Shown in pieces: positions 1-64,000 of a stretch of DNA of 64,000 bases (within the stretch, counting starts at the first letter, position 1; each line of letters begins with the position of its first letter). The position numbers were made by a program, and so were the translations under genes. The notes beneath the pieces are model-generated. The model was not told where the DNA came from, ran no database searches, and saw only the letters and a program-made list of their open reading frames with translations. The stretch lies in assembly GCF_021155765.1 (NCBI RefSeq), contig NC_060114.1, positions 6,138,001 through 6,202,000 of the forward strand, in the 5' to 3' direction. The DNA is from Diprion similis (Eukaryota; Arthropoda; Insecta; Hymenoptera; Diprionidae).

Positions 1-1529
1 TCACAAGGAGAGAAAATTAGAAAATCTAAATAATCGGAGTATTTAATTTTGTACAGCGTTTGAAGGTGGTAAAATTTTTTTAGACAGGATCCAGAAACTT
101 GTAACTTATATGGTCGGAGTTTGAAAAGTGTTTCGAAACATCGAGTTAATTTTTAGACTTCTTGATAAGACTTTTCCTGAGAAGATATCTCCGTTGTGTT
201 AATGGATTTGTGTTTTAAAATTCCTTTTGGTTCATATATTACTGATTTAATGCAAATGATTATTATTTTGTCAATTTGAAAATGTGATCATAATAATTGT
301 CATCAACGTGATCGAATATCTGTGTTTAATTTTCCTATTCGTTGAAGTTAGTCATTCTGTTTAGAATGAATTCAAGGATATACTAAGAGAATCTTTATAA
401 TTAGAGAATGTCTAAATTTATAAACTTTAACGCGGCTTTTTCACGTCGGTACTGTCAATAGGGTCTGAGTTGTTTGTCATAAATGATAGTTAATCGATCA
501 TATGGCTTACACGAATATTCAATTAGGACTAATAAATTCTACGCAAATATATGTTTTTTTTAAACTAATACACAATTCACTGGATTATTTGAATCGGAAT
601 ATAAAACTTCACTTTGCGTAAAATTTTAAGAACAAAATATACCTTTTTTTTCTTATTGTTTGTTCAATAATTTAAATACGGTTTTGGTGTTTAATTCGAT
701 TGAACAAGTTACTATAGTTATAAATATATTCAGTGATGAATATTTACTCAAGAGTTTTACATCCGTCTCTAAATTCCCTCCAAGTATGTAATAAGAAAAT
801 GACGAAAATAGATATAGAAAAATCATATGTTTGAAGCCAATTGCATATGAGTATACGTACAATTATACTATCTTATCATCGAATACAATTTATCATCCCT
901 GGGGCAATTCTTAATGACTGCGCCATTCAACACGAACTGTCTCTTGTTCGTTAAAACAATATATATTCCTAATTTCGGTGAATAGAATTTACCAGGTTCC
1001 GGTGTGGATTTTCAGCTGTATTTTTCTTTCTTTTAAGCGTCTATTTTTCCTAATGACGTGTAGATTTCGTTACAGATAATTCCTACCGGCAGACATTTCA
1101 TTTCATTCAAATTTATGCTCACAATCAATATTGACGAAATCTGGGATTTTTTTTTCTATTTTAATTCTTGTATAAGTAATATTTTTCATACATCATTTTA
1201 CAGATCGATGTAATTGATTGATCGCATGTACGTTTTTTGGTATACATTCAACAGATTTGTGAACTTTGTATATTTTATTGATAATCGAATGAATGTCTTG
1301 TTGAAGACATTTTACGGATTTTACTCCATTCAGATAATTCGATTATTTATTTATTTTTGCGTTAGATTTGTTTTTGGATTTTTAAGCCGCAATATTCATA
1401 AGGATTTTATAACCGACAACTGTCAGTTACTTACTTTCAAGTACACGAAACATGTATTTAAGGCATAAAAATTAATGAAAATTGGAAAAATTATTATCTA
1501 TTTAATAAGCGTATTTTTATCATCCACAG
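1..1529. other. AT-rich 5' flank or 5' intron of gene A; no gene seen
   Basis: I see no convincing coding sequence here. The start codon of gene A lies directly after a splice acceptor (ccacag then ATG at 1530), so an untranslated first exon must lie somewhere in this stretch or further left, as in paralogue B. I could not place it: no clear TATA box plus donor pair stands out. The rest is AT-rich with short T runs. Confidence 0.5.
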
Positions 1530-3839
1530 ATGCAATTCTCAAGCATATTCCTCCTTTTCGCGGGTATCTCTTGCATTGCCGTCGTGGCAATCGCTGAGGA
1601 TGTTCAACAGAATCCGAATCTGCAAACTTTACCTCTGGAAGCGGCGATCCCTGAGGAGGGCGAAGGACAAGGACTCGTTAGACCGAAACGTACCCTCTTT
1701 TTGAAGAAGAAGCTCCTTGGTGCTGGCCTCTTAGGATTTGGAATTGGAGCCCTTAAGGGGTAAGAATAACGCCTCACTTTTAGCATTTAGCATTTTTGTA
1801 AAGAAATTCAATTTACATATTTAAAAATATTGAGAAGGTTTTTTTTCATCTACATCTTTTTCGTCACTTCCTTCTTTTTCTTCTTTTACAACACTTACAA
1901 GGAACATCAGTTTGGTGTCCTCCTCTGATTTCGTTGAGACTCATGTATGTCGTAGAACATTGAAAACTGAGAGATACGTGTTTTTTTTTTTTTTTTTTTT
2001 TGGAAAAATTGTTTAAAGGGGTGAAAAAAAACCCAAAGATGAGCACCCAACGAGGTGTTTTCTTGATGCGGTTCATGTATTTGAATGAAACTAACGCTGA
2101 AGTTTTCCTATTCATTAAAAAAACATTTCAGTGTTGGTTTCATTCAAATACATGAAGCGTGTCAAAAAATCACCTAATTGGGTGCCTATCTTTTGTGGTC
2201 GTTTTCAGCCTTTAAAACGTTTTTCCGTAGATAAAAGTGTACAATCAGATTTGATACTCTTTCTCTGCTTGTTTCCACTTTACCCATGATTCCACTGCCT
2301 CAGGCAATTTTTAGCCACAACTAACAATAAGACATGGACTCACTTTCAAGTACGTAAACATCCGTTAAGTCGTTATTGAAATGAGTTTGTGGCCAGTCGA
2401 AAACAAAGATCGTAATCGATTACAAAGATCGTAATCAGTATTATCGGTTAGAACGATTGATTGAAGAAGTGATAATTCGGTGAATAAGACAATTATTAGT
2501 CAATGGAAAATATGCTTCAGTGCATAGTTTTTTTTTTTTTTTTTTTATGTGCAACTACGAGACATAACACTCCCAAGTTTCTTTCATTTGCATCCTTTTT
2601 ATTACCGTTCTGTCGTACGTTATTCGGAGGGAGAAAATATTTGATAAACTATGTAAACATATAAAAAATGCCACGTGAATTCAAAATACATCAAATGTTT
2701 GATGTCAGAGTTTGAATAGCCTCTGAATAAACAAACGGCTTTAGAATGGCCGTGAGCCATCCCTCGAACTTCCCGTCCTCAGACTGCAGGTTCCAAGTAG
2801 ATAGAAAAAAAAGAATGATATCCAAATCAAATTTCGAACTATTAATTCAGATTCGTGATTAACGGTTTTAAAGCCCTCGTATATCATAATAGATTAAAAT
2901 ATGACCATTTATTTAATTTTGAATCACTGTAATGGATCGACCATTACAAATTTTGGAAGTTAACTTTTAATTTTCAGGGTGATTACAATAACTTAGTTTT
3001 TTTTCTGACAGCAGAGAAACGGGAAGTTAAAAATCGGAAAAAAAATAAACGAACCAAATAATAAACAATTAAAGGAAGACCCTTTGAAGAATTCTTTTGA
3101 TTTTGGAATTTTCGTTTTTCAGATACAAGCTCGGGTCCAACAGTGCCCCCGAGGTTCACCACGTTTACGTTTCGCCCCCGGCTCCCCCAACGAAATACGT
3201 CGAGTACATAGAGAAACCAGTTTACGTTGAGAAGCCAGTTTTCGTTGAAAGGATCGTTGAGAAGCCTGTGCACGTAGAGTACGAGCCACAGTGGTCCCAG
3301 CCAGCTCCAACTTACGGGTAATTAAGTGAACATTAAAGCATATACAAATTAAAATTAAGTGATGTTTTCTATCGAGGAGCAGAAACAAATTTCTCGGATG
3401 ATCAAAAAACGGATTGTCTTTACTTGACATTCACAATTCGAAACTTGTGTTCGTGTTTCGCTAAATCAATGTGTGTTTCTTTCGAAATATTTATACTGCT
3501 TCCATTCGGAGTCTGAAGAAAAATATAACAGTCTTCATAAACAGTGGTTGCACAATAGATGAAAAAATGGAATTCATCGAGCGTATTTTTTGAATTGGGA
3601 GATAAAATTCGCGTTTTTTATTTTATTGATCCCGATTGTCTTTTCCACCAATTTTTGATTCCTGGTTCGTTCGTTTGGACTAGATGTATAACTGGAGCGA
3701 ACGTTACGTGTAGCGTGTTCTGGTAAAAATCCTTGGACAGAAAAATTTTTGTTATTATTTTGAAAATATGTGTGGCAGGAGTTTTTATTACTCAGAAAAG
3801 ACGTATCTCATACATGCTTTCTTTTTCAGGCAATGGTGA
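1530..3839 (+). CDS. Gene A: small secreted protein with RPKR processing site and V-Y-V-E-K-P repeats
   Basis: Three coding exons: 1530-1759, 3123-3317 and 3830-3839, about 144 aa. Frame is continuous (phase 2 at both junctions; donors GG|GTAAGA and GG|GTAATT; acceptors ttttcag and tttttcag). Residues 1-22 form a signal peptide. An acidic pro-region follows, then RPKR (residues 51-54, a furin-type dibasic site), then a Lys/Leu/Gly-rich stretch beginning TLFLKKKLLG. The second exon encodes repeats around VEKPVYVEKPVFVE, a pattern common in secreted cuticle or matrix proteins. The last exon would add only Q-W-stop; if it is not used, the frame stops at TAA 3319-3321. The start is the only ATG before the signal peptide and follows an acceptor directly, as in gene B (37239), its paralogue. 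Function is unknown; an extracellular structural role is inferred from composition. Confidence 0.75.
1981..2001. repeat. Poly(T) tract
   Basis: A run of T residues about 20 bases long beside the foldback element in the intron of gene A. A similar T run lies at about 2529-2546 in the same intron. Confidence 0.9.
2001..2228. mobile_element. Foldback MITE-like palindrome in gene A intron
   Basis: Almost the whole stretch is one imperfect inverted repeat. The left arm runs about 2001-2103 and the right arm about 2131-2228. Examples of matching pairs: catgtatttgaatgaaac (2076-2093) against its reverse complement near 2141-2158; gcacccaa near 2043 against ttgggtgc near 2178; and ggaaaaa near 2002 against tttttcc near 2220. 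A loop of about 27 bp separates the arms. A T run of about 20 bases abuts the left end. No target duplication is obvious and there is no coding capacity, so this is a non-autonomous foldback element, family unknown. Confidence 0.65.
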
Positions 3840-4049
3840 ATGAAAACGAATCTTTTATACGAGCATCAAGAGTGAAAAGAGAAAAACGATACATCCATCA
3901 ATGTGCAAAACTAATGAGTATATAAATCTGTGTTATTCGTATTTTAACATCGTCTCCTTGTCTCCAGATGTGTATATTATAGAAATACAATCCGTTGCCT
4001 CATTAGATGTATGATATCTTTGTGTAAGATCTGTTGTTAAAATGATATG
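3840..4049 (+). other. Probable 3' UTR of gene A
   Basis: This follows the proposed stop of gene A. No AATAAA occurs before the foldback element that starts at 4050; the only near match is a weak TATAAA around 3918. The nearest perfect AATAAA motifs are at 4531-4536, inside the element, and 4631-4636, beyond it. The transcript may therefore end within or past the inserted element. Confidence 0.4.
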
Positions 4050-4573
4050 CAGGGTGACCCAGGATTATCACCCCATAGGCTGTCTCATGAAAATCTGTGA
4101 TTTGTCAACGACAGATTTACTATCACAAAAAAATATGTCGTTTTATATAACGCGAGCATGTATTACGCGTTTTTCCATTCATGTTTTTCGTGCACAAAGT
4201 ACCCGTTTCTATGATGGTGGAGTGAGTACGCGAATGCGCATGCGCGAGGTACTGGAAAGACCAGTTTTAAGTCTTAGGAGTTAAAAATGATCTTTCAGTA
4301 CTGCGCGCATGCGCTGTCGCGAACAAATCTGACATTACGTGACCCTAACCTCAATTTCGTGCTTCGTAAAAAAACGCGTAACGTCCTCTGTTGTGTAAAG
4401 AATCGTGTGCAACAAGAAGGCAACGGTCTTTCGTCTCGTGTAGTTGCATTATTCATCTTCAGCTCACATACAACTCAAATTGCAAACTTATACTTGGCCC
4501 GAAAAGACTGAGTATGCCTCCTTCTCACACAATAAATTGGTGGCCTATGAGACAGTAGTCCTGGGTCATTCTA
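4050..4573. mobile_element. Foldback/MITE element, 524 bp
   Basis: The ends are inverted copies: the left begins CAGGGTGACCCAGGATTA and the right, read on the other strand, begins TAGAATGACCCAGGACTA. Similarity continues for about 26 bp to CATAGGC. The centre is also inverted: GCGCATGCGCG...TACTGGAAAG near 4236-4259 faces CTTTCAGTACTGCGCGCATGCGC near 4292-4314. Intermediate blocks also pair (TTACGCGTTTTT against AAAAAACGCGTAA). The element is thus a long imperfect palindrome with no recognisable transposase. No target duplication is clear. It contains an AATAAA at 4531-4536. Confidence 0.7.
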
Positions 4574-4630
4574 TACAATTATTATACCATAATACCATCA
4601 CCTGTTGATAGATGCATTTTGTATGAGTGA

Positions 4631-4636
4631 AATAAA
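4631..4636 (+). terminator. AATAAA polyadenylation signal candidate, gene A side
   Basis: A perfect AATAAA downstream of gene A and outside the foldback element. It is about 790 bases past the proposed stop codon, so its use by gene A is uncertain. Confidence 0.3.
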
Positions 4637-4974
4637 CATTTCGATGTAAAATGATACTGTATTTTATAGATTTTTTTGGATAATTACTATTATACCTTTC
4701 TTTCCTATGCCTTCCACTTCTTTCGACGAGTTGAGAATTTTTAGTCCGTGATTAGGATTCGTTAGGATAAACTGTGAAAACTTCAAAGATCTTCGACCAC
4801 AGAAGCCCGCTGAAATCGTGAATTAATTCTCCGACAATTTATTCCATGACTTTCGTCAGATCCCGCAGGTCTATGTAGTAGTTCGAATATCCTACAGATG
4901 TGAATTCTTGTCACTTCAAGTTCGTTGTACACAGCAACGTAGGACTTCATGCAGCTAGCCAACTGTCAGCATTT
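4637..4974. other. Short unique spacer before the satellite array
   Basis: This lies between the last candidate polyadenylation signal of gene A and the first recognisable, heavily decayed satellite sequence (gtcgaaattcc followed by ggggttaggctt, from about 4975). No gene or repeat was recognised. Confidence 0.5.
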
Positions 4975-5663
4975 GTCGAAATTCCAAAAAATAAGACTGG
5001 AGAATAGTAAGGGGTTAGGCTTTGTTTTTTTTCCTAGCGAATAACGTTTCGTCTTATTGTTGAAATGAAATTCGACGAACAGCCGAGACATCACGATGAA
5101 GTCGTGAAGTTTTTTGGCTGTAACTTTTGATCCGTTGCTCGCAGCGCGATTGAACTGCGCTCTGATGATTTCTCTCGAGAAATTACGTCGGAAGAGTGCC
5201 TGAAGAAATTTTTTGCAGCACTTTTCCTAATCGTTAATATTTTCGCAAAACATGCAAAGGAGTTAGCATTACTTTTTTGGTCATTTTTGGGGCCGAGAAT
5301 TTTTCGTCTCAAAATCGATTTACATGACCCTTTCTAGATTGATTGAACGCCCAGAAACTCAGGAAACACGAAAAAAAGCACAGGACCAACATCGGAAAAA
5401 TTATGACGCAAAGACAAGCAGCAGAAAATTTGAGAAAATACGTCTTTCGTTTTTTGGCTGCAACTTTTAATCCGTTGCTCGCAGCGTATTGGGACCTCGC
5501 TCAATCGATTCCTCTCGCGAAATTACGTCGAAATAGCGCCCTAAAGAAATAATTGCAGCAGTTTTCAAAGTCGTCGAAATTTTCGCCAAGAATCCAAAGG
5601 GGTTAGCCTTACTTTTTTTGCGATTATCGAAGCCGAAAAATTCTGGTCTCCGAAATTATTTGT
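4975..5663 (+). repeat. Decayed left-edge satellite monomers
   Basis: The first two monomers are clearly related to the core but far more diverged. The first lacks several constant blocks. The second (ATGACC at 5324) carries an insertion of about 28 bp and is followed by the next unit only after 340 bp. The core spacing of 312 begins at 5664. Confidence 0.8.
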
Positions 5664-8600
5664 ATGACCGTTTCTCGGCTAATTGGAACCCCAGGAACTC
5701 AAAAAACACATGTAAAGAAGCGTAGGACCAACAGCAGAGAAATGACGATGAAAATCTGCAGTTTTTTGGCTGTAACTTTTGATCCGTTGCTCGCAGCGTA
5801 TTGGGACTGCGCTCAATCGATTCCTCTTGCAAAATTACGTCGAAATAGTGCCCTGAAGAAATAACTGCAGCACTTTTCGAGGTCGTCGAAATTTTCGCCA
5901 CAAATCCAAAGGGGTTAGCCTTACTTTTTTGCGATTTTTGGAGCCGAAAATTTCTGGTCTCCGAATTTATCTGTATGACCGTTCCTCGGCTAATCGGAAC
6001 CCCAGGAACTCAAAAAACACATGTAAAAAAGCGTAGAACCAACAGCAGAGAAATGACGATGAAAATTTGCAGTTTTTTGGCTGTAACTTTTGATCCGTTG
6101 CTCGCAGCGTATTGGGACCTCGCTCAATCGATTCCTCTCGCGAAATTACGTCGAAATAGCGCCCTAAAGAAATAGTTGCAGCAGTTTTCAAAGTCGTCAA
6201 AATTTTCGCCAAAAATCCAAAGGGGTTAGCCTTACTTTTTTTTGCGATTTTTAGAGCCGAAAAATTCTGGTCTCCGAATTTATTTGTATGACCGTTTCTC
6301 GGCTAATTGGAACCCCAGGAACTCAAAAAACACATGTAAAAAAGCGTAGGACCAACAGCAGAGAAATGACGATGGAAATCTGCAGTTTTTTGGCTGTAAC
6401 TTTTGATCCGTTACTCGCAGCGTATTGGGACTGCGCTCGATCAATTCCTCTTGCAAAATTAGGTCGAAATAGTGCCCTAAAGAAATAATTGCAGCAGTTT
6501 TCAAAGTCGTCGAAATTTTCGCCAAGAATCCAGAGGGGTTAGCCTTACTTTTTTTGCGATTTTTGGAGCCGAAAAATTCTGGTCTCCGAATTTATTTAGA
6601 TGACCGTTTCTCGGCTAATTGGAACCCCAGGAACTCAAATAACACATGTAAAAAAGCGTAGGACCAACAGCAGAGAAATGACGATGGAAATCTGCAGTTT
6701 TTTTGGCCGTTACTTTTGATCCGTTGCTCGCAGCGTATTGGAACCTCGCTCAATCGATTCCTCTCGCAAAATTACGTCGGAATAGTGCCCTAAAGAAATG
6801 ATTGCAGCACTTTTCAAAGTCGTCGAAATTTTCGCCAAAAATCCAAAGGGGTTAGCCTTACTTTTTTTGCGATTTTTGGAGCCGAAAATTTCTGGTCTCC
6901 GAATTTATTTGTATGACCGTTTCTAGGCTAATTGGAACCCCAGGAACTCAAAAAACACATGTAAAAAGCGTTGGACCAACAGCAAAGAAATGACAATGAA
7001 AATTTGCAGTTTTTCGGCTGTAACTTTTGATCCGTTGCTCGCAACGTATTGGGACCTCGCTCAATCGATTCCTCTCGAAAATTTACGTCGGAATAGTGCC
7101 CTAAAGAAATAATTGCAGCACTTTTCGATGTCGTCGAAATTTTCGCCAAAAATCCAAAGGGGTTAGCCTTACTTTTTTTGCGATTTTTGGAGCCGAAAAT
7201 TTCTGGTCTCCGAATTTATTTGTATGACCGTTTCTAGGCTAATTGGAACCCCAGGAACTCGAAAAACACATGTAAAAAAGCGTTGGACCAACAGCAAAGA
7301 AATGACGATAAAAAATTGCAGTTTTTCGGCTGTAACTTTTGATCCGTTGCTCGCAGCGTATTGGGACCTCGCTCAATCGATTCCTCTCAAGAATTTACGT
7401 CGGAATAGTGCCCTAAAGAAATAATTGCAGCACTTTTCAAAGTCGTCGAAATTTTCGCCAAAAATCCAAAGGGGTTAGCCTTACTTTTTTTGCGATTTTT
7501 GAAGCCGAAAATTTCTGGTCTCCGAATTCATTTGTATGACCGTTTCCAGGCTAATTGTAACCCCAGGAACTCAAAAAACACATGTAAAAAAGCGTTGGAC
7601 CAACAGCAAAGAAATGACGATGAAAATTTGCAGTTTTTCGGCCGTAACTTTTGATCCGTTGCTCGCAGCGTATTGGGACCTCGCTCAATCGATTCCTCTC
7701 GCAAAATTACGTCGGAATAGTGCCCTAAAGAAATGATTGCAGCACTTTTCGATGTTGTAAAAATTTTCGCCAAAAATCCAAAGGGGTTAGCCTTACTTTT
7801 TTTGCGATTTTTGGAGCCGAAAATTTCTGGTCTCCGAATTTATTTGTATGACCGTTTCTAGGCTCATTGGAACCCCAGGAACTCGAAAAACACATGTAAA
7901 AAAGAGTTGGACCAACAGCAAAGAAATGACGATGAAAAATTGCAGTTTTTTGGCTGTAACTTTTGATCCGTTGCTCGCAGCATATTGAGACCTCGCTCAA
8001 TCGATTCCTCTCGCAAAATTACGTCGGAATAGTGCCCTAAAGAAATGATTGCAGCACTTTTCGATGTTGTCGAAATTTTGGCCAAAAATCCAAAGGGGTT
8101 AGCCTTACTTTTTTTGCGATTTTTGGAGCCGAAAATTTCTGGTCTCCGAATTTATTTGTATGACCGTTTCTAGGCTAATTGGAACCCCAGGAACTCGAAA
8201 AACACATGTAAAAAAGCGTAGGACCAACAGCAGAAAAATAACGATGGAAATCTGCAGTTTTTCGGCTGTTACTTTTGATCCGTTGCTCGCAGCGTATTGG
8301 GACCTCGCTCAATCGATTCCTTTCGCAAAATTACCTCGGAATAGTGCCCTGAAGAAATAATTGCAGCACTTTTCAAAGTCGTCGAAATTTTCGCCAAAAA
8401 TCCAAAGGGGTTAGCCTTACTTTTTTTGCGATTTTTATAGCCGAAAATTTCTGGTCTCCGAATTCATTTGTATGACCGTTTCTAGGCTAATTGGAACCCC
8501 AGGAACTCGAAAAACACATGTAAAAAAGCGTTGGACCAACAGCAAAGAAATGACGATGAAAAATTGCAGTTTTTCGGCTGTAACTTTGGATCCGTTGCTC

Positions 8601-11600
8601 GCAGCGTATTGGGACCTCGCTCAATCGATTCCTCTCAAGAATTTACGTCGGAATAGTGCCCTAAAGAAATAATTGCAGCACTTTTCGATGTTGTCGAAAT
8701 TTTCGCCAAAAATCCAAAGGGGTTAGCCTTACTTTTTTTGCGATTTTTGGAGCCGAAAATTTCTGGTCTCCGAATTTATTTGTATCACCGTTTCTAGGCT
8801 AATTGGAACCCCAGGAACTCAAAAAACACATGTGAAAAAGCGTAGGACCAACAGCAGAGAAATGACGATGAAAATCTGCAGTTTTTCGGCTGTTACTTTT
8901 GATCCGTTGCTCGCAGCGTATTGGGACCTCGCTCAATCGATTCCTCTCGCAAAATTACGTCGGAATAGTGCCCTAAAGAAATAATTACAGCACTTTGTAA
9001 AGTCGTCAAAATTTTCGCCAAGAATCCAAAGGGGTTAGCCTTACTTTTTTTGCGATTTTTGTAGCCGAAAATTTCTGGTCTCCGAATTTATTTGTATGAC
9101 CGTTTCTAGGCTAATTGGAACCCCAGGAACTCAAAAAACACATGTAAAAAAGCGTTGGACCAACAGCAAAGAAATGACGATGAAAATTTGCAGTTTTTCG
9201 GCTGTAACTTTTGATCCGTTGCTCGCAGCGTATTGGGACCTCACTCAATCGATTTCTCTCGCAAAATTACGTCGGAATAGTGCCCTAAAGAAATGATTGC
9301 AGCACTTTTCGATGTCGTCGAAATTTTCGCCAAGAATCCAAAGGGGTTAGCCTTACTTTTTTTGCGATTTTTGAAGCCGAAAATTTCTGGTCTCCGAATT
9401 TATTTGTATGACCGTTCCTAGGCTAATCGGAACCCCAGGAACTCGAAAAACACATGTAAAAAAGCGTAGGACCAACAGCAGAGAAATGACGATGGAAATC
9501 TGCAGTTTTTCGGCTGTAACTTTTGATCCGTTGCTCGCAGCGTATTGGGACCTCGCTCAATCGATTCCTCTCGAGAATTTACGTCGGAATAGTGCCCTAA
9601 CGAAATAATTGCAGCACTTTTCAAAGTCGTCGAAATTTTCGCCAAAAATCCAAAGGGGTTAGCCTTACTTTTTTTGCGATTTTCAGAGCCGAAAATTTCT
9701 GGTCTCCGAATTTATTTGTATGACCGTTTCTAGGCTAATTGGAACCCCAGGAACTCAAAAAACACATGTAAAAAAGCGTTGGACCAACAGCAAAGAAATG
9801 ACGATGAAAATTTGCAGTTTTTCGGCTGTAACTTTTGATCCGTTGCTCGCAGCGTATTGGGACCTCGCTCAATCGATTCCTCTCAAGAATTTACGTCGGA
9901 ATAGTGCCCTAAAGAAATAATTGCAGCACTTTTCAAAGTCGTCGAAATTTTCGCCAAAAATCCAAAGGGGTTAGCCTTACTTTTTTTGCGATTTTTGAAG
10001 CCGAAAATTTCTGGTCTCCGAATTCATTTGTATGAACGTTTCCAGGCTAATTGTAACCCCAGGAACTCAAAAAACACATGTAAAAAAGCGTTGGACCAAC
10101 AGCAAAGAAATGACGATGAAAATTTGCAGTTTTTCGGCCGTAACTTTTGATCCGTTGCTCGCAGCGTATTGGGACCTCGCTCAATCGATTCCTCTCGCAA
10201 AATTACGTCGGAATAGTGCCCTAAAGAAATGATTGCAGCACTTTTCGATGTTGTCGAAATTTTCGCCAAAAATCCAAAGGGGTTAGCCTTACTTTTTTTG
10301 CGATTTTTGGAGCCGAAAATTTCTGGTCTCCGAATTTATTTGTATGACCGTTTCTAGGCTAATTGGAACCCCAGGAACTCAAAAAACACATGTCAAAAAG
10401 CGTAGGACCAACAGCAGAGAAATGACGATGGAAATCTGCAGTTTTTCGGCTGTTACTTTTGATCCGTTGCTCGCAGCGTATTGGGACCTCGCTCAATCGA
10501 TTCCTCTCGCAAAATTACGTCGGAATAGTGCCCTAAAGAAATGATTGCAGCACTTTTCGATGTTGTCGAAATTTTGGCCAAAAATCCAAAGGGGTTAGCC
10601 TTACTTTTTTTGCGATTTTTGGAGCCGAAAATTTCTGGTCTCCGAATTTATTTGTATGACCGTTTCTAGGCTAATTGGAACCCCAGGAACTCGAAAAACA
10701 CATGTAAAAAAGCGTAGGACCAACAGCAGAGAAATAACGATGGAAATCTGCAGTTTTTCGGCTGTTACTTTTGATCCGTTGCTCGCAGCGTATTGGGACC
10801 TCGCTCAATCGATTCCTTTCGCAAAATTACCTCGGAATAGTGCCCTGAAGAAATAATTGCAGCACTTTTCAAAGTCGTCGAAATTTTCGCCAAAAATCCA
10901 AAGGGGTTAGCCTTACTTTTTTTGCGATTTTTAGAGCCGAAAATTTCTGGTCTCCGAATTCATTTGTATGACCGTTTCTAGGCTAATTGGAACCCCAGGA
11001 ACTCGAAGACACATGTAAAAAAGCGTTGGACCAACAGCAAAGAAATGACGATGAGAAATTGCAGTTTTTCGGCTGTAACTTTGGATCCGTTGCTCGCAGC
11101 GTATTGGGACCTCGCTCAATCGATTCCTCTCAAGAATTTACGTCGGAATAGTGCCCTAAAGAAATAATTGCAGCACTTTTCGATGTTGTCGAAATTTTCG
11201 CCAAAAATCCAAAGGGGTTAGCCTTACTTTTTTTGCGATTTTTGGAGCCGAAAATTTCTGGTCTCCGAATTTATTTGTATCACCGTTTCTAGGCTAATTG
11301 GAACCCCAGGAACTCAAAAAACACATGTGAAAAAGCGTAGGACCAACAGCAGAGAAATGACGATGGAAATCTGCAGTTTTTCGGCTGTTACTTTTGATCC
11401 GTTGCTCGCAGCGTATTGGGACCTCGCTCAATCGATTCCTCTCGCAAAATTACGTCGGAATAGTGCCCTAAAGAAATAATTACAGCACTTTTCAAAGTCG
11501 TCGAAATTTTCGCCAAAAATCCAAAGGGGTTAGCCTTACTTTTTTTGCGATTTTTAGAGCCGAAAATTTCTGGTCTCCGAATTCATTTGTATGACCGTTT

Positions 11601-14600
11601 CTAGGCTAATTGGAACCCCAGGAACTCGAAAAACACATGTAAAAAAGCGTTGGACCAACAGCAAAGAAATGACGATGAAAATTTGCAGTTTTTCGGCTGT
11701 AACTTTTGATCCGTTGCTCGCAGCATATTGGGACCTCGCTCAATCGATTCCTCTCGAAAATTTACGTCGGAATAGTGCCCTAAAGAAATAATTGCAGCAC
11801 TTTTCAAAGTCGTCGAAATTTTCGCCAAAAATCCAAAGGGGTTAGCCTTACTTTTTTTGCGATTTTTGGAGACGAAAATTTCTGGTCTCCGAATTTATTT
11901 GTATGACCGTTTCTAGGCTAATTGGAACCCCAGGAACTCGAAAAACACATGTAAAAAAGCGTTGGACCAACAGCAAAGAAATGACGATAAAAATTTGCAG
12001 TTTTTCGGCTGTAACTTTTGATCCGTTACTCGCAGCGTATTGGGACCTCGCTCAATCGATTCCTCTCGCAAAATTACGTCGGAATAGTGCCCTAAAGAAA
12101 TGATTGCAGCACTTTTCGATGTTGTCGAAATTTTGGCCAAAAATCCAAAGGGGTTAGCCTTACTTTTTTTGCGATTTTGGAGCCGAAAATTTCTGGTCTC
12201 CGAATTTATTTGTATGACCGTTTCTAGGCTAATTGGAACCCCAGGAACTCGAAAAACACATGTAAAAAAGCGTTGGACCAACAGCAAAGAAATAACGATG
12301 AAAATTTGCAGTTTTTCGGCTGTAACTTTTGATCCGTTACTCGCAGCGTATTGGGACCTCGCTCAATCGATTCCTCTCGCAAAATTACGTCGGAATAGTG
12401 CCCTAAAGAAATGATTGCAGCACTTTTCGATGTTGTCGAAATTTTGGCCAAAAATCCAAAGGGGTTAGCCTTACTTTTTTTGCGATTTTTGGAGCCGAAA
12501 ATTTCTGGTCTCCGAATTTATTTGTATGACCGTTTCTAGGCTAATTGGAACCCCAGGAACTCGAAAAACACATGTCAAAAAGCGTAGGACCAACAGCAGA
12601 GAAATAACGATGGAAATCTGCAGTTTTTCGGCTGTTACTTTTGATCCGTTGCTCGCAGCGTATTGGGACCTCGCTCAGTCGATTCCTTTCGCAAAATTAC
12701 CTCGGAATAGTGCCCTGAAGAAATAATTGCAGCACTTTTCAAAGTCGTCAAAATTTTCGCCAAAAATCCAAAGGGGTTAGCCTTACTTTTTTTGCGATTT
12801 TTGAAGCCGAAAATTTCTGGTCTCCGAATTTATTTGTATGACCGTTCCTAGGCTAATCGGAACTCCAGGAACTCGAAAAACACATGTAAAAAAGCGTAGG
12901 ACCAACAGCAGAGAAATGACGATGGAAATCTGCAGTTTTTCGGCTGTAACTTTTGATCCGTCGCTCGCAGCGTATTGGGACCTCGCTCAATCGATTCCTC
13001 TCGAAAATTTACGTCGGAATAGTGCCCTAACGAAATAATTGCAGCACTTTTCAAAGTCGTCGAAATTTTCGCCAAAAATCCAAAGGGGTTAGCCTTACTT
13101 TTTTTGCGATTTTTAGAGCCGAAAATTTCTGGTCTCCGAATTTATTTGTATGACCGTTTCTAGGCTAATTGGAACCCCAGGAACTCAAAAAACACATGTA
13201 AAAAAGCGTTGGACCAACAGCAAAGAAATGACGATGAAAATTTGCAGTTTTTCGGCTGTAACTTTTGATCCGTTGCTCGCAGCGTATTGGGACCTCGCTC
13301 AATCGATTCCTCTCGCAAAATTACGTCGGAATAGTGCCCTAAAGAAATGATTGCAGCACTTTTCGATGTTGTCGAAATTTTCGCCAAAAATCCAAAGGGG
13401 TTAGCCTTACTTTTTTTGCGATTTTTGGAGCCGAAAATTTCTGGTCTCCGAATTTATTTGTATGACCGTTTCTAGGCTAATTGGAACCCCAGGAACTCGA
13501 AAAACACATGTAAAAAAGCGTTGGACCAACAGCAAAGAAATGACGATGAAAAATTGCAGTTTTTCGGCTGTAACTTTTGATCCGTTGCTCGCAGCGTATT
13601 GGGACCTCGCTCAATCGATTCCTCTCAAGAATTTACGTCGGAATAGTGCCCTCAAGAAATAATTGCAGCACTTTTCAAAGTCGTCGAAATTTTCGCCAAA
13701 AATCCAAAGGGGTTAGCCTTACTTTTTTTGCGATTTTTGAAGCCGAAAATTTCTGGTCTCCGAATTCATTTGTATGACCGTTTCCAGGCTAATTGGAACC
13801 CCAGGAACTCAAAAAACACATGTAAAAAAGCGTTGGACCAACAGCAAAGAAATGACGATGAAAATTTGCAGTTTTTCGGCTGTAACTTTTGATCCGTTGC
13901 TCGCAGCGTATTGGGACCTCGCTCAATCGATTTCTCTCGCAAAATTACGTCAGAATAGTGCCCTGAAGAAATGATTGCAGCACTTTTCGATGTTGTCGAA
14001 ATTTTCGCCAAAAATCCAAAGGGGTTAGCCTTACTTTTTTTGCGATTTTTGGAGCCGAAAATTTCTAGTCTCCGAATTTATTTGTATGACCGTTTCTAGG
14101 CTAATTGGAACCCCAGGAACTCAAAAAACACATGTAAAAAAGCGTAGGACCAACAGCAGAGAAATGACGATGGAAATCTGCAGTTTTTCGGCTGTTACTT
14201 TTGATCCGTTGCTCGCAGCGTATTGGGACCTCGCTCAATCGATTCCTCTCGCAAAATTACGTCGGAATAGTGCCCTAAAGAAATAATTGCAGCACTTTTC
14301 AAAGTCGTCGAAATTTTCGCCAAAAATCCAAAGGGGTTAGCCTTACTTTTTTTGCGATTTTTGGAGCCGAAAATTTCTGGTCTCCGAATTCATTTGTATG
14401 ACCGTTTCTAGGCTAATTGGAACCCCAGGAACTCGAACAACACATGTAAAAAAGAGTTGGACCAACAGCAAAGAAATGACGATGAAAAATTGCAGTTTTT
14501 TGGCTGTAACTTTGGATCCGTTGCTCCCAGCGTATTGGGACCTCGCTCAATCGATTCCTCTCAAGAATTTACGTCGGAATAGTGCCCTAAAGAAATAATT

Positions 14601-15957
14601 GCAGCACTTTTCGATGTTGTCGAAATTTTCGCCAAAAATCCAAAGGGGTTAGCCTTACTTTTTTTGCGATTTTTGGAGCCGAAAATTTCTGGTCTCCGAA
14701 TTTATTTGTATGACCGTTTCTAGGCTAATTGGAACCCCAGGAACTCAAAAAACACATGTGAAAAAGCGTAGGACCAACAGCAGAGAAATGACGATGAAAA
14801 TCTGCAGTTTTTCGGCTGTTACTTTTGATCCGTTGCTCGCAGCGTATTGGGACCTCGCTCAATCGATTCCTCTTGCAAAATTACGTCGGAATAGTGCCCT
14901 AAAGGAATAATTGCAGCACTTTTCAAAGTCGTCAAAATTTTCGCCAAGAATCCAAAGGGGTTAGCCTTACTTTTTTTGCGATTTTTGTAGCCGAAAATTT
15001 CTGGTCTCCGAATTTATTTGTATGACCGTTTCTAGGCTAATTAGAACCCCAGGAACTCGAAAAACACATGTAAAAAAGCGTTGGACCAACAGCAAAGAAA
15101 TGACGATGAAAATTTGCAGTTTTTCGGCGGTAACTTTTGATCCGTTGCTCGCAGCGTATTGGGACCTCGCTCAATCGATTTCTCTCGCAAAATTACGTCG
15201 GAATAGTGCCCTAAAGAAATGATTGCAGCACTTTTCGATGTCGTCGAAATTTTCGCCAAGAATCCAAAGGGGTTAACCTTACTTTTTTTGCGATTTTCGG
15301 AGCCGAAAATTTCTGGTCTCCGAATTTATTTGTATGACCGTTTCTAGGCTAATTGGAACCCCAGGAACTCGAAAAACACATGTAAAAAAGAGTTGGACCA
15401 ACAGCAAAGAAATGACGATGAAAAATTGCAGTTTTTCGGCTGTAACTTTTGATCCGTTGCTCGCAGCGTATTGGGATCTCGCTCAATCGATTCCTCTCGA
15501 GAATTTACGTCGGAAAAGTGCCCTAAAGAAATAATTGCGGCACTTTTCAAAGTCGTCGAAATTTTCGCCAAAAATCCAAAGGGGTTAGCCTTACTTTTTT
15601 TGCGATTTTTGAAGCCGAAAATTTCTGGTCTCCGAATTCATTTGTATGACCGTTTCCAGGCTAATTGGAACCCCAGGAACTCAAAAAACACATGTAAAAA
15701 AGCGTTGGACCAACAGCAAAGAAATGACGATGAAAATTTGCAGTTTTTCCGCTGTAACTTTTGATCCGTTGCTCGCAGCGTATTGGGACCTCGCTCAATC
15801 GATTCCTCTCCCAAAATTACGTCGGAATAGTGCCCTAAAGAAATAATTGCAGCACTTTTCAAAGTTGTCGAAATTTTCGCCAAAAATCCAAAGGGGTTAG
15901 CCTTCCTTTTTTTGCGATTCTTGGAGCCGAAAATTTCTGGTCTCCGAATTTATTTGT

Positions 15958-18900
15958 ATGACCGTTTCCAGGCTAATTGGAACCCCAGAATCTCAAAAAA
16001 CACATATCAAAAAGCGTTGGACCAACAGCAAAGAAATGACGATGAAAATTTGCAGTTTTTCGGCTGTAACTTTTGATCCGTTGCTCGCAGCGTATTGGGA
16101 CCTCGCTTAATCGATTCCTCTCGCAAAATTACGTCGGAATAGTGCCCTAAAGAAATGATTGCAGCACTTCTCGATGTTGTCGAAATTTTCGCCAAAAATC
16201 CAAAGGGGTTAGCCTTACTTTTTTTGCGATTTTTGGAGCCGAAAATTTCTGGTCTCCGAATTTATTTGTATGACCGTTTCTAGGCTAATTGGAACCCCAG
16301 GAACTCATGAAACACATGTAAAAAAGCGTAGGACCAACAGCAGAGAAATGACGATGAAAATTTGCAGTTTTTCGGCTGTAACTTTTGATCCGTTGCTCGC
16401 AGCGTATTGGGACCTCGCTCAATTAATTCCTCTCGCAAAATTACGTCGGAATAGTGCCCCAAAGAAATAATTGCAGCACTTTTCAAAGTCGTCGAAATTT
16501 TCGCCAAAAATCCAAAGGGGTTAGCCTTCCTTTTTTTGCGATTTTTGGAGCCGAAAATTTCTGGTCTCCGAATTTATTTGTATGACCGTTTTAGGGCTAA
16601 TTGGAACCCCAGGAACTCAAAAAACACATGTAAAAAAGCGTAGGACCAACAGCAGAGAAATGACGATGGAAATCTGCAGTTTTTTGGCTGTTACTTTTGA
16701 TCCGTTGCTCGCAGCGTATTGGGACCTCGCTCAATCGATTCCTCTCGCAAAATTACGTCGGAATAGTGCCCTAAAGAAATAATTGCAGCACTTTTCAAAG
16801 TCGTCGAAATTTTCGCCAAAAATCCAAAGGGGTTAGCCTTCCTTTTTTTGCGATTTTTGGAGCCGAAAATTTCTGGTCTCCGAATTTATTTGTATGACCG
16901 TTTCTAGGCTAATTGGAACCCCAGGAACTCGAAAAACACATGTAAAAAAGCGTTGGACCAACAGCAAAGAAATGACGATGAAAATTTGCAGTTTTTCGGC
17001 TGTAACTTTTGATCCGTTGCTCGCAGCGTATTGGGACCTCGCTCAATCGATTTCTCTCGCAAAATGACGTCGGAATAGTGCCCTAAAGAAATAATTGCAG
17101 CACTTTTCGATGTCGTCGAAATTTTCGCCAAGAATCCAAAGGGGTTAGCCTTACTTTTTTTGCGATTATTGAAGCCGAAAATTTCTGGTCTCCGAATTTA
17201 TTTGTATGACCGTTCCTAGGCTAATCGGAACCCCAGGAACTCGAAAAACACATGTAAGAAAGCGTAGGACCAACAGCAGAGAAATGACGATGGAAATCTG
17301 CAGTTTTTCGGCTGTAACTTTTGATCCGTTGCTCGCAGCGTATTGGGACCTCGCTCAATCGATTCCTCTCGAAAATTTACGTCGGAATAGTGCCCTAACG
17401 AAATAATAGCAGCACTTTTCAAAGTCGTCGGAATTTTCGCCAAAAATCCAAAGGGGTTAGCCTTACTTTTTTTGCGATTTTTAGAGCCGAAAATTTCTGG
17501 TCTCCGAATTTATTTGTATGACCGTTTCTAGGCTAATTGGAACCCCAGGAACTCAAAAAACACATGTAAAAAAGCGTTGGACCAACAGCAAAGAAATGAC
17601 GATGAAAATTTGCAGTTTTTCGGCTGTAACTTTTGATCCGTTGCTCGCAGCGTATTGGGACCTCGCTCAATCGATTTCTCTCGCAAAATTACGTCGGAAT
17701 AGTGCCCTAAAGAAATAATCGCAGCACTTTTCAGAGTCGTCGAAATTTTCGCCAAAAATCCAAAGGGGTTAGCCTTCCTTTTTTTGCGATTTTTGGAGCC
17801 GAAAATTTCTGGTCTCCGAATCTATTTGTATGACCGTTTCTAGGCTAATTGGAACCCCAGGAACTCGAAAAACACATGTAAAAAAGCGTTGGACCAACAG
17901 CAAAGAAATGACGATGAAAATTTGCAGTTTTTCGGCGGTAACTTTTGATCCGTTGCTCGCAGCGTATTGGGACCTCGCTCAATCGATTTCTCTCGCAAAA
18001 TTACGTCGGAATAGTGCCCTAAAGAAATGATTGCAGCACTTTTCGATGTCGTCGAAATTTTCGCCAAGAATCCAAAGGGGTTAACCTTACTTTTTTTGCG
18101 ATTTTTGGAGCCGAAAATTTCTGGTCTCCGAATTTATTTGTATGACCGTTTCTAGGCTAATTGGAACCCCAGGAACTCAAAAAACACATGTAAAAAAGAG
18201 TTGGACCAACAGCAAAGAAATGACGATGAAAAATTGCAGTTTTTCGGCTGTAACTTTTGATCCGTCGCTCGCAGCGTATTGGGACCTCGCTCAATCGATT
18301 CCTCTCGAAAATTTACGTCGGAATAGTGCCCTAACGAAATAATAGCAGCACTTTTCAAAGTCGTCGAAATTTTCGCCAAAAATCCAAAGGGGTTAGCCTT
18401 CCTTTTTTTGCGATTTTTGGAGCCGAAAATTTCTGGTCTCCGAATTTATTTGTATGACCGTTTCCAGGCTAATTGGAACCCCAGGAACTCAAAAAACACA
18501 TATCAAAAAGCGTTGGACCAACAGCAAAGAAATGACGATGAAAATTTGCAGTTTTTCGGCTGTAACTTTTGATCCGTTGCTCGCAGCGTATTGGGACCTC
18601 GCTTAATCGATTCCTCTCGCAAAATTACGTCGGAATAGTGCCCTAAAGAAATGATTGCAGCACTTTTCGATGTTGTCGAAATTTTCGCCAAAAATCCAAA
18701 GGGGTTAGCCTTACTTTTTTTGCGATTTTTGGAGCCGAAAATTTCTGGTCTCCGAATTTATTTGTATGACCGTTTCTAGGCTAATTGGAACCCCAGGAAC
18801 TCATGAAACACATGTAAAAAAGCGTAGGACCAACAGCAGAGAAATGACGATGAAAATTTGCAGTTTTTCGGCTGTAACTTTTGATCCGTTGCTCGCAGCG

Positions 18901-20949
18901 TATTGGGACCTCGCTCAATTAATTCCTCTCGCAAAATTACGTCGGAATAGTGCCCCAAAGAAATAATTGCAGCACTTTTCAAAGTCGTCGAAATTTTCGC
19001 CAAAAATCCAAAGGGGTTAGCCTTCCTTTTTTTGCGATTTTTGGAGCCGAAAATTTCTGGTCTCCGAATTTATTTGTATGACCGTTTTAGGGCTAATTGG
19101 AACCCCAGGAACTCAAAAAACACATGTAAAAAAGCGTAGGACCAACAGCAGAGAAATGACGATGGAAATCTGCAGTTTTTTGGCTGTTACTTTTGATCCG
19201 TTGCTCGCAGCGTATTGGGACCTCGCTCAATCGATTCCTCTCGCAAAATTACGTCGGAATAGTGCCCTAAAGAAATAATTGCAGCACTTTTCAAAGTCGT
19301 CGAAATTTTCGCCAAAAATCCAAAGGGGTTAGCCTTCCTTTTTTTGCGATTTTTGGAGCCGAAAATTTCTGGTCTCCGAATTTATTTGTATGACCGTTTC
19401 TAGGCTAATTGGAACCCCAGGAACTCGAAAAACACATGTAAAAAAGCGTTGGACCAACAGCAAAGAAATGACGATGAAAATTTGCAGTTTTTCGGCTGTA
19501 ACTTTTGATCCGTTGCTCGCAGCGTATTGGGACCTCGCTCAATCGATTTCTCTCGCAAAATTACGTCGGAATAGTGCCCTAAAGAAATAATTGCAGCACT
19601 TTTCGATGTCGTCGAAATTTTCGCCAAGAATCCAAAGGGGTTAGCCTTACTTTTTTTGCGATTTTTGAAGCCGAAAATTTCTGGTCTCCGAATTTATTTG
19701 TATGACCGTTCCTAGGCTAATCGGAACCCCAGGAACTCGAAAAACACATGTAAAAAAGCGTAGGACCAACAGCAGAGAAATGACGATGGAAATCTGCAGT
19801 TTTTCGGCTGTAACTTTTGATCCGTTGCTCGCAGCGTATTGGGACCTCGCTCAATCGATTCCTCTCGAAAATTTACGTCGGAATAGTGCCCTAACGAAAT
19901 AATAGCAGCACTTTTCAAAGTCGTCGGAATTTTCGCCAAAAATCCAAAGGGGTTAGCCTTACTTTTTTTGCGATTTTTAGAGCCGAAAATTTCTGGTCTC
20001 CGAATTTATTTGTATGACCGTTTCTAGGCTAATTGGAACCCCAGGAACTCAAAAAACACATGTAGAAAAGCGTTGGACCAACAGCAAAGAAATGACGATG
20101 AAAATTTGCAGTTTTTCGGCTGTAACTTTTGATCCGTTGCTCGCAGCGTATTGGGACCTCGCTCAATCGATTTCTCTCGCAAAATTACGTCGGAATAGTG
20201 CCCTAAAGAAATAATCGCAGCACTTTTCAGAGTCGTCGAAATTTTCGCCAAAAATCCAAAGGGGTTAGCCTTCCTTTTTTTGCGATTTTTGGAGCCGAAA
20301 ATTTCTGGTCTCCGAATCTATTTGTATGACCGTTTCTAGGCTAATTGGAACCCCAGGAACTCGAAAAACACATGTAAAAAAGCGTTGGACCAACAGCAAA
20401 GAAATGACGATGAAAATTTGCAGTTTTTCGGCGGTAACTTTTGATCCGTTGCTCGCAGCGTATTGGGACCTCGCTTAATCGATTTCTCTCGCAAAATTAC
20501 GTCGGAATAGTGCCCTAAAGAAATGATTGCAGCACTTTTCGATGTCGTCGAAATTTTCGCCAAGAATCCAAAGGGGTTAACCTTACTTTTTTTGCGATTT
20601 TCGGAGCCGAAAATTTCTGGTCTCCGAATTTATTTGTATGACCGTTTCTAGGCTAATTGGAACCCCAGGAACTCGAAAAACACATGTAAAAAAGAGTTGG
20701 ACCAACAGCAAAGAAATGACGATGAAAAATTGCAGTTTTTCGGCTGTAACTTTTGATCCGTTGCTCGCAGCGTATTGGGATCTCGCTCAATCGATTCCTC
20801 TCGCAAAATTACGTCGGAATAGTGCCCTAAAGAAATAATTGCAGCACTTTTCAAAGTCGTCGAAATTTTCGCCAAAAATCCAAAGGGGTTAGCCTTCCTT
20901 TTTTTGCGATTTTTGGAGCCGAAAATTTCTGGTCTCCGAATTTATTTGT
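15958..20949 (+). repeat. Two copies of an 8-monomer higher-order repeat (2,496 bp each)
   Basis: Diagnostic variants recur in the same order 2,496 bp apart: a unit with cacatatcaaaaag (15958 and 18454), one with actcatgaaacac (16270 and 18766), one with accgttttagggc (16582 and 19078), then units at 16894/19390, 17206/19702 (accgttcctagg, cgaaataatagc), 17518/20014, 17830/20326 and 18142/20638 (aaagagttgg). The same variants reappear at 23134, 23446 and 23758, 4,680 bp (15 units) further on. An independent 2,496-bp relation exists at the left: 7536/10032 (taattgtaacccc), 8160/10656 and, within one base, 8784/11279 (tatcaccg). Confidence 0.85.
16806..16873 (+). repeat. Dyad-symmetric hairpin inside the satellite monomer (example copy)
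   Basis: Left arm GAAATTTTCG + CCAAAAATC (16806-16824) is the reverse complement of GATTTTTGG (16852-16860) + CGAAAATTTC (16864-16873), with a 3-base AGC bulge and a loop of about 27 bases containing GGGGTTAGCC. CAAA/TTTG can extend the stem by 4 bp. The same arrangement is present in every core monomer I inspected and in the diverged unit near 31155-31225. Confidence 0.8.
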
Positions 20950-23900
20950 ATGACCGTTTCTAGGCTAATTGGAACCCCAGGAACTCGAAAAACACATGTA
21001 AAAAAGCGTTGGACCAACAGCAAAGAAATGACGATGAAAATTTGCAGTTTTTCGGCTGTAACTTTTGATCCGTTGCTCGCAGCGTATTGGGACCTCGCTC
21101 AATCGATTTCTCTCGCAAAATTACGTCGGAATAGTGCCCTAAAGAAGTAATTGCAGCACCTTTCGATGTCGTCGAAATTTTCGCCAAGAATCCAAAGGGG
21201 TTAGCCTTACTTTTTTTGCGATTTTTGAAGCCGAAAATTTCTGGTCTCCGAATTTATTTGTATGACCGTTCCTAGGCTAATCGGAACCCCAGGAACTCGA
21301 AAAACACATGTAAAAAAGCGTAGGACCAACAGCAGAGAAATGACGATGGAAATCTGCAGTTTTTCGGCTGTAACTTTTGATCCGTTGCTCGCAGCGTATT
21401 GGGACCTCGCTCAATCGATTCCTCTCGAAAATTTACGTCGGAATAGTGCCCTAACGAAATAATAGCAGCACTTTTCAAAGTCGTCGGAATTTTCGCCAAA
21501 AATCCAAAGGGGTTAGCCTTACTTTTTTTGCGATTTTTAGAGCCGAAAATTTCTGGTCTCCGAATTTATTTGTATGACCGTTTCTAGGCTAATTGGAACC
21601 CCAGGAACTCAAAAAACACATGTAAAAAAGCGTTGGACCAACAGCAAAGAAATGACGATGAAAATTTGCAGTTTTTCGGCTGTAACTTTTGATCCGTTGC
21701 TCGCAGCGTATTGGGACCTCGCTCAATCGATTTCTCTCGCAAAATTACGTCGGAATAGTGCCCTAAAGAAATAATCGCAGCACTTTTCAGAGTCGTCGAA
21801 ATTTTCGCCAAAAATCCAAAGGGGTTAGCCTTCCTTTTTTTGCCATTTTTGGAGCCGAAAATTTCTGGTCTCCGAATCTATTTGTATGACCGTTTCTAGG
21901 CTAATTGGAACCCCAGGAACTCGAAAAACACATGTAAAAAAGCGTTGGACCAACAGCAAAGAAATGACGATGAAAATTTGCAGTTTTTCGGCGGTAACTT
22001 TTGATCCGTTGCTCGCAGCGTATTGGGACCTCGCTCAATCGATTTCTCTCGCGAAATTACGTCGGAATAGTGCCCTAAAGAAATGATTGCAGCACTTTTC
22101 GATGTCGTCGAAATTTTCGCCAAGAATCCAAAGGGGTTAACCTTACTTTTTTTGCGATTTTCGGAGCCGAAAATTTCTGGTCTCCGAATTTATTTGTATG
22201 ACCGTTTCTAGGCTAATTGGAACCCCAGGAACTCGAAAAACACATGTAAAAAAGCGTTGGACCAACAGCAAAGAAATGACGATGAAAATTTGCAGTTTTT
22301 CGGCGGTAACTTTTGATCCGTTGCTCGCAGCGTATTGGGACCTCGCTCAATCGATTTCTCTCGCGAAATTACGTCGGAATAGTGCCCTAAAGAAATGATT
22401 GCAGCACTTTTCGATGTCGTCGAAATTTTCGCCAAAAATCCAAAGGGGTTAGCCTTATTTTTTTTGCGATTTTTGAAGCCGAAAATTTCTGGTCTCCGAA
22501 TTCATTTGTATGACCGTTTCCAGGCTAATTGGAACCCCAGGAACTCAAAAAACACATGTAAAAAAGCGTTGGACCAACAGCAAAGAAATGACGATGAAAA
22601 TTTGCAGTTTTTCCGCTGTAACTTTTGATCCGTTGCTCGCAGCGTATTGGGACCTCGCTCAATCGATTCCTCTCCCAAAATTACGTCGGAATAGTGCCCT
22701 AAAGAAATAATTGCAGCACTTTTCAAAGTTGTCGAAATTTTTGCCAAAAATCCAAAGGGGTTAGCCTTCCTTTTTTTGCGATTTTTGGAACCGAAAATTT
22801 CTGGTCTCTGAATTTATTTGTATGACCGTTTCTAGGCTAATTGGAACCCCAGGAACTCGAAAAACACATGTAAAAAAGCGTTGGACCAACAGCAAAGAAA
22901 TGACGATGAAAATTTGCATTTTTTCGGCTGTAACTTTTGATCCGTTGCTCGCAGCGTATTGGGACCTCGCTCAATCGATTCCTCTCGCAAAATTACGTCG
23001 GAATAGTGCCCTAAAGAAATAATCGCAGCACTTTTCAAAGTCGTCGAAATTTTCGCCAAAAATCCAAAGGGGTTAGCCTTCCTTTTTTTGCGATTTTTGG
23101 AGCCGAAAATTTCTGGTCTCCGAATTTATTTGTATGACCGTTTTCAGGCTAATTGGAACCCCAGGAACTCAAAAAACACATATCAAAAAGCGTTGGACCA
23201 ACAGCAAAGAAATGACGATGAAAATTTGCAGTTTTTCGGCTGTAACTTTTGATCCGTTGCTCGCAGCGTATTGGGACCTCGCTTAATCGATTCCTCTCGC
23301 AAAATTACGTCGGAATAGTGCCCTAAAGAAATGATTGCAGCACTTTTCGATGTTGTCGAAATTTTCGCCAAAAATCCAAAGGGGTTAGCCTTACTTTTTT
23401 TGCGATTTTTGGAGCCGAAAATTTCTGGTCTCCGAATTTATTTGTATGACCGTTTCTAGGCTAATTGGAACCCCAGGAACTCATGAAACACATGTAAAAA
23501 AGCGTAGGACCAACAGCAGAGAAATGACGATGAAAATTTGCAGTTTTTCGGCTGTAACTTTTGATCCGTTGCTCGCAGCGTATTGGGACCTCGCTCAATT
23601 AATTCCTCTCGCAAAATTACGTCGGAATAGTGCCCCAAAGAAATAATTGCAGCACTTTTCAAAGTCGTCGAAATTTTCGCCAAAAATCCAAAGGGGTTAG
23701 CCTTCCTTTTTTTGCGATTTTTGGAGCCGAAAATTTCTGGTCTCCGAATTTATTTGTATGACCGTTTTAGGGCTAATTGGAACCCCAGGAACTCAAAAAA
23801 CACATGTAAAAAAGCGTAGGACCAACAGCAGAGAAATGACGATGGAAATCTGCAGTTTTTTGGCTGTTACTTTTGATCCGTTGCTCGCAGCGTATTGGGA

Positions 23901-26900
23901 CCTCGCTCAATCGATTTCTCTCGCAAAATTACGTCGGAATAGTGCCCTAAAGAAATAATTGCAGCACTTTTCGATGTCGTCGAAATTTTCGCCAAGAATC
24001 CAAAGGGGTTAGCCTTACTTTTTTTGCGATTTTGAAGCCGAAAATTTCTGGTCTCCGAATTTATTTGTATGACCGTTCCTAGGCTAATCGGAACCCCAGG
24101 AACTCGAAAAACACATGTAAAAAAGCGTAGGACCAACAGCAGAGAAACGACGATGGAAATCTGCAGTTTTTCGGCTGTAACTTTTGATCCGTTGCTCGCA
24201 GCGTATTGGGACCTCGCTCAATCGATTCCTCTCGAAAATTTACGTCGGAATAGTGCCCTAACGAAATAATAGCAGCACTTTTCAAAGTCGTCGGAATTTT
24301 CGCCAAAAATCCAAAGGGGTTAGCCTTACTTTTTTTGCGATTTTTAGAGCCGAAAATTTCTGGTCTCCGAATTTATTTGTATGACCGTTTCTAGGCTAAT
24401 TGGAACCCCAGGAACTCAAAAAACACATGTAAAAAAGCGTTGGACCAACAGCAAAGAAATGACGATGAAAATTTGCAGTTTTTCGGCTGTAACTTTTGAT
24501 CCGTTGCTCGCAGCGTATTGGGACCTCGCTCAATCGATTTCTCTCGCAAAATTACGTCGGAATAGTGCCCTAAAGAAATAATCGCAGCACTTTTCAGAGT
24601 CGTCGAAATTTTCGCCAAAAATCCAAAGGGGTTAGCCTTCCTTTTTTTGCGATTTTTGGAGCCGAAAATTTCTGGTCTCCGAATCTATTTGTATGACCGT
24701 TTCTAGGCTAATTGGAACCCCAGGAACTCGAAAAACACATGTAAAAAAGCGTTGGACCAACAGCAAAGAAATGACGATGAAAATTTGCAGTTTTTCGGCG
24801 GTAACTTTTGATCCGTTGCTCGCAGCGTATTGGGACCTCGCTCAATCGATTTCTCTCGCAAAATTACGTCGGAATAGTGCCCTAAAGAAATGATTGCAGC
24901 ACTTTTCGATGTCGTCGAAATTTTCGCCAAGAATCCAAAGGGGTTAACCTTACTTTTTTTGCGATTTTTGGAGCCGAAAATTTCTGGTCTCCGAATTTAT
25001 TTGTATGACCGTTTCTAGGCTAATTGGAACCCCAGGAACTCGAAAAACACATGTAAAAAAGAGTTGGACCAACAGCAAAGAAATGACGATGAAAAATTGC
25101 AGTTTTTCGGCTGTAACTTTTGATCCGTTGCTCGCAGCGTATTGGGACCTCGCTCAATCGATTCCTCTCGAAAATTTACGTCGGAATAGTGCCCTAACGA
25201 AATAATAGCAGCACTTTTCAAAGTCGTCGGAATTTTCGCCAAAAATCCAAAGGGGTTAGCCTTACTTTTTTTGCGATTTTTAGAGCCGAAAATTTCTGGT
25301 CTCCGAATTTATTTGTATGACCGTTTCTAGGCTAATTGGAACCCCAGGAACTCAAAAAACACATGTAAAAAAGCGTTGGACCAACAGCAAAGAAATGACG
25401 ATGAAAATTTGCAGTTTTTCGGCTGTAACTTTTGATCCGTTGCTCGCAGCGTATTGGGACCTCGCTCAATCGATTTCTCTCGCAAAATTACGTCGGAATA
25501 GTGCCCTAAAGAAATAATCGCAGCACTTTTCAAAGTCGTCGAAATTTTCGCCAAAAATCCAAAGGGGTTAGCCTTCCTTTTTTTGCGATTTTTGGAGCCG
25601 AAAATTTCTGGTCTCCGAATCTATTTGTATGACCGTTTCTAGGCTAATTGGAACCCCAGGAACTCGAAAAACACATGTAAAAAAGCGTTGGACCAACAGC
25701 AAAGAAATGACGATGAAAATTTGCAGTTTTTCGGCGGTAACTTTTGATCCGTTGCTCGCAGCGTATTGGGACCTCGCTCAATCGATTTCTCTCGCAAAAT
25801 TACGTCGGAATAGTGCCCTAAAGAAATGATTGCAGCACTTTTCGATGTCGTCGAAATTTTCGCCAAGAATCCAAAGGGGTTAACCTTACTTTTTTTGCGA
25901 TTTTTGGAGCCGAAAATTTCTGGTCTCCGAATTTATTTGTATGACCGTTTCTAGGCTAATTGGAACCCCAGGAACTCGAAAAACACATGTAAAAAAAAGT
26001 TGGACCAACAGCAAAGAAATGACGATGAAAAATTGCAGTTTTTCGGCTGTAACTTTTGATCCGTTGCTCGCAGCGTATTGGGATCTCGCTCAATCGATTC
26101 CTCTCGAGAATTTACGTCGGAATAGTGCCCTAAAGAAATAATTGCGGCACTTTTCAAAGTCGTCGAAATTTTCGCCAAAAATCCAAAGGGGTTAGCCTTA
26201 CTTTTTTTGCGATGTTTGAAGCCGAAAATTTCTGGTCTCCGAATTCATTTGTATGACCGTTTCCAGGCTAATTGGAACCCCAGGAACTCAAAAAACACAT
26301 GTAAAAAAGCGTTGGACCAACAGCAAAGAAATGACGATGAAAATTTGCAGTTTTTCCGCTGTAACTTTTGATCCGTTGCTCGCAGCGTATTGGGACCTCG
26401 CTCAATCGATTCCTCTCCCAAAATTACGTCGGAATAGTGCCCTAAAGAAATAATTGCAGCACTTTTCAAAGTTGTCGAAATTTTTGCCAAAAATCCAAAG
26501 GGGTTAGCCTTCCTTTTTTTGCGATTTTTGGAACCGAAAATTTCTGGTCTCTGAATTTATTTGTATGACCGTTTCTAGGCTAATTGGAACCCCAGGAACT
26601 CGAAAAACACATGTAAAAAAGCGTTGGACCAACAGCAAAGAAATGACGATGAAAATTTGCAGTTTTTCGGCTGTAACTTTTGATCCGTTGCTCGCAGCGT
26701 ATTGGGACCTCGCTCAATCGATTTCTCTCGCAAAATTACGTCGGAATAGTGCCCTAAAGAAATAATCGCAGCACTTTTCAAAGTCGTCGAAATTTTCGCC
26801 AAAAATCCAAAGGGGTTAGCCTTCCTTTTTTTGCGATTTTTGGAGCCGAAAATTTCTGGTCTCCGAATTTATTTGTATGACCGTTTCCAGGCTAATTGGA

Positions 26901-29900
26901 ACCCCAGGAACTCAAAAAACACATATCAAAAAGCGTTGGACCAACAGCAAAGAAATGACGATGAAAATTTGCAGTTTTTCGGCTGTAACTTTTGATCCGT
27001 TGCTCGCAGCGTATTGGGACCTCGCTCAATCGATTCCTCTCGCAAAATTACGTCGGAATAGTGCCCTAAAGAAATGATTGCAGCACTTTTCGATGTTGTC
27101 GAAATTTTCGCCAAAAATCCAAAGGGGTTAGCCTTACTTTTTTTGCGATTTTTGGAGCCGAAAATTTCTGGTCTCCGAATTTATTTGTATGACCGTTTCT
27201 AGGCTAATTGGAACCCCAGGAACTCATAAAACACATGTAAAAAAGCGTAGGACCAACAGCAGAGAAATGACGATGAAAATTTGCAGTTTTTCGGCTGTAA
27301 CTTTTGATCCGTTGCTCGCAGCGTATTGGGACCTCGCTCAATCGATTTCTCTCGCAAAATTACGTCGGAATAGTGCCCTAAAGAAATGATTGCAGCACTT
27401 TTCGATGTCGTCGAAATTTTCGCCAAGAATCCAAAGGGGTTAACCTTACTTTTTTTGCGATTTTTGAAGCCGAAAATTTCTGGTCTCCGAATTTATTTGT
27501 ATGACCGTTCCTAGGCTAATCGGAACCCCAGGAACTCGAAAAACACATGTAAAAAAGCGTCGGACCAACAGCAGAGAAATGACGATGGAAATCTGCAGTT
27601 TTTCGGCTGTAACTTTTGATCCGTTGCTCGCAGCGTATTGGGACCTCGCTCAATCGATTCCTCTCGCAAAATTACGTCGGAATAGTGCCCTAAAGAAATG
27701 ATTGCAGCACTTTTCGATGTTGTCGAAATTTTCGCCAAAAATCCAAAGGGGTTAGCCTTACTTTTTTTGCGATTTTTGGAGCCGAAAATTTCTGGTCTCC
27801 GAATTTATTTGTATGACCGTTTCTAGGCTAATTGGAACCCCAGGAACTCGAAAAACACATGTAAAAAAGCGTAGGATCAACAGCAGAGAAATGACGATGG
27901 AAATCTGCAGTTTTTTGGCTGTTACTTTTGATCCGTTGCTCGCAGCGTATTGGGACCTCGCTCAATCGATTCCTCTCGCAAAATTACGTCGGAATAGTGC
28001 CCTAAAGAAATAATTGCAGCACTTTTCAAAGTTGTCGAAATTTTCGCCAAAAATCCAAAGGGGTTAGCCTTCCTTTTTTTGCGATTTTTGGAGCCGAAAA
28101 TTTCTGGTCTCCGAATTTATTTGTATGACCGTTTTTGGGCCAATTGGAACCCCAGGAACTCAAAAAACACATGTAAAAAAGCGTTGGACCAACAGCAAAG
28201 AAATGACGATGAAAATTTGCAGTTTTTCGGCTGTAACTTTTGATCCGTTGCTCGCAGCGTATTGGGACCTCACTAAATCGATTCCTTTCGAAAATTTACG
28301 TCGGAATAGTGCCCTAAAGAAATAATTGCAGCACTTTTCGATGTCGTCGAAATTTTCGCCAAAAATCCAACGGGGTTAGCCTTACTTTTTTTGCGATTTT
28401 TGGAGCCGAAAATTTCTGGTCTCCGAATTTATTTGTATGACCGTTTCCAGGCTAATTGGAACCCCAGGAACTCAAAAAACACATATCAAAAAGCGTTGGA
28501 CCAACAGCAAAGAAATGACGATGAAAATTTGCAGTTTTTCGGCTGTAACTTTTGATCCGTTGCTCGCAGCGTATTGGGACCTCGCTCAATCGATTTCTCT
28601 CGCAAAATTACGTCGGAATAGTGCCCTAAAGAAATGATTGCAGCACTTTTCGATGTCGTCGAAATTTTCGCCAAGAATCCAAAGGGGTTAACCTTACTTT
28701 TTTTGCGATTTTTGAAGCCGAAAATTTCTGGTCTCCGAATTTATTTGTATGACCGTTCCTAGGCTAATCGGAACCCCAGGAACTCGAAAAACACATGTAA
28801 AAAAGCGTCGGACCAACAGCAGAGAAATGACGATGGAAATCTGCAGTTTTTCGGCTGTAACTTTTGATCCGTTGCTCGCAGCGTATGGGACCTCGCTCAA
28901 TCGATTCCTCTCGCAAAATTACGTCGGAATAGTGCCCTAAAGAAATGATTGCAGCACTTTTCGATGTTGTCGAAATTTTCGCTAAAAATCCAAAGGGGTT
29001 AGCCTTACTTTTTTTGCGATTTTTGGAGCCGAAAATTTCTGGTCTCCGAATTTATTTGTATGACCGTTTCTAGGCTAATTGGAACCCCAGGAACTCATAA
29101 AACACATGTAAAAAAGCGTAGGACCAACAGCAGAGAAATGACGATGAAAATTTGCAGTTTTTCGGCTGTAACTTTTGATCCGTTGCTCGCAGCGTATTGG
29201 GACCTCGCTCAATTGATTCCTTTCGCAAAATTACGTCGGAATAGTGCCCCAAAGAAATAATTGCAGCACTTTTCAAAGTCGTCGAAATTTTCGCCAAAAA
29301 TCCAAAGGGGTTAGCCTTCCTTTTTTTGCGATTTTTGGAGCCGAAAATTTCTGGTCTCCGAATTTATTTGTATGACCGTTTTAGGGCTAATTGGAACCCC
29401 AGGAACTCAAAAAACACATGTAAAAAAGCGTAGGACCAACAGCAGAGAAATGACGATGGAAATCTGCAGTGTTTTGGCTGTTACTTTTGATCCGTTGCTC
29501 GCAGCGTATTGGGACCTCGCTCAATCGATTCCCCACGCAAAATTACGTCGGAATAGTGCCCTAAAGAAATAATTGCAGCACTTTTCAAAGTCGTCGAAAT
29601 TTTCGCCAAGAATCCAAAGGGGTTAGCCTTACTTTTTTTGCGATTTTTGGAGCCGAAAATTTCTGGTCTCCGAATTTATTTGTATGACCGTTCCTAGGCT
29701 AATTGGAACCCCAGGAACTGAAAAAACACATGTAAAAAAGCGTTGGACCAACAGCAAAGAAATGACGATGAAAATTTGCAGTTTTTCGGCTGTAACTTTT
29801 GATCCGTTGCTCGCAGCGTATTGGGACCTCGCTCAATCGATTTCTCTCGCAAAATTACGTCGGAATAGTGCCCTAAAGAAATGATTGCAGCACTTTTCGA

Positions 29901-31243
29901 TGTCGTCGAAATTTTCGCCAAGAATCCAAAGGGGTTAGCCTTACTTTTTTTGCGATTTTTGGAGCCGAAAATTTCTGGTCTCCGAATTTATTTGTATGAC
30001 CGTTCCTAGGCTAATTGGAACCCCAGGAACTCGAAAAACACATGTAAAAAAGCGTAGGACCAACAGCAGAGAAATGACGATGGAAATCTGCAGTTTTTCG
30101 GCTGTTACTTTTGATCCGTTGCTCGCAGCGTATTGGGACCTCGCTCAATCGATTCCTTTCGCAAAATTACGTCGGAATAGTGCCCTAAAGAAATAATTGC
30201 AGCACTTTTCAAAGTCATCGAAATTTTCGCCAAAAATCCAAAGGGGTTAGCCTTCCTTTTTTTGCGATTTTTGGAGCTGAAAATTTCTGGTCTCCGAATT
30301 TATTTGTATGACCGTTTTAGGGCTAATTGGAACCCCAGGAACTCAAAAAACACATGTAAAAAAGCGTAGGATCAACAGCAGAGAAATGACGATGGAAATC
30401 TGCAGTTTTTTGGCTGTTACTTTTGATCCGTTGCTCGCAGCGTATTGGGACCTCGCTCAATCGATTCCTCTCGCAAAATTACGTCGGAATAGTGCCCTAA
30501 AGAAATAATTGCAGCACTTTTCAAAGTCGTCGAAATTTTCGCCAAAAATCCAAAGGGGTTAGCCTTCCTTTTTTTGCGATTTTTGGAGCCGAAAATTTCT
30601 GGTCTCCGAATTTATTTGTATGACCGTTTCAGGGCTAATTGGAACCCCAGGAACTCAAAAAACACACGTAAAAAAGCGTAGGAACAACAGCAGAGAAATG
30701 ACGATGAAAATCTGCAGTTTTTTGGCTGTTACTTTTGATCCGTTGCTCGCAGCGTATTGGGACCTCGCTTAATCGATTCCTCTCGCAAAATTACGTCGGA
30801 TTAGCGCCTTAAAGAAATAATTGCAGCACTTTTCAAAGTCGTCGAAATTTCCGCCAAAAATCCAAAGGGGTTAGCCTTAGTTTTTTTGCGATTTTTGGAG
30901 CCGAAAATTTCTGGTCTCCAAATTCATTTGTATGACCGTTTTCCGGCTAATTGGAACCCCAGGAACTCAAAAAACACATGCAAAAAAGCGTAGGACCAAC
31001 AGCAGAAAAATGACGATGAAAATCTGCAGTTTTTTGGCTGTAACTTTCGATCCGTTGCTCGCAGCGTATTGAGACTGCGTTCAATCGATTTCTGTTGCAA
31101 AATTACTTTGGAATAGTGGTCCAAAGAAATAATTGCAGCACTTTTTAGAGTCGTCGAAATTTTTGCCAAAAATCCAATGGGATTAGCCTCACTTATTTTG
31201 CGATTTTTGGAGCCGAAAGTTTCTCGTTTCGGAATCGATTTGT

Positions 31244-31885
31244 ATGACTTTTAGTAATTCGACCCCCAAGAACTCAGGAAACACCGCAAAAAGTCCGTAG
31301 GAACATTAGCAGAGAAATACCGATCAAGGAATAAGTGTCAGTAAAACCACGAAATGAACGTTTCGTTATTTCGCTGTAACTCTAGATGCCATGCTTGCAG
31401 CGTATGGGCACCGCGCCGAATCGATTTTCTTCGCAAAATGCCGTCGGAAAAGGGCATGAAAAACTTGTTCACAACACTTTCCAAAAACGTTGAAATTTCC
31501 GTCAAAAATCCAAAGGGGATAGCCCCACTTTCCTTCGAACGAAATGTCTTGTGTGCCAGAAGTGACATGTCACACCTGTCTTTGACTAGTAGAACCCACA
31601 GGAACGCAGAAAACGCAGCATTGAAAGCGTCGGATCAACCACGGAGATTTAACGAAGCAAAGTTGAGCAGCAGAAAAAATGACCGAAGCAATTCTTTTTT
31701 TCTGTCAGGCTGTCACCCTTGTTTCGTTGCTTGCAGCGTTTTGGGACTGGGCGCAATCGACTTCAGTCGCAACACTACGTAGATATAGCGCATCATCGGA
31801 CTATTTCAGCAATATTCTACATCTTCTAAATTCTTACCAACAATTCAATGGGGTCAGCCCTACTTTCCTGAGCCAAAAATCCTAA
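31244..31885 (+). repeat. Decayed right-edge satellite monomers
   Basis: Two strongly diverged units close the array. They retain gcttgcagcg(t) in place of GCTCGCAGCG, AATCCAAAGGGG followed by ATAGCC, and, in the last unit, CAATGGGGTCAGCC. The final recognisable satellite sequence ends near 31885. Divergence is much greater than among core monomers, as expected for array ends that escape homogenisation. Confidence 0.8.
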
Positions 31886-34800
31886 GGAATTACATTGGAT
31901 CTTACTCGTAATAATTATTTAGATTTATATATCACATTCAAAGGTGAAATGGACAAAAATATATAACATACAAGTATTATGTCAAGAAATTGAAAAATGA
32001 TAAATTTTTTTTTATTTGGATTCACGATCAAAGAGTCAATTTAATTGGTAACGTTATAAATTTATTCATCCGTCCGCTCGTTCATTCATTCATTCAACAG
32101 AAATTGCATATAATAAAATGTATGTAAATATAAAATTGTACATGTGTAAATCGCTTGTTCGTGTATAAATTGTCAGTGTAAAAATATCTCGATCTAACCC
32201 AGGGAAATATTATAAATTATCTCTCGTTTCACAAATTATCAACCTTTATATAATGTTCTATTATCGTTGCTCGCAATTCAAAAATTTATCCATTAATCTG
32301 TTGTTTTCTAAATGTTCTTCTATTTCACCAGCATGATGATTACTTATCCTTATACTTTGAAGCGTAGTTCTGATGAAGGTTCTTAATGGCTACACGCCCG
32401 TTGTCCATGGATTTCTCCTTCAATTTTGATGAAATTTGATTATTTTAAATGTATTATTCTTCTTGACTTGTAGTTTTACTTGAACTTCGTTAAATAAATG
32501 TTATTGATCCAATAAGTGCGGGTAGATTACTTTCATAGTCGTAATGAAATTAAAAGAACGTGGAAACTGGGAGATGAACACTTAAAAGATGTTGTTCCAA
32601 CGAGAGGTGATTGACGAGAGAGCGGAACGGAGACTTTCCTGGGTTAGGTACCCGTCTTTGACCCATCACGTGACACCAATAGTCAAATTTGTTGTAGACT
32701 TCCCATTTTAACTTCCTTTTGTGTGGGAGATTTAAACCGTTACATACTACTTCAGTCATTGGAAATTTATTTACAAGGTCGTCCAGTAAACATCATACCA
32801 GATCACATTACATTCATCAGTAACCATAATACAGACACTTTTATGTTTTATATTGTTAACAGGACTAACAGAATCGCAAGACGTTCACTTAAGGCAAACA
32901 TAACATTAAATATGATCATCTTTTAATGCTAAACAAGTAACACACATCATATCCATGTCGATGAAACACATTAAAATCAACGATTTACAAAAAGAAAGTG
33001 TTCATCCATTACATACATATGATATGAATCGACTTACGGATTCCATAGACTTTTTTTTAATTGTTATTATACGCAGATTGCGAAATCACTTTACCAGAAC
33101 TCATAATTTTTACAAAATTCGACCTTAATCTACTGTTTTCAGCAGGAAAACTGATAGCAGAATAAACTGACACTTGCATTTATTGTTGGCAAGCCAGCAT
33201 ATGTCGGTGCACCCATTCGATAAAATTATCAGCTGACTGGTGGGGATGGCACTTGACTAATCATAGCGCCGTCGTTTTCGTGTCACACATCAGGCTGAAC
33301 CCTCCTATTCGGGTTTCAGCTTTGCCAGTACCCCATTGTAGAAGCATCTTTCATGCGAAGGTCATCACCTTTCCAACTCTGAATCAAGTTTAAGACAGAA
33401 TTAATAATTAATCGCTGATTTCATGATAATTAATTTGTAATAAAAGTCACTTGACTCATTGTGTGTCTAGGCACAAGAGGGTATGTTTCATGGTACTCGA
33501 CGGTATTTGGTGCACGTTCAAATTCTTTTTACAAATTTTTTCACAAAAAATAGAGATTTTTGAACAAATAAATGGATGTATGTTTTGTTATGGACTTCAA
33601 TTTCATTCCAGAATTTTGAAAACTTGCCAGCCTATAGCCTAAAATCGAAACGCATCCAGAGGTACAAAACTTTTTCCTACTCACAATGATAGATCCAAGA
33701 TAGCTAATCTCGAGCAAAAAATATTCAAATTTAAATACTTTTTTGTTCCTCGTCAACGTATGATAACATTAGTGATTAATTCATCATCAGATTACTTACA
33801 ATTGGATTCGTCGTATCGTAGTAAATCATGAACAGAGAAAGATGTAATTTAATAGAAATAAAACTTGTAACTTGAGTAAAAATGTCTTTTGCTAATATCC
33901 GAATGATATTATATAGATAAGTAGGTACGTGTACAGAAATTAATGCTGCGATAGCTAATTTTTCCTAACATTTTCTAGGCGGCATGCTATGGGCTGAAAT
34001 TCTCTAATTGCACTTCATTGCCAACGTAACTGGTTAGGGAGGAAACCGATCTGTCGCAGAATCAATTTCCATATATCTTCTATTAAAATACTACGGCCCA
34101 AAAAGTATCAGACCTCAAGCTGTTTGTTTTTGAAATAAAAAATTCAAAAAAAAGTAACATAATTTTTCTCACCGCATGGACATAATCCAGTATGTTTTTC
34201 ATAGATACAAAAATTTGATTATTTTATATTTGCTCACCTCCCACATCAGATTCAACTTCACCCCGCCTAAACTTCTGTCCTCGATCCACGTCCGATGTAT
34301 CAAAACAACAATGCGACAACACCCAGTAAGTATCCAATAAGCTGAATCGATGATCAGCTGATCACTTTTGACGGCGCCATACTGCTAAACACCCTCCAAT
34401 AAATGGATAATATGTCCAGTACACTGCAAACATTTCACAGTGTAACGTTAATTTTATCGTTTGTTGTTCCCGGATGAGCTCACGTCAGCAGCTGTTGTGC
34501 GACGACCAGCTTTGGAATTTTCATGATTGTCGTTTCAAGACGATGTTTGACCCGTTCGTAGTCACCTCCGCTTATCCCCGTCATTTATCCGTATTTGCAC
34601 AGATGATAAGTGTGCAATTTGCGCTCAAAAATCCCTGGTTTTCCCGAGAAGTACCGTTCGCGCCGCATCGTGACTTCACGTATAAATTTTTAGTAGGTTC
34701 TTAAACTGATAAAAAAAACGAATAATCAAATGAAATAAAACAAACAAGCGCAGTCGATAAATCTGTTATTCATTCCGCTGAACGTCTCGAAATATTTGCT

Positions 34801-36278
34801 ACTGAAACGAGTTTTTCTTCATGTAAAAAACATCGTTAATAATTTTTAAGCGTACAACGTATGTCGATGCGATTACGCGGCGGGTAAAGAAGGTCATTCT
34901 AATATCGACGTGGGCGAGGCGGCGAGCTCGCGCCTTCTAAGCACTCAAATCAGCCAACTGAATACCGGATCTGGTGGACAAGGCTGCTCGATGGAAAACC
35001 CGCTACTTAAATACATGCCATTGTGTGTTGGAGTATAATCTTCGGTCCCCAGCGTTCAGGGTCGCATCTACCTGTTTTTCCCCCGGATAAAAGCGTTCTC
35101 CAGCAGAGAACCTAAAGCACAGATTCTCTGGTTCCATACAGTTTTTTTTTTTTTCAATCACATTCACTGAAACTTGATTCTACTTCAATTCAATCCTGAA
35201 TTGGATACTATGATTTATATTTTAACGATGGGTTCATTTTGTGACAATCAGCTTGTTCATAAAGTCGACTCGTAAAATGTCCTTGAAATTCAAGTCCACG
35301 ATTATTTCTTCTACGAAATAGTAAACGAAGGATATAAAATAGAATACGAAGTACTTGATTGTATTCTAATCGAATTTATTCATATTTCGTTGACACTTAA
35401 TTTTTTTCAAACTCGGTCACTATGGATTAATTAACTTATGTTTATAGTCTGATAAAATTCATGTCGCACTTCGATTGATTCTACTCAAGTTCACGACCAT
35501 TCTACAAAATTTCATTGAATCCAGTTGATTCTTGATTTTCTTCAGTCTTAAGTATTTTATTCGAATTTGGCTTCGTTTAGTCTACTTCATTTCATTCTAC
35601 TGAAAATTTTGTGCTTACGGTTCAGCTCAAAACAATGTTCACTCAAACTTTATTCTACTTTGGTCCATTCTAATCCAATCCCAAGACCCAATTCGTTTTA
35701 CTCATTTACTTTGTCGTTTTGGTTGACTTTGAATGTACTATTATGTGGATCTAGTTTCATTCGGTCTATTTCAACTTCACTAAACATCACTTTACTTGAT
35801 CCTACTTTAACTTAATCATATGAAGACTTTTTTTCTTCAGTCTAGTGAACTTTAGAATTTATTTAAAACTAGAACATTGTGATTCTGATTAAATTCAAAT
35901 GAATGTTCGTTTAAACTTAGTTTTAGTTTGGTTTACTCCATTCCACACCTTCATAAATGTTCGGGTTGATTTTGTAACCAGATTCAGTTTTATTTGTTAT
36001 CAATAAACTTCAGTCCACATGATTATATCGCATCTACTTCAATTAAGTTGATGAAACACTATTTTCAATTCCATAGTAGTTCAACTTCCGTTTGAAATAG
36101 CGATAACAATTTAAATTTAAAATTGAAGTAAATCGCATTGCAGACAAGCCTACTTCACTTCAACAGACTTAAAACGAACTTCCATGAAGTTGAATTGTTT
36201 TGAGTCAAGATTCGTCCCTGAGCAGGACTCGCCGCATGCACCAAAGCGTAACTCGCGTGGATGGGGAATACGAATAAA
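31886..36278. other. Non-coding spacer between satellite and gene B
   Basis: I find no gene that I can support. Small items are an imperfect (CATT)n run near 32067-32096; a GC-richer patch at about 34860-35110 with TATA-like strings (cttaaatac near 35006, gataaaag near 35086) that could be an unassigned promoter; and a T/C-skewed degenerate repeat region from about 35150. Short open frames such as 34474-34704 show no family resemblance. Confidence 0.45.
35150..36170. repeat. Degenerate TTCATTCTACTT-like low-complexity repeat
   Basis: Variants of 'tgattctacttcaa', 'ttcattctactg', 'tttattctactttgg' and 'cttgatcctactttaac' recur irregularly over about 1 kb, giving strong T/C skew on the plus strand. 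The unit is too degenerate for a fixed period, so this is an old decayed minisatellite or low-complexity tract. Confidence 0.4.
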
Positions 36279-36293
36279 TGACGTCGGTGACGT
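36279..36293 (+). promoter_or_regulatory. Paired TGACGT (CRE-like) motifs upstream of gene B
   Basis: TGACGTCGGTGACGT contains two direct TGACGT half-sites 9 bases apart, about 190 bases before the TATA box of gene B. TGACGT is the half-site bound by CREB/ATF-type bZIP factors. Use in vivo is unknown. Confidence 0.3.
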
Positions 36294-36470
36294 TTTAAAC
36301 CAGGTATGTCTGCACTTGGTATTTCCGTCCACCGTCACATCGGTAGTTGAAGATGTGAAAAGTGGAGTGGGGTGCCATGCGGACGCTGGGATACATCGCT
36401 AAAATACACATCTACCAATTATCCGATGGTGGGATTTTTCGCTACGTACAAAACCATACTTAGTACCAAC

Positions 36471-36480
36471 TATATAAGAT
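36471..36480 (+). promoter_or_regulatory. TATA box of gene B
   Basis: TATATAAGAT lies 768 bases before the start codon of gene B. The start codon sits right after a splice acceptor, so an untranslated first exon is expected. Initiation near 36500 would give a short leader exon ending at GAAAA|GTGTAA (36543), with a weaker alternative donor near 36626. Confidence 0.6.
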
Positions 36481-37238
36481 CCAGAAGCAGATATCATCCG
36501 GGTACACTAGCTGATACTTTCCGCAGTGAAGAACATCGAAAAGTGTAAATCATTTTTTTGGTTTTCAAGTCTTTTTTAACTGTCAGTTGTGTGCTGCTGT
36601 CGGATTTTTCCAAGTTATTGTTCAAGGTTCGTGAATCTGTAGGCTAAAAAATCGAATCAGTTTTTTCTTATTGTAAATTGTTCGTTTTTCCGGAAATATT
36701 AGTTTCGTATTTTTCAGTTACTTTTACTCGTTTGAGGTTATTAATTTTTCCATCTCCCATTCAGAAACTGAGAATTTTTTGGTGAGGGTAAGAATGTGGA
36801 ATAATGAAGAAATAGAAGGGTCTTTCAAAAACGAGATGACCTATTTGATATAGAATTTTCTAAATGTAGAAAGTCGAAGTGAAGAAAAAACAGAACATTG
36901 TTCGAATTCTTCTATATTCTTATTCACTCTGGCTTAAATTATGGTTTTCTATACTTTGACGTTTTTGTATTTTGACTTTGGTATACTTTAACTTTCAACA
37001 ATTTCAAAATTGTGTAGAACAGATTTTCGGGGTTTCGAAAATCCGATATTCTACCCCTTCTATTCTATCATCTTTAAAAATTTCACCTTCTCACCGGAAT
37101 TTTTTGCGTTGGATTCTTGAAAAAATTTCCTCTACAAATTTGTAAATATTTATATTCCAAGCGATCAAATCGATTCAAGTCTTACTTTCACCCAAGCCAA
37201 ATCTCAACTTAGATAAATATTTTTTTTGTACCCCTCAG

Positions 37239-40200
37239 ATGCGGAGCCAAGTCTTTTTCTCGTTAGTCGTCGTTGCGTTCTGTTTTGCGGGCTGCAGTGT
37301 TTTTGGCGAGGATTTAGCCGCAGAGGAGCAGCTTAGGACCAAGGATCTCGATGATTTTGACCCAGAATCAGTTTCGACCGACGATGCAGGACTCGTGCGG
37401 CCAAAACGGACGCTTCTTTTGAAGAAGAAGCTCCTCGGACTCGGAGCTCTCGGTCTAGGCGTTGAATTTGGAGCTGTTAAAAGGTAATAATTTCGTATAT
37501 TTTAGATTCTGCGAATTTCTTATGCCCTGAAAAATTTTGAATCTCCTGGTAAGGTGAAATGAATTGAATCTTGAAAGTTTACGAATTCCGAAATATGCAC
37601 TGCGGAATAAAGAATCTTTGAAAAACATCTGATACATATCAAGCAAAGTATTAACAGTTCTTCTCAATCTTCCGGTATGGAATTATTGAATTGGAACTGT
37701 TTTCAGCAAATTTTATTACTTAACGATAAGAATCAAACTGGGATTTTAAAAACGAGAAGAATCACAAGAACTGTCAGTCATTGTTACGAAAATCCTGAAT
37801 AACAGTGTAATTTAATTCCAAAATTGTTGTGATTTTCTAACATGTTTTTTCATCCCGTAATCATTGATCAAAAGGAAAGGAAATTTATAAATTCGGAAGT
37901 GAGGTTATGTTTATACGACATCGCGTAATCATTAATCAAAAGGAAAAGGCGAACGAGCGGGAAACTTGTAAATTCGGAAGTGAGGTTACGTTTATACGAC
38001 CTCGCGTAATCATTGATCAAAAGGAAGAGGCGAACTAGCAGGAAATTTGTAAATTCAGAAGTGAGTCAACGCCCAGAATCTGACACAATCGTCGAGGTGT
38101 TTTAATACTAGTAACATACGTCACTAATGCATGCTTATAATTCATTGCCGGCATCGAAATGTCACGTAATTTGACGGAGCTATTACGCATTCCATTCGTC
38201 GTCTCGTTGTCTGCGACGAAAGAAAGTATACTTGCTGTAAAAACTTTCGACGTTGCTTTTATTGCTGATAATTGATTCACATGGTGTTCCGTATTCTAGA
38301 AATTGTATCTTAAGAATTTTTATTTTCATTATTATTCTCAATAGCGTAGTATGAAATTATACGTACCGATTATCACTGGCTTCAAGTTTCTAAACTTACA
38401 ATACGCAATATCTCAGGAATAATACAGTGAAATATCACAGTGAAATCAATACCATCGACATCTTTCCCACCTCTTTCTACAACACCATAAAACTGTTACA
38501 ATTGTTTCTCGATCCCGAGCTATTGGTTTAAATTTTTTTGAAAGTGCACACAACCGACAATGCTCATTTCCCAAAGTCTTGAACACACCTGTGGATAACA
38601 ACGGCGCTAATTACAACTGCAAATGACGTAACGAATATTCACGGCGGAGCAAAAGACAGACCAAGAGGTCAGTCACGTTGGAATAGAGAAAACGACTCCC
38701 CATAGCGTAATAGTCGCTGCGGTAGAATATTGATGCGACACGCGAAGTCACGTCGCGCAAGAAACACGACGAGGTGTTTTTAAAACATAACAAAAATTCC
38801 CGAAATCCCCTCTGAAGGAGTACCAAGGTACAGTCTAACTCTGACGATGAGTCCTGTATCTGAAAGACGAGTTTCGAAATGCATGCATGGTATGAAACTC
38901 TTCGTTGGTGTGAAGAGTTGTAAATATTGCCGGGTTGACGGTAAATATGTGTTCAATTTCTTCACGATTAGGTATGCAGATAGGTTATGCCGTAAACTTG
39001 AAATGCTCCGACTTGTCAAGAAGAGGAACCTGAGCACATTGATGGTCAGCAATTTAGCGTCTACAGCATAACTAAAATGTTTTAAACATTGGTTGGTCGA
39101 ATTCCAAATGAATTTCAAATCTTCATGCAGAAAAGAGAAACGACGCCTTGACGAATCTTTTGACCCATTCTTAGGTTAAGAGCGTCTTGATACCGGCCGT
39201 AAAAAGTCGTTCGGTTTTTGCGCTGTTAGACTGTTTTCGTACTGTTATTCAAAGTAACCTGAACTGGATTTTTTATGTGGCACCGTCCTACACTTGCAAG
39301 ATGATAATTTATGCGTCTGCCGGAATATTTTGTCGATATGCTTAACTTCAAGGTGGTCAAAGCACGATGAGGTCATGCGGGATTACGGAATTCTTCGTGA
39401 TTGTTGATTTTCAATGAACGGTGAAGTCATACTCATAAAATATATGAATGCCTATGGACGATATTGGTGTATAGATATACACGGCTGGTAAAAAAAATGT
39501 TCCAGCCGGTACACTTAAATTTTTTTGTCGATTTAACCATTTTTCGATGCATTACAGAGTGAAAAAAAGTACAAGGTACAAATTAAATGTTGATATGACA
39601 ATTTAAATGTCAACGTTACCATAATTTGTGTCATATTTACTAACAGAAACGTAACAAATCACACAAACAAAGTGTACCTGCTGGGACATTATGTTGACTT
39701 AAATTAATCTAACAGTAATGTACCAATAGCATGTATAAACAATATGCATTCAGCTGAATATGTACCCACTAATATAAAAATATGAATGTAACTTATAATT
39801 TATTTCTTCTCAAATTCAAAACACCAATGCGATTTGTATTTCTGTCTTATTGTGATCACAAAACATAACTGTAGACAGTATTTTATCTCGGTCCAGCTGG
39901 AAAGTACAAATACAATTTGTATGATATTCCATTATCATTGTAAAATGTGATTCATAATTTTTTCTTAACTAATTACAAAATACAAATGTAATTCGTATTC
40001 CATATGTCTCCAGTCATGAATTGTTTTCGTAATTTGTAATACGTGATTAGTCCGTATTTAACTTTGAGTTCAATGGTTCCAATTACGAACTACGGATTAC
40101 AAATACAATTTTTATTTATTTCGAATTGTTAGATGCGAACGCAAGTTGTGATTTATGTAACTCCGATTGAAAATTGAAAATTAAAAATATAATTAAAAAT

Positions 40201-42519
40201 TACAGAATACGAATACGATTTGTATTTTGTTTCGGTTACGAAATACGAATAAAACTTACACTTCATACGTGACTTAACATGAAAGTCACAAATTACAAAT
40301 ACAAGATCTAATTCTAGGTATAAAACACGTGGACATCAATTCAGAGCCTAGCTTATCGGTCGAGTTGATTACGTTAGTAATGCAGATTCAGCCCGTATCG
40401 GCCGGCCGATGGTGGCACTGCAGGTTGAATCTGCGTTACCAAAACGAAACAAAATACAAATTCTATTTGTACTGTATATTCAGCGGGGCAAAAATACATT
40501 CACATTTAAGCCCCTGCGTGCACCAAAAACTTAACTCGAGTTGAATTTTGGTCAATGAAACGTAAATAAAGTATTTGATAACCGATCCGCGGGTGTTTTA
40601 ATGAAAAAATCAATCATTTTTCGTTTTGACAAAACTTTCCTAACCCGTGTTATCCCAAAAACGCCCATAAGATTTTAACTTTTACATGTCAATTAGTCAA
40701 ATTCTGAAGAATACTAAACATGAATTACGTTGTTTTTGCATAAATTATATTTTTTTTGCATAAAAGGAGGGATATAAGGGGTTGAAAAAAATGTATACGC
40801 GTGTTTTCTGATCAACATATCTTATTTAAGACAGTTTTCTCAATAGTATGGTAACTGAATTACGTCACCATGCATCTGATACCTCCTTTTTAAACCTTTT
40901 CTTGAACTAGTGTTCGAGCTACTAGTTTCTGTTCCACATACAACCGTCCTACAGTTTTATTGTTACAAAAACTTTAATAGGTTCAGTCTACGCGCGATTC
41001 GCGAACAATGTACCGTACCTGTAAAATGTTTGAAAAGTATAGAAAAGCGTTGTTATCGTTCTAAAACCTAACGTATTTGTCTATGTAGGTTCGTGAAATG
41101 TGATAATGCATTTGTAAGCAAAAACAACTTGACTCGAATCAAGTTATTCTCGCACGCAGAGGCTCACATGTAGTTTTGATTTGAGTCTAGGTAAGATGTA
41201 AACTATATGCAACTATCATCGAATTACAATTTTGCCAACCAATGCTGTTAACCCCTCAATTTCAGTTACGGCTACGGTGGCTACGGCGACGGAGGTTATG
41301 GCAGAAACTACGGCGGAGGTTATGGCGGAAACTACGGCGGAGGTTATGGCGGAAACTACGGCGGAGGCTACAATGGCTACTACAGGGAGGAAAATTCTGG
41401 GCCAAGTTACGCGTCGCATCCAGTTTACATTGAGAAGCCAGTTTACGTTGAGAGGCCAGTGTACGTCGAGAAACAGGTTTACGTACCGAAACCGGTCTAC
41501 GTATCGAGGCCAGTTTACGTTGAGAAGCCCGTCTCCGTCGAAACGACGTACGGATACGAGAGGCCCACCGAACACCATGGAACCGGTTGGGGCTTGAACG
41601 GAAACGGGAACTCGAACGCGAACGCAAATTCGTATGGCAACAGTAACGGATACGGAAACGGGAACGGATACGCCAATTCCTACGCCAGTAGCCAAGCCGA
41701 AAGCTGGAGTGCTGGCACTAATTTAGGACAGTCTTCTCAAGCTCATGCCAGCGCCAGCGCCTCTGCCGGCGCCTCTTCGGGGGGAAATGGCGCCGGAAAT
41801 GGAGGGTGAGAATATTTTCCGCTCCTTCTTTTTTTTATCACCTTTCCCGCCGTCATACAATTGTTGAATGCACAAATTTAGTCACAAAGAGTCGAAAAAT
41901 GTCGTTTTGAGAGTACCTAACCTAGCACTGTCAGCAGAACTTACCATTGCGAATTTATTTCTTTCGTCAAAATTTTCAACCCCAAGGTGAAAAACTCAGT
42001 TTCGATGAAGTCTGATACAGCAAACGCCTAAACGGAGTTCAAAATGGTTCTTTAAGTTTTTGTTTTTGTTATACGGTTTGTCTGATTTTTTTTTTGTTCC
42101 TGTATATAGTTAGTTGAGTGAAAATTGTCCAATTCGTTTTTTTTCTTAATGCACGATCTATTCAATCTCTTTCTTCGTTGTAAAATTAATTGAATAAACA
42201 CATTTTATTTTATTGATGTGAAATTAGTTGCCTTAGAATTGTACAATTTGTTGTTTCTGTTCTTGTACGATTTTTCCATTTTTTCGTAGTTGTATCAGGT
42301 ACCTGAAAATTATTAAATCTTTTGTCGTTGTTGTTGCCGTTCGATTTATCTAGTTTTTCGACAGTGTTATGAAGTTTTTAAATTTTTTCCAAGTTGTCAT
42401 TATTCTTTGTATGTACATCCTAATAATCATCATAAATTTTTTCAAAAACACAATTATTGTTTCCATCAACTTTTTAATAACACTAAACTTCGGTTTTGTC
42501 ACACAGCTACGCCTACTGA
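37239..42519 (+). CDS. Gene B: secreted Gly/Tyr/Asn-rich paralogue of gene A
   Basis: Coding exons 37239-37483, 41266-41805 and probably 42507-42519, about 265 aa. All junctions are phase 2, as in gene A. Residues 1-23 form a signal peptide. An acidic pro-region is followed by RPKR (54-57) and TLLLKKKLLG, the counterpart of TLFLKKKLLG in gene A. The second coding exon opens with YGG/YGGN repeats, continues with PVYVEKPVYVERPVYVEK-type repeats shared with gene A, and closes with an Asn/Gly/Ser/Ala-rich tail. The 3.8-kb intron after the first coding exon is far larger than in gene A. The last exon (Gly-Tyr-Ala-Tyr-stop after cacacag) mirrors the tiny last exon of gene A; otherwise translation stops at TGA 41807-41809, only one codon past the donor GG|GTGAGA. 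An extracellular matrix or cuticle role is inferred from composition only. Confidence 0.75.
37856..38068 (+). repeat. Tandem repeat of about 81 bp, 2.7 copies
   Basis: Units beginning CGTAATCATTGATCAAAAGG start at 37856, 37924 and 38005; the first is shortened by about 13 bases. Each continues with AATTCGGAAGTGAGG (the last has AATTCAGAAGTGAGT) and, in the first two, TTTATACGAC. It lies in the large intron of gene B. Confidence 0.85.
39500..39690. repeat. Small inverted repeat, possible MITE remnant
   Basis: GTTCCAGCCGGTACACTT near 39500-39518 faces AAGTGTACCTGCTGGGAC near 39671-39688 in inverted orientation with two mismatches. Flanking similarity is weak. It could be the ends of a short decayed transposable element in the gene B intron. 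Confidence 0.4.
39780..40325. repeat. Degenerate palindromic AATACAAAT...ATTTGTATT repeat
   Basis: Short words such as acaaatac, atttgtattt and cgtattcc recur in both orientations over about 550 bp with irregular spacing. This is AT-rich low-complexity sequence able to form many small hairpins. Confidence 0.4.
40370..40443. repeat. 74-bp hairpin with GC-rich palindromic core
   Basis: CGTTAGTAATGCAGATTCAG at the left is complementary, with few mismatches, to TTGAATCTGCGTTACCAAAACG at the right. The centre contains the perfect palindrome TCGGCCGGCCGA, which is unusual in this AT-rich intron. Confidence 0.6.
41275..41372 (+). repeat. In-frame Gly/Tyr/Asn-coding tandem repeat in gene B
   Basis: A 24-bp unit approximating ggaggttatggcggaaacta with trailing cggc repeats about four times and encodes GGYGGNYG-like blocks. 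Gene A lacks it entirely, so it arose after the two paralogues separated or was lost from A. Confidence 0.8.
41422..41541 (+). repeat. In-frame 18-bp VYVEKP-coding repeats in gene B
   Basis: Six or more variants of ccagtttacgttgagaag (18 bp) encode P-V-Y-V-E-K hexapeptides. The same hexapeptide occurs in the second coding exon of gene A, linking the two genes. Confidence 0.85.
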
Positions 42520-42888
42520 AGGTGCCTGAAGAAGAAGCAATGATTTTCGAAAAACGAAGTGAACTACGCTAGGATTCAGAGTATTGGAAAAAACATCTCA
42601 TTCTCTTTGAAATTTCATCTCAATCTACAAAATGGAAGATTCAGTTTTCGATAGAAGCTATCTAATGTACACATTTTTGTTCCCCACAAATTGATTTGAG
42701 TTGATGATTAATTATACTTTATTGTAAGGTTTTTTATTGCAAACTATCGTCTTCTCTGTCAGTCATACCTCAAGCTTGCTACGAAATTTTTAGTTTTATT
42801 CCGCCTGAAATATTTCGGAAGAAAATTCAAGCGTGATTATAATATCCGTACTTCAGCGAATTGAGAAATAGATTCTTAACGGCTCATA

Positions 42889-42894
42889 AATAAA
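42889..42894 (+). terminator. AATAAA polyadenylation signal, gene B
   Basis: A perfect AATAAA about 370 bases after the proposed last exon of gene B. It is a plausible end of its 3' UTR. Confidence 0.5.
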
Positions 42895-44112
42895 GGATCA
42901 TCAATTTCTATCACATTCAAATCTCGTAGCATCATCAATTAATTATTTGTACCAACTAGAGCAACGGCTTAAAAAGTACGTCAACGCATTTGCACTTACC
43001 GATAGTAACGACACTTTGATATTTGCGACGTACCGTTGAATAATATTATACTTGTCATAATATGTATTACATAATAATATATAGTTATAGATCCTATTTA
43101 AGTCAATTTTTGTACAAAGAAAATAATTTTCACCTGCGTACATTGTATTCTCATTTATTCTGTATGAATGTTCTGTAAATCCAATGAATCTGAAAACAAA
43201 TAAATAAAAATAACGATAAACATCAAATAGATGCGAGGAATTCATTCTCACTTTCTACGATGTATTTTTATTTTTTAAGCCAAATTTGGCGGAAACAATA
43301 AAGAAAATATGACATAAAACTGAATGCTTTGAAACCAGCGGATCGTAGAGAGGGATGACGGCTCGTAATTACCTACACAGTTGACAAAGACTGATGAACT
43401 TTCGGGGAACAATTGAGTTTAAGCTTCACAGTTTAACGCGTGCATTCATTGCGGATGTCAATGTCACGGAATAGCGATCAATGCCGATTTTAATCCAATT
43501 ACAGTAGCGTAATACCTGAAGAGATTGAATGGGATCTAATGCGGAAGTTTGCTTTTTCATCGGTATTATATATAAACAAATCGTTCCAAGGTTGTAGGTG
43601 ATTATACCTGTGAAGACATGTAAAGCAATACGTCACGATTTCCGAAGTTGGGGAAAAAAATGGTTAATGGCGAAAAAACAGCGTTAATGGTCGTGGTAGT
43701 CATAAATGAAACAAGCTTTTTGGGAAGATTGCACATTTTTCTGAATTGAATCGAATCTTGAAGAGCAGGCCAATTTTTTTTGTTAGACTCTCGAATCAAA
43801 TAACAAAACATTCTTTCAGACACTGATTTACCCGATGAGTTTTTTCAACGAAGATACCAGCATTTTGCGAGCAGACGGAGTGAAGGTGAACAAAATTAAC
43901 ATTCTGGTTTTATTCCGAAACGGTAAATTTTTAATTAGTCAATTAAGATTCTGTATTTTTGTACTTCAATTAATTTATTCATTTGCACTATTATTCAGCT
44001 GCTTTGCCCCCCTCCCTCCTATATATTAACTGAACAACTTGTGATAAATCGTAACATAAATCGATCATAAGACAGTATGATAATACGCAAGACTCAGTTT
44101 CCACTTCAGTTT
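42895..44112. other. Non-coding interval between gene B and H2B
   Basis: No gene is supported on either strand. A minus-strand AATAAA (TTTATT at about 43976-43981) lies some 130 bases beyond the H2B stop and could end that transcript. The remainder is AT-rich without recognised repeats. Confidence 0.5.
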
Positions 44113-45018
44113 TCAAGCCTCAATTGATTTCGAGCTCGTGTATTTCGAAACGGCTTTCGTCCCCTCGGATATCGCGTACTTAGCAAGTTCACCGGGAAGA
44201 AGAAGCCGCACGGCAGTTTGAATTTCCCGCGAACTGATGGTCGGTTTTTTGTTGTAACGCGCCAATTTCGAGGCCTCACCAGCAATCTTGACGAACATGT
44301 CATTCATGAAACTTTCCATAATCGACATCGCGTTTCGAGAAATACCCGAATCGCCGTGAACCTGTTTCAGAACCTGCAGCAAAGATTGAAATCGTTTTAC
44401 GTTACCCGATTATTCAAGGATTTCTATAATTGCGTCTAGCAGCAAGCAGCGCGAAATAAATTTATGCAAATTAATGTAGGTAAGTAAAATTCGGATGTTA
44501 TATTACACAAATCTGACTTACGCCTAGAAATCCCTGTGAAATTGTAAAAGTTTTTAAAATTACGAGTTTACTATTTTAAATGTGTTTTGAAAATTATGTT
44601 CCACAAATTCTTGCGTAACGTTGATTCGAATATTCAATTAATAAATTCAAAAATTATCCGATGATGTTCACATGACGAATAACAAAGTTGATTCAATAAA
44701 GACTCACCTTGTGTCGGTCAACAGAAGAATTATAAAAAATTCCACAGCCTAATGGAGTTTTCATGTAAAAAAAAAGCAAAAAAAAAAAAAAAAAAAATCA
44801 TAGCCTACAAAACTATTCTGGAAGGTTTTGAAGAGGAATAGAATGAGTTTAACCTGTCGAAAAAAATATATATATACTTTGTCCTTGGAATTTACCCTGT
44901 GAATGTAAGTGGCGTAGGTCATTGATCGCATCTTCTTAGATTTTCTGACAGCCACTTTTTGGACATTTTTAGGGTTTTTGCCGGGCGCTGAGGATGGTCG
45001 TGGAGTCTTTGCGAACAT
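44113..45018 (-). CDS. Divergent, intron-containing histone H2B variant
   Basis: Two exons on the minus strand, 45018-44896 and 44373-44113, joined in phase 0 (donor AGG|GTAAAT, acceptor tgcag|GTT) to give 127 aa. The histone fold matches H2B closely: YIHR/VLKQVH at the junction, [18 protein letters not shown], then the family hallmarks [20 protein letters not shown] and [14 protein letters not shown] near the C terminus. H2B pairs with H2A in nucleosomes. Unlike canonical replication-dependent H2B, the gene has a 522-bp intron, an unusual N-terminal tail ([13 protein letters not shown] with few Lys), a C-terminal extension (SIEA) and no other histone gene beside it. I see no histone 3' stem-loop after the stop. 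These traits fit a polyadenylated replacement or germline-type variant; that role is inferred. Confidence 0.9.
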
Positions 45019-45606
45019 TTTCTGCGCCGTCGAGGAAAATAGAGAAAAAGTTAAATCGAAAAAAAACGTGGAATGATAAAAATCAACAACCACAAGATTT
45101 CCAACGCCGTGGAATTGGCCTTTACCGATTAATCCGTGCTGCAGTGAATAACGACGAGCCGTAAAAAGTGTCCTTGAACTCTCTTCTGCACCGAAAAACT
45201 CGCATCTGACCGTCAACAAATGACGGTTCGTTTTCCACTTCTCAATTATTTCTCATGGCCCAGGTAATGTCATCGGCGCAGTCAATAATACACCCAAAGA
45301 AACAAAGGTTCTTTATTCTTCTTCCGATCCGTCCTTCATCCTCTCATTTCTTATTCTAATTTTTCTCTTTTACAGTTACTCAACTATACCCGGGAAGAAA
45401 TGTACAGCACGACAATAGCGGGTAAAAAAAGAGTGAAAAAAGCAGACGGAAAATAATCCGAAAACAAAAATCAAGGATCGACATCGCCTCCGGCGGTCAT
45501 CCTGACCTACAGAATATCGCAGCTCGGCCGAATAGCTCGCAGTTCCTATAATGCCGTTCTTGCCGGTCCAACGGATCCGCCTGTGGAAGGGGAAGTGCTG
45601 TTTTTC
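45019..45606. other. Shared divergent upstream region of H2B and gene C
   Basis: H2B (minus) and gene C (plus) are transcribed away from each other across this interval of about 590 bp. No TATA box is evident on the H2B side. A 16-residue mixed T/A run lies within the H2B intron rather than here. Confidence 0.45.
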
Positions 45607-45616
45607 CTATATAAAT
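45607..45616 (+). promoter_or_regulatory. TATA box of gene C
   Basis: CTATATAAAT lies 131 bases before the start codon of gene C. Initiation about 30 bases downstream (near 45637) would give a leader of roughly 100 bases. Confidence 0.65.
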
Positions 45617-45737
45617 CTGGACCCGTGGTTGAAAGCAACACACATATAACCGGGATTGCCGATTGGTAATAGTCTGAAAATAAACAAATAAGCAAGTGAA
45701 TAAACTATTTTAAACAATAAACAAGCTGAATATTAAC

Positions 45738-48700
45738 ATGAAAAACGCCATTTTTCTACTCGGCGCTGTTATCAGCATCGCCATTCTCGACGTCGATGCA
45801 GCTTCCGTCCACCGTGAGCCTTTTCTTAATTTTTGCATCAATTTTCGCTGATCTGAAAAACGCCTAGAAGACGTAGAAAAATCCTACAAAAATGTGGGGG
45901 GTTAGAAATAAAGGGACAGCTATTCTCAGTTCTCAGATTTTTGAAATCAGAAACAAGGCAGCCAAAAATTAAGAGAAAAAAAGTAAAAAGTGTTGACGTC
46001 TTTGTGGCGTCTTCCAGAATTATACTCACTTCAAAATAATCATTATGAAATGATACGATTCCTAGATTTCTCAGGAAATTCAACCGTGTTCAAGATTTGT
46101 AAAAATTTTTGGTAATTCTCATAAACGTTTTGGCGGTCTAACGTGTCTTCGAGGCAACTTTTACTACCTTTTAAAAATGATGGTACATCTATAAAAAAAA
46201 AGTTAATGAAAAATGTGTTTTCTTCTTTTGCAGGTCGCGAGAAGAGGCATCAAATCCTCAATCCAGGTTATGTCGGAGATTGTGAGTATTTTTTATTTTC
46301 TCTGTACGTATAATTTGAAATTCGAGTTTTCAAGGCGCGGAAATTTTTGTATAATTTAGAAGAAAATTTTCCGAAATCCATTCACCCGTACAGACGTATT
46401 ACAGTGCATCGGTAATAACTTAAAATTCAGTAGTATGTCAACACAAATTCGGTTGATGGAATAAGGTATGTAATGGAAAACGATACTTCGTTTCGATACA
46501 TCCTGACATCTATTTAAAAAATTAGCGAAGCCCATCACGCAATGAAAAGAATAGAAACAACGGTACAAAAATGTATTATGCACTCATAGATATGAACTGG
46601 TAGAACAATATAAAAGTGAGTTAAAAAATTGATGATTTGCAGGTATACTTTCTCGATAAAAATTTAAACGGTTTTATTCAACTGATAATTTCCTGCGGTT
46701 TATTGTTTTCAAACAGCCACGAGTTTGAGTATACATGGTGTGCCTGGAACTCTAACGACACGCCTCTTTCTTCGAGGTCAAAGCCTTTAAGTGAGATGTG
46801 TACCAACTGTCTAAAAAATCCCCATATTGCTAGGGAATTATTTTTCTGGCGAACGCCACCCTGCTCGCTTATACCATCATGTAGAGTTCTGGCCTGAGTT
46901 ATTTAGAGTCCCGCTCATTTCTTCCCACGCAGATTCAACGTCACAACAATTAATCACCACCGATCTAGGGTATTTTGGCGCTGTTGGTACACACCTCACT
47001 TAAGTCCAGTCCAGCGCGTGAAAGAAATTTTTTTGGAGAAAGACGCTGCACTCCTAGGCTCACCATGTATACTCACGCCACGGTCGAAGGTGATCCGATA
47101 GTTGCAGGCATCGAGCGTTTAACGGCCGCGTGAGTCACAGGACGCCACCACCAGATGGCGCTCTGATTTGCCCCGATTCAAAACGGCTCCTGCACGTGTT
47201 TTTAGCCGGTACAAAGTCTTCTCGGTTATTAACCGCGGATAAAAATAAAGACGGATTGAAAGCAGTGTTTGGCACTCCTCGGGTAACCTTCAGTTTCGGA
47301 GACTTTCAGTAACGGACTGAAAAGTTGCGAGTTTGGTCAAGGTCCCTCAGCGCAACAGCGTACAACTGATTTGTCAGCATTTACGATCATTACAGTGTTT
47401 ACACAAATAATTAACGCCACCTTTGTTGGATGGGGAATGTTATTACATATTGGCCAAAGATTTATTAAGATGAAATTAATATTTGCTCGTTGGTTTAGTG
47501 CAGCAGGGAAAAAAATTGTCACTCTCGCGATATCATCTTTTACTTTCGGACGGTGGGTGAATGTCAATTATTTGTCAAGTAAACGCAGAAGATGTTATGT
47601 TTGCTGTGCCAGATCGCTTGTGCAAGTTATCATTGGACAGATTGTTTCGCGAACGATTTTCGACTATCGTAGTCAACAACATGCGAAAATTAAAGGGTTG
47701 TATGTACCAAGATTCACGAGTTTAAACATCACTAGAAACGAGATTTCAAAATACTTGCATTCTCCGAAATTTTTCCCATTGATTTTTACCAAAAACATAT
47801 GTTCGAAATTAGAAAATTGTGCATAGAAATCGTATTTTAAATCAAGCTACCGATTTTTATGGAAAATCAAACACAATATTCATGGGTAATTTAAAGTGAA
47901 TTTAACGAAAAACGGTTTTACTATCAGAGGATCCATTGCAGAAATAACGGATCGAAGCTATTTTCGGGGATTCAAACTGTTTCTTGCAAACATCGTTTTC
48001 ATAATCTGAGGATCGATTCGCTGAAAAAATATGCGATGATATTTCCAAAAAATTCTTCTCATCACTAGAAAAATCATTTTCGTTTACCAAGAATCGATTG
48101 TACCAAAACCAAGTACGAAAATTTAAAATATTTCAAGTAAAAATTGATAGTAGAAAGAACCAGTTCAAATGTTTTTTTGAAATTGAAATTATTTGCTTTC
48201 AAATTCGGTTTCGTAATCTGATGATTGATGTTACCAAAAACAAAACCATATAATTTCCATACATTCGAATCATTCCTTGCAAAAATATTTTTTTCTGTTC
48301 AACCGTCAATTTACAAATTGTTCTTGCGTTCGTACAGATTCTACAGTTGAATTTTTTGTTTTTCCATAGATTGGTCTGGTCCACAAATCGGGGGAAACTT
48401 TGGCGGGCTGTTCGAAAGTGAATCGAATGCAGGAAGCAAGAGTCTCGTGAGACGTAACGGAGAAGACGGAGGAGGTGATGCAAGCAGTAGCGCCAATAGT
48501 TACAGTCAGAGCGGCTCTAGCGGTGGCGGTAAAAACTAAACAATTTTTACTTCAAAATTTTGCTCTTGAACGTGTATCAGGACCGGTGGATAATTGCATA
48601 CATTTCGAGAACTTATAACTTTACAAGCAATTATTCTATTCGATTGTTATTTCGTTTCACTAAAAATTATGCAGATCAAGTTTCATTTACATATTTTGTT

Positions 48701-49455
48701 TCTTCCTGAAAATCAATTCATAGAAAGCGTTGTTATTGATAATCATGATAACCATTTCGGTCTCTGACATGTTTTGCAGAGCACACGGTATCTCAAACGC
48801 AGATGTTCAACCGGTTAGCTTCCAATTTTGAGATAGTATTTTTGAGTAGTTTTCCGACTTTGCCACGATCTCAGTTTTTTTTTGTGACAGTACGACAACA
48901 TTGAAATTCAACTTACTATAAGAAATTTTCGAATCTTTTATTAAATCAACACAAAAAAAAATATATATATATGATGGTTGATAAATGTAGTCTAATGGAA
49001 GATACGACAAGACTGTTCGAGAATACTGTCTCCAAATTTGAAAAGAATCGGTTTAAGCCTTTTTTGAGGAGTCATGAGCACCAAAAAACATATTATTGAG
49101 TAAAATGTTTAACATTATTTTCCGTAGGAATAATAATGCTTCTTATTGTTTGATATTCATAAACAAATGTCAACGATCTAATTGGATGATTGATTGTCAA
49201 CATATGAATTTCGAAAGTCAATTGACAATTGACCTACTTTTCAACCGCGTCTAATAGTATGTATATATATTCTATCGAATAGATTGATATTTTTGAAAAC
49301 TTTTTGGCAATCCCATAATTGTGGTGAACAAAAAATGAAAATTTTCAACTTTTTTCCCAGGATTGAGTAGCAGCAGTAACTCCGCAAGTTCAGCGGGAGG
49401 AAACGGATATGGAACTTACAGTTCGTCGAATTCGTGGGCATCGGGGTCAGGATAG
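45738..49455 (+). CDS. Gene C: small secreted Ser/Gly-rich protein with RREKR site
   Basis: Four coding exons: 45738-45813, 46234-46281, 48370-48528 and 49361-49455, 125 aa. All junctions are phase 1 with good sites (C|GTGAGC, T|GTGAGT, G|GTAAAA; acceptors ttgcag, ccatag, cccag). Residues 1-22 are a signal peptide. RREKR (26-30) is a dibasic processing site just behind it. The mature part is short and Gly/Ser/Asn-rich (GGNFGGLF, SSSANSYS, GGNGYGTYSSS) without cysteines. If the third intron is retained, translation stops at TAA 48537-48539, so an alternative shorter C terminus is possible. The layout (signal peptide, dibasic site, Gly-rich tail) resembles genes A and B, although sequence similarity is weak. 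An extracellular structural or cuticle-associated role is inferred. Confidence 0.75.
46722..47076. mobile_element. 355-bp MITE with 6-bp target duplication in gene C intron 2
   Basis: Long imperfect terminal inverted repeats: GAGTATACATGGTGTGCCTGG at the left faces CCTAGGCTCACCATGTATACTC at the right, and further in AAGTGAGATGTGTACCAACTG faces GTTGGTACACACCTCACTT. Arms are about 95 bp. GCCACG occurs directly at both flanks (46716-46721 and 47077-47082), a likely target-site duplication. There is no coding capacity; superfamily not assigned. Confidence 0.75.
47145..47164 (+). promoter_or_regulatory. Strong CTCF-like binding motif
   Basis: CCACCACCAGATGGCGCTCT contains CCACCAGATGGCGCT, which fits the conserved animal CTCF core (NCA-NNA-G(G/A)N-GGC-(G/A)(C/G)(T/C)) at every position. 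It lies in intron 2 of gene C, 62 bases past the MITE's target duplication. Binding is inferred from motif only. Confidence 0.45.
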
Positions 49456-49563
49456 GAAGGATAAAGCAGCTAACTTGGACAATATATTTACCTGTAATAA
49501 GCCGGGTATAATAGAGAAGCAACCGAAAAAAAACAAGTAATGAAGTTGATTAGTACTTAGATC

Positions 49564-49569
49564 AATAAA
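49564..49569 (+). terminator. AATAAA polyadenylation signal, gene C
   Basis: A perfect AATAAA 108 bases after the gene C stop codon; a good candidate for the 3' end of its transcript. Confidence 0.65.
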
Positions 49570-51626
49570 CGTATAAGAACTCTAAGTTACTCTTTTCGCT
49601 GCTTTAATCACCTTGTTTTCCTTCATGTGTCTAAACTTAGTCATCAAAGATTTTTTGACATGGCTCCTCGCGGTCCAACATGGCGCCGGGCCAACGCGAT
49701 CAGCTGATCTCAGTTTTCAGTTAATAGCACGAGTAACGAGGCGCAAAAAAATTTCAGCTAGCCATCGAACCTTCGTTTTGTAGCCTTGAATGAATATCTA
49801 AAAAAAAAAAAAATAGGATATAAACTGACCTTTACCATCAAATATGTATTGTATGGTTCGTTGAGACTGCGTCGAATTTCACTACATCGTATTAGATTTC
49901 TGCGTCTGCGGAATACGTTCTATTTTTACTTGGATCTGGAGGCGAGAATTGAGACGTTGTGGAAACCAGAGAAGCGTGAGTAATTTTATACGGCGATAAC
50001 AGTCTGCCCGATATATCTTTGCTACCTCCTGATCTCCTAATTGGAGCGTATATTTTTACTCTTATTTTTTCGAGGGGGGGATGAGGTGTCTTACACAATT
50101 CCGAAAAATGAGCCCACTTCAGGCCTTTGAATTATTTGTCGGAAATGGGATGATGGAACGAAGGATGTTTTGAGATTGTTTTTATTTTTTTCCACCTCCG
50201 AAATTTTGTATTTTCAATGGATCTTCGTTTATTGTGACGCGATCATCTTTATTGCTGTCAAGTGCGCAGGGCATTGTTACACATAAATACCCGACCAATT
50301 TTTCTTCGATTTTTCACGTCTTTTTTAACAGTGTGTCTAAAATATATATCATAATCATGGTTATAGAAATACGGTGTTAATTCACAGTAAAATTTTTCTC
50401 ATAGTTATAAACATATGTTTACAATTATTGTAACATCGATGGATAAATTTAATTGTATTTCATGCTCTTTTTCTCCATGTAATATCTGGCCATCTTTTCT
50501 CTCAACTTTGTAAATTACCTGGAATTATACAGTACATGCGTGATTTCATTCTGTTACGAATTGTTATTGAAAAACACGGAAAAGACGCCCGAACGAATGT
50601 AAAATCGAATGGTCGATCAGAATTTGAACGCATATTTTCGTATTTGATAATTTTCAGATCGTTTTTTTTTTTTTTTTTTTTGTACACTTACAAAGCGACT
50701 GAGAAATTAATACCGATACATTTCCTGGATTATTATTATTATTATTACTTTTTTTTTTATAGGTTATGTTCAACGTCGTATAGATTACAGGTACTCGCGG
50801 TCAGAAATTTTTTTTTCACGGTACCGAATAATGATACTATCCGTATACTTACATGTTAATGTGTTAATAATAATAATAATACAACAGCTGTAAGTATAAT
50901 ATAATATACATGTATAAATACAAGAATATTCGGACACGTGAAAAATGTAAAATAATATAGTAAGAAATAGTCGAAAATATAAATATTTTTCGTGTGATCT
51001 TAGAAAATACAAGCTATGTATATTTACAGAGTATATATATTATATTTATTTATGTAATTGGATAATATTATAGATATATTGCGGGGACTCTATACATAAT
51101 ATTATCTATATATACTTAATATGTTTATTAATAATTATTTATATTTAAATGTACCTGTAATATATTGTATAACACCAACTATTCAACAACATGTAAATAC
51201 TTATAAATTTGTAGTTTTTCTTATTCTTCATATATATGTATAAGATATTGTTTTTGTTTTTTGTTTTTTTTTTTTTTCTTCTTATAACATTCAATATAGA
51301 ATTATTCGAGTTATTGTGTCCATCCTAGTAATATTTATTATACGCTAACACAAGTTTTAAAGGATATCCATACAGTGCCCTATATTAACATTTCATTTAC
51401 TACACGGTCCTATTTCTAGGACCAGTTTATCGGCGTTCGATTTCATCGTATATACATTCCGAATTTTTCGATTATTCTTCATTTTTCCCTAATTTGGAGT
51501 GAAAAATTCAAGTTTTATAATAATTGTCAACTATTTTGTTTCGTTCCTTAAAATTTGCTATTGAAGAGTTAGACGAGCGTCGATAAACGGATATTTTCAA
51601 TTGGATTATTAGGTACATTTATTGAA

Positions 51627-51628
<2 letters not shown>

Positions 51629-51660
<32 letters not shown>
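51629..51660. repeat. Poly(A) tract of 32 with preceding AATAAA
   Basis: AATAAA (51626-51631) runs directly into 32 A residues. This could be the tail of a retroposed sequence, but I see no flanking target duplication or recognisable body, so a simple poly(A) microsatellite is equally likely. Confidence 0.8.
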
Positions 51661-51661
<1 letters not shown>

Positions 51662-52395
51662 CAATTTTATCGTGTTTTTTTATTGCACGTATGATGCGAT
51701 GACCTTCCCGCAATTGAGTGGTAAGAAGAAGATTGATTGAAGAAATTTGAAAAGTCATTTATTTTTCGACTTTATTTTTAGCGGTGATTTACTCTCTTGA
51801 ATGCCTCGCGCCATTTCTAACTCCGCATGTTTCGTAAATAAAAAATTACGAAAAGGACTCCCCAAGGATCTTCAAAGGGACAAAAAGCTGCGATTTATTT
51901 GCAAAAGCGAGGCATTGAAAGGGAGAGAGAGAAGGAAATTAAAAAAATACTTCTAGAAGCAGAAAACTATTCAGCACACACAACTTTTTACATCAATAGT
52001 AAAGTAATAACTTGAAACTTTTCCCGACGTTAATTGAATAAACATTTTCTTCCTCGATCGATCGACGATATCGTTCGGTGGTTTTTACCTAGATCTCGTA
52101 TTTCATTTTTCATTTTCTCGAACCAGAATTCTCCGAAGTGAAATACATATATTTTTTTTTCTGTCAAATGAACGTCATTCAAATTTTATTCTTATTTTCA
52201 AATCGTACTAAAAACTGAGACTTTCTTGAAATTTGTGTTGTTTTTTTTTTACGAATAGTTTCCTTATAAAATTCGGAATATGTGTACAAAGAAATATATC
52301 CAACAGCCGACGAACTTTTCAAGTCGACTAACGATTGTCCGCTACATTTTTGATGGTGTTATAAACCAGTGATTGAAATTGATGAATCTTACATA

Positions 52396-52462
52396 TTTTA
52401 ATTACTATTATTATCATTATCGTTATTATTACTACTATTATTGTTATTATTATTATTATAAC
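52396..52462. repeat. Imperfect (TTA)n microsatellite
   Basis: An interrupted run of TTA/ATT/TAC triplets (attactattattatcatt...) about 65 bp long. Confidence 0.85.
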
Positions 52463-53853
52463 GATTATTTAATTTCTTAAAAATTGCATTATACGCAAAT
52501 GAGGGAGGCAGAATTTTGATCACCTTACTCGCCTCCGTACAAATATAGATATATATTACATATATAATTCAGTATATAATTTGAACTTCCATTACAAGTG
52601 CCATTTTGGCTGAATTAATTTTCCTCATTATAATTATTATTTTTACTATCAATACTACTATCTGGTTTTTATATATTATTTTTTTTTGTGTCAAAATATT
52701 TTTATTCTTTTAGTTTTTCACTTATTGCTGACGCAGGATTTGGACGAAGCTTGCAATTCTTGGCAAACACTCAAAATAATAGATGAAAGGTTTTCCAATC
52801 ACCGCAAACTTCACCCTCCACATATTTATTGTAGTCACACTTAAGAGTTCCGCTAATCGACGAGAGCCTTTTTAAACCGTTTCAACCGCCTAGATTGTTA
52901 CGGTTGTTATTATAATTACTACAAATATTTTGAATCAGTTTTTTGTACATATTTTCTAAACTGTATCGAAAAAAGTGACATTTTTTGTCGCGCGGATTGA
53001 AAAATATTTAACAAAAAATTAAAGCAGTTTCAGCAATATTTACGCTTTTATTTTCTGTTGTTGAAAAGTATTGATTGACTTTTTTTTTCTTTTAATCAAG
53101 ATTAGTATCAACAGTTCGATTTATATTTTCTTTCGGCCGGGTTTAAACGGGTTTGAAGTACTCTCAACGATCCACCTATCATGCATTATATGTATATCAT
53201 ATTAAGGATCGATTGATATCCACACTAGACGTAAATAGTAAATAATTGTCCTTCGCAGTATATTTTGAGACTTTCGTTGACCTCCGCAGTTTTCGCTCCA
53301 TAATTCAAGAAATCAAATCAGAACCTCTGTAATTCGAGACAAGAGAGACTCCCGAGATTCAGCATTTCGATCAATTTCTACAAGAGTTTCAAACTCCAAA
53401 GAAAGCGAAACAATCATAACAGCAATCGCTATAATTATTCCAAAATTGAAAATTTGGAAAAATTCACAGTTAATTTTTGACGTTCTGATTGCACAAATAA
53501 CAAATGACAAAAAAACAAATTATATTATTCGTACAATTTAACAGCAATAACAACAAAAACGACGAGAACAATAACGGAGTGATAAAAAATTGAGAAATCG
53601 GGAGTTTAAATGATGCACGAAATGTTGATTACGTTCGTTTTTTACAAATTATTACACACGATCAATTTTTCTGTTTTTTTTCATAAGCCCGTCCTTAAAC
53701 ACCGATGATAATAATAATAATAATAACAGTTTACAATTGAATACAAATCACGAACTAATAGCTTCTTTTTCTTTTATATTTTTTTTTTGTATCTTCTTCT
53801 TCACTTTAGGCCGATAGAAAAAGGTATTTACATGCTTTGCGGAGAAATGTGTA

Positions 53854-54498
53854 TAGGGTATTCCACGCCAACTCGACCACTGTCAATTTTTTTTATTAAA
53901 CCGTTTATTTTTTATAAATACTTGTAGTTGATTGGTAATGCCCATTTTTAAAAATCTGATCAATTCTCAAAAAATTCAGTGAATGCCACAAAACACCCCC
54001 CGTTAAGGAAAATGTGGGCCGATTTTTGTTTTCTATTTTTTTATCACCTAATTCGAAATTTCAAAACTTTTAAACCCAAAATTATGTTCACCAACTAAAG
54101 TGTCGCATCATCGAATCGCTGAAATCGAACATTTACAAGAAAATTGATCCTTTCTTGAGCTTTTCGATTTGATCCTGTGTTAATTCTGGGTTTAAGAATT
54201 TAAAAATTCCGAATTGGGTGATAAAAAAAGAAAAAAGTAAAAAAAAATTCGGCCCACGTTTTTCTTAACGGGTGGGTGTTTTTCGTTATTCACTAGATTT
54301 TTGGAAATTTTTTCAGATTTTTAAGAATGGGCATTCGCAATCGACTTAAAATATTTATAAAACATAAACGAATTGACAAAAAAATTTGAAAAAAATTCAG
54401 GTCGCGTTTTTTACCGAGTAAAACGTTAGAGAAAAAAAATGAAATGTTTTTGAGATGGTCAGGGTTTAACACTGGTCGAGTTGGCGTGGAATACCCCG
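53854..54498. mobile_element. 645-bp foldback MITE with TA target site
   Basis: The termini are inverted copies: GGGTATTCCACGCCAACTCG near 53856 and, at the other end, CGAGTTGGCGTGGAATACCC. Complementarity continues inward for about 250 bp on each side: CCCCGTTAAGGAAAATGTGG near 54000 faces CCCACGTTTTTCTTAACGGG near 54254, and TTTTATCACC/TAATTCGAAATTT faces AATTCCGAATTGGGTGATAA. The loop is roughly 54085-54175. TA dinucleotides flank both ends, as expected for a Tc1/mariner-type target site. No open frame of note. Confidence 0.8.
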
Positions 54499-54503
54499 TA
54501 CAT

Positions 54504-54536
<33 letters not shown>

Positions 54537-57278
54537 AAACGATTAAATTATTATAGTCAGGTTCGTTAAACAATTTTTTTTTTTTTTTCCCACTCCTACA
54601 GTAAAATATATCGTATGTATATAATAAATTATTATTTGTATATTTATGTTTCACATCGTAAGTTTTAAGTTGATATATTATAACGAGATGATTATTAATC
54701 ATTTGTCTTAAATACTCCATCATATGTAGGTACGAACAGCTATATTACGTACATCTATATTATTTATTTACTTTTTTACTCAAAATTTTCAACGCTTCGG
54801 CTGTCCCGCAGCCCGTTACGAATTCTATAAGGATATTGATTCCTGTCGTTGAATATCGTTTTACCAAATTTTACGATATACGGTAAGGTTATCAGTATAG
54901 GTATACGTATATGAGTTCACTGAATTTCCTGATTAGGGAATAAATTCACATACATACGTACGTTTGAATAGGAATTTTTACCACTGTATTGACTGCCATC
55001 GTTTGATCTAACCGTTTATTTCGTAGATTGAGATTCAATTGAAAAGAAGGTGAAATTCGACACTTACTTTACATTTTCTGTCTGTGAAAATCTCGGAGAA
55101 TCTTTGAATTGGAAAAACATATTTTTTTTCGAGTGAAAATTTGGACTGTGTTAATAAATTGAGTTGGAAGAAGAAACAAAATTATTGAAAAAATAGCAAC
55201 AAAAGCAAAAAAACTAAATAAGAAACTTCCTACAATTTGTCGTAAAGTTGGAGTCGAAATTTTTAACAGTCTATGTGACGATGTTTTTGCACTCCGTATG
55301 AGTTTAAAATTCCTGTAAATGCATATCTGTATGTAATATTCTCGTTATGTCAAATTACTAATAATCTCTTAGACTTATAATACTTACGCAAGAGGGGAAT
55401 TTGAAAATGAATCATTGGTGTCTCTACAAGGGAGGTAGTTTGGCATCGTAATTTTATCTACCTGTTACGTCGTTATAACGATTTATTACTACTTAACATC
55501 TCATCAAACTACTTTCGATTTTTTAACTCTACTTCACGACTCGTGATATTTAATTATTTCATCGTTCACAGAGTGAATTCTGTCAAACTTAACCAAACAA
55601 TCAAATGATCATTCAATCAACAGATTGCATTTTTGTCTGATTGGTTGATATAAAGCATTCACTCTTACAGATTTTGGATTTTGACTTGAACGCACATCAA
55701 AGTTCTTCCTTTAGGATTGAATTTGTTTTTTTTTTTTCACCCATACTAGTATTAAAAATAATTGTATATATTGATACTACTCGATTGTGTCGTGTGGATA
55801 GAATTATATAGTTACACTAAGTTGGTTACATGTATATAATAATATAATTTGAGCGATCGTTTGCGAAGATTGAACGTAAAAAATGAAGGATAAAAAAACT
55901 GGAAATTAAAAAAAAAATTCAAACAAATTGAGAAAAACTTTGCAGATTTAAACTCACCTGCTAATTTCACTTATTTTTCCAATACGTACGTGTACATAAA
56001 GCTATACAATATACCAGACCTATGATAAATGGCGGCCTGTTGACATGAGACTAGGAACGGGATCTTCTGAGTAAATATTAGTGCCCGTGATTCCCGGGAC
56101 AGTAATTGATTCGTTTTTACGATGTATGCATATGACGACTGGGGCGAATCTACTTGAAAAACTTTTCCTCCACAGGTTTCTGTACTTCTTAATGTGACCT
56201 ACACGAGCGGAATGTCTCTAGATGAAAGAAATCAGAAGGGGAGAAAAGAGGGTGAGGCATCAGTAACAGATGTTTGCCTTGTCCTGGTTATTGACTGATC
56301 GATTCTCTCCGTGAGGTTAAAAAGGGAGCGAGACAGGGCCGAGTCACGAGTTGTCTGAAAGCCTCCTTTCGGACGCAAAAGAAGACTGCAAACAAACAAC
56401 CAAGAAGCAAACAGAGAAAGTGGTCAGTTCCATACCGGGAACCAGGAACGTGGCTCTTCAAGAATGGTACTCGAGATGCACCTCATCGATTTTCTTCATT
56501 CTGTGATATATTGCGATACGTCAAAAGACATTGGGCAGGTATTTTTTATACGTGCCAATTCGGTCGTTTAAGGTATAAAAAACACGATTATAGCTTACCT
56601 AGACAAAATAACTGGAGCGCAAACTATGAGGGTGAAAACACTGTACGTACTATGGTCCTTGGATGGTGGATAATGTAGCATTGGTTTGATTAGAAACACA
56701 TTCGTCATTATTACAGAATCAAAAAAATCAATTTTTCAGGGTGAATTTTAACCCTTAGAGGACCGGGGTCTGATGGATTTTGAAAAACCTTTTTTCCTAC
56801 GGAAAAGTGATTAAAAGTCCAGAACATTGGACCAAATTGAAGTCTAATGTTGGTAGGTGAATGACTTTATCTCAGATCGAAGAAAATCGGTGAGGTACAC
56901 ATTGAGAACCTTCTTTATTAGATGCTTGGATAATTTGAAAAACTATCAGAAAACGCAGGAATAAAACATCGAGTGAGAAGAGATAAGAAGATCGCAGAGA
57001 AAGACTAATTTAGTTCATTATTGTCAAACAAACAAGACAAGGTCGTGCCTGCACATGCTGTCAGAGACCTTTAAACGGTTCCTGCTACGAAGTTCCATTT
57101 CGGTACTAAGGCTTCTTCATGAAAAGCTGACCATTCCACGAAAATCCATTTCAACGATACTGTTCATTTTCGAAGTTAACAGTCACACATTAATAAACAA
57201 ATGTGAGCTACATGCATATGAGGGATGAAAGTCGAATGGAATGGTCGAAGCAGCTCACCGGACCTTGAAGATCGATGT
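54499..57278. other. AT-rich interval; 3' UTR of the guanylyl cyclase gene at its right end
   Basis: A (TG)n microsatellite lies at 54518-54536. No gene is supported. On the minus strand an AATAAA (TTTATT at 56914-56919 on plus) lies about 360 bases past the cyclase stop codon and is the likeliest 3' end; further copies beyond would allow longer 3' UTRs. Confidence 0.5.
56914..56919 (-). terminator. AATAAA polyadenylation signal, guanylyl cyclase gene
   Basis: This is the first perfect AATAAA that I found on the minus strand after the cyclase stop codon at 57279-57281. Confidence 0.4.
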
Positions 57279-60200
57279 CTAGTGCAAAGACAGTGACTCG
57301 ACGGACAGAGACATCGATGCTGCGTGTCGGTATATCTGGGGACCAGGAGTTACCGGGTGTTCTTCGATACGTTCAAGGTCGTTTGCGGCTCCAGCGCTGT
57401 TCTGCTTGTAGAGTCGAGGCGTTTGTCTACTCAACTGCGGCTCCGTCAACGACGAAGGTTCATCAGCACGGTCGAGGCTGAATTGCCGCTTCAGCAACCG
57501 ACAGCCACTGCTTTTTCCTGAAGAAGAAGAGGAGCGGAAGCGTTATTGTTTAAGGTTTCTTGGAACTGTTCATCCATAAGGGTAATTAATTTAAATTATG
57601 TCTGCTTTATTACACTCATTATGGAATAGTAAAACGGGTGAATTGAGTCAGAGAAGACAATAAAAAGTTCGAGAAGATTTGAATAAAGAATTAGCTTGAT
57701 TATTTTCAAAGTAGATTTACTTAAAAAAAGCCAAGAAAAAGTTTAGAAGAAAAATCCCTTGCCCATCGGAAGTAAAGAGCAGAAAAAGAATAAGATCAAA
57801 GTGGCGCATAAAGAGGTTTCACAAAGCACCAAATGATTCAATTGAATCAATTTGCAAAATGAAAGCAGAGAGGCAAAATAATTCTAAAGTAAGAATGCTT
57901 AAATTGTCCGCCATTCTTCATCAGTGCATGCAGTACTTAGATGGATATAACATTGGAAAACCAATTGAAGACTAGTACAAAGAGAGGAATAATATGAAAG
58001 AGTGTCTATTAATGAAGATAAGATTTCCAACTTACCGTAGTGTTCATTGGGCGAAAGACATCTGTAGTGATTGTAGGGCGTACTGAGATCATCCTCGTCG
58101 ATGACGCCAACCCTTCTGTGCCTTCCGCGAAAAGCAGATCCAGTAACCGAGGTCAGGGAGGTCGTAGAAGCGCCGAGAAGAGCGGCGGCGACTTCGGTTG
58201 CTGATACCGGAGTGCCGAGTGACAGTTGAGTGTCGCCGGAAGTGCTTTTTGTGACATTGGCGCTCGAGTTGTATTCCGGAGTCTTAACGATGTCTCGAAG
58301 AATTTCAACCGCGTCACTGGACTTCAGGGAGAAGCTTGTCGTCAGCGACTTCTCGTCATGTACTGAGGCCGAAACTCTCTTCGTAAATGCATTCCTAGCC
58401 TCAAATCTATCCTGCGAAAGGTGTTCCGTTCCTCCGGACAATTTCAATCCGGATGGAGATGCCGTTCCTGCCGGCGTTGTCGCCAAGGAAGCGCTGCCAT
58501 CTCCAGAACTCTCGTCGTCCGATGCAATGCTCATTACCTGAGGCGTTTCCAGTCCAGATTGATCCTCCATCGGCATGTTACCGATTATCAAACTCTCGTC
58601 TAGCCTTTAGCAAAACCAATTATTTCACATTTTGGACACCAGAGGGCGTCGCTTTATCAAAGGGTCGATAAACAATTGCTGTAGTTAAATGTCGTCGTAC
58701 AAGTACACCGAACGTTCGTTGCAGATATTATTATTGAATGAGGAATTGGGTCTTCTTGAATTCTAGTGTACAGTTACTTGAATTATATCTTAGATCACTG
58801 GAAGGCTTGGTTAGTCTTTTAAATCCGCAAAAGTTTTTAGGTTATGAACATGTACGTTCAATAAAGAAATGATCAATATCTTGTTTCTGTAGAGTATTAG
58901 TTTAAGAGAAAGTTATCTGGAATGTGTAAAGAGAGTCGACGAGAGTGATCGAATCATCTTTTCTAATCGAATCAAGAATAAACGTCAAAACGAATTTCAC
59001 CCTGGATGTGTAAAATCGAATTATAAGCGCTTGGTAAATTTGATTTGTAAATAATTACTCACCCGTGACTCTCCCTGTTCAGCGTTAATAGAAAAAAATG
59101 CGAGCCATTAAATTCCTGAAAACGAAATAACATCACCCTTCTAATAAAATAACGAAATAAACTGACTCAATTGAATTGTAACATAAACGAATCGTCAATT
59201 GAAACTTCAAAATTTTGATAACTGCCAGTTTTTTTTTGTTCTTTTACATTCACTATGTCGAGTTCTACTTTACATACACCTAGTTTATGCTTTGATTTTC
59301 CTTCGAACTTCACGTTTAGAGGATATCCGTGCTTGAATTTGAATTCAAATTTTGATACCGTTGACATTACCCAGTTTCAACTGGTTAAATGATGACCGGC
59401 ATCTCAACAAGTGTAGTACCTAAAAAATTTAAAAAGAACATACCCAAGTGGCGGTGGCGTCGGCAGTTCCTTGTCAAATCCCTGCTTCCCCAGGAGCCAA
59501 TAGGTCGGCAGTCTTCCCTTCCCCTTGACCTCGGTTCTCCCACGATACTCGATCTGGTAGCCGCCGACATGCGTCAGGCGATCGCGGGTTGCCTGGCTCA
59601 TGTGTATACGCCAAGCAGCACCGGTCGACTCCATCCTCGAAGCGGTGTTGACAGTGTCGCCGAAGAGGCAGTACCGAGGCATGGTAAGTCCAACGACTCC
59701 CGCACAGCACGGTCCTTGAAAAAAAAACGAAGAGAAAGGAGAGTGAAAGTTGGGTCTTCGGATGTTGACGCAACCTTCAACCTACCGGTGTGTAGACCAA
59801 TCCTCAGCCTCAGCTGCGTCTTTGGCAAGTGTCGCAGCTTGAACTTCCCGCTCTGGTGAAGCAGATCTAAAGCCATCGTCGCTATCTGGGTCGCATGGTC
59901 CGGTATTCGCACCGGACATCCGCCGACCACCATGTAAGCGTCTCCTATCGTTTCCACCTGTGATATGAGAGTGGCTCGTATTAGTGTGTAGATGAATTGA
60001 AATGAACTTCAAAGTCAACTATTGACTTTTCTTAAAGGAAGACAAAGGAAAATTAACATGTTACCGCATTGATCAAACTGTCTCGTCCATGAGCTTCTGC
60101 TGAATTAAGAATGAATGGGCCACATCGTCTGAGTGAAAAGTCAGGATGGTGGAAAAACCGTTTCAGGTATCATCAGCAGTGTTATTTGTACTAACGATGG

Positions 60201-63200
60201 TAAACAAAAATGAATTGCCATTCTTGTTGTGTAATATAAATGGTTCTGAGCTGATTCGAATTACACATGCCAAGATAAAAAGGTTATGAGAAGGGGTCTT
60301 TAGAACCAGAACATTCAAAATGTTTAAAATCTGATATTTTGGATCCGATTTTTACGTTTCTGAGCCTATATGGTTCATCATGAAAATCTCTAGACGTCAC
60401 ATGATATTTTTTTGACAAGCAGTTCTCTCCAGAGTGAATATAATTAATAGATTCGTGTGACTAAGGTTCAACACATCTTTGCCAACCGTTGCATTTGCGC
60501 TTTGCAACTATTTGGGTAATTTTTGGGGATATGGTCAGCCAGAAAAATGAGTTTGAAATATTAAAATCGGATAAAAAACAACAGAGTTTAAGCATTTTGA
60601 GCGTTCTAATTATGAAACCTTTCTCAAATTGTGATGTCTCAGCTTCTGTCGGTTGAATTTTCTCAGAATCATTTTTATTGTATAATGAGGATTCTGTTTC
60701 ATCCGTGCTTACCTTCATTGGTGCCAAAAAAAATATCGCGGGAAAATTTTTTCTTCTTACTTTTCAACTTTTCATTTAGACGGTGGGGCACATTCATCTA
60801 GTGAGAGACACTACTTTGTCTAACATTTTACCTTGTAGACATTATACGCGTTTATGGTGGCATCGAAGCAGGTATAAAGGTCATTGAGGAGGTCGACAAC
60901 CTGGAACGGAGTCGAGTACGCTGATATGGTGGTGAATCCAACGATATCCGAGAAGTATATCGTCACTTCACGGAATTCTTCGGGGTTCACCGGCTCACCG
61001 AGTTTAAGTTTCTCTGCGACAGAGCTGAAAATTTCACAGATAAATGTTGTCACTCCTGTTTCAGCCAGTGGCTAACTTCCGATCAATAGATGACGGCACT
61101 TGCCTAGGCAGCATGCGGTTCAGCAGCTGTTCGGTCTTCTTCTTCTCCATGTCCAACTGCTCGGTTCGCTCCCTGATGAGTTCCTCCAAGTTGTTGGAGT
61201 ATTTTTCGAGCATTTGGAACATCGTGTCGACGAAATTCACCTTCCTGAATATTGTGTTCCAACTCCATTTAATTCATTTCGTATCGCTACAAGGTTTGCG
61301 GGACAAGTGGGAACCAAATGGAAATTTGACAAGGTGCTTGAGCTTCGCCGAAGACATAAAATTCCCTCTAAATTCGTGTTTACTTCTCATCGCGGACGCT
61401 TGAACGGAGAAATTTCGACCCTTGAGGAGGCGGTTGACTCAGTTTGGTTTTGTTTACCCACCTCCTCGATTCCGAGGAAGAGATTGTCGCTCCTCGCGTA
61501 AATTACCGAAGTGAAAATAGGTCGTTGATGCGGACAGTTTGAAACTACGTCGGAAATCAATGCGCTAGCCGCAGCCTGTAACTTGTATCAAGTAGACACA
61601 CTCTCGCAAATTGGTGGGTAGCAGCCCTTGCTGCCCGCAGTTTCAAAGTTCCTCCAACACGGATCCCGTTTGTATCAATCTACCGGGTGGAGCAGAAAAA
61701 ACGAGTAAAACTTGCGGAGTTCAAAGGGCTTTCAGTTATTGGCAACGGCTGTACTTCGCGGAGAATCGATGAAACTTTAGCTACTGGACGCCACCGCCAG
61801 TTGGCGTTCTCATCACCGATAGAATACCGCCACATTGCCGAGGTATTAGTTGAGAAAGTTTGCCTCAGTTTTTCGAAGGGGATCAAAACAGGATCCAAAA
61901 GTTGGGGATCCACGTTTATCTCTCTTTGTTTAATTCAATTCCCCCTTTTCCAGGCTTGAAAAGACCGGTCGGAAGGATTTCTTGACCGTGAAAATAATAA
62001 ACACCTGAAACTATCCAAGATTGGAAGGCTTTCCTCTTTCCTTCATTCGCGTCATCGTCACAGGAAACCTTTTTATCCGACCGACAAGCCAACGCGCTAA
62101 AGCTGCTCGACTACGCAAAGTTAATCTGACGAGGTGGACGTGTATCGGATTGTGAGTTAAATCTACCGTTCAACGATCAAAGGGATTTGATTACATTACG
62201 CGGCTAGCTCAGCTGGATACTCTGATCCATTCTTATCTCCCCCATCTTCCTCCTCCTCTTCCTCCTCCTCCTTCACACTTCAATTCCCTCGTCTATGAAC
62301 TACATCGGCTTTAATATCAACTCATTTCTGTACTCTCGTTGATCCTCCGATGGAAATTTCCGCAAACTTTTTCGCCAAATCCAGAAAATTAAACTCGTAA
62401 TTACGAACACGTCTGAATCATTTGACATCACTTTAAGTTATGCCAGAATAATTTTAAGTTTCAGTCGCTATTATTTAGATTGTTGTGTTCATTTGAAGTT
62501 CTCATGAATCATTTCATCTTTGTAGTCAGGTAAAGTGATCAACGGAACAATTAAATTTCTAAACCTCACTCGCTTTTTCAGCTGTCCATAAAAAAACATC
62601 AAAACATCAGCTAACGCTTATTTTCCCTTATTTCTCGTTTGCACCACATCCCGATAACCTTCCGCACCGAGAAAAGCCCCGCGAAGCGCATCATGTGTGA
62701 TATTGTAGTTGTGTGAATTAACCGCTCGTTAGGCAACGCACCTGTTCCTGAGTTGTGGGGAAGAATAAAAAAAAGGGAGGATGGTCGAGGAGAGCAAGAA
62801 AACGTACCTTAAAGTCGCACACTCACCTTCCGTGATTCAGCTTTTTGAATAGATCGTGGACCGCGTTGAAATCCGGTCGCAGATCGGTCGCCTCAGCCCA
62901 ACATTGTCTCATGATATTTATCGCCTCCGGAGGTGCTGCCCCTTTGCTTACCGACGGCCTTATCAGGGGTGGCGGTCTTTTCACTTTTTCTATGATATCT
63001 GAAAGTAAATTTAAGCGTATCGCAAACGTGACAGGGTAAAAAAAAACGATAAGAAAAATGCTACGAAATTTTAAGGTGAGGAAGAAGGAAGACCGTTTGA
63101 AACAGCACCATCGATTCCATAAGTTTTGAAGACGAGGAAAACCATTTGGCATTTCAGATCAGAATAATAGAGTTCAGAATTACTGTTTCTACATCAGAGT

Positions 63201-64000
63201 ACAAGAATATAAATTTTGATTTTACAATTTATTAAATATATTCATGATTAGCGATCAAAAAAAAAAAAAACTCAAGAAATCCGATTCCAATCAAAGTGGA
63301 CGAGTGAAAAGAATTTATCCATATTTTTCTTGAAGGAATTTTATAACAAATTAATAAATATTGATTACAAAAAAACAAAAAAAAAAAAAAAATTATCTGT
63401 GTTTAAAAGTAGAGAGTTGCCAATTCCGTTATCGAAGAAACATAATATTTCAGTTTTCAGTGTACAAACACACAGCGGTGGGAAGCATATAACTGCTGAC
63501 TGCGATAATTCAATTTCACTAAAGCTGGTTGATCCCGAGACTGTATAATATCGTTGAAGAGAACTTGACAGATAAGCCCCAGGGAGAACTTAGATCTCTA
63601 ATCCGGAAACTTGCGGGGTTCAAATTCCGCAACGAAGACGTCTTAGACACCCGCTGACATAGCCAAACGTTTAGCTCAGATCTTCTGCCCGACCGAATAT
63701 CCACCTTGCAGGAAATGCTAATCCTCTGATTCTGTCCGTTTCCCTTATCTCGTCGGGATCTAACTTTGCACTCTTTCGATTGAAATTAAAGAGAGCGTGA
63801 CTATAATTTCGTAAATGATTTTATGATTTTCACTAAAATATCAGTGAACAAATAAAGAAGAAAACATTTGCGCACAATTTTCATGACGAAAAATCAAGAT
63901 CAAATTCACAATCAGGCGTTACGAAGTGTTATTATTAGAAGAAATAAACAAGAGTGAGATCCAATTGTATGATTTCTCATGCGTACCTTCGGGGGACAAT
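57279..64000 (-). CDS. Gyc32E: Receptor guanylyl cyclase, Gyc32E-like (3' part; continues past right edge)
   Basis: Eight coding exons on the minus strand: 64000-63987 (partial), 62998-62827, 61244-61104, 61024-60832, 59957-59786, 59714-59444, 58604-58036 and 57517-57279, 589 aa in frame. Counting from the first residue seen: 1-61 end of the kinase-homology domain ([12 protein letters not shown]); 62-108 coiled-coil linker ([20 protein letters not shown]); about 110-321 cyclase domain. Catalytic residues are intact: metal-binding Asp135 (FSDIVGFT) and Asp179 (ETIGDAYM), purine-selecting Glu175 and Cys246 (RYCLFGD), and Asn253/Arg257 (NTASRM). It should convert GTP to cGMP at the plasma membrane; extracellular and transmembrane parts lie outside the window. 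The 268-residue tail has LDESLI and [11 protein letters not shown], which I recall as Gyc32E-type motifs, and ends SVESLSLH. The 79-bp intron 61103-61025 starts with GC. Gyc76C is less likely because its linker differs. Confidence 0.88.
58634..58652 (+). promoter_or_regulatory. CTCF-like motif in guanylyl cyclase intron
   Basis: GGACACCAGAGGGCGTCGC contains ACACCAGAGGGCGTC, which matches the CTCF core at all but one position. It lies 30 bases upstream (in the transcription sense) of the 58604-58036 exon. Motif evidence only. Confidence 0.3.
61025..61103 (-). other. 79-bp GC-AG intron in the guanylyl cyclase gene
   Basis: The exon ends CTGCCTAG and the intron begins GCAAGT, an otherwise perfect donor with C in place of T, and ends ttttcag. 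Only this choice joins the flanking exons in frame (phase 2, AG|C giving Ser in LPSSVAEKL). The nearby GTGCCG would shift the frame. Confidence 0.8.
62249..62274. repeat. (CTC/CTT)n pyrimidine microsatellite in cyclase intron
   Basis: A run of cttcctcctcctcttcctcc type, about 26 bp, all pyrimidine on the plus strand. Confidence 0.85.

Follow-up and report, generated by a model that had tools for sequence, protein, structure and literature searches.

Here we find that the tandem array within a 64,000-nucleotide stretch of the Diprion similis genome (contig NC_060114.1, positions 6,138,001 to 6,202,000; hereafter the window) is one locus of an abundant dispersed repeat family and not a singular structure. 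The best reading is that of a satellite in euchromatin whose units turn over through unequal exchange, a kind already known, and we put at roughly 0.85 the probability that this is an abundant non-coding satellite, dispersed through gene-bearing arms, in which blocks of units duplicate locally by unequal exchange or a similar process. Exchange would be the probable mechanism, and the window array presumably serves no function that the host needs.

BLAST with one monomer places 86 head-to-tail units at 5116-31866, on the + strand throughout, while TRF reports a period of 312 with 82.8 copies at 5449-31284. The array opens with a 342-type left edge unit of 340 bp (5116-5455, + strand), which is 85.7% identical to the 342-type consensus over 1-342 and falls in the 342 group of the tree (support 95/84). 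There follows a core of 82 tandem 312-type units of about 312 bp (5456-31035, + strand), delimited by TRF, BLAST and unit parse, which differ from one another by 15.8 positions on average (95.4% identity over alignment columns). The right edge unit (31036-31372, + strand) has the 342-type length and is diverged (80.5% identity with the 342-type consensus over 1-342); in the tree it lies outside both main groups, and the rows closest to it by path are 312-type. The outermost right units (31373-31866, + strand) are decayed, at 68-72% identity, and the last ends at about position 160. Spacing of 312 bp over some 80 core units, as the original prediction had it, is thus borne out: across a parse of 83 units, every length is 311-313 bp except that of the first.

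With its 86 units on one strand and a unit that is closed in all six frames, the array has the properties of satellite DNA. A coding array was considered, since 312 divides evenly by three, but stop codons interrupt each of the six frames of the tandem consensus, whose longest open stretch is 98 codons; the longest stop-to-stop frame within the array is 149 aa. A structured RNA or ribozyme was likewise rejected, the window yielding no Rfam match at the gathering threshold, and a single monomer folds no better than shuffles, whether as RNA or as DNA (z 0.30, -0.42 and 0.64). Around 121-188, the window consensus does contain an imperfect inverted repeat (score 43, p 0.001 against dinucleotide shuffles), to which we give no weight because its conservation is uneven across 29 units (28 arrays) and the alignment fold of the region comprises two short stems only. 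Nor was a dimeric origin of the monomer upheld, its halves being no more alike than shuffles. In the same sampling (29 units, 28 arrays), the stretch 134-154 of the unit is more conserved than shuffled columns (p 0.023), a signal that is gone once edge units are added (p 0.15); from sequence comparison, this stretch could hint at a candidate binding site.

The array was originally described as lying in gene-bearing sequence and not in an obvious centromere, and the genes on both sides of it support this. To the left, a small secreted protein gene with EKPVYV-type repeats (1530-3838, + strand) was read by eye as three exons, two of which were submitted to Pfam and matched no family. To the right lie an open reading frame taken as the exon of a GYGG-rich protein with EKPVYVERPVYVEKQ repeats (41252-41809, + strand; no Pfam family), similar in style to the left flanking gene, and exons of a guanylate cyclase catalytic domain (59407-60008, - strand; PF00211, E 1.3e-25 and 6.4e-17). 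At three of four other arrays, conserved genes (a kinase, a ubiquitin-conjugating enzyme and sestrin) are found within 10 kb of the sampled end; for these flanks, 8 of the 26 open reading frames listed were checked, 5 of them with a family. Across the genome, Pfam's family of insect odorant receptors (PF02949) is matched 103 times, which together with TTAGG telomeres marks the source as an insect; PF12278 gave no match, either here or in its controls.

Genome-wide, a conserved 26-mer of the monomer has 14,336 matches at up to 2 mismatches and its reversed pattern has 0. Of the 269 Mb, about 4.5 Mb (1.7%) belong to the family, which among the matches listed occupies at least about 50 places on 12 contigs. 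A word search of the open-licence literature, which cannot match a sequence, found no description of this repeat. Such dispersal requires some vehicle, and mobile-element cargo of the Helitron type, which would carry and spread the array, might provide one; satellites of this sort are known in oysters, according to PMC12692304. However, flanks of about 5 kb at six array ends (only 6) have no common match at E 1e-4, and the ends sampled consist mostly of decayed monomers and not of constant termini, with an abrupt end lacking a decayed unit at the left of the 5.88 Mb array on contig C8. We consider carriage by such an element very improbable, if marginally less so than the other alternatives.

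Within the window array, we tested lags between close units against 2,000 shuffles of unit order. The claimed recurrence every 2,496 bp, or 8 monomers, in two parts of the array is real: 12 pairs at lag 8 have at most 5 differences, whereas the maximum over lags averages 6.2 under the null (p 0.0005); the mean difference at this lag is 13.1, compared with 15.8 +/- 0.45 in order shuffles. The first zone pairs units 8 and 10-12 with 16 and 18-20; within it, units 10-12 (7952-8887) differ from units 18-20 (10448-11382) by 4, 4 and 1 positions. The second zone pairs units 36-42 (16062-18245) with units 44-50 (18558-20741), with 1, 0, 0, 3, 1, 0 and 3 differences, and a single further pair joins unit 72 to unit 80. 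The longest exact repeat within the array, of 895 bp, is found at 16171 and 18667. Units 46-50 (19182-20741) are in turn the source or copy of units 51-55 (20742-22301) at lag 5, with 2, 2, 1, 1 and 4 differences; all these blocks are on the + strand. The lags at which at least three close units follow in succession are 8, 5, 12, 15 and 22, together with 3, 9, 13, 14, 17 and 25; the longest run is 7, as against a maximum of 5 in 300 shuffles, and the block offsets of 5, 12, 15 and 22 units named in the original prediction all exceed the order-shuffled controls. Blocks at spacing 8 occur twice only, and pieces of the larger block reappear downstream at other spacings.

The claimed 8-monomer higher-order structure is a different matter. 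A canonical higher-order repeat in the style of alpha satellite, in which an 8-monomer unit was amplified as a block, would account for lag 8 being the strongest of all lags and present in two zones, and an array on contig C1 is also strong at lags 4 and 8. Yet a multi-monomer unit present at least three times should have harmonics, and in the window array 9 of 74 pairs are close at lag 8 (at most 3 differences) as compared with 0/66, 0/58 and 0/50 at lags 16, 24 and 32; allowing up to 5 differences brings these three lags to 0, 1 and 0 pairs. Units grouped by position modulo 8 form no distinct classes (15.69 differences within classes, 15.82 between), and the two lag-8 zones are not copies of one another: units 8-20 are unmatched at every offset when set against units 20 to 44 further on, the lowest mean being 13.5 differences. 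A period scan that scores lags P, 2P and 3P does choose P = 4 in the window (16.9, 14.9 and 16.2 versus 18.9 overall) because lags 8 and 12 drive the score; the modulo-4 classes are nearly alike (15.65 and 15.85). A positive control differs sharply, since the array at 12.61-12.63 Mb on contig C3 is a true 18-mer higher-order repeat, with close pairs at 37/42 for lag 18 and 19/24 for lag 36 and identities of 99.4% at 5,616 bp and 98.9% at 11,232 bp. Amplification of an 8-monomer unit is accordingly very unlikely in the window, where the 8-unit offset reflects how large individual duplication events were, not a unit that was itself amplified. The wider intuition about higher-order structure was nevertheless sound for the satellite family, because true higher-order repeats exist on C3 and on C11, where the array is mainly an alternating 312/342 dimer.

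We further compared lags and similarity among five arrays, taking the window array (C10) whole and fetched parts of those on C4, C9, C3 and C1. The best lags vary (8 and 12 on C10; 27, 5 and 13 on C4; 29, 5 and 10 on C9; 5 and 12 on C3; 8 and 4 on C1), yet 5, 8 and 12 recur. Close pairs in a 30-unit piece at 4.98 Mb on C1 number 12/26, 13/22, 8/18 and 5/14 at lags 4, 8, 12 and 16, and those on C9 number 28/100, 19/95 and 10/90 at lags 5, 10 and 15; the multiples of 4 on C1 and of 5 on C9 therefore represent weak 4- and 5-unit periodicities in sister arrays. In each of the five arrays, the units resemble one another more than they resemble those of the other arrays, as expected of array-specific homogenisation, and in trees most loci form groups of their own. 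Under local block duplication, unequal exchange, or else slippage or break-induced replication, would duplicate multi-unit blocks within each array, leaving near-identical blocks at array-specific offsets and keeping the core homogeneous while edge units decay. The offsets of near-identical blocks would differ among arrays because exchange duplicates blocks separately in each.

A centromeric role for these repeats, whether as a centromere core or as the dispersed kinetochore sites of a repeat-based holocentromere, is more doubtful still. The arrays reach tens of kb at many places in gene-bearing DNA of most large contigs, a layout resembling the dispersed centromere repeats that are cited in PMC10048060. 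However, a centromeric satellite would be restricted to a single site per chromosome, and this family, hand-counted among the matches listed, has at least two places on 10 of the 12 contigs that carry it; the counts of at least seven each on C1 and C4 and at least eight on C12 are unfit for a single classical centromere across the family, though one array could still be one. Neither strand of the window array matches the CENP-B box core (0 matches), a motif that an alpha-satellite-like repeat would be expected to carry. CENP-A and CENP-C are reportedly lost in holocentric insects, and here one exon-size CENP-C_C match exceeds the Pfam cut-off (33.1 bits versus 29), where a control of 14 genomes gave weak matches in 4 and 0 over the cut-off. 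An assembly artefact is just as implausible, for although tandem arrays collapse readily, the longest exact internal repeat is only 895 bp, neighbouring units are about 16 positions apart, the array has its own flanks on both sides, and the contigs are chromosome-size, with C1 starting in a TTAGG telomere.

Beyond local duplication, the two main length forms, which are separated by 30 bp, point to some history of the family. The window core is of the short form and its left edge unit groups in the long-form clade, which suggests, as far as sequence can tell, overwriting of an older array. The 312 form probably derives from the 342 form, and tentatively, at somewhat less than even odds, the shorter form may have overwritten older 342-bp arrays at many unlinked euchromatic places, spreading by homology-guided insertion into resident arrays so that old units survive mainly at the edges. 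One clade of the 342 units together with the window left edge unit is not rejected (p-AU 0.10). A single origin of the 312 length is: one clade of all 59 units labelled 312, a label assigned by spacing that may take in mixed arrays, is rejected (p-AU 0.0003) because C2, the arrays at 25.5 Mb on C4 and 15.97 Mb on C12, and one C7 unit lie outside the main 312 group. An edge scan of 21 pieces found 13 with an end of a 312-type array, and the notion that edges are always 342-type was ruled out, the outer unit aligning into the 342-specific segment in 6 of the 13 and in none of the other 7. These six ends are the window left and right, the right of C3:12.28 Mb and C1:4.99 Mb, and the left of C12:4.83 Mb and C1:0.114 Mb, the last aligning to the segment at 63% identity only. 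Two C2 ends are of a third kind, with the 312 length and a body closer to 342; among the other pieces, L051, L052 and L054 reach no end, and L041, L046 and L056 hold short or mixed arrays of a few units each. If overwriting did occur, the edges of arrays would be fossils of the satellite that came before; if edge units are remnants of an earlier subfamily, the spread of a variant between loci becomes directly testable by comparing edges with cores. The family is a good natural set for studying satellite turnover, with dozens of gene-region arrays apparently at different stages, from decayed edges and two-copy block duplications in the window to the true 18-mer on C3.

Primate alpha satellite higher-order repeats consist of block duplications of divergent monomers, and the C3 array at 12.6 Mb is organised like them; the window array differs from alpha satellite in lacking a recurrent higher-order repeat and the CENP-B box core, as does the family in not keeping to a single site on each chromosome. 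Unit lengths near 300-360 bp are common among satellites, and satellite higher-order repeats have reportedly been published for the grasshopper Pyrgomorpha conica. Dimeric higher-order repeats built of length variants occur occasionally in Tribolium castaneum, according to PMC10218199. PMC10218199 and PMC12692304 describe insect satellites (T. castaneum, Rhodnius prolixus) as mainly euchromatic, with some families above 1% of the genome, and the present family shares both features when compared by array layout, not sequence. The euchromatic arrays of T. castaneum are termed relatively short in PMC12692304, whereas several sampled arrays here extend from 27 kb to more than 45 kb, and one has an 18-mer higher-order repeat. 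Lastly, the 1.688 satellite of Drosophila melanogaster is likewise dispersed near euchromatic genes, mostly with up to six repeats per array according to PMC10048060, as compared with the often tens to more than 100 repeats per array of the family described here.

Tandem Repeats Finder places a single large array in the window (5449-31284, period 312, 82.8 copies), the window being C10:6138001-6202000 in a 269-Mb assembly of 60 contigs. BLAST with one monomer resolves 86 units, all on the + strand, spanning 5116-31866, so that the original prediction located the array correctly, if slightly too widely. The 82 core units differ from one another at a mean of 15.8 positions (95.4% identity over alignment columns), and the edge units are decayed relative to one core monomer (77% at the left; 80, 74 and 71% at the right); G+C is ~41% in the array versus ~32-39% in the nearest flanks. 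The monomer also carries an imperfect inverted repeat at unit positions 121-188 (window 7448-7515), which in the window consensus beats dinucleotide shuffles (p 0.001) and is unevenly kept at other loci. The array is a real and cleanly described feature that was overinterpreted in one respect.

The predicted recurrence every 8 units holds insofar as close copies are in excess at that spacing: 12 pairs have 5 or fewer differences at lag 8 (p 0.0005 for the lag maximum in 2,000 order shuffles). Consecutive close units run to 7 at the longest, where 300 shuffles reached no more than 5, and 13 runs of at least three close units were observed where shuffles gave a mean of 0.4 and a maximum of 4. 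Such runs occur at each of the block offsets noted earlier (5, 12, 15 and 22 units) and additionally at lags 3, 9, 13, 14, 17 and 25. However, because a true 8-monomer higher-order repeat (HOR) would repeat, signal is expected at lags 16, 24 and 32, and these harmonics are all but empty: pairs with 3 or fewer differences number 0/66, 0/58 and 0/50, respectively, and pairs with 5 or fewer number 0, 1 and 0. Grouping the units modulo 8 likewise contradicts the periodicity, yielding no classes (15.69 differences within versus 15.82 between). The lag-8 close copies are single duplications, of units 36-42 with 44-50 and, in another zone, of units 8 and 10-12 with 16 and 18-20; the two zones are not copies of one another. 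A period scan averaging lags P, 2P and 3P favors P = 4 in the window, a choice driven by lags 8 and 12, but modulo-4 classes there hardly differ (15.65 versus 15.85). The window therefore holds no HOR, although the satellite family forms them at other loci.

Pattern listings singled out contig C3 near 12.6 Mb, where a variant recurs every 18 units (lag-18 agreement 0.83, lag-36 agreement 0.79, the regularity being disturbed midway) and, among the listed matches, extends over at least 12,599,659-12,644,920, or at least 45 kb. From this locus, 19 kb (C3:12612001-12631000; L057 and L058) gave the HOR test a positive control within the family. Bases 5,616 bp apart are 99.4% identical and those 11,232 bp apart 98.9%, versus 97.1% at 312 bp, and close unit pairs number 37/42 at lag 18 and 19/24 at lag 36. 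The cut of 3 or fewer differences is easier to pass there than in the window, the C3 units being less diverged overall (mean 8.8), but their mean at lag 18 is as low as 1.8. This is a genuine 18-monomer HOR of 5,616 bp, with a nested 7-4-7 structure inside it. Unit tails across the family are mainly 24 or 54 nt, 30 bp apart, giving units of ~312 or ~342 bp, and C11:10106001-10114000 (L025) consists mainly of 312 and 342 units in alternation, a dimer spaced at 654 bp (354/300) and showing the two tail lengths. Together, the C3 18-mer and the C11 dimer establish that the family makes HORs.

Genome-wide, a conserved 26-mer (2 or fewer mismatches) has 6,421 forward and 7,915 reverse matches, while the pattern read backwards has none in the assembly. 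At 312 bp per match this amounts to ~4.5 Mb (1.7% of the assembly), an estimate that mostly misses 342-type units because they lie ~3 positions off the pattern. By hand count, the listed matches fall in at least ~50 separate places on 12 contigs, a few of them single units or short, with at least 7 places on C1, 7 on C4 and 8 on C12. Across 419 units from five arrays (the window's on C10, and the fetched parts of those on C4, C9, C3 and C1), differences are 7.7-19.0 within arrays and 15.0-29.6 between them, and every array is nearer to itself than to any other. The best block lags vary by array (C10: 8, 12; C4: 27, 5, 13; C9: 29, 5, 10; C3: 5, 12; C1: 8, 4), with 5, 8 and 12 recurring, and two sister arrays show weak short periodicities (C1 at lags 4, 8, 12 and 16; C9 at 5, 10 and 15).

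We infer a turnover mechanism from this pattern: blocks would be duplicated by unequal exchange, slippage or break-induced replication, which would leave blocks present twice and varied in size, with array cores kept homogeneous while the edges decay, and homogenization would act mostly inside arrays, with transfer between loci rarer. For satellites, a review (PMC5615363) describes unequal crossing-over, gene conversion and the reinsertion of extrachromosomal copies.

The array edges raise a further reading, not mutually exclusive with block duplication, in which older 342-type arrays were partly overwritten by the newer 312 form. In a tree of 99 units, the six window core units included form one group (94/91, just below the tool's firm-support mark) inside the main 312 group, and the left edge unit at 5116 belongs to the 342 group (95/84), its closest neighbors being units on C4, C12 and C6. 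On the right, the edge units at 31036 and 31373 are spaced like 342-type units and fall in neither main group; the nearest rows to 31036 by path are 312-type, and 31373 sits on a long branch with unsure placement. Where 312-type arrays end, 13 ends were scanned: 6 contain a unit whose alignment reaches the 342-specific segment, and the other 7 have none. Counting against simple overwriting, 312-length units as one clade are rejected in the 99-unit tree (p-AU 0.0003), and both forms occur together in some arrays. We judge partial overwriting to be somewhat short of an even chance; it would deserve more attention if a full set of array ends bore it out. Separately, C2:17.697-17.707 Mb has 312-bp units whose body is nearer the 342-type consensus (88-89%; L047, L048) than the 312-type (84-86%; L032), and may be an intermediate form. 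On C1:113001-150000 (L023, L024), an array starts ~113-115 kb from the TTAGG telomere, its left edge mixing 312- and 342-like units.

The gene-bearing setting first proposed for the array is borne out by a small secreted-protein gene with EKPVYV-type repeats on one side (1530-3838, read by eye), an exon (41252-41809, an ORF) for a secreted-protein-like product with similar repeats on the other, and a guanylate cyclase gene at 59-60 kb (Pfam). The two EKPVYV-repeat genes bracket the array ~37 kb apart and are perhaps paralogues now separated by it; Pfam assigns no family to either, and both may resemble insect Vajk-type cuticle proteins. Beside four other arrays, 8 of 26 printed ORFs were given to Pfam and 5 of the 8 have a family, namely protein kinase on C4, ubiquitin-conjugating enzyme on C9 and, in exons on C1, sestrin; the single C3 ORF given has none. 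The sampled arrays thus mostly sit in ordinary gene-bearing DNA, and six array flanks of ~5 kb each show no mutual match. Two odorant-receptor matches at C12:3757003-3758064 and C12:3836535-3837596, ~79.5 kb apart with identical scores and spacing, suggest that a receptor cluster has recently undergone segmental duplication.

As to function, a holocentric role of the arrays is unlikely and a conventional kinetochore likely, judging from one exon in C2:10814441-10817581 (L059) that matches the CENP-C_C domain at 33.1 bits, above the Pfam cut-off. Searches of the array for a through-running frame, an Rfam family, a CENP-B box core and well-supported conserved structure returned nothing. By default we regard the array as a passenger, possibly still affecting chromatin near its neighbors.

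Mainly euchromatic satellites are known in insects, among them Tribolium, Triatoma, Rhodnius and others (2025 review, PMC12692304); several of the dispersed Diprion similis arrays are a little out of the ordinary in their length. Dimeric HORs are known in Tribolium castaneum (PMC10218199); the Diprion similis family reaches an 18-mer on C3, again a slightly unusual arrangement.
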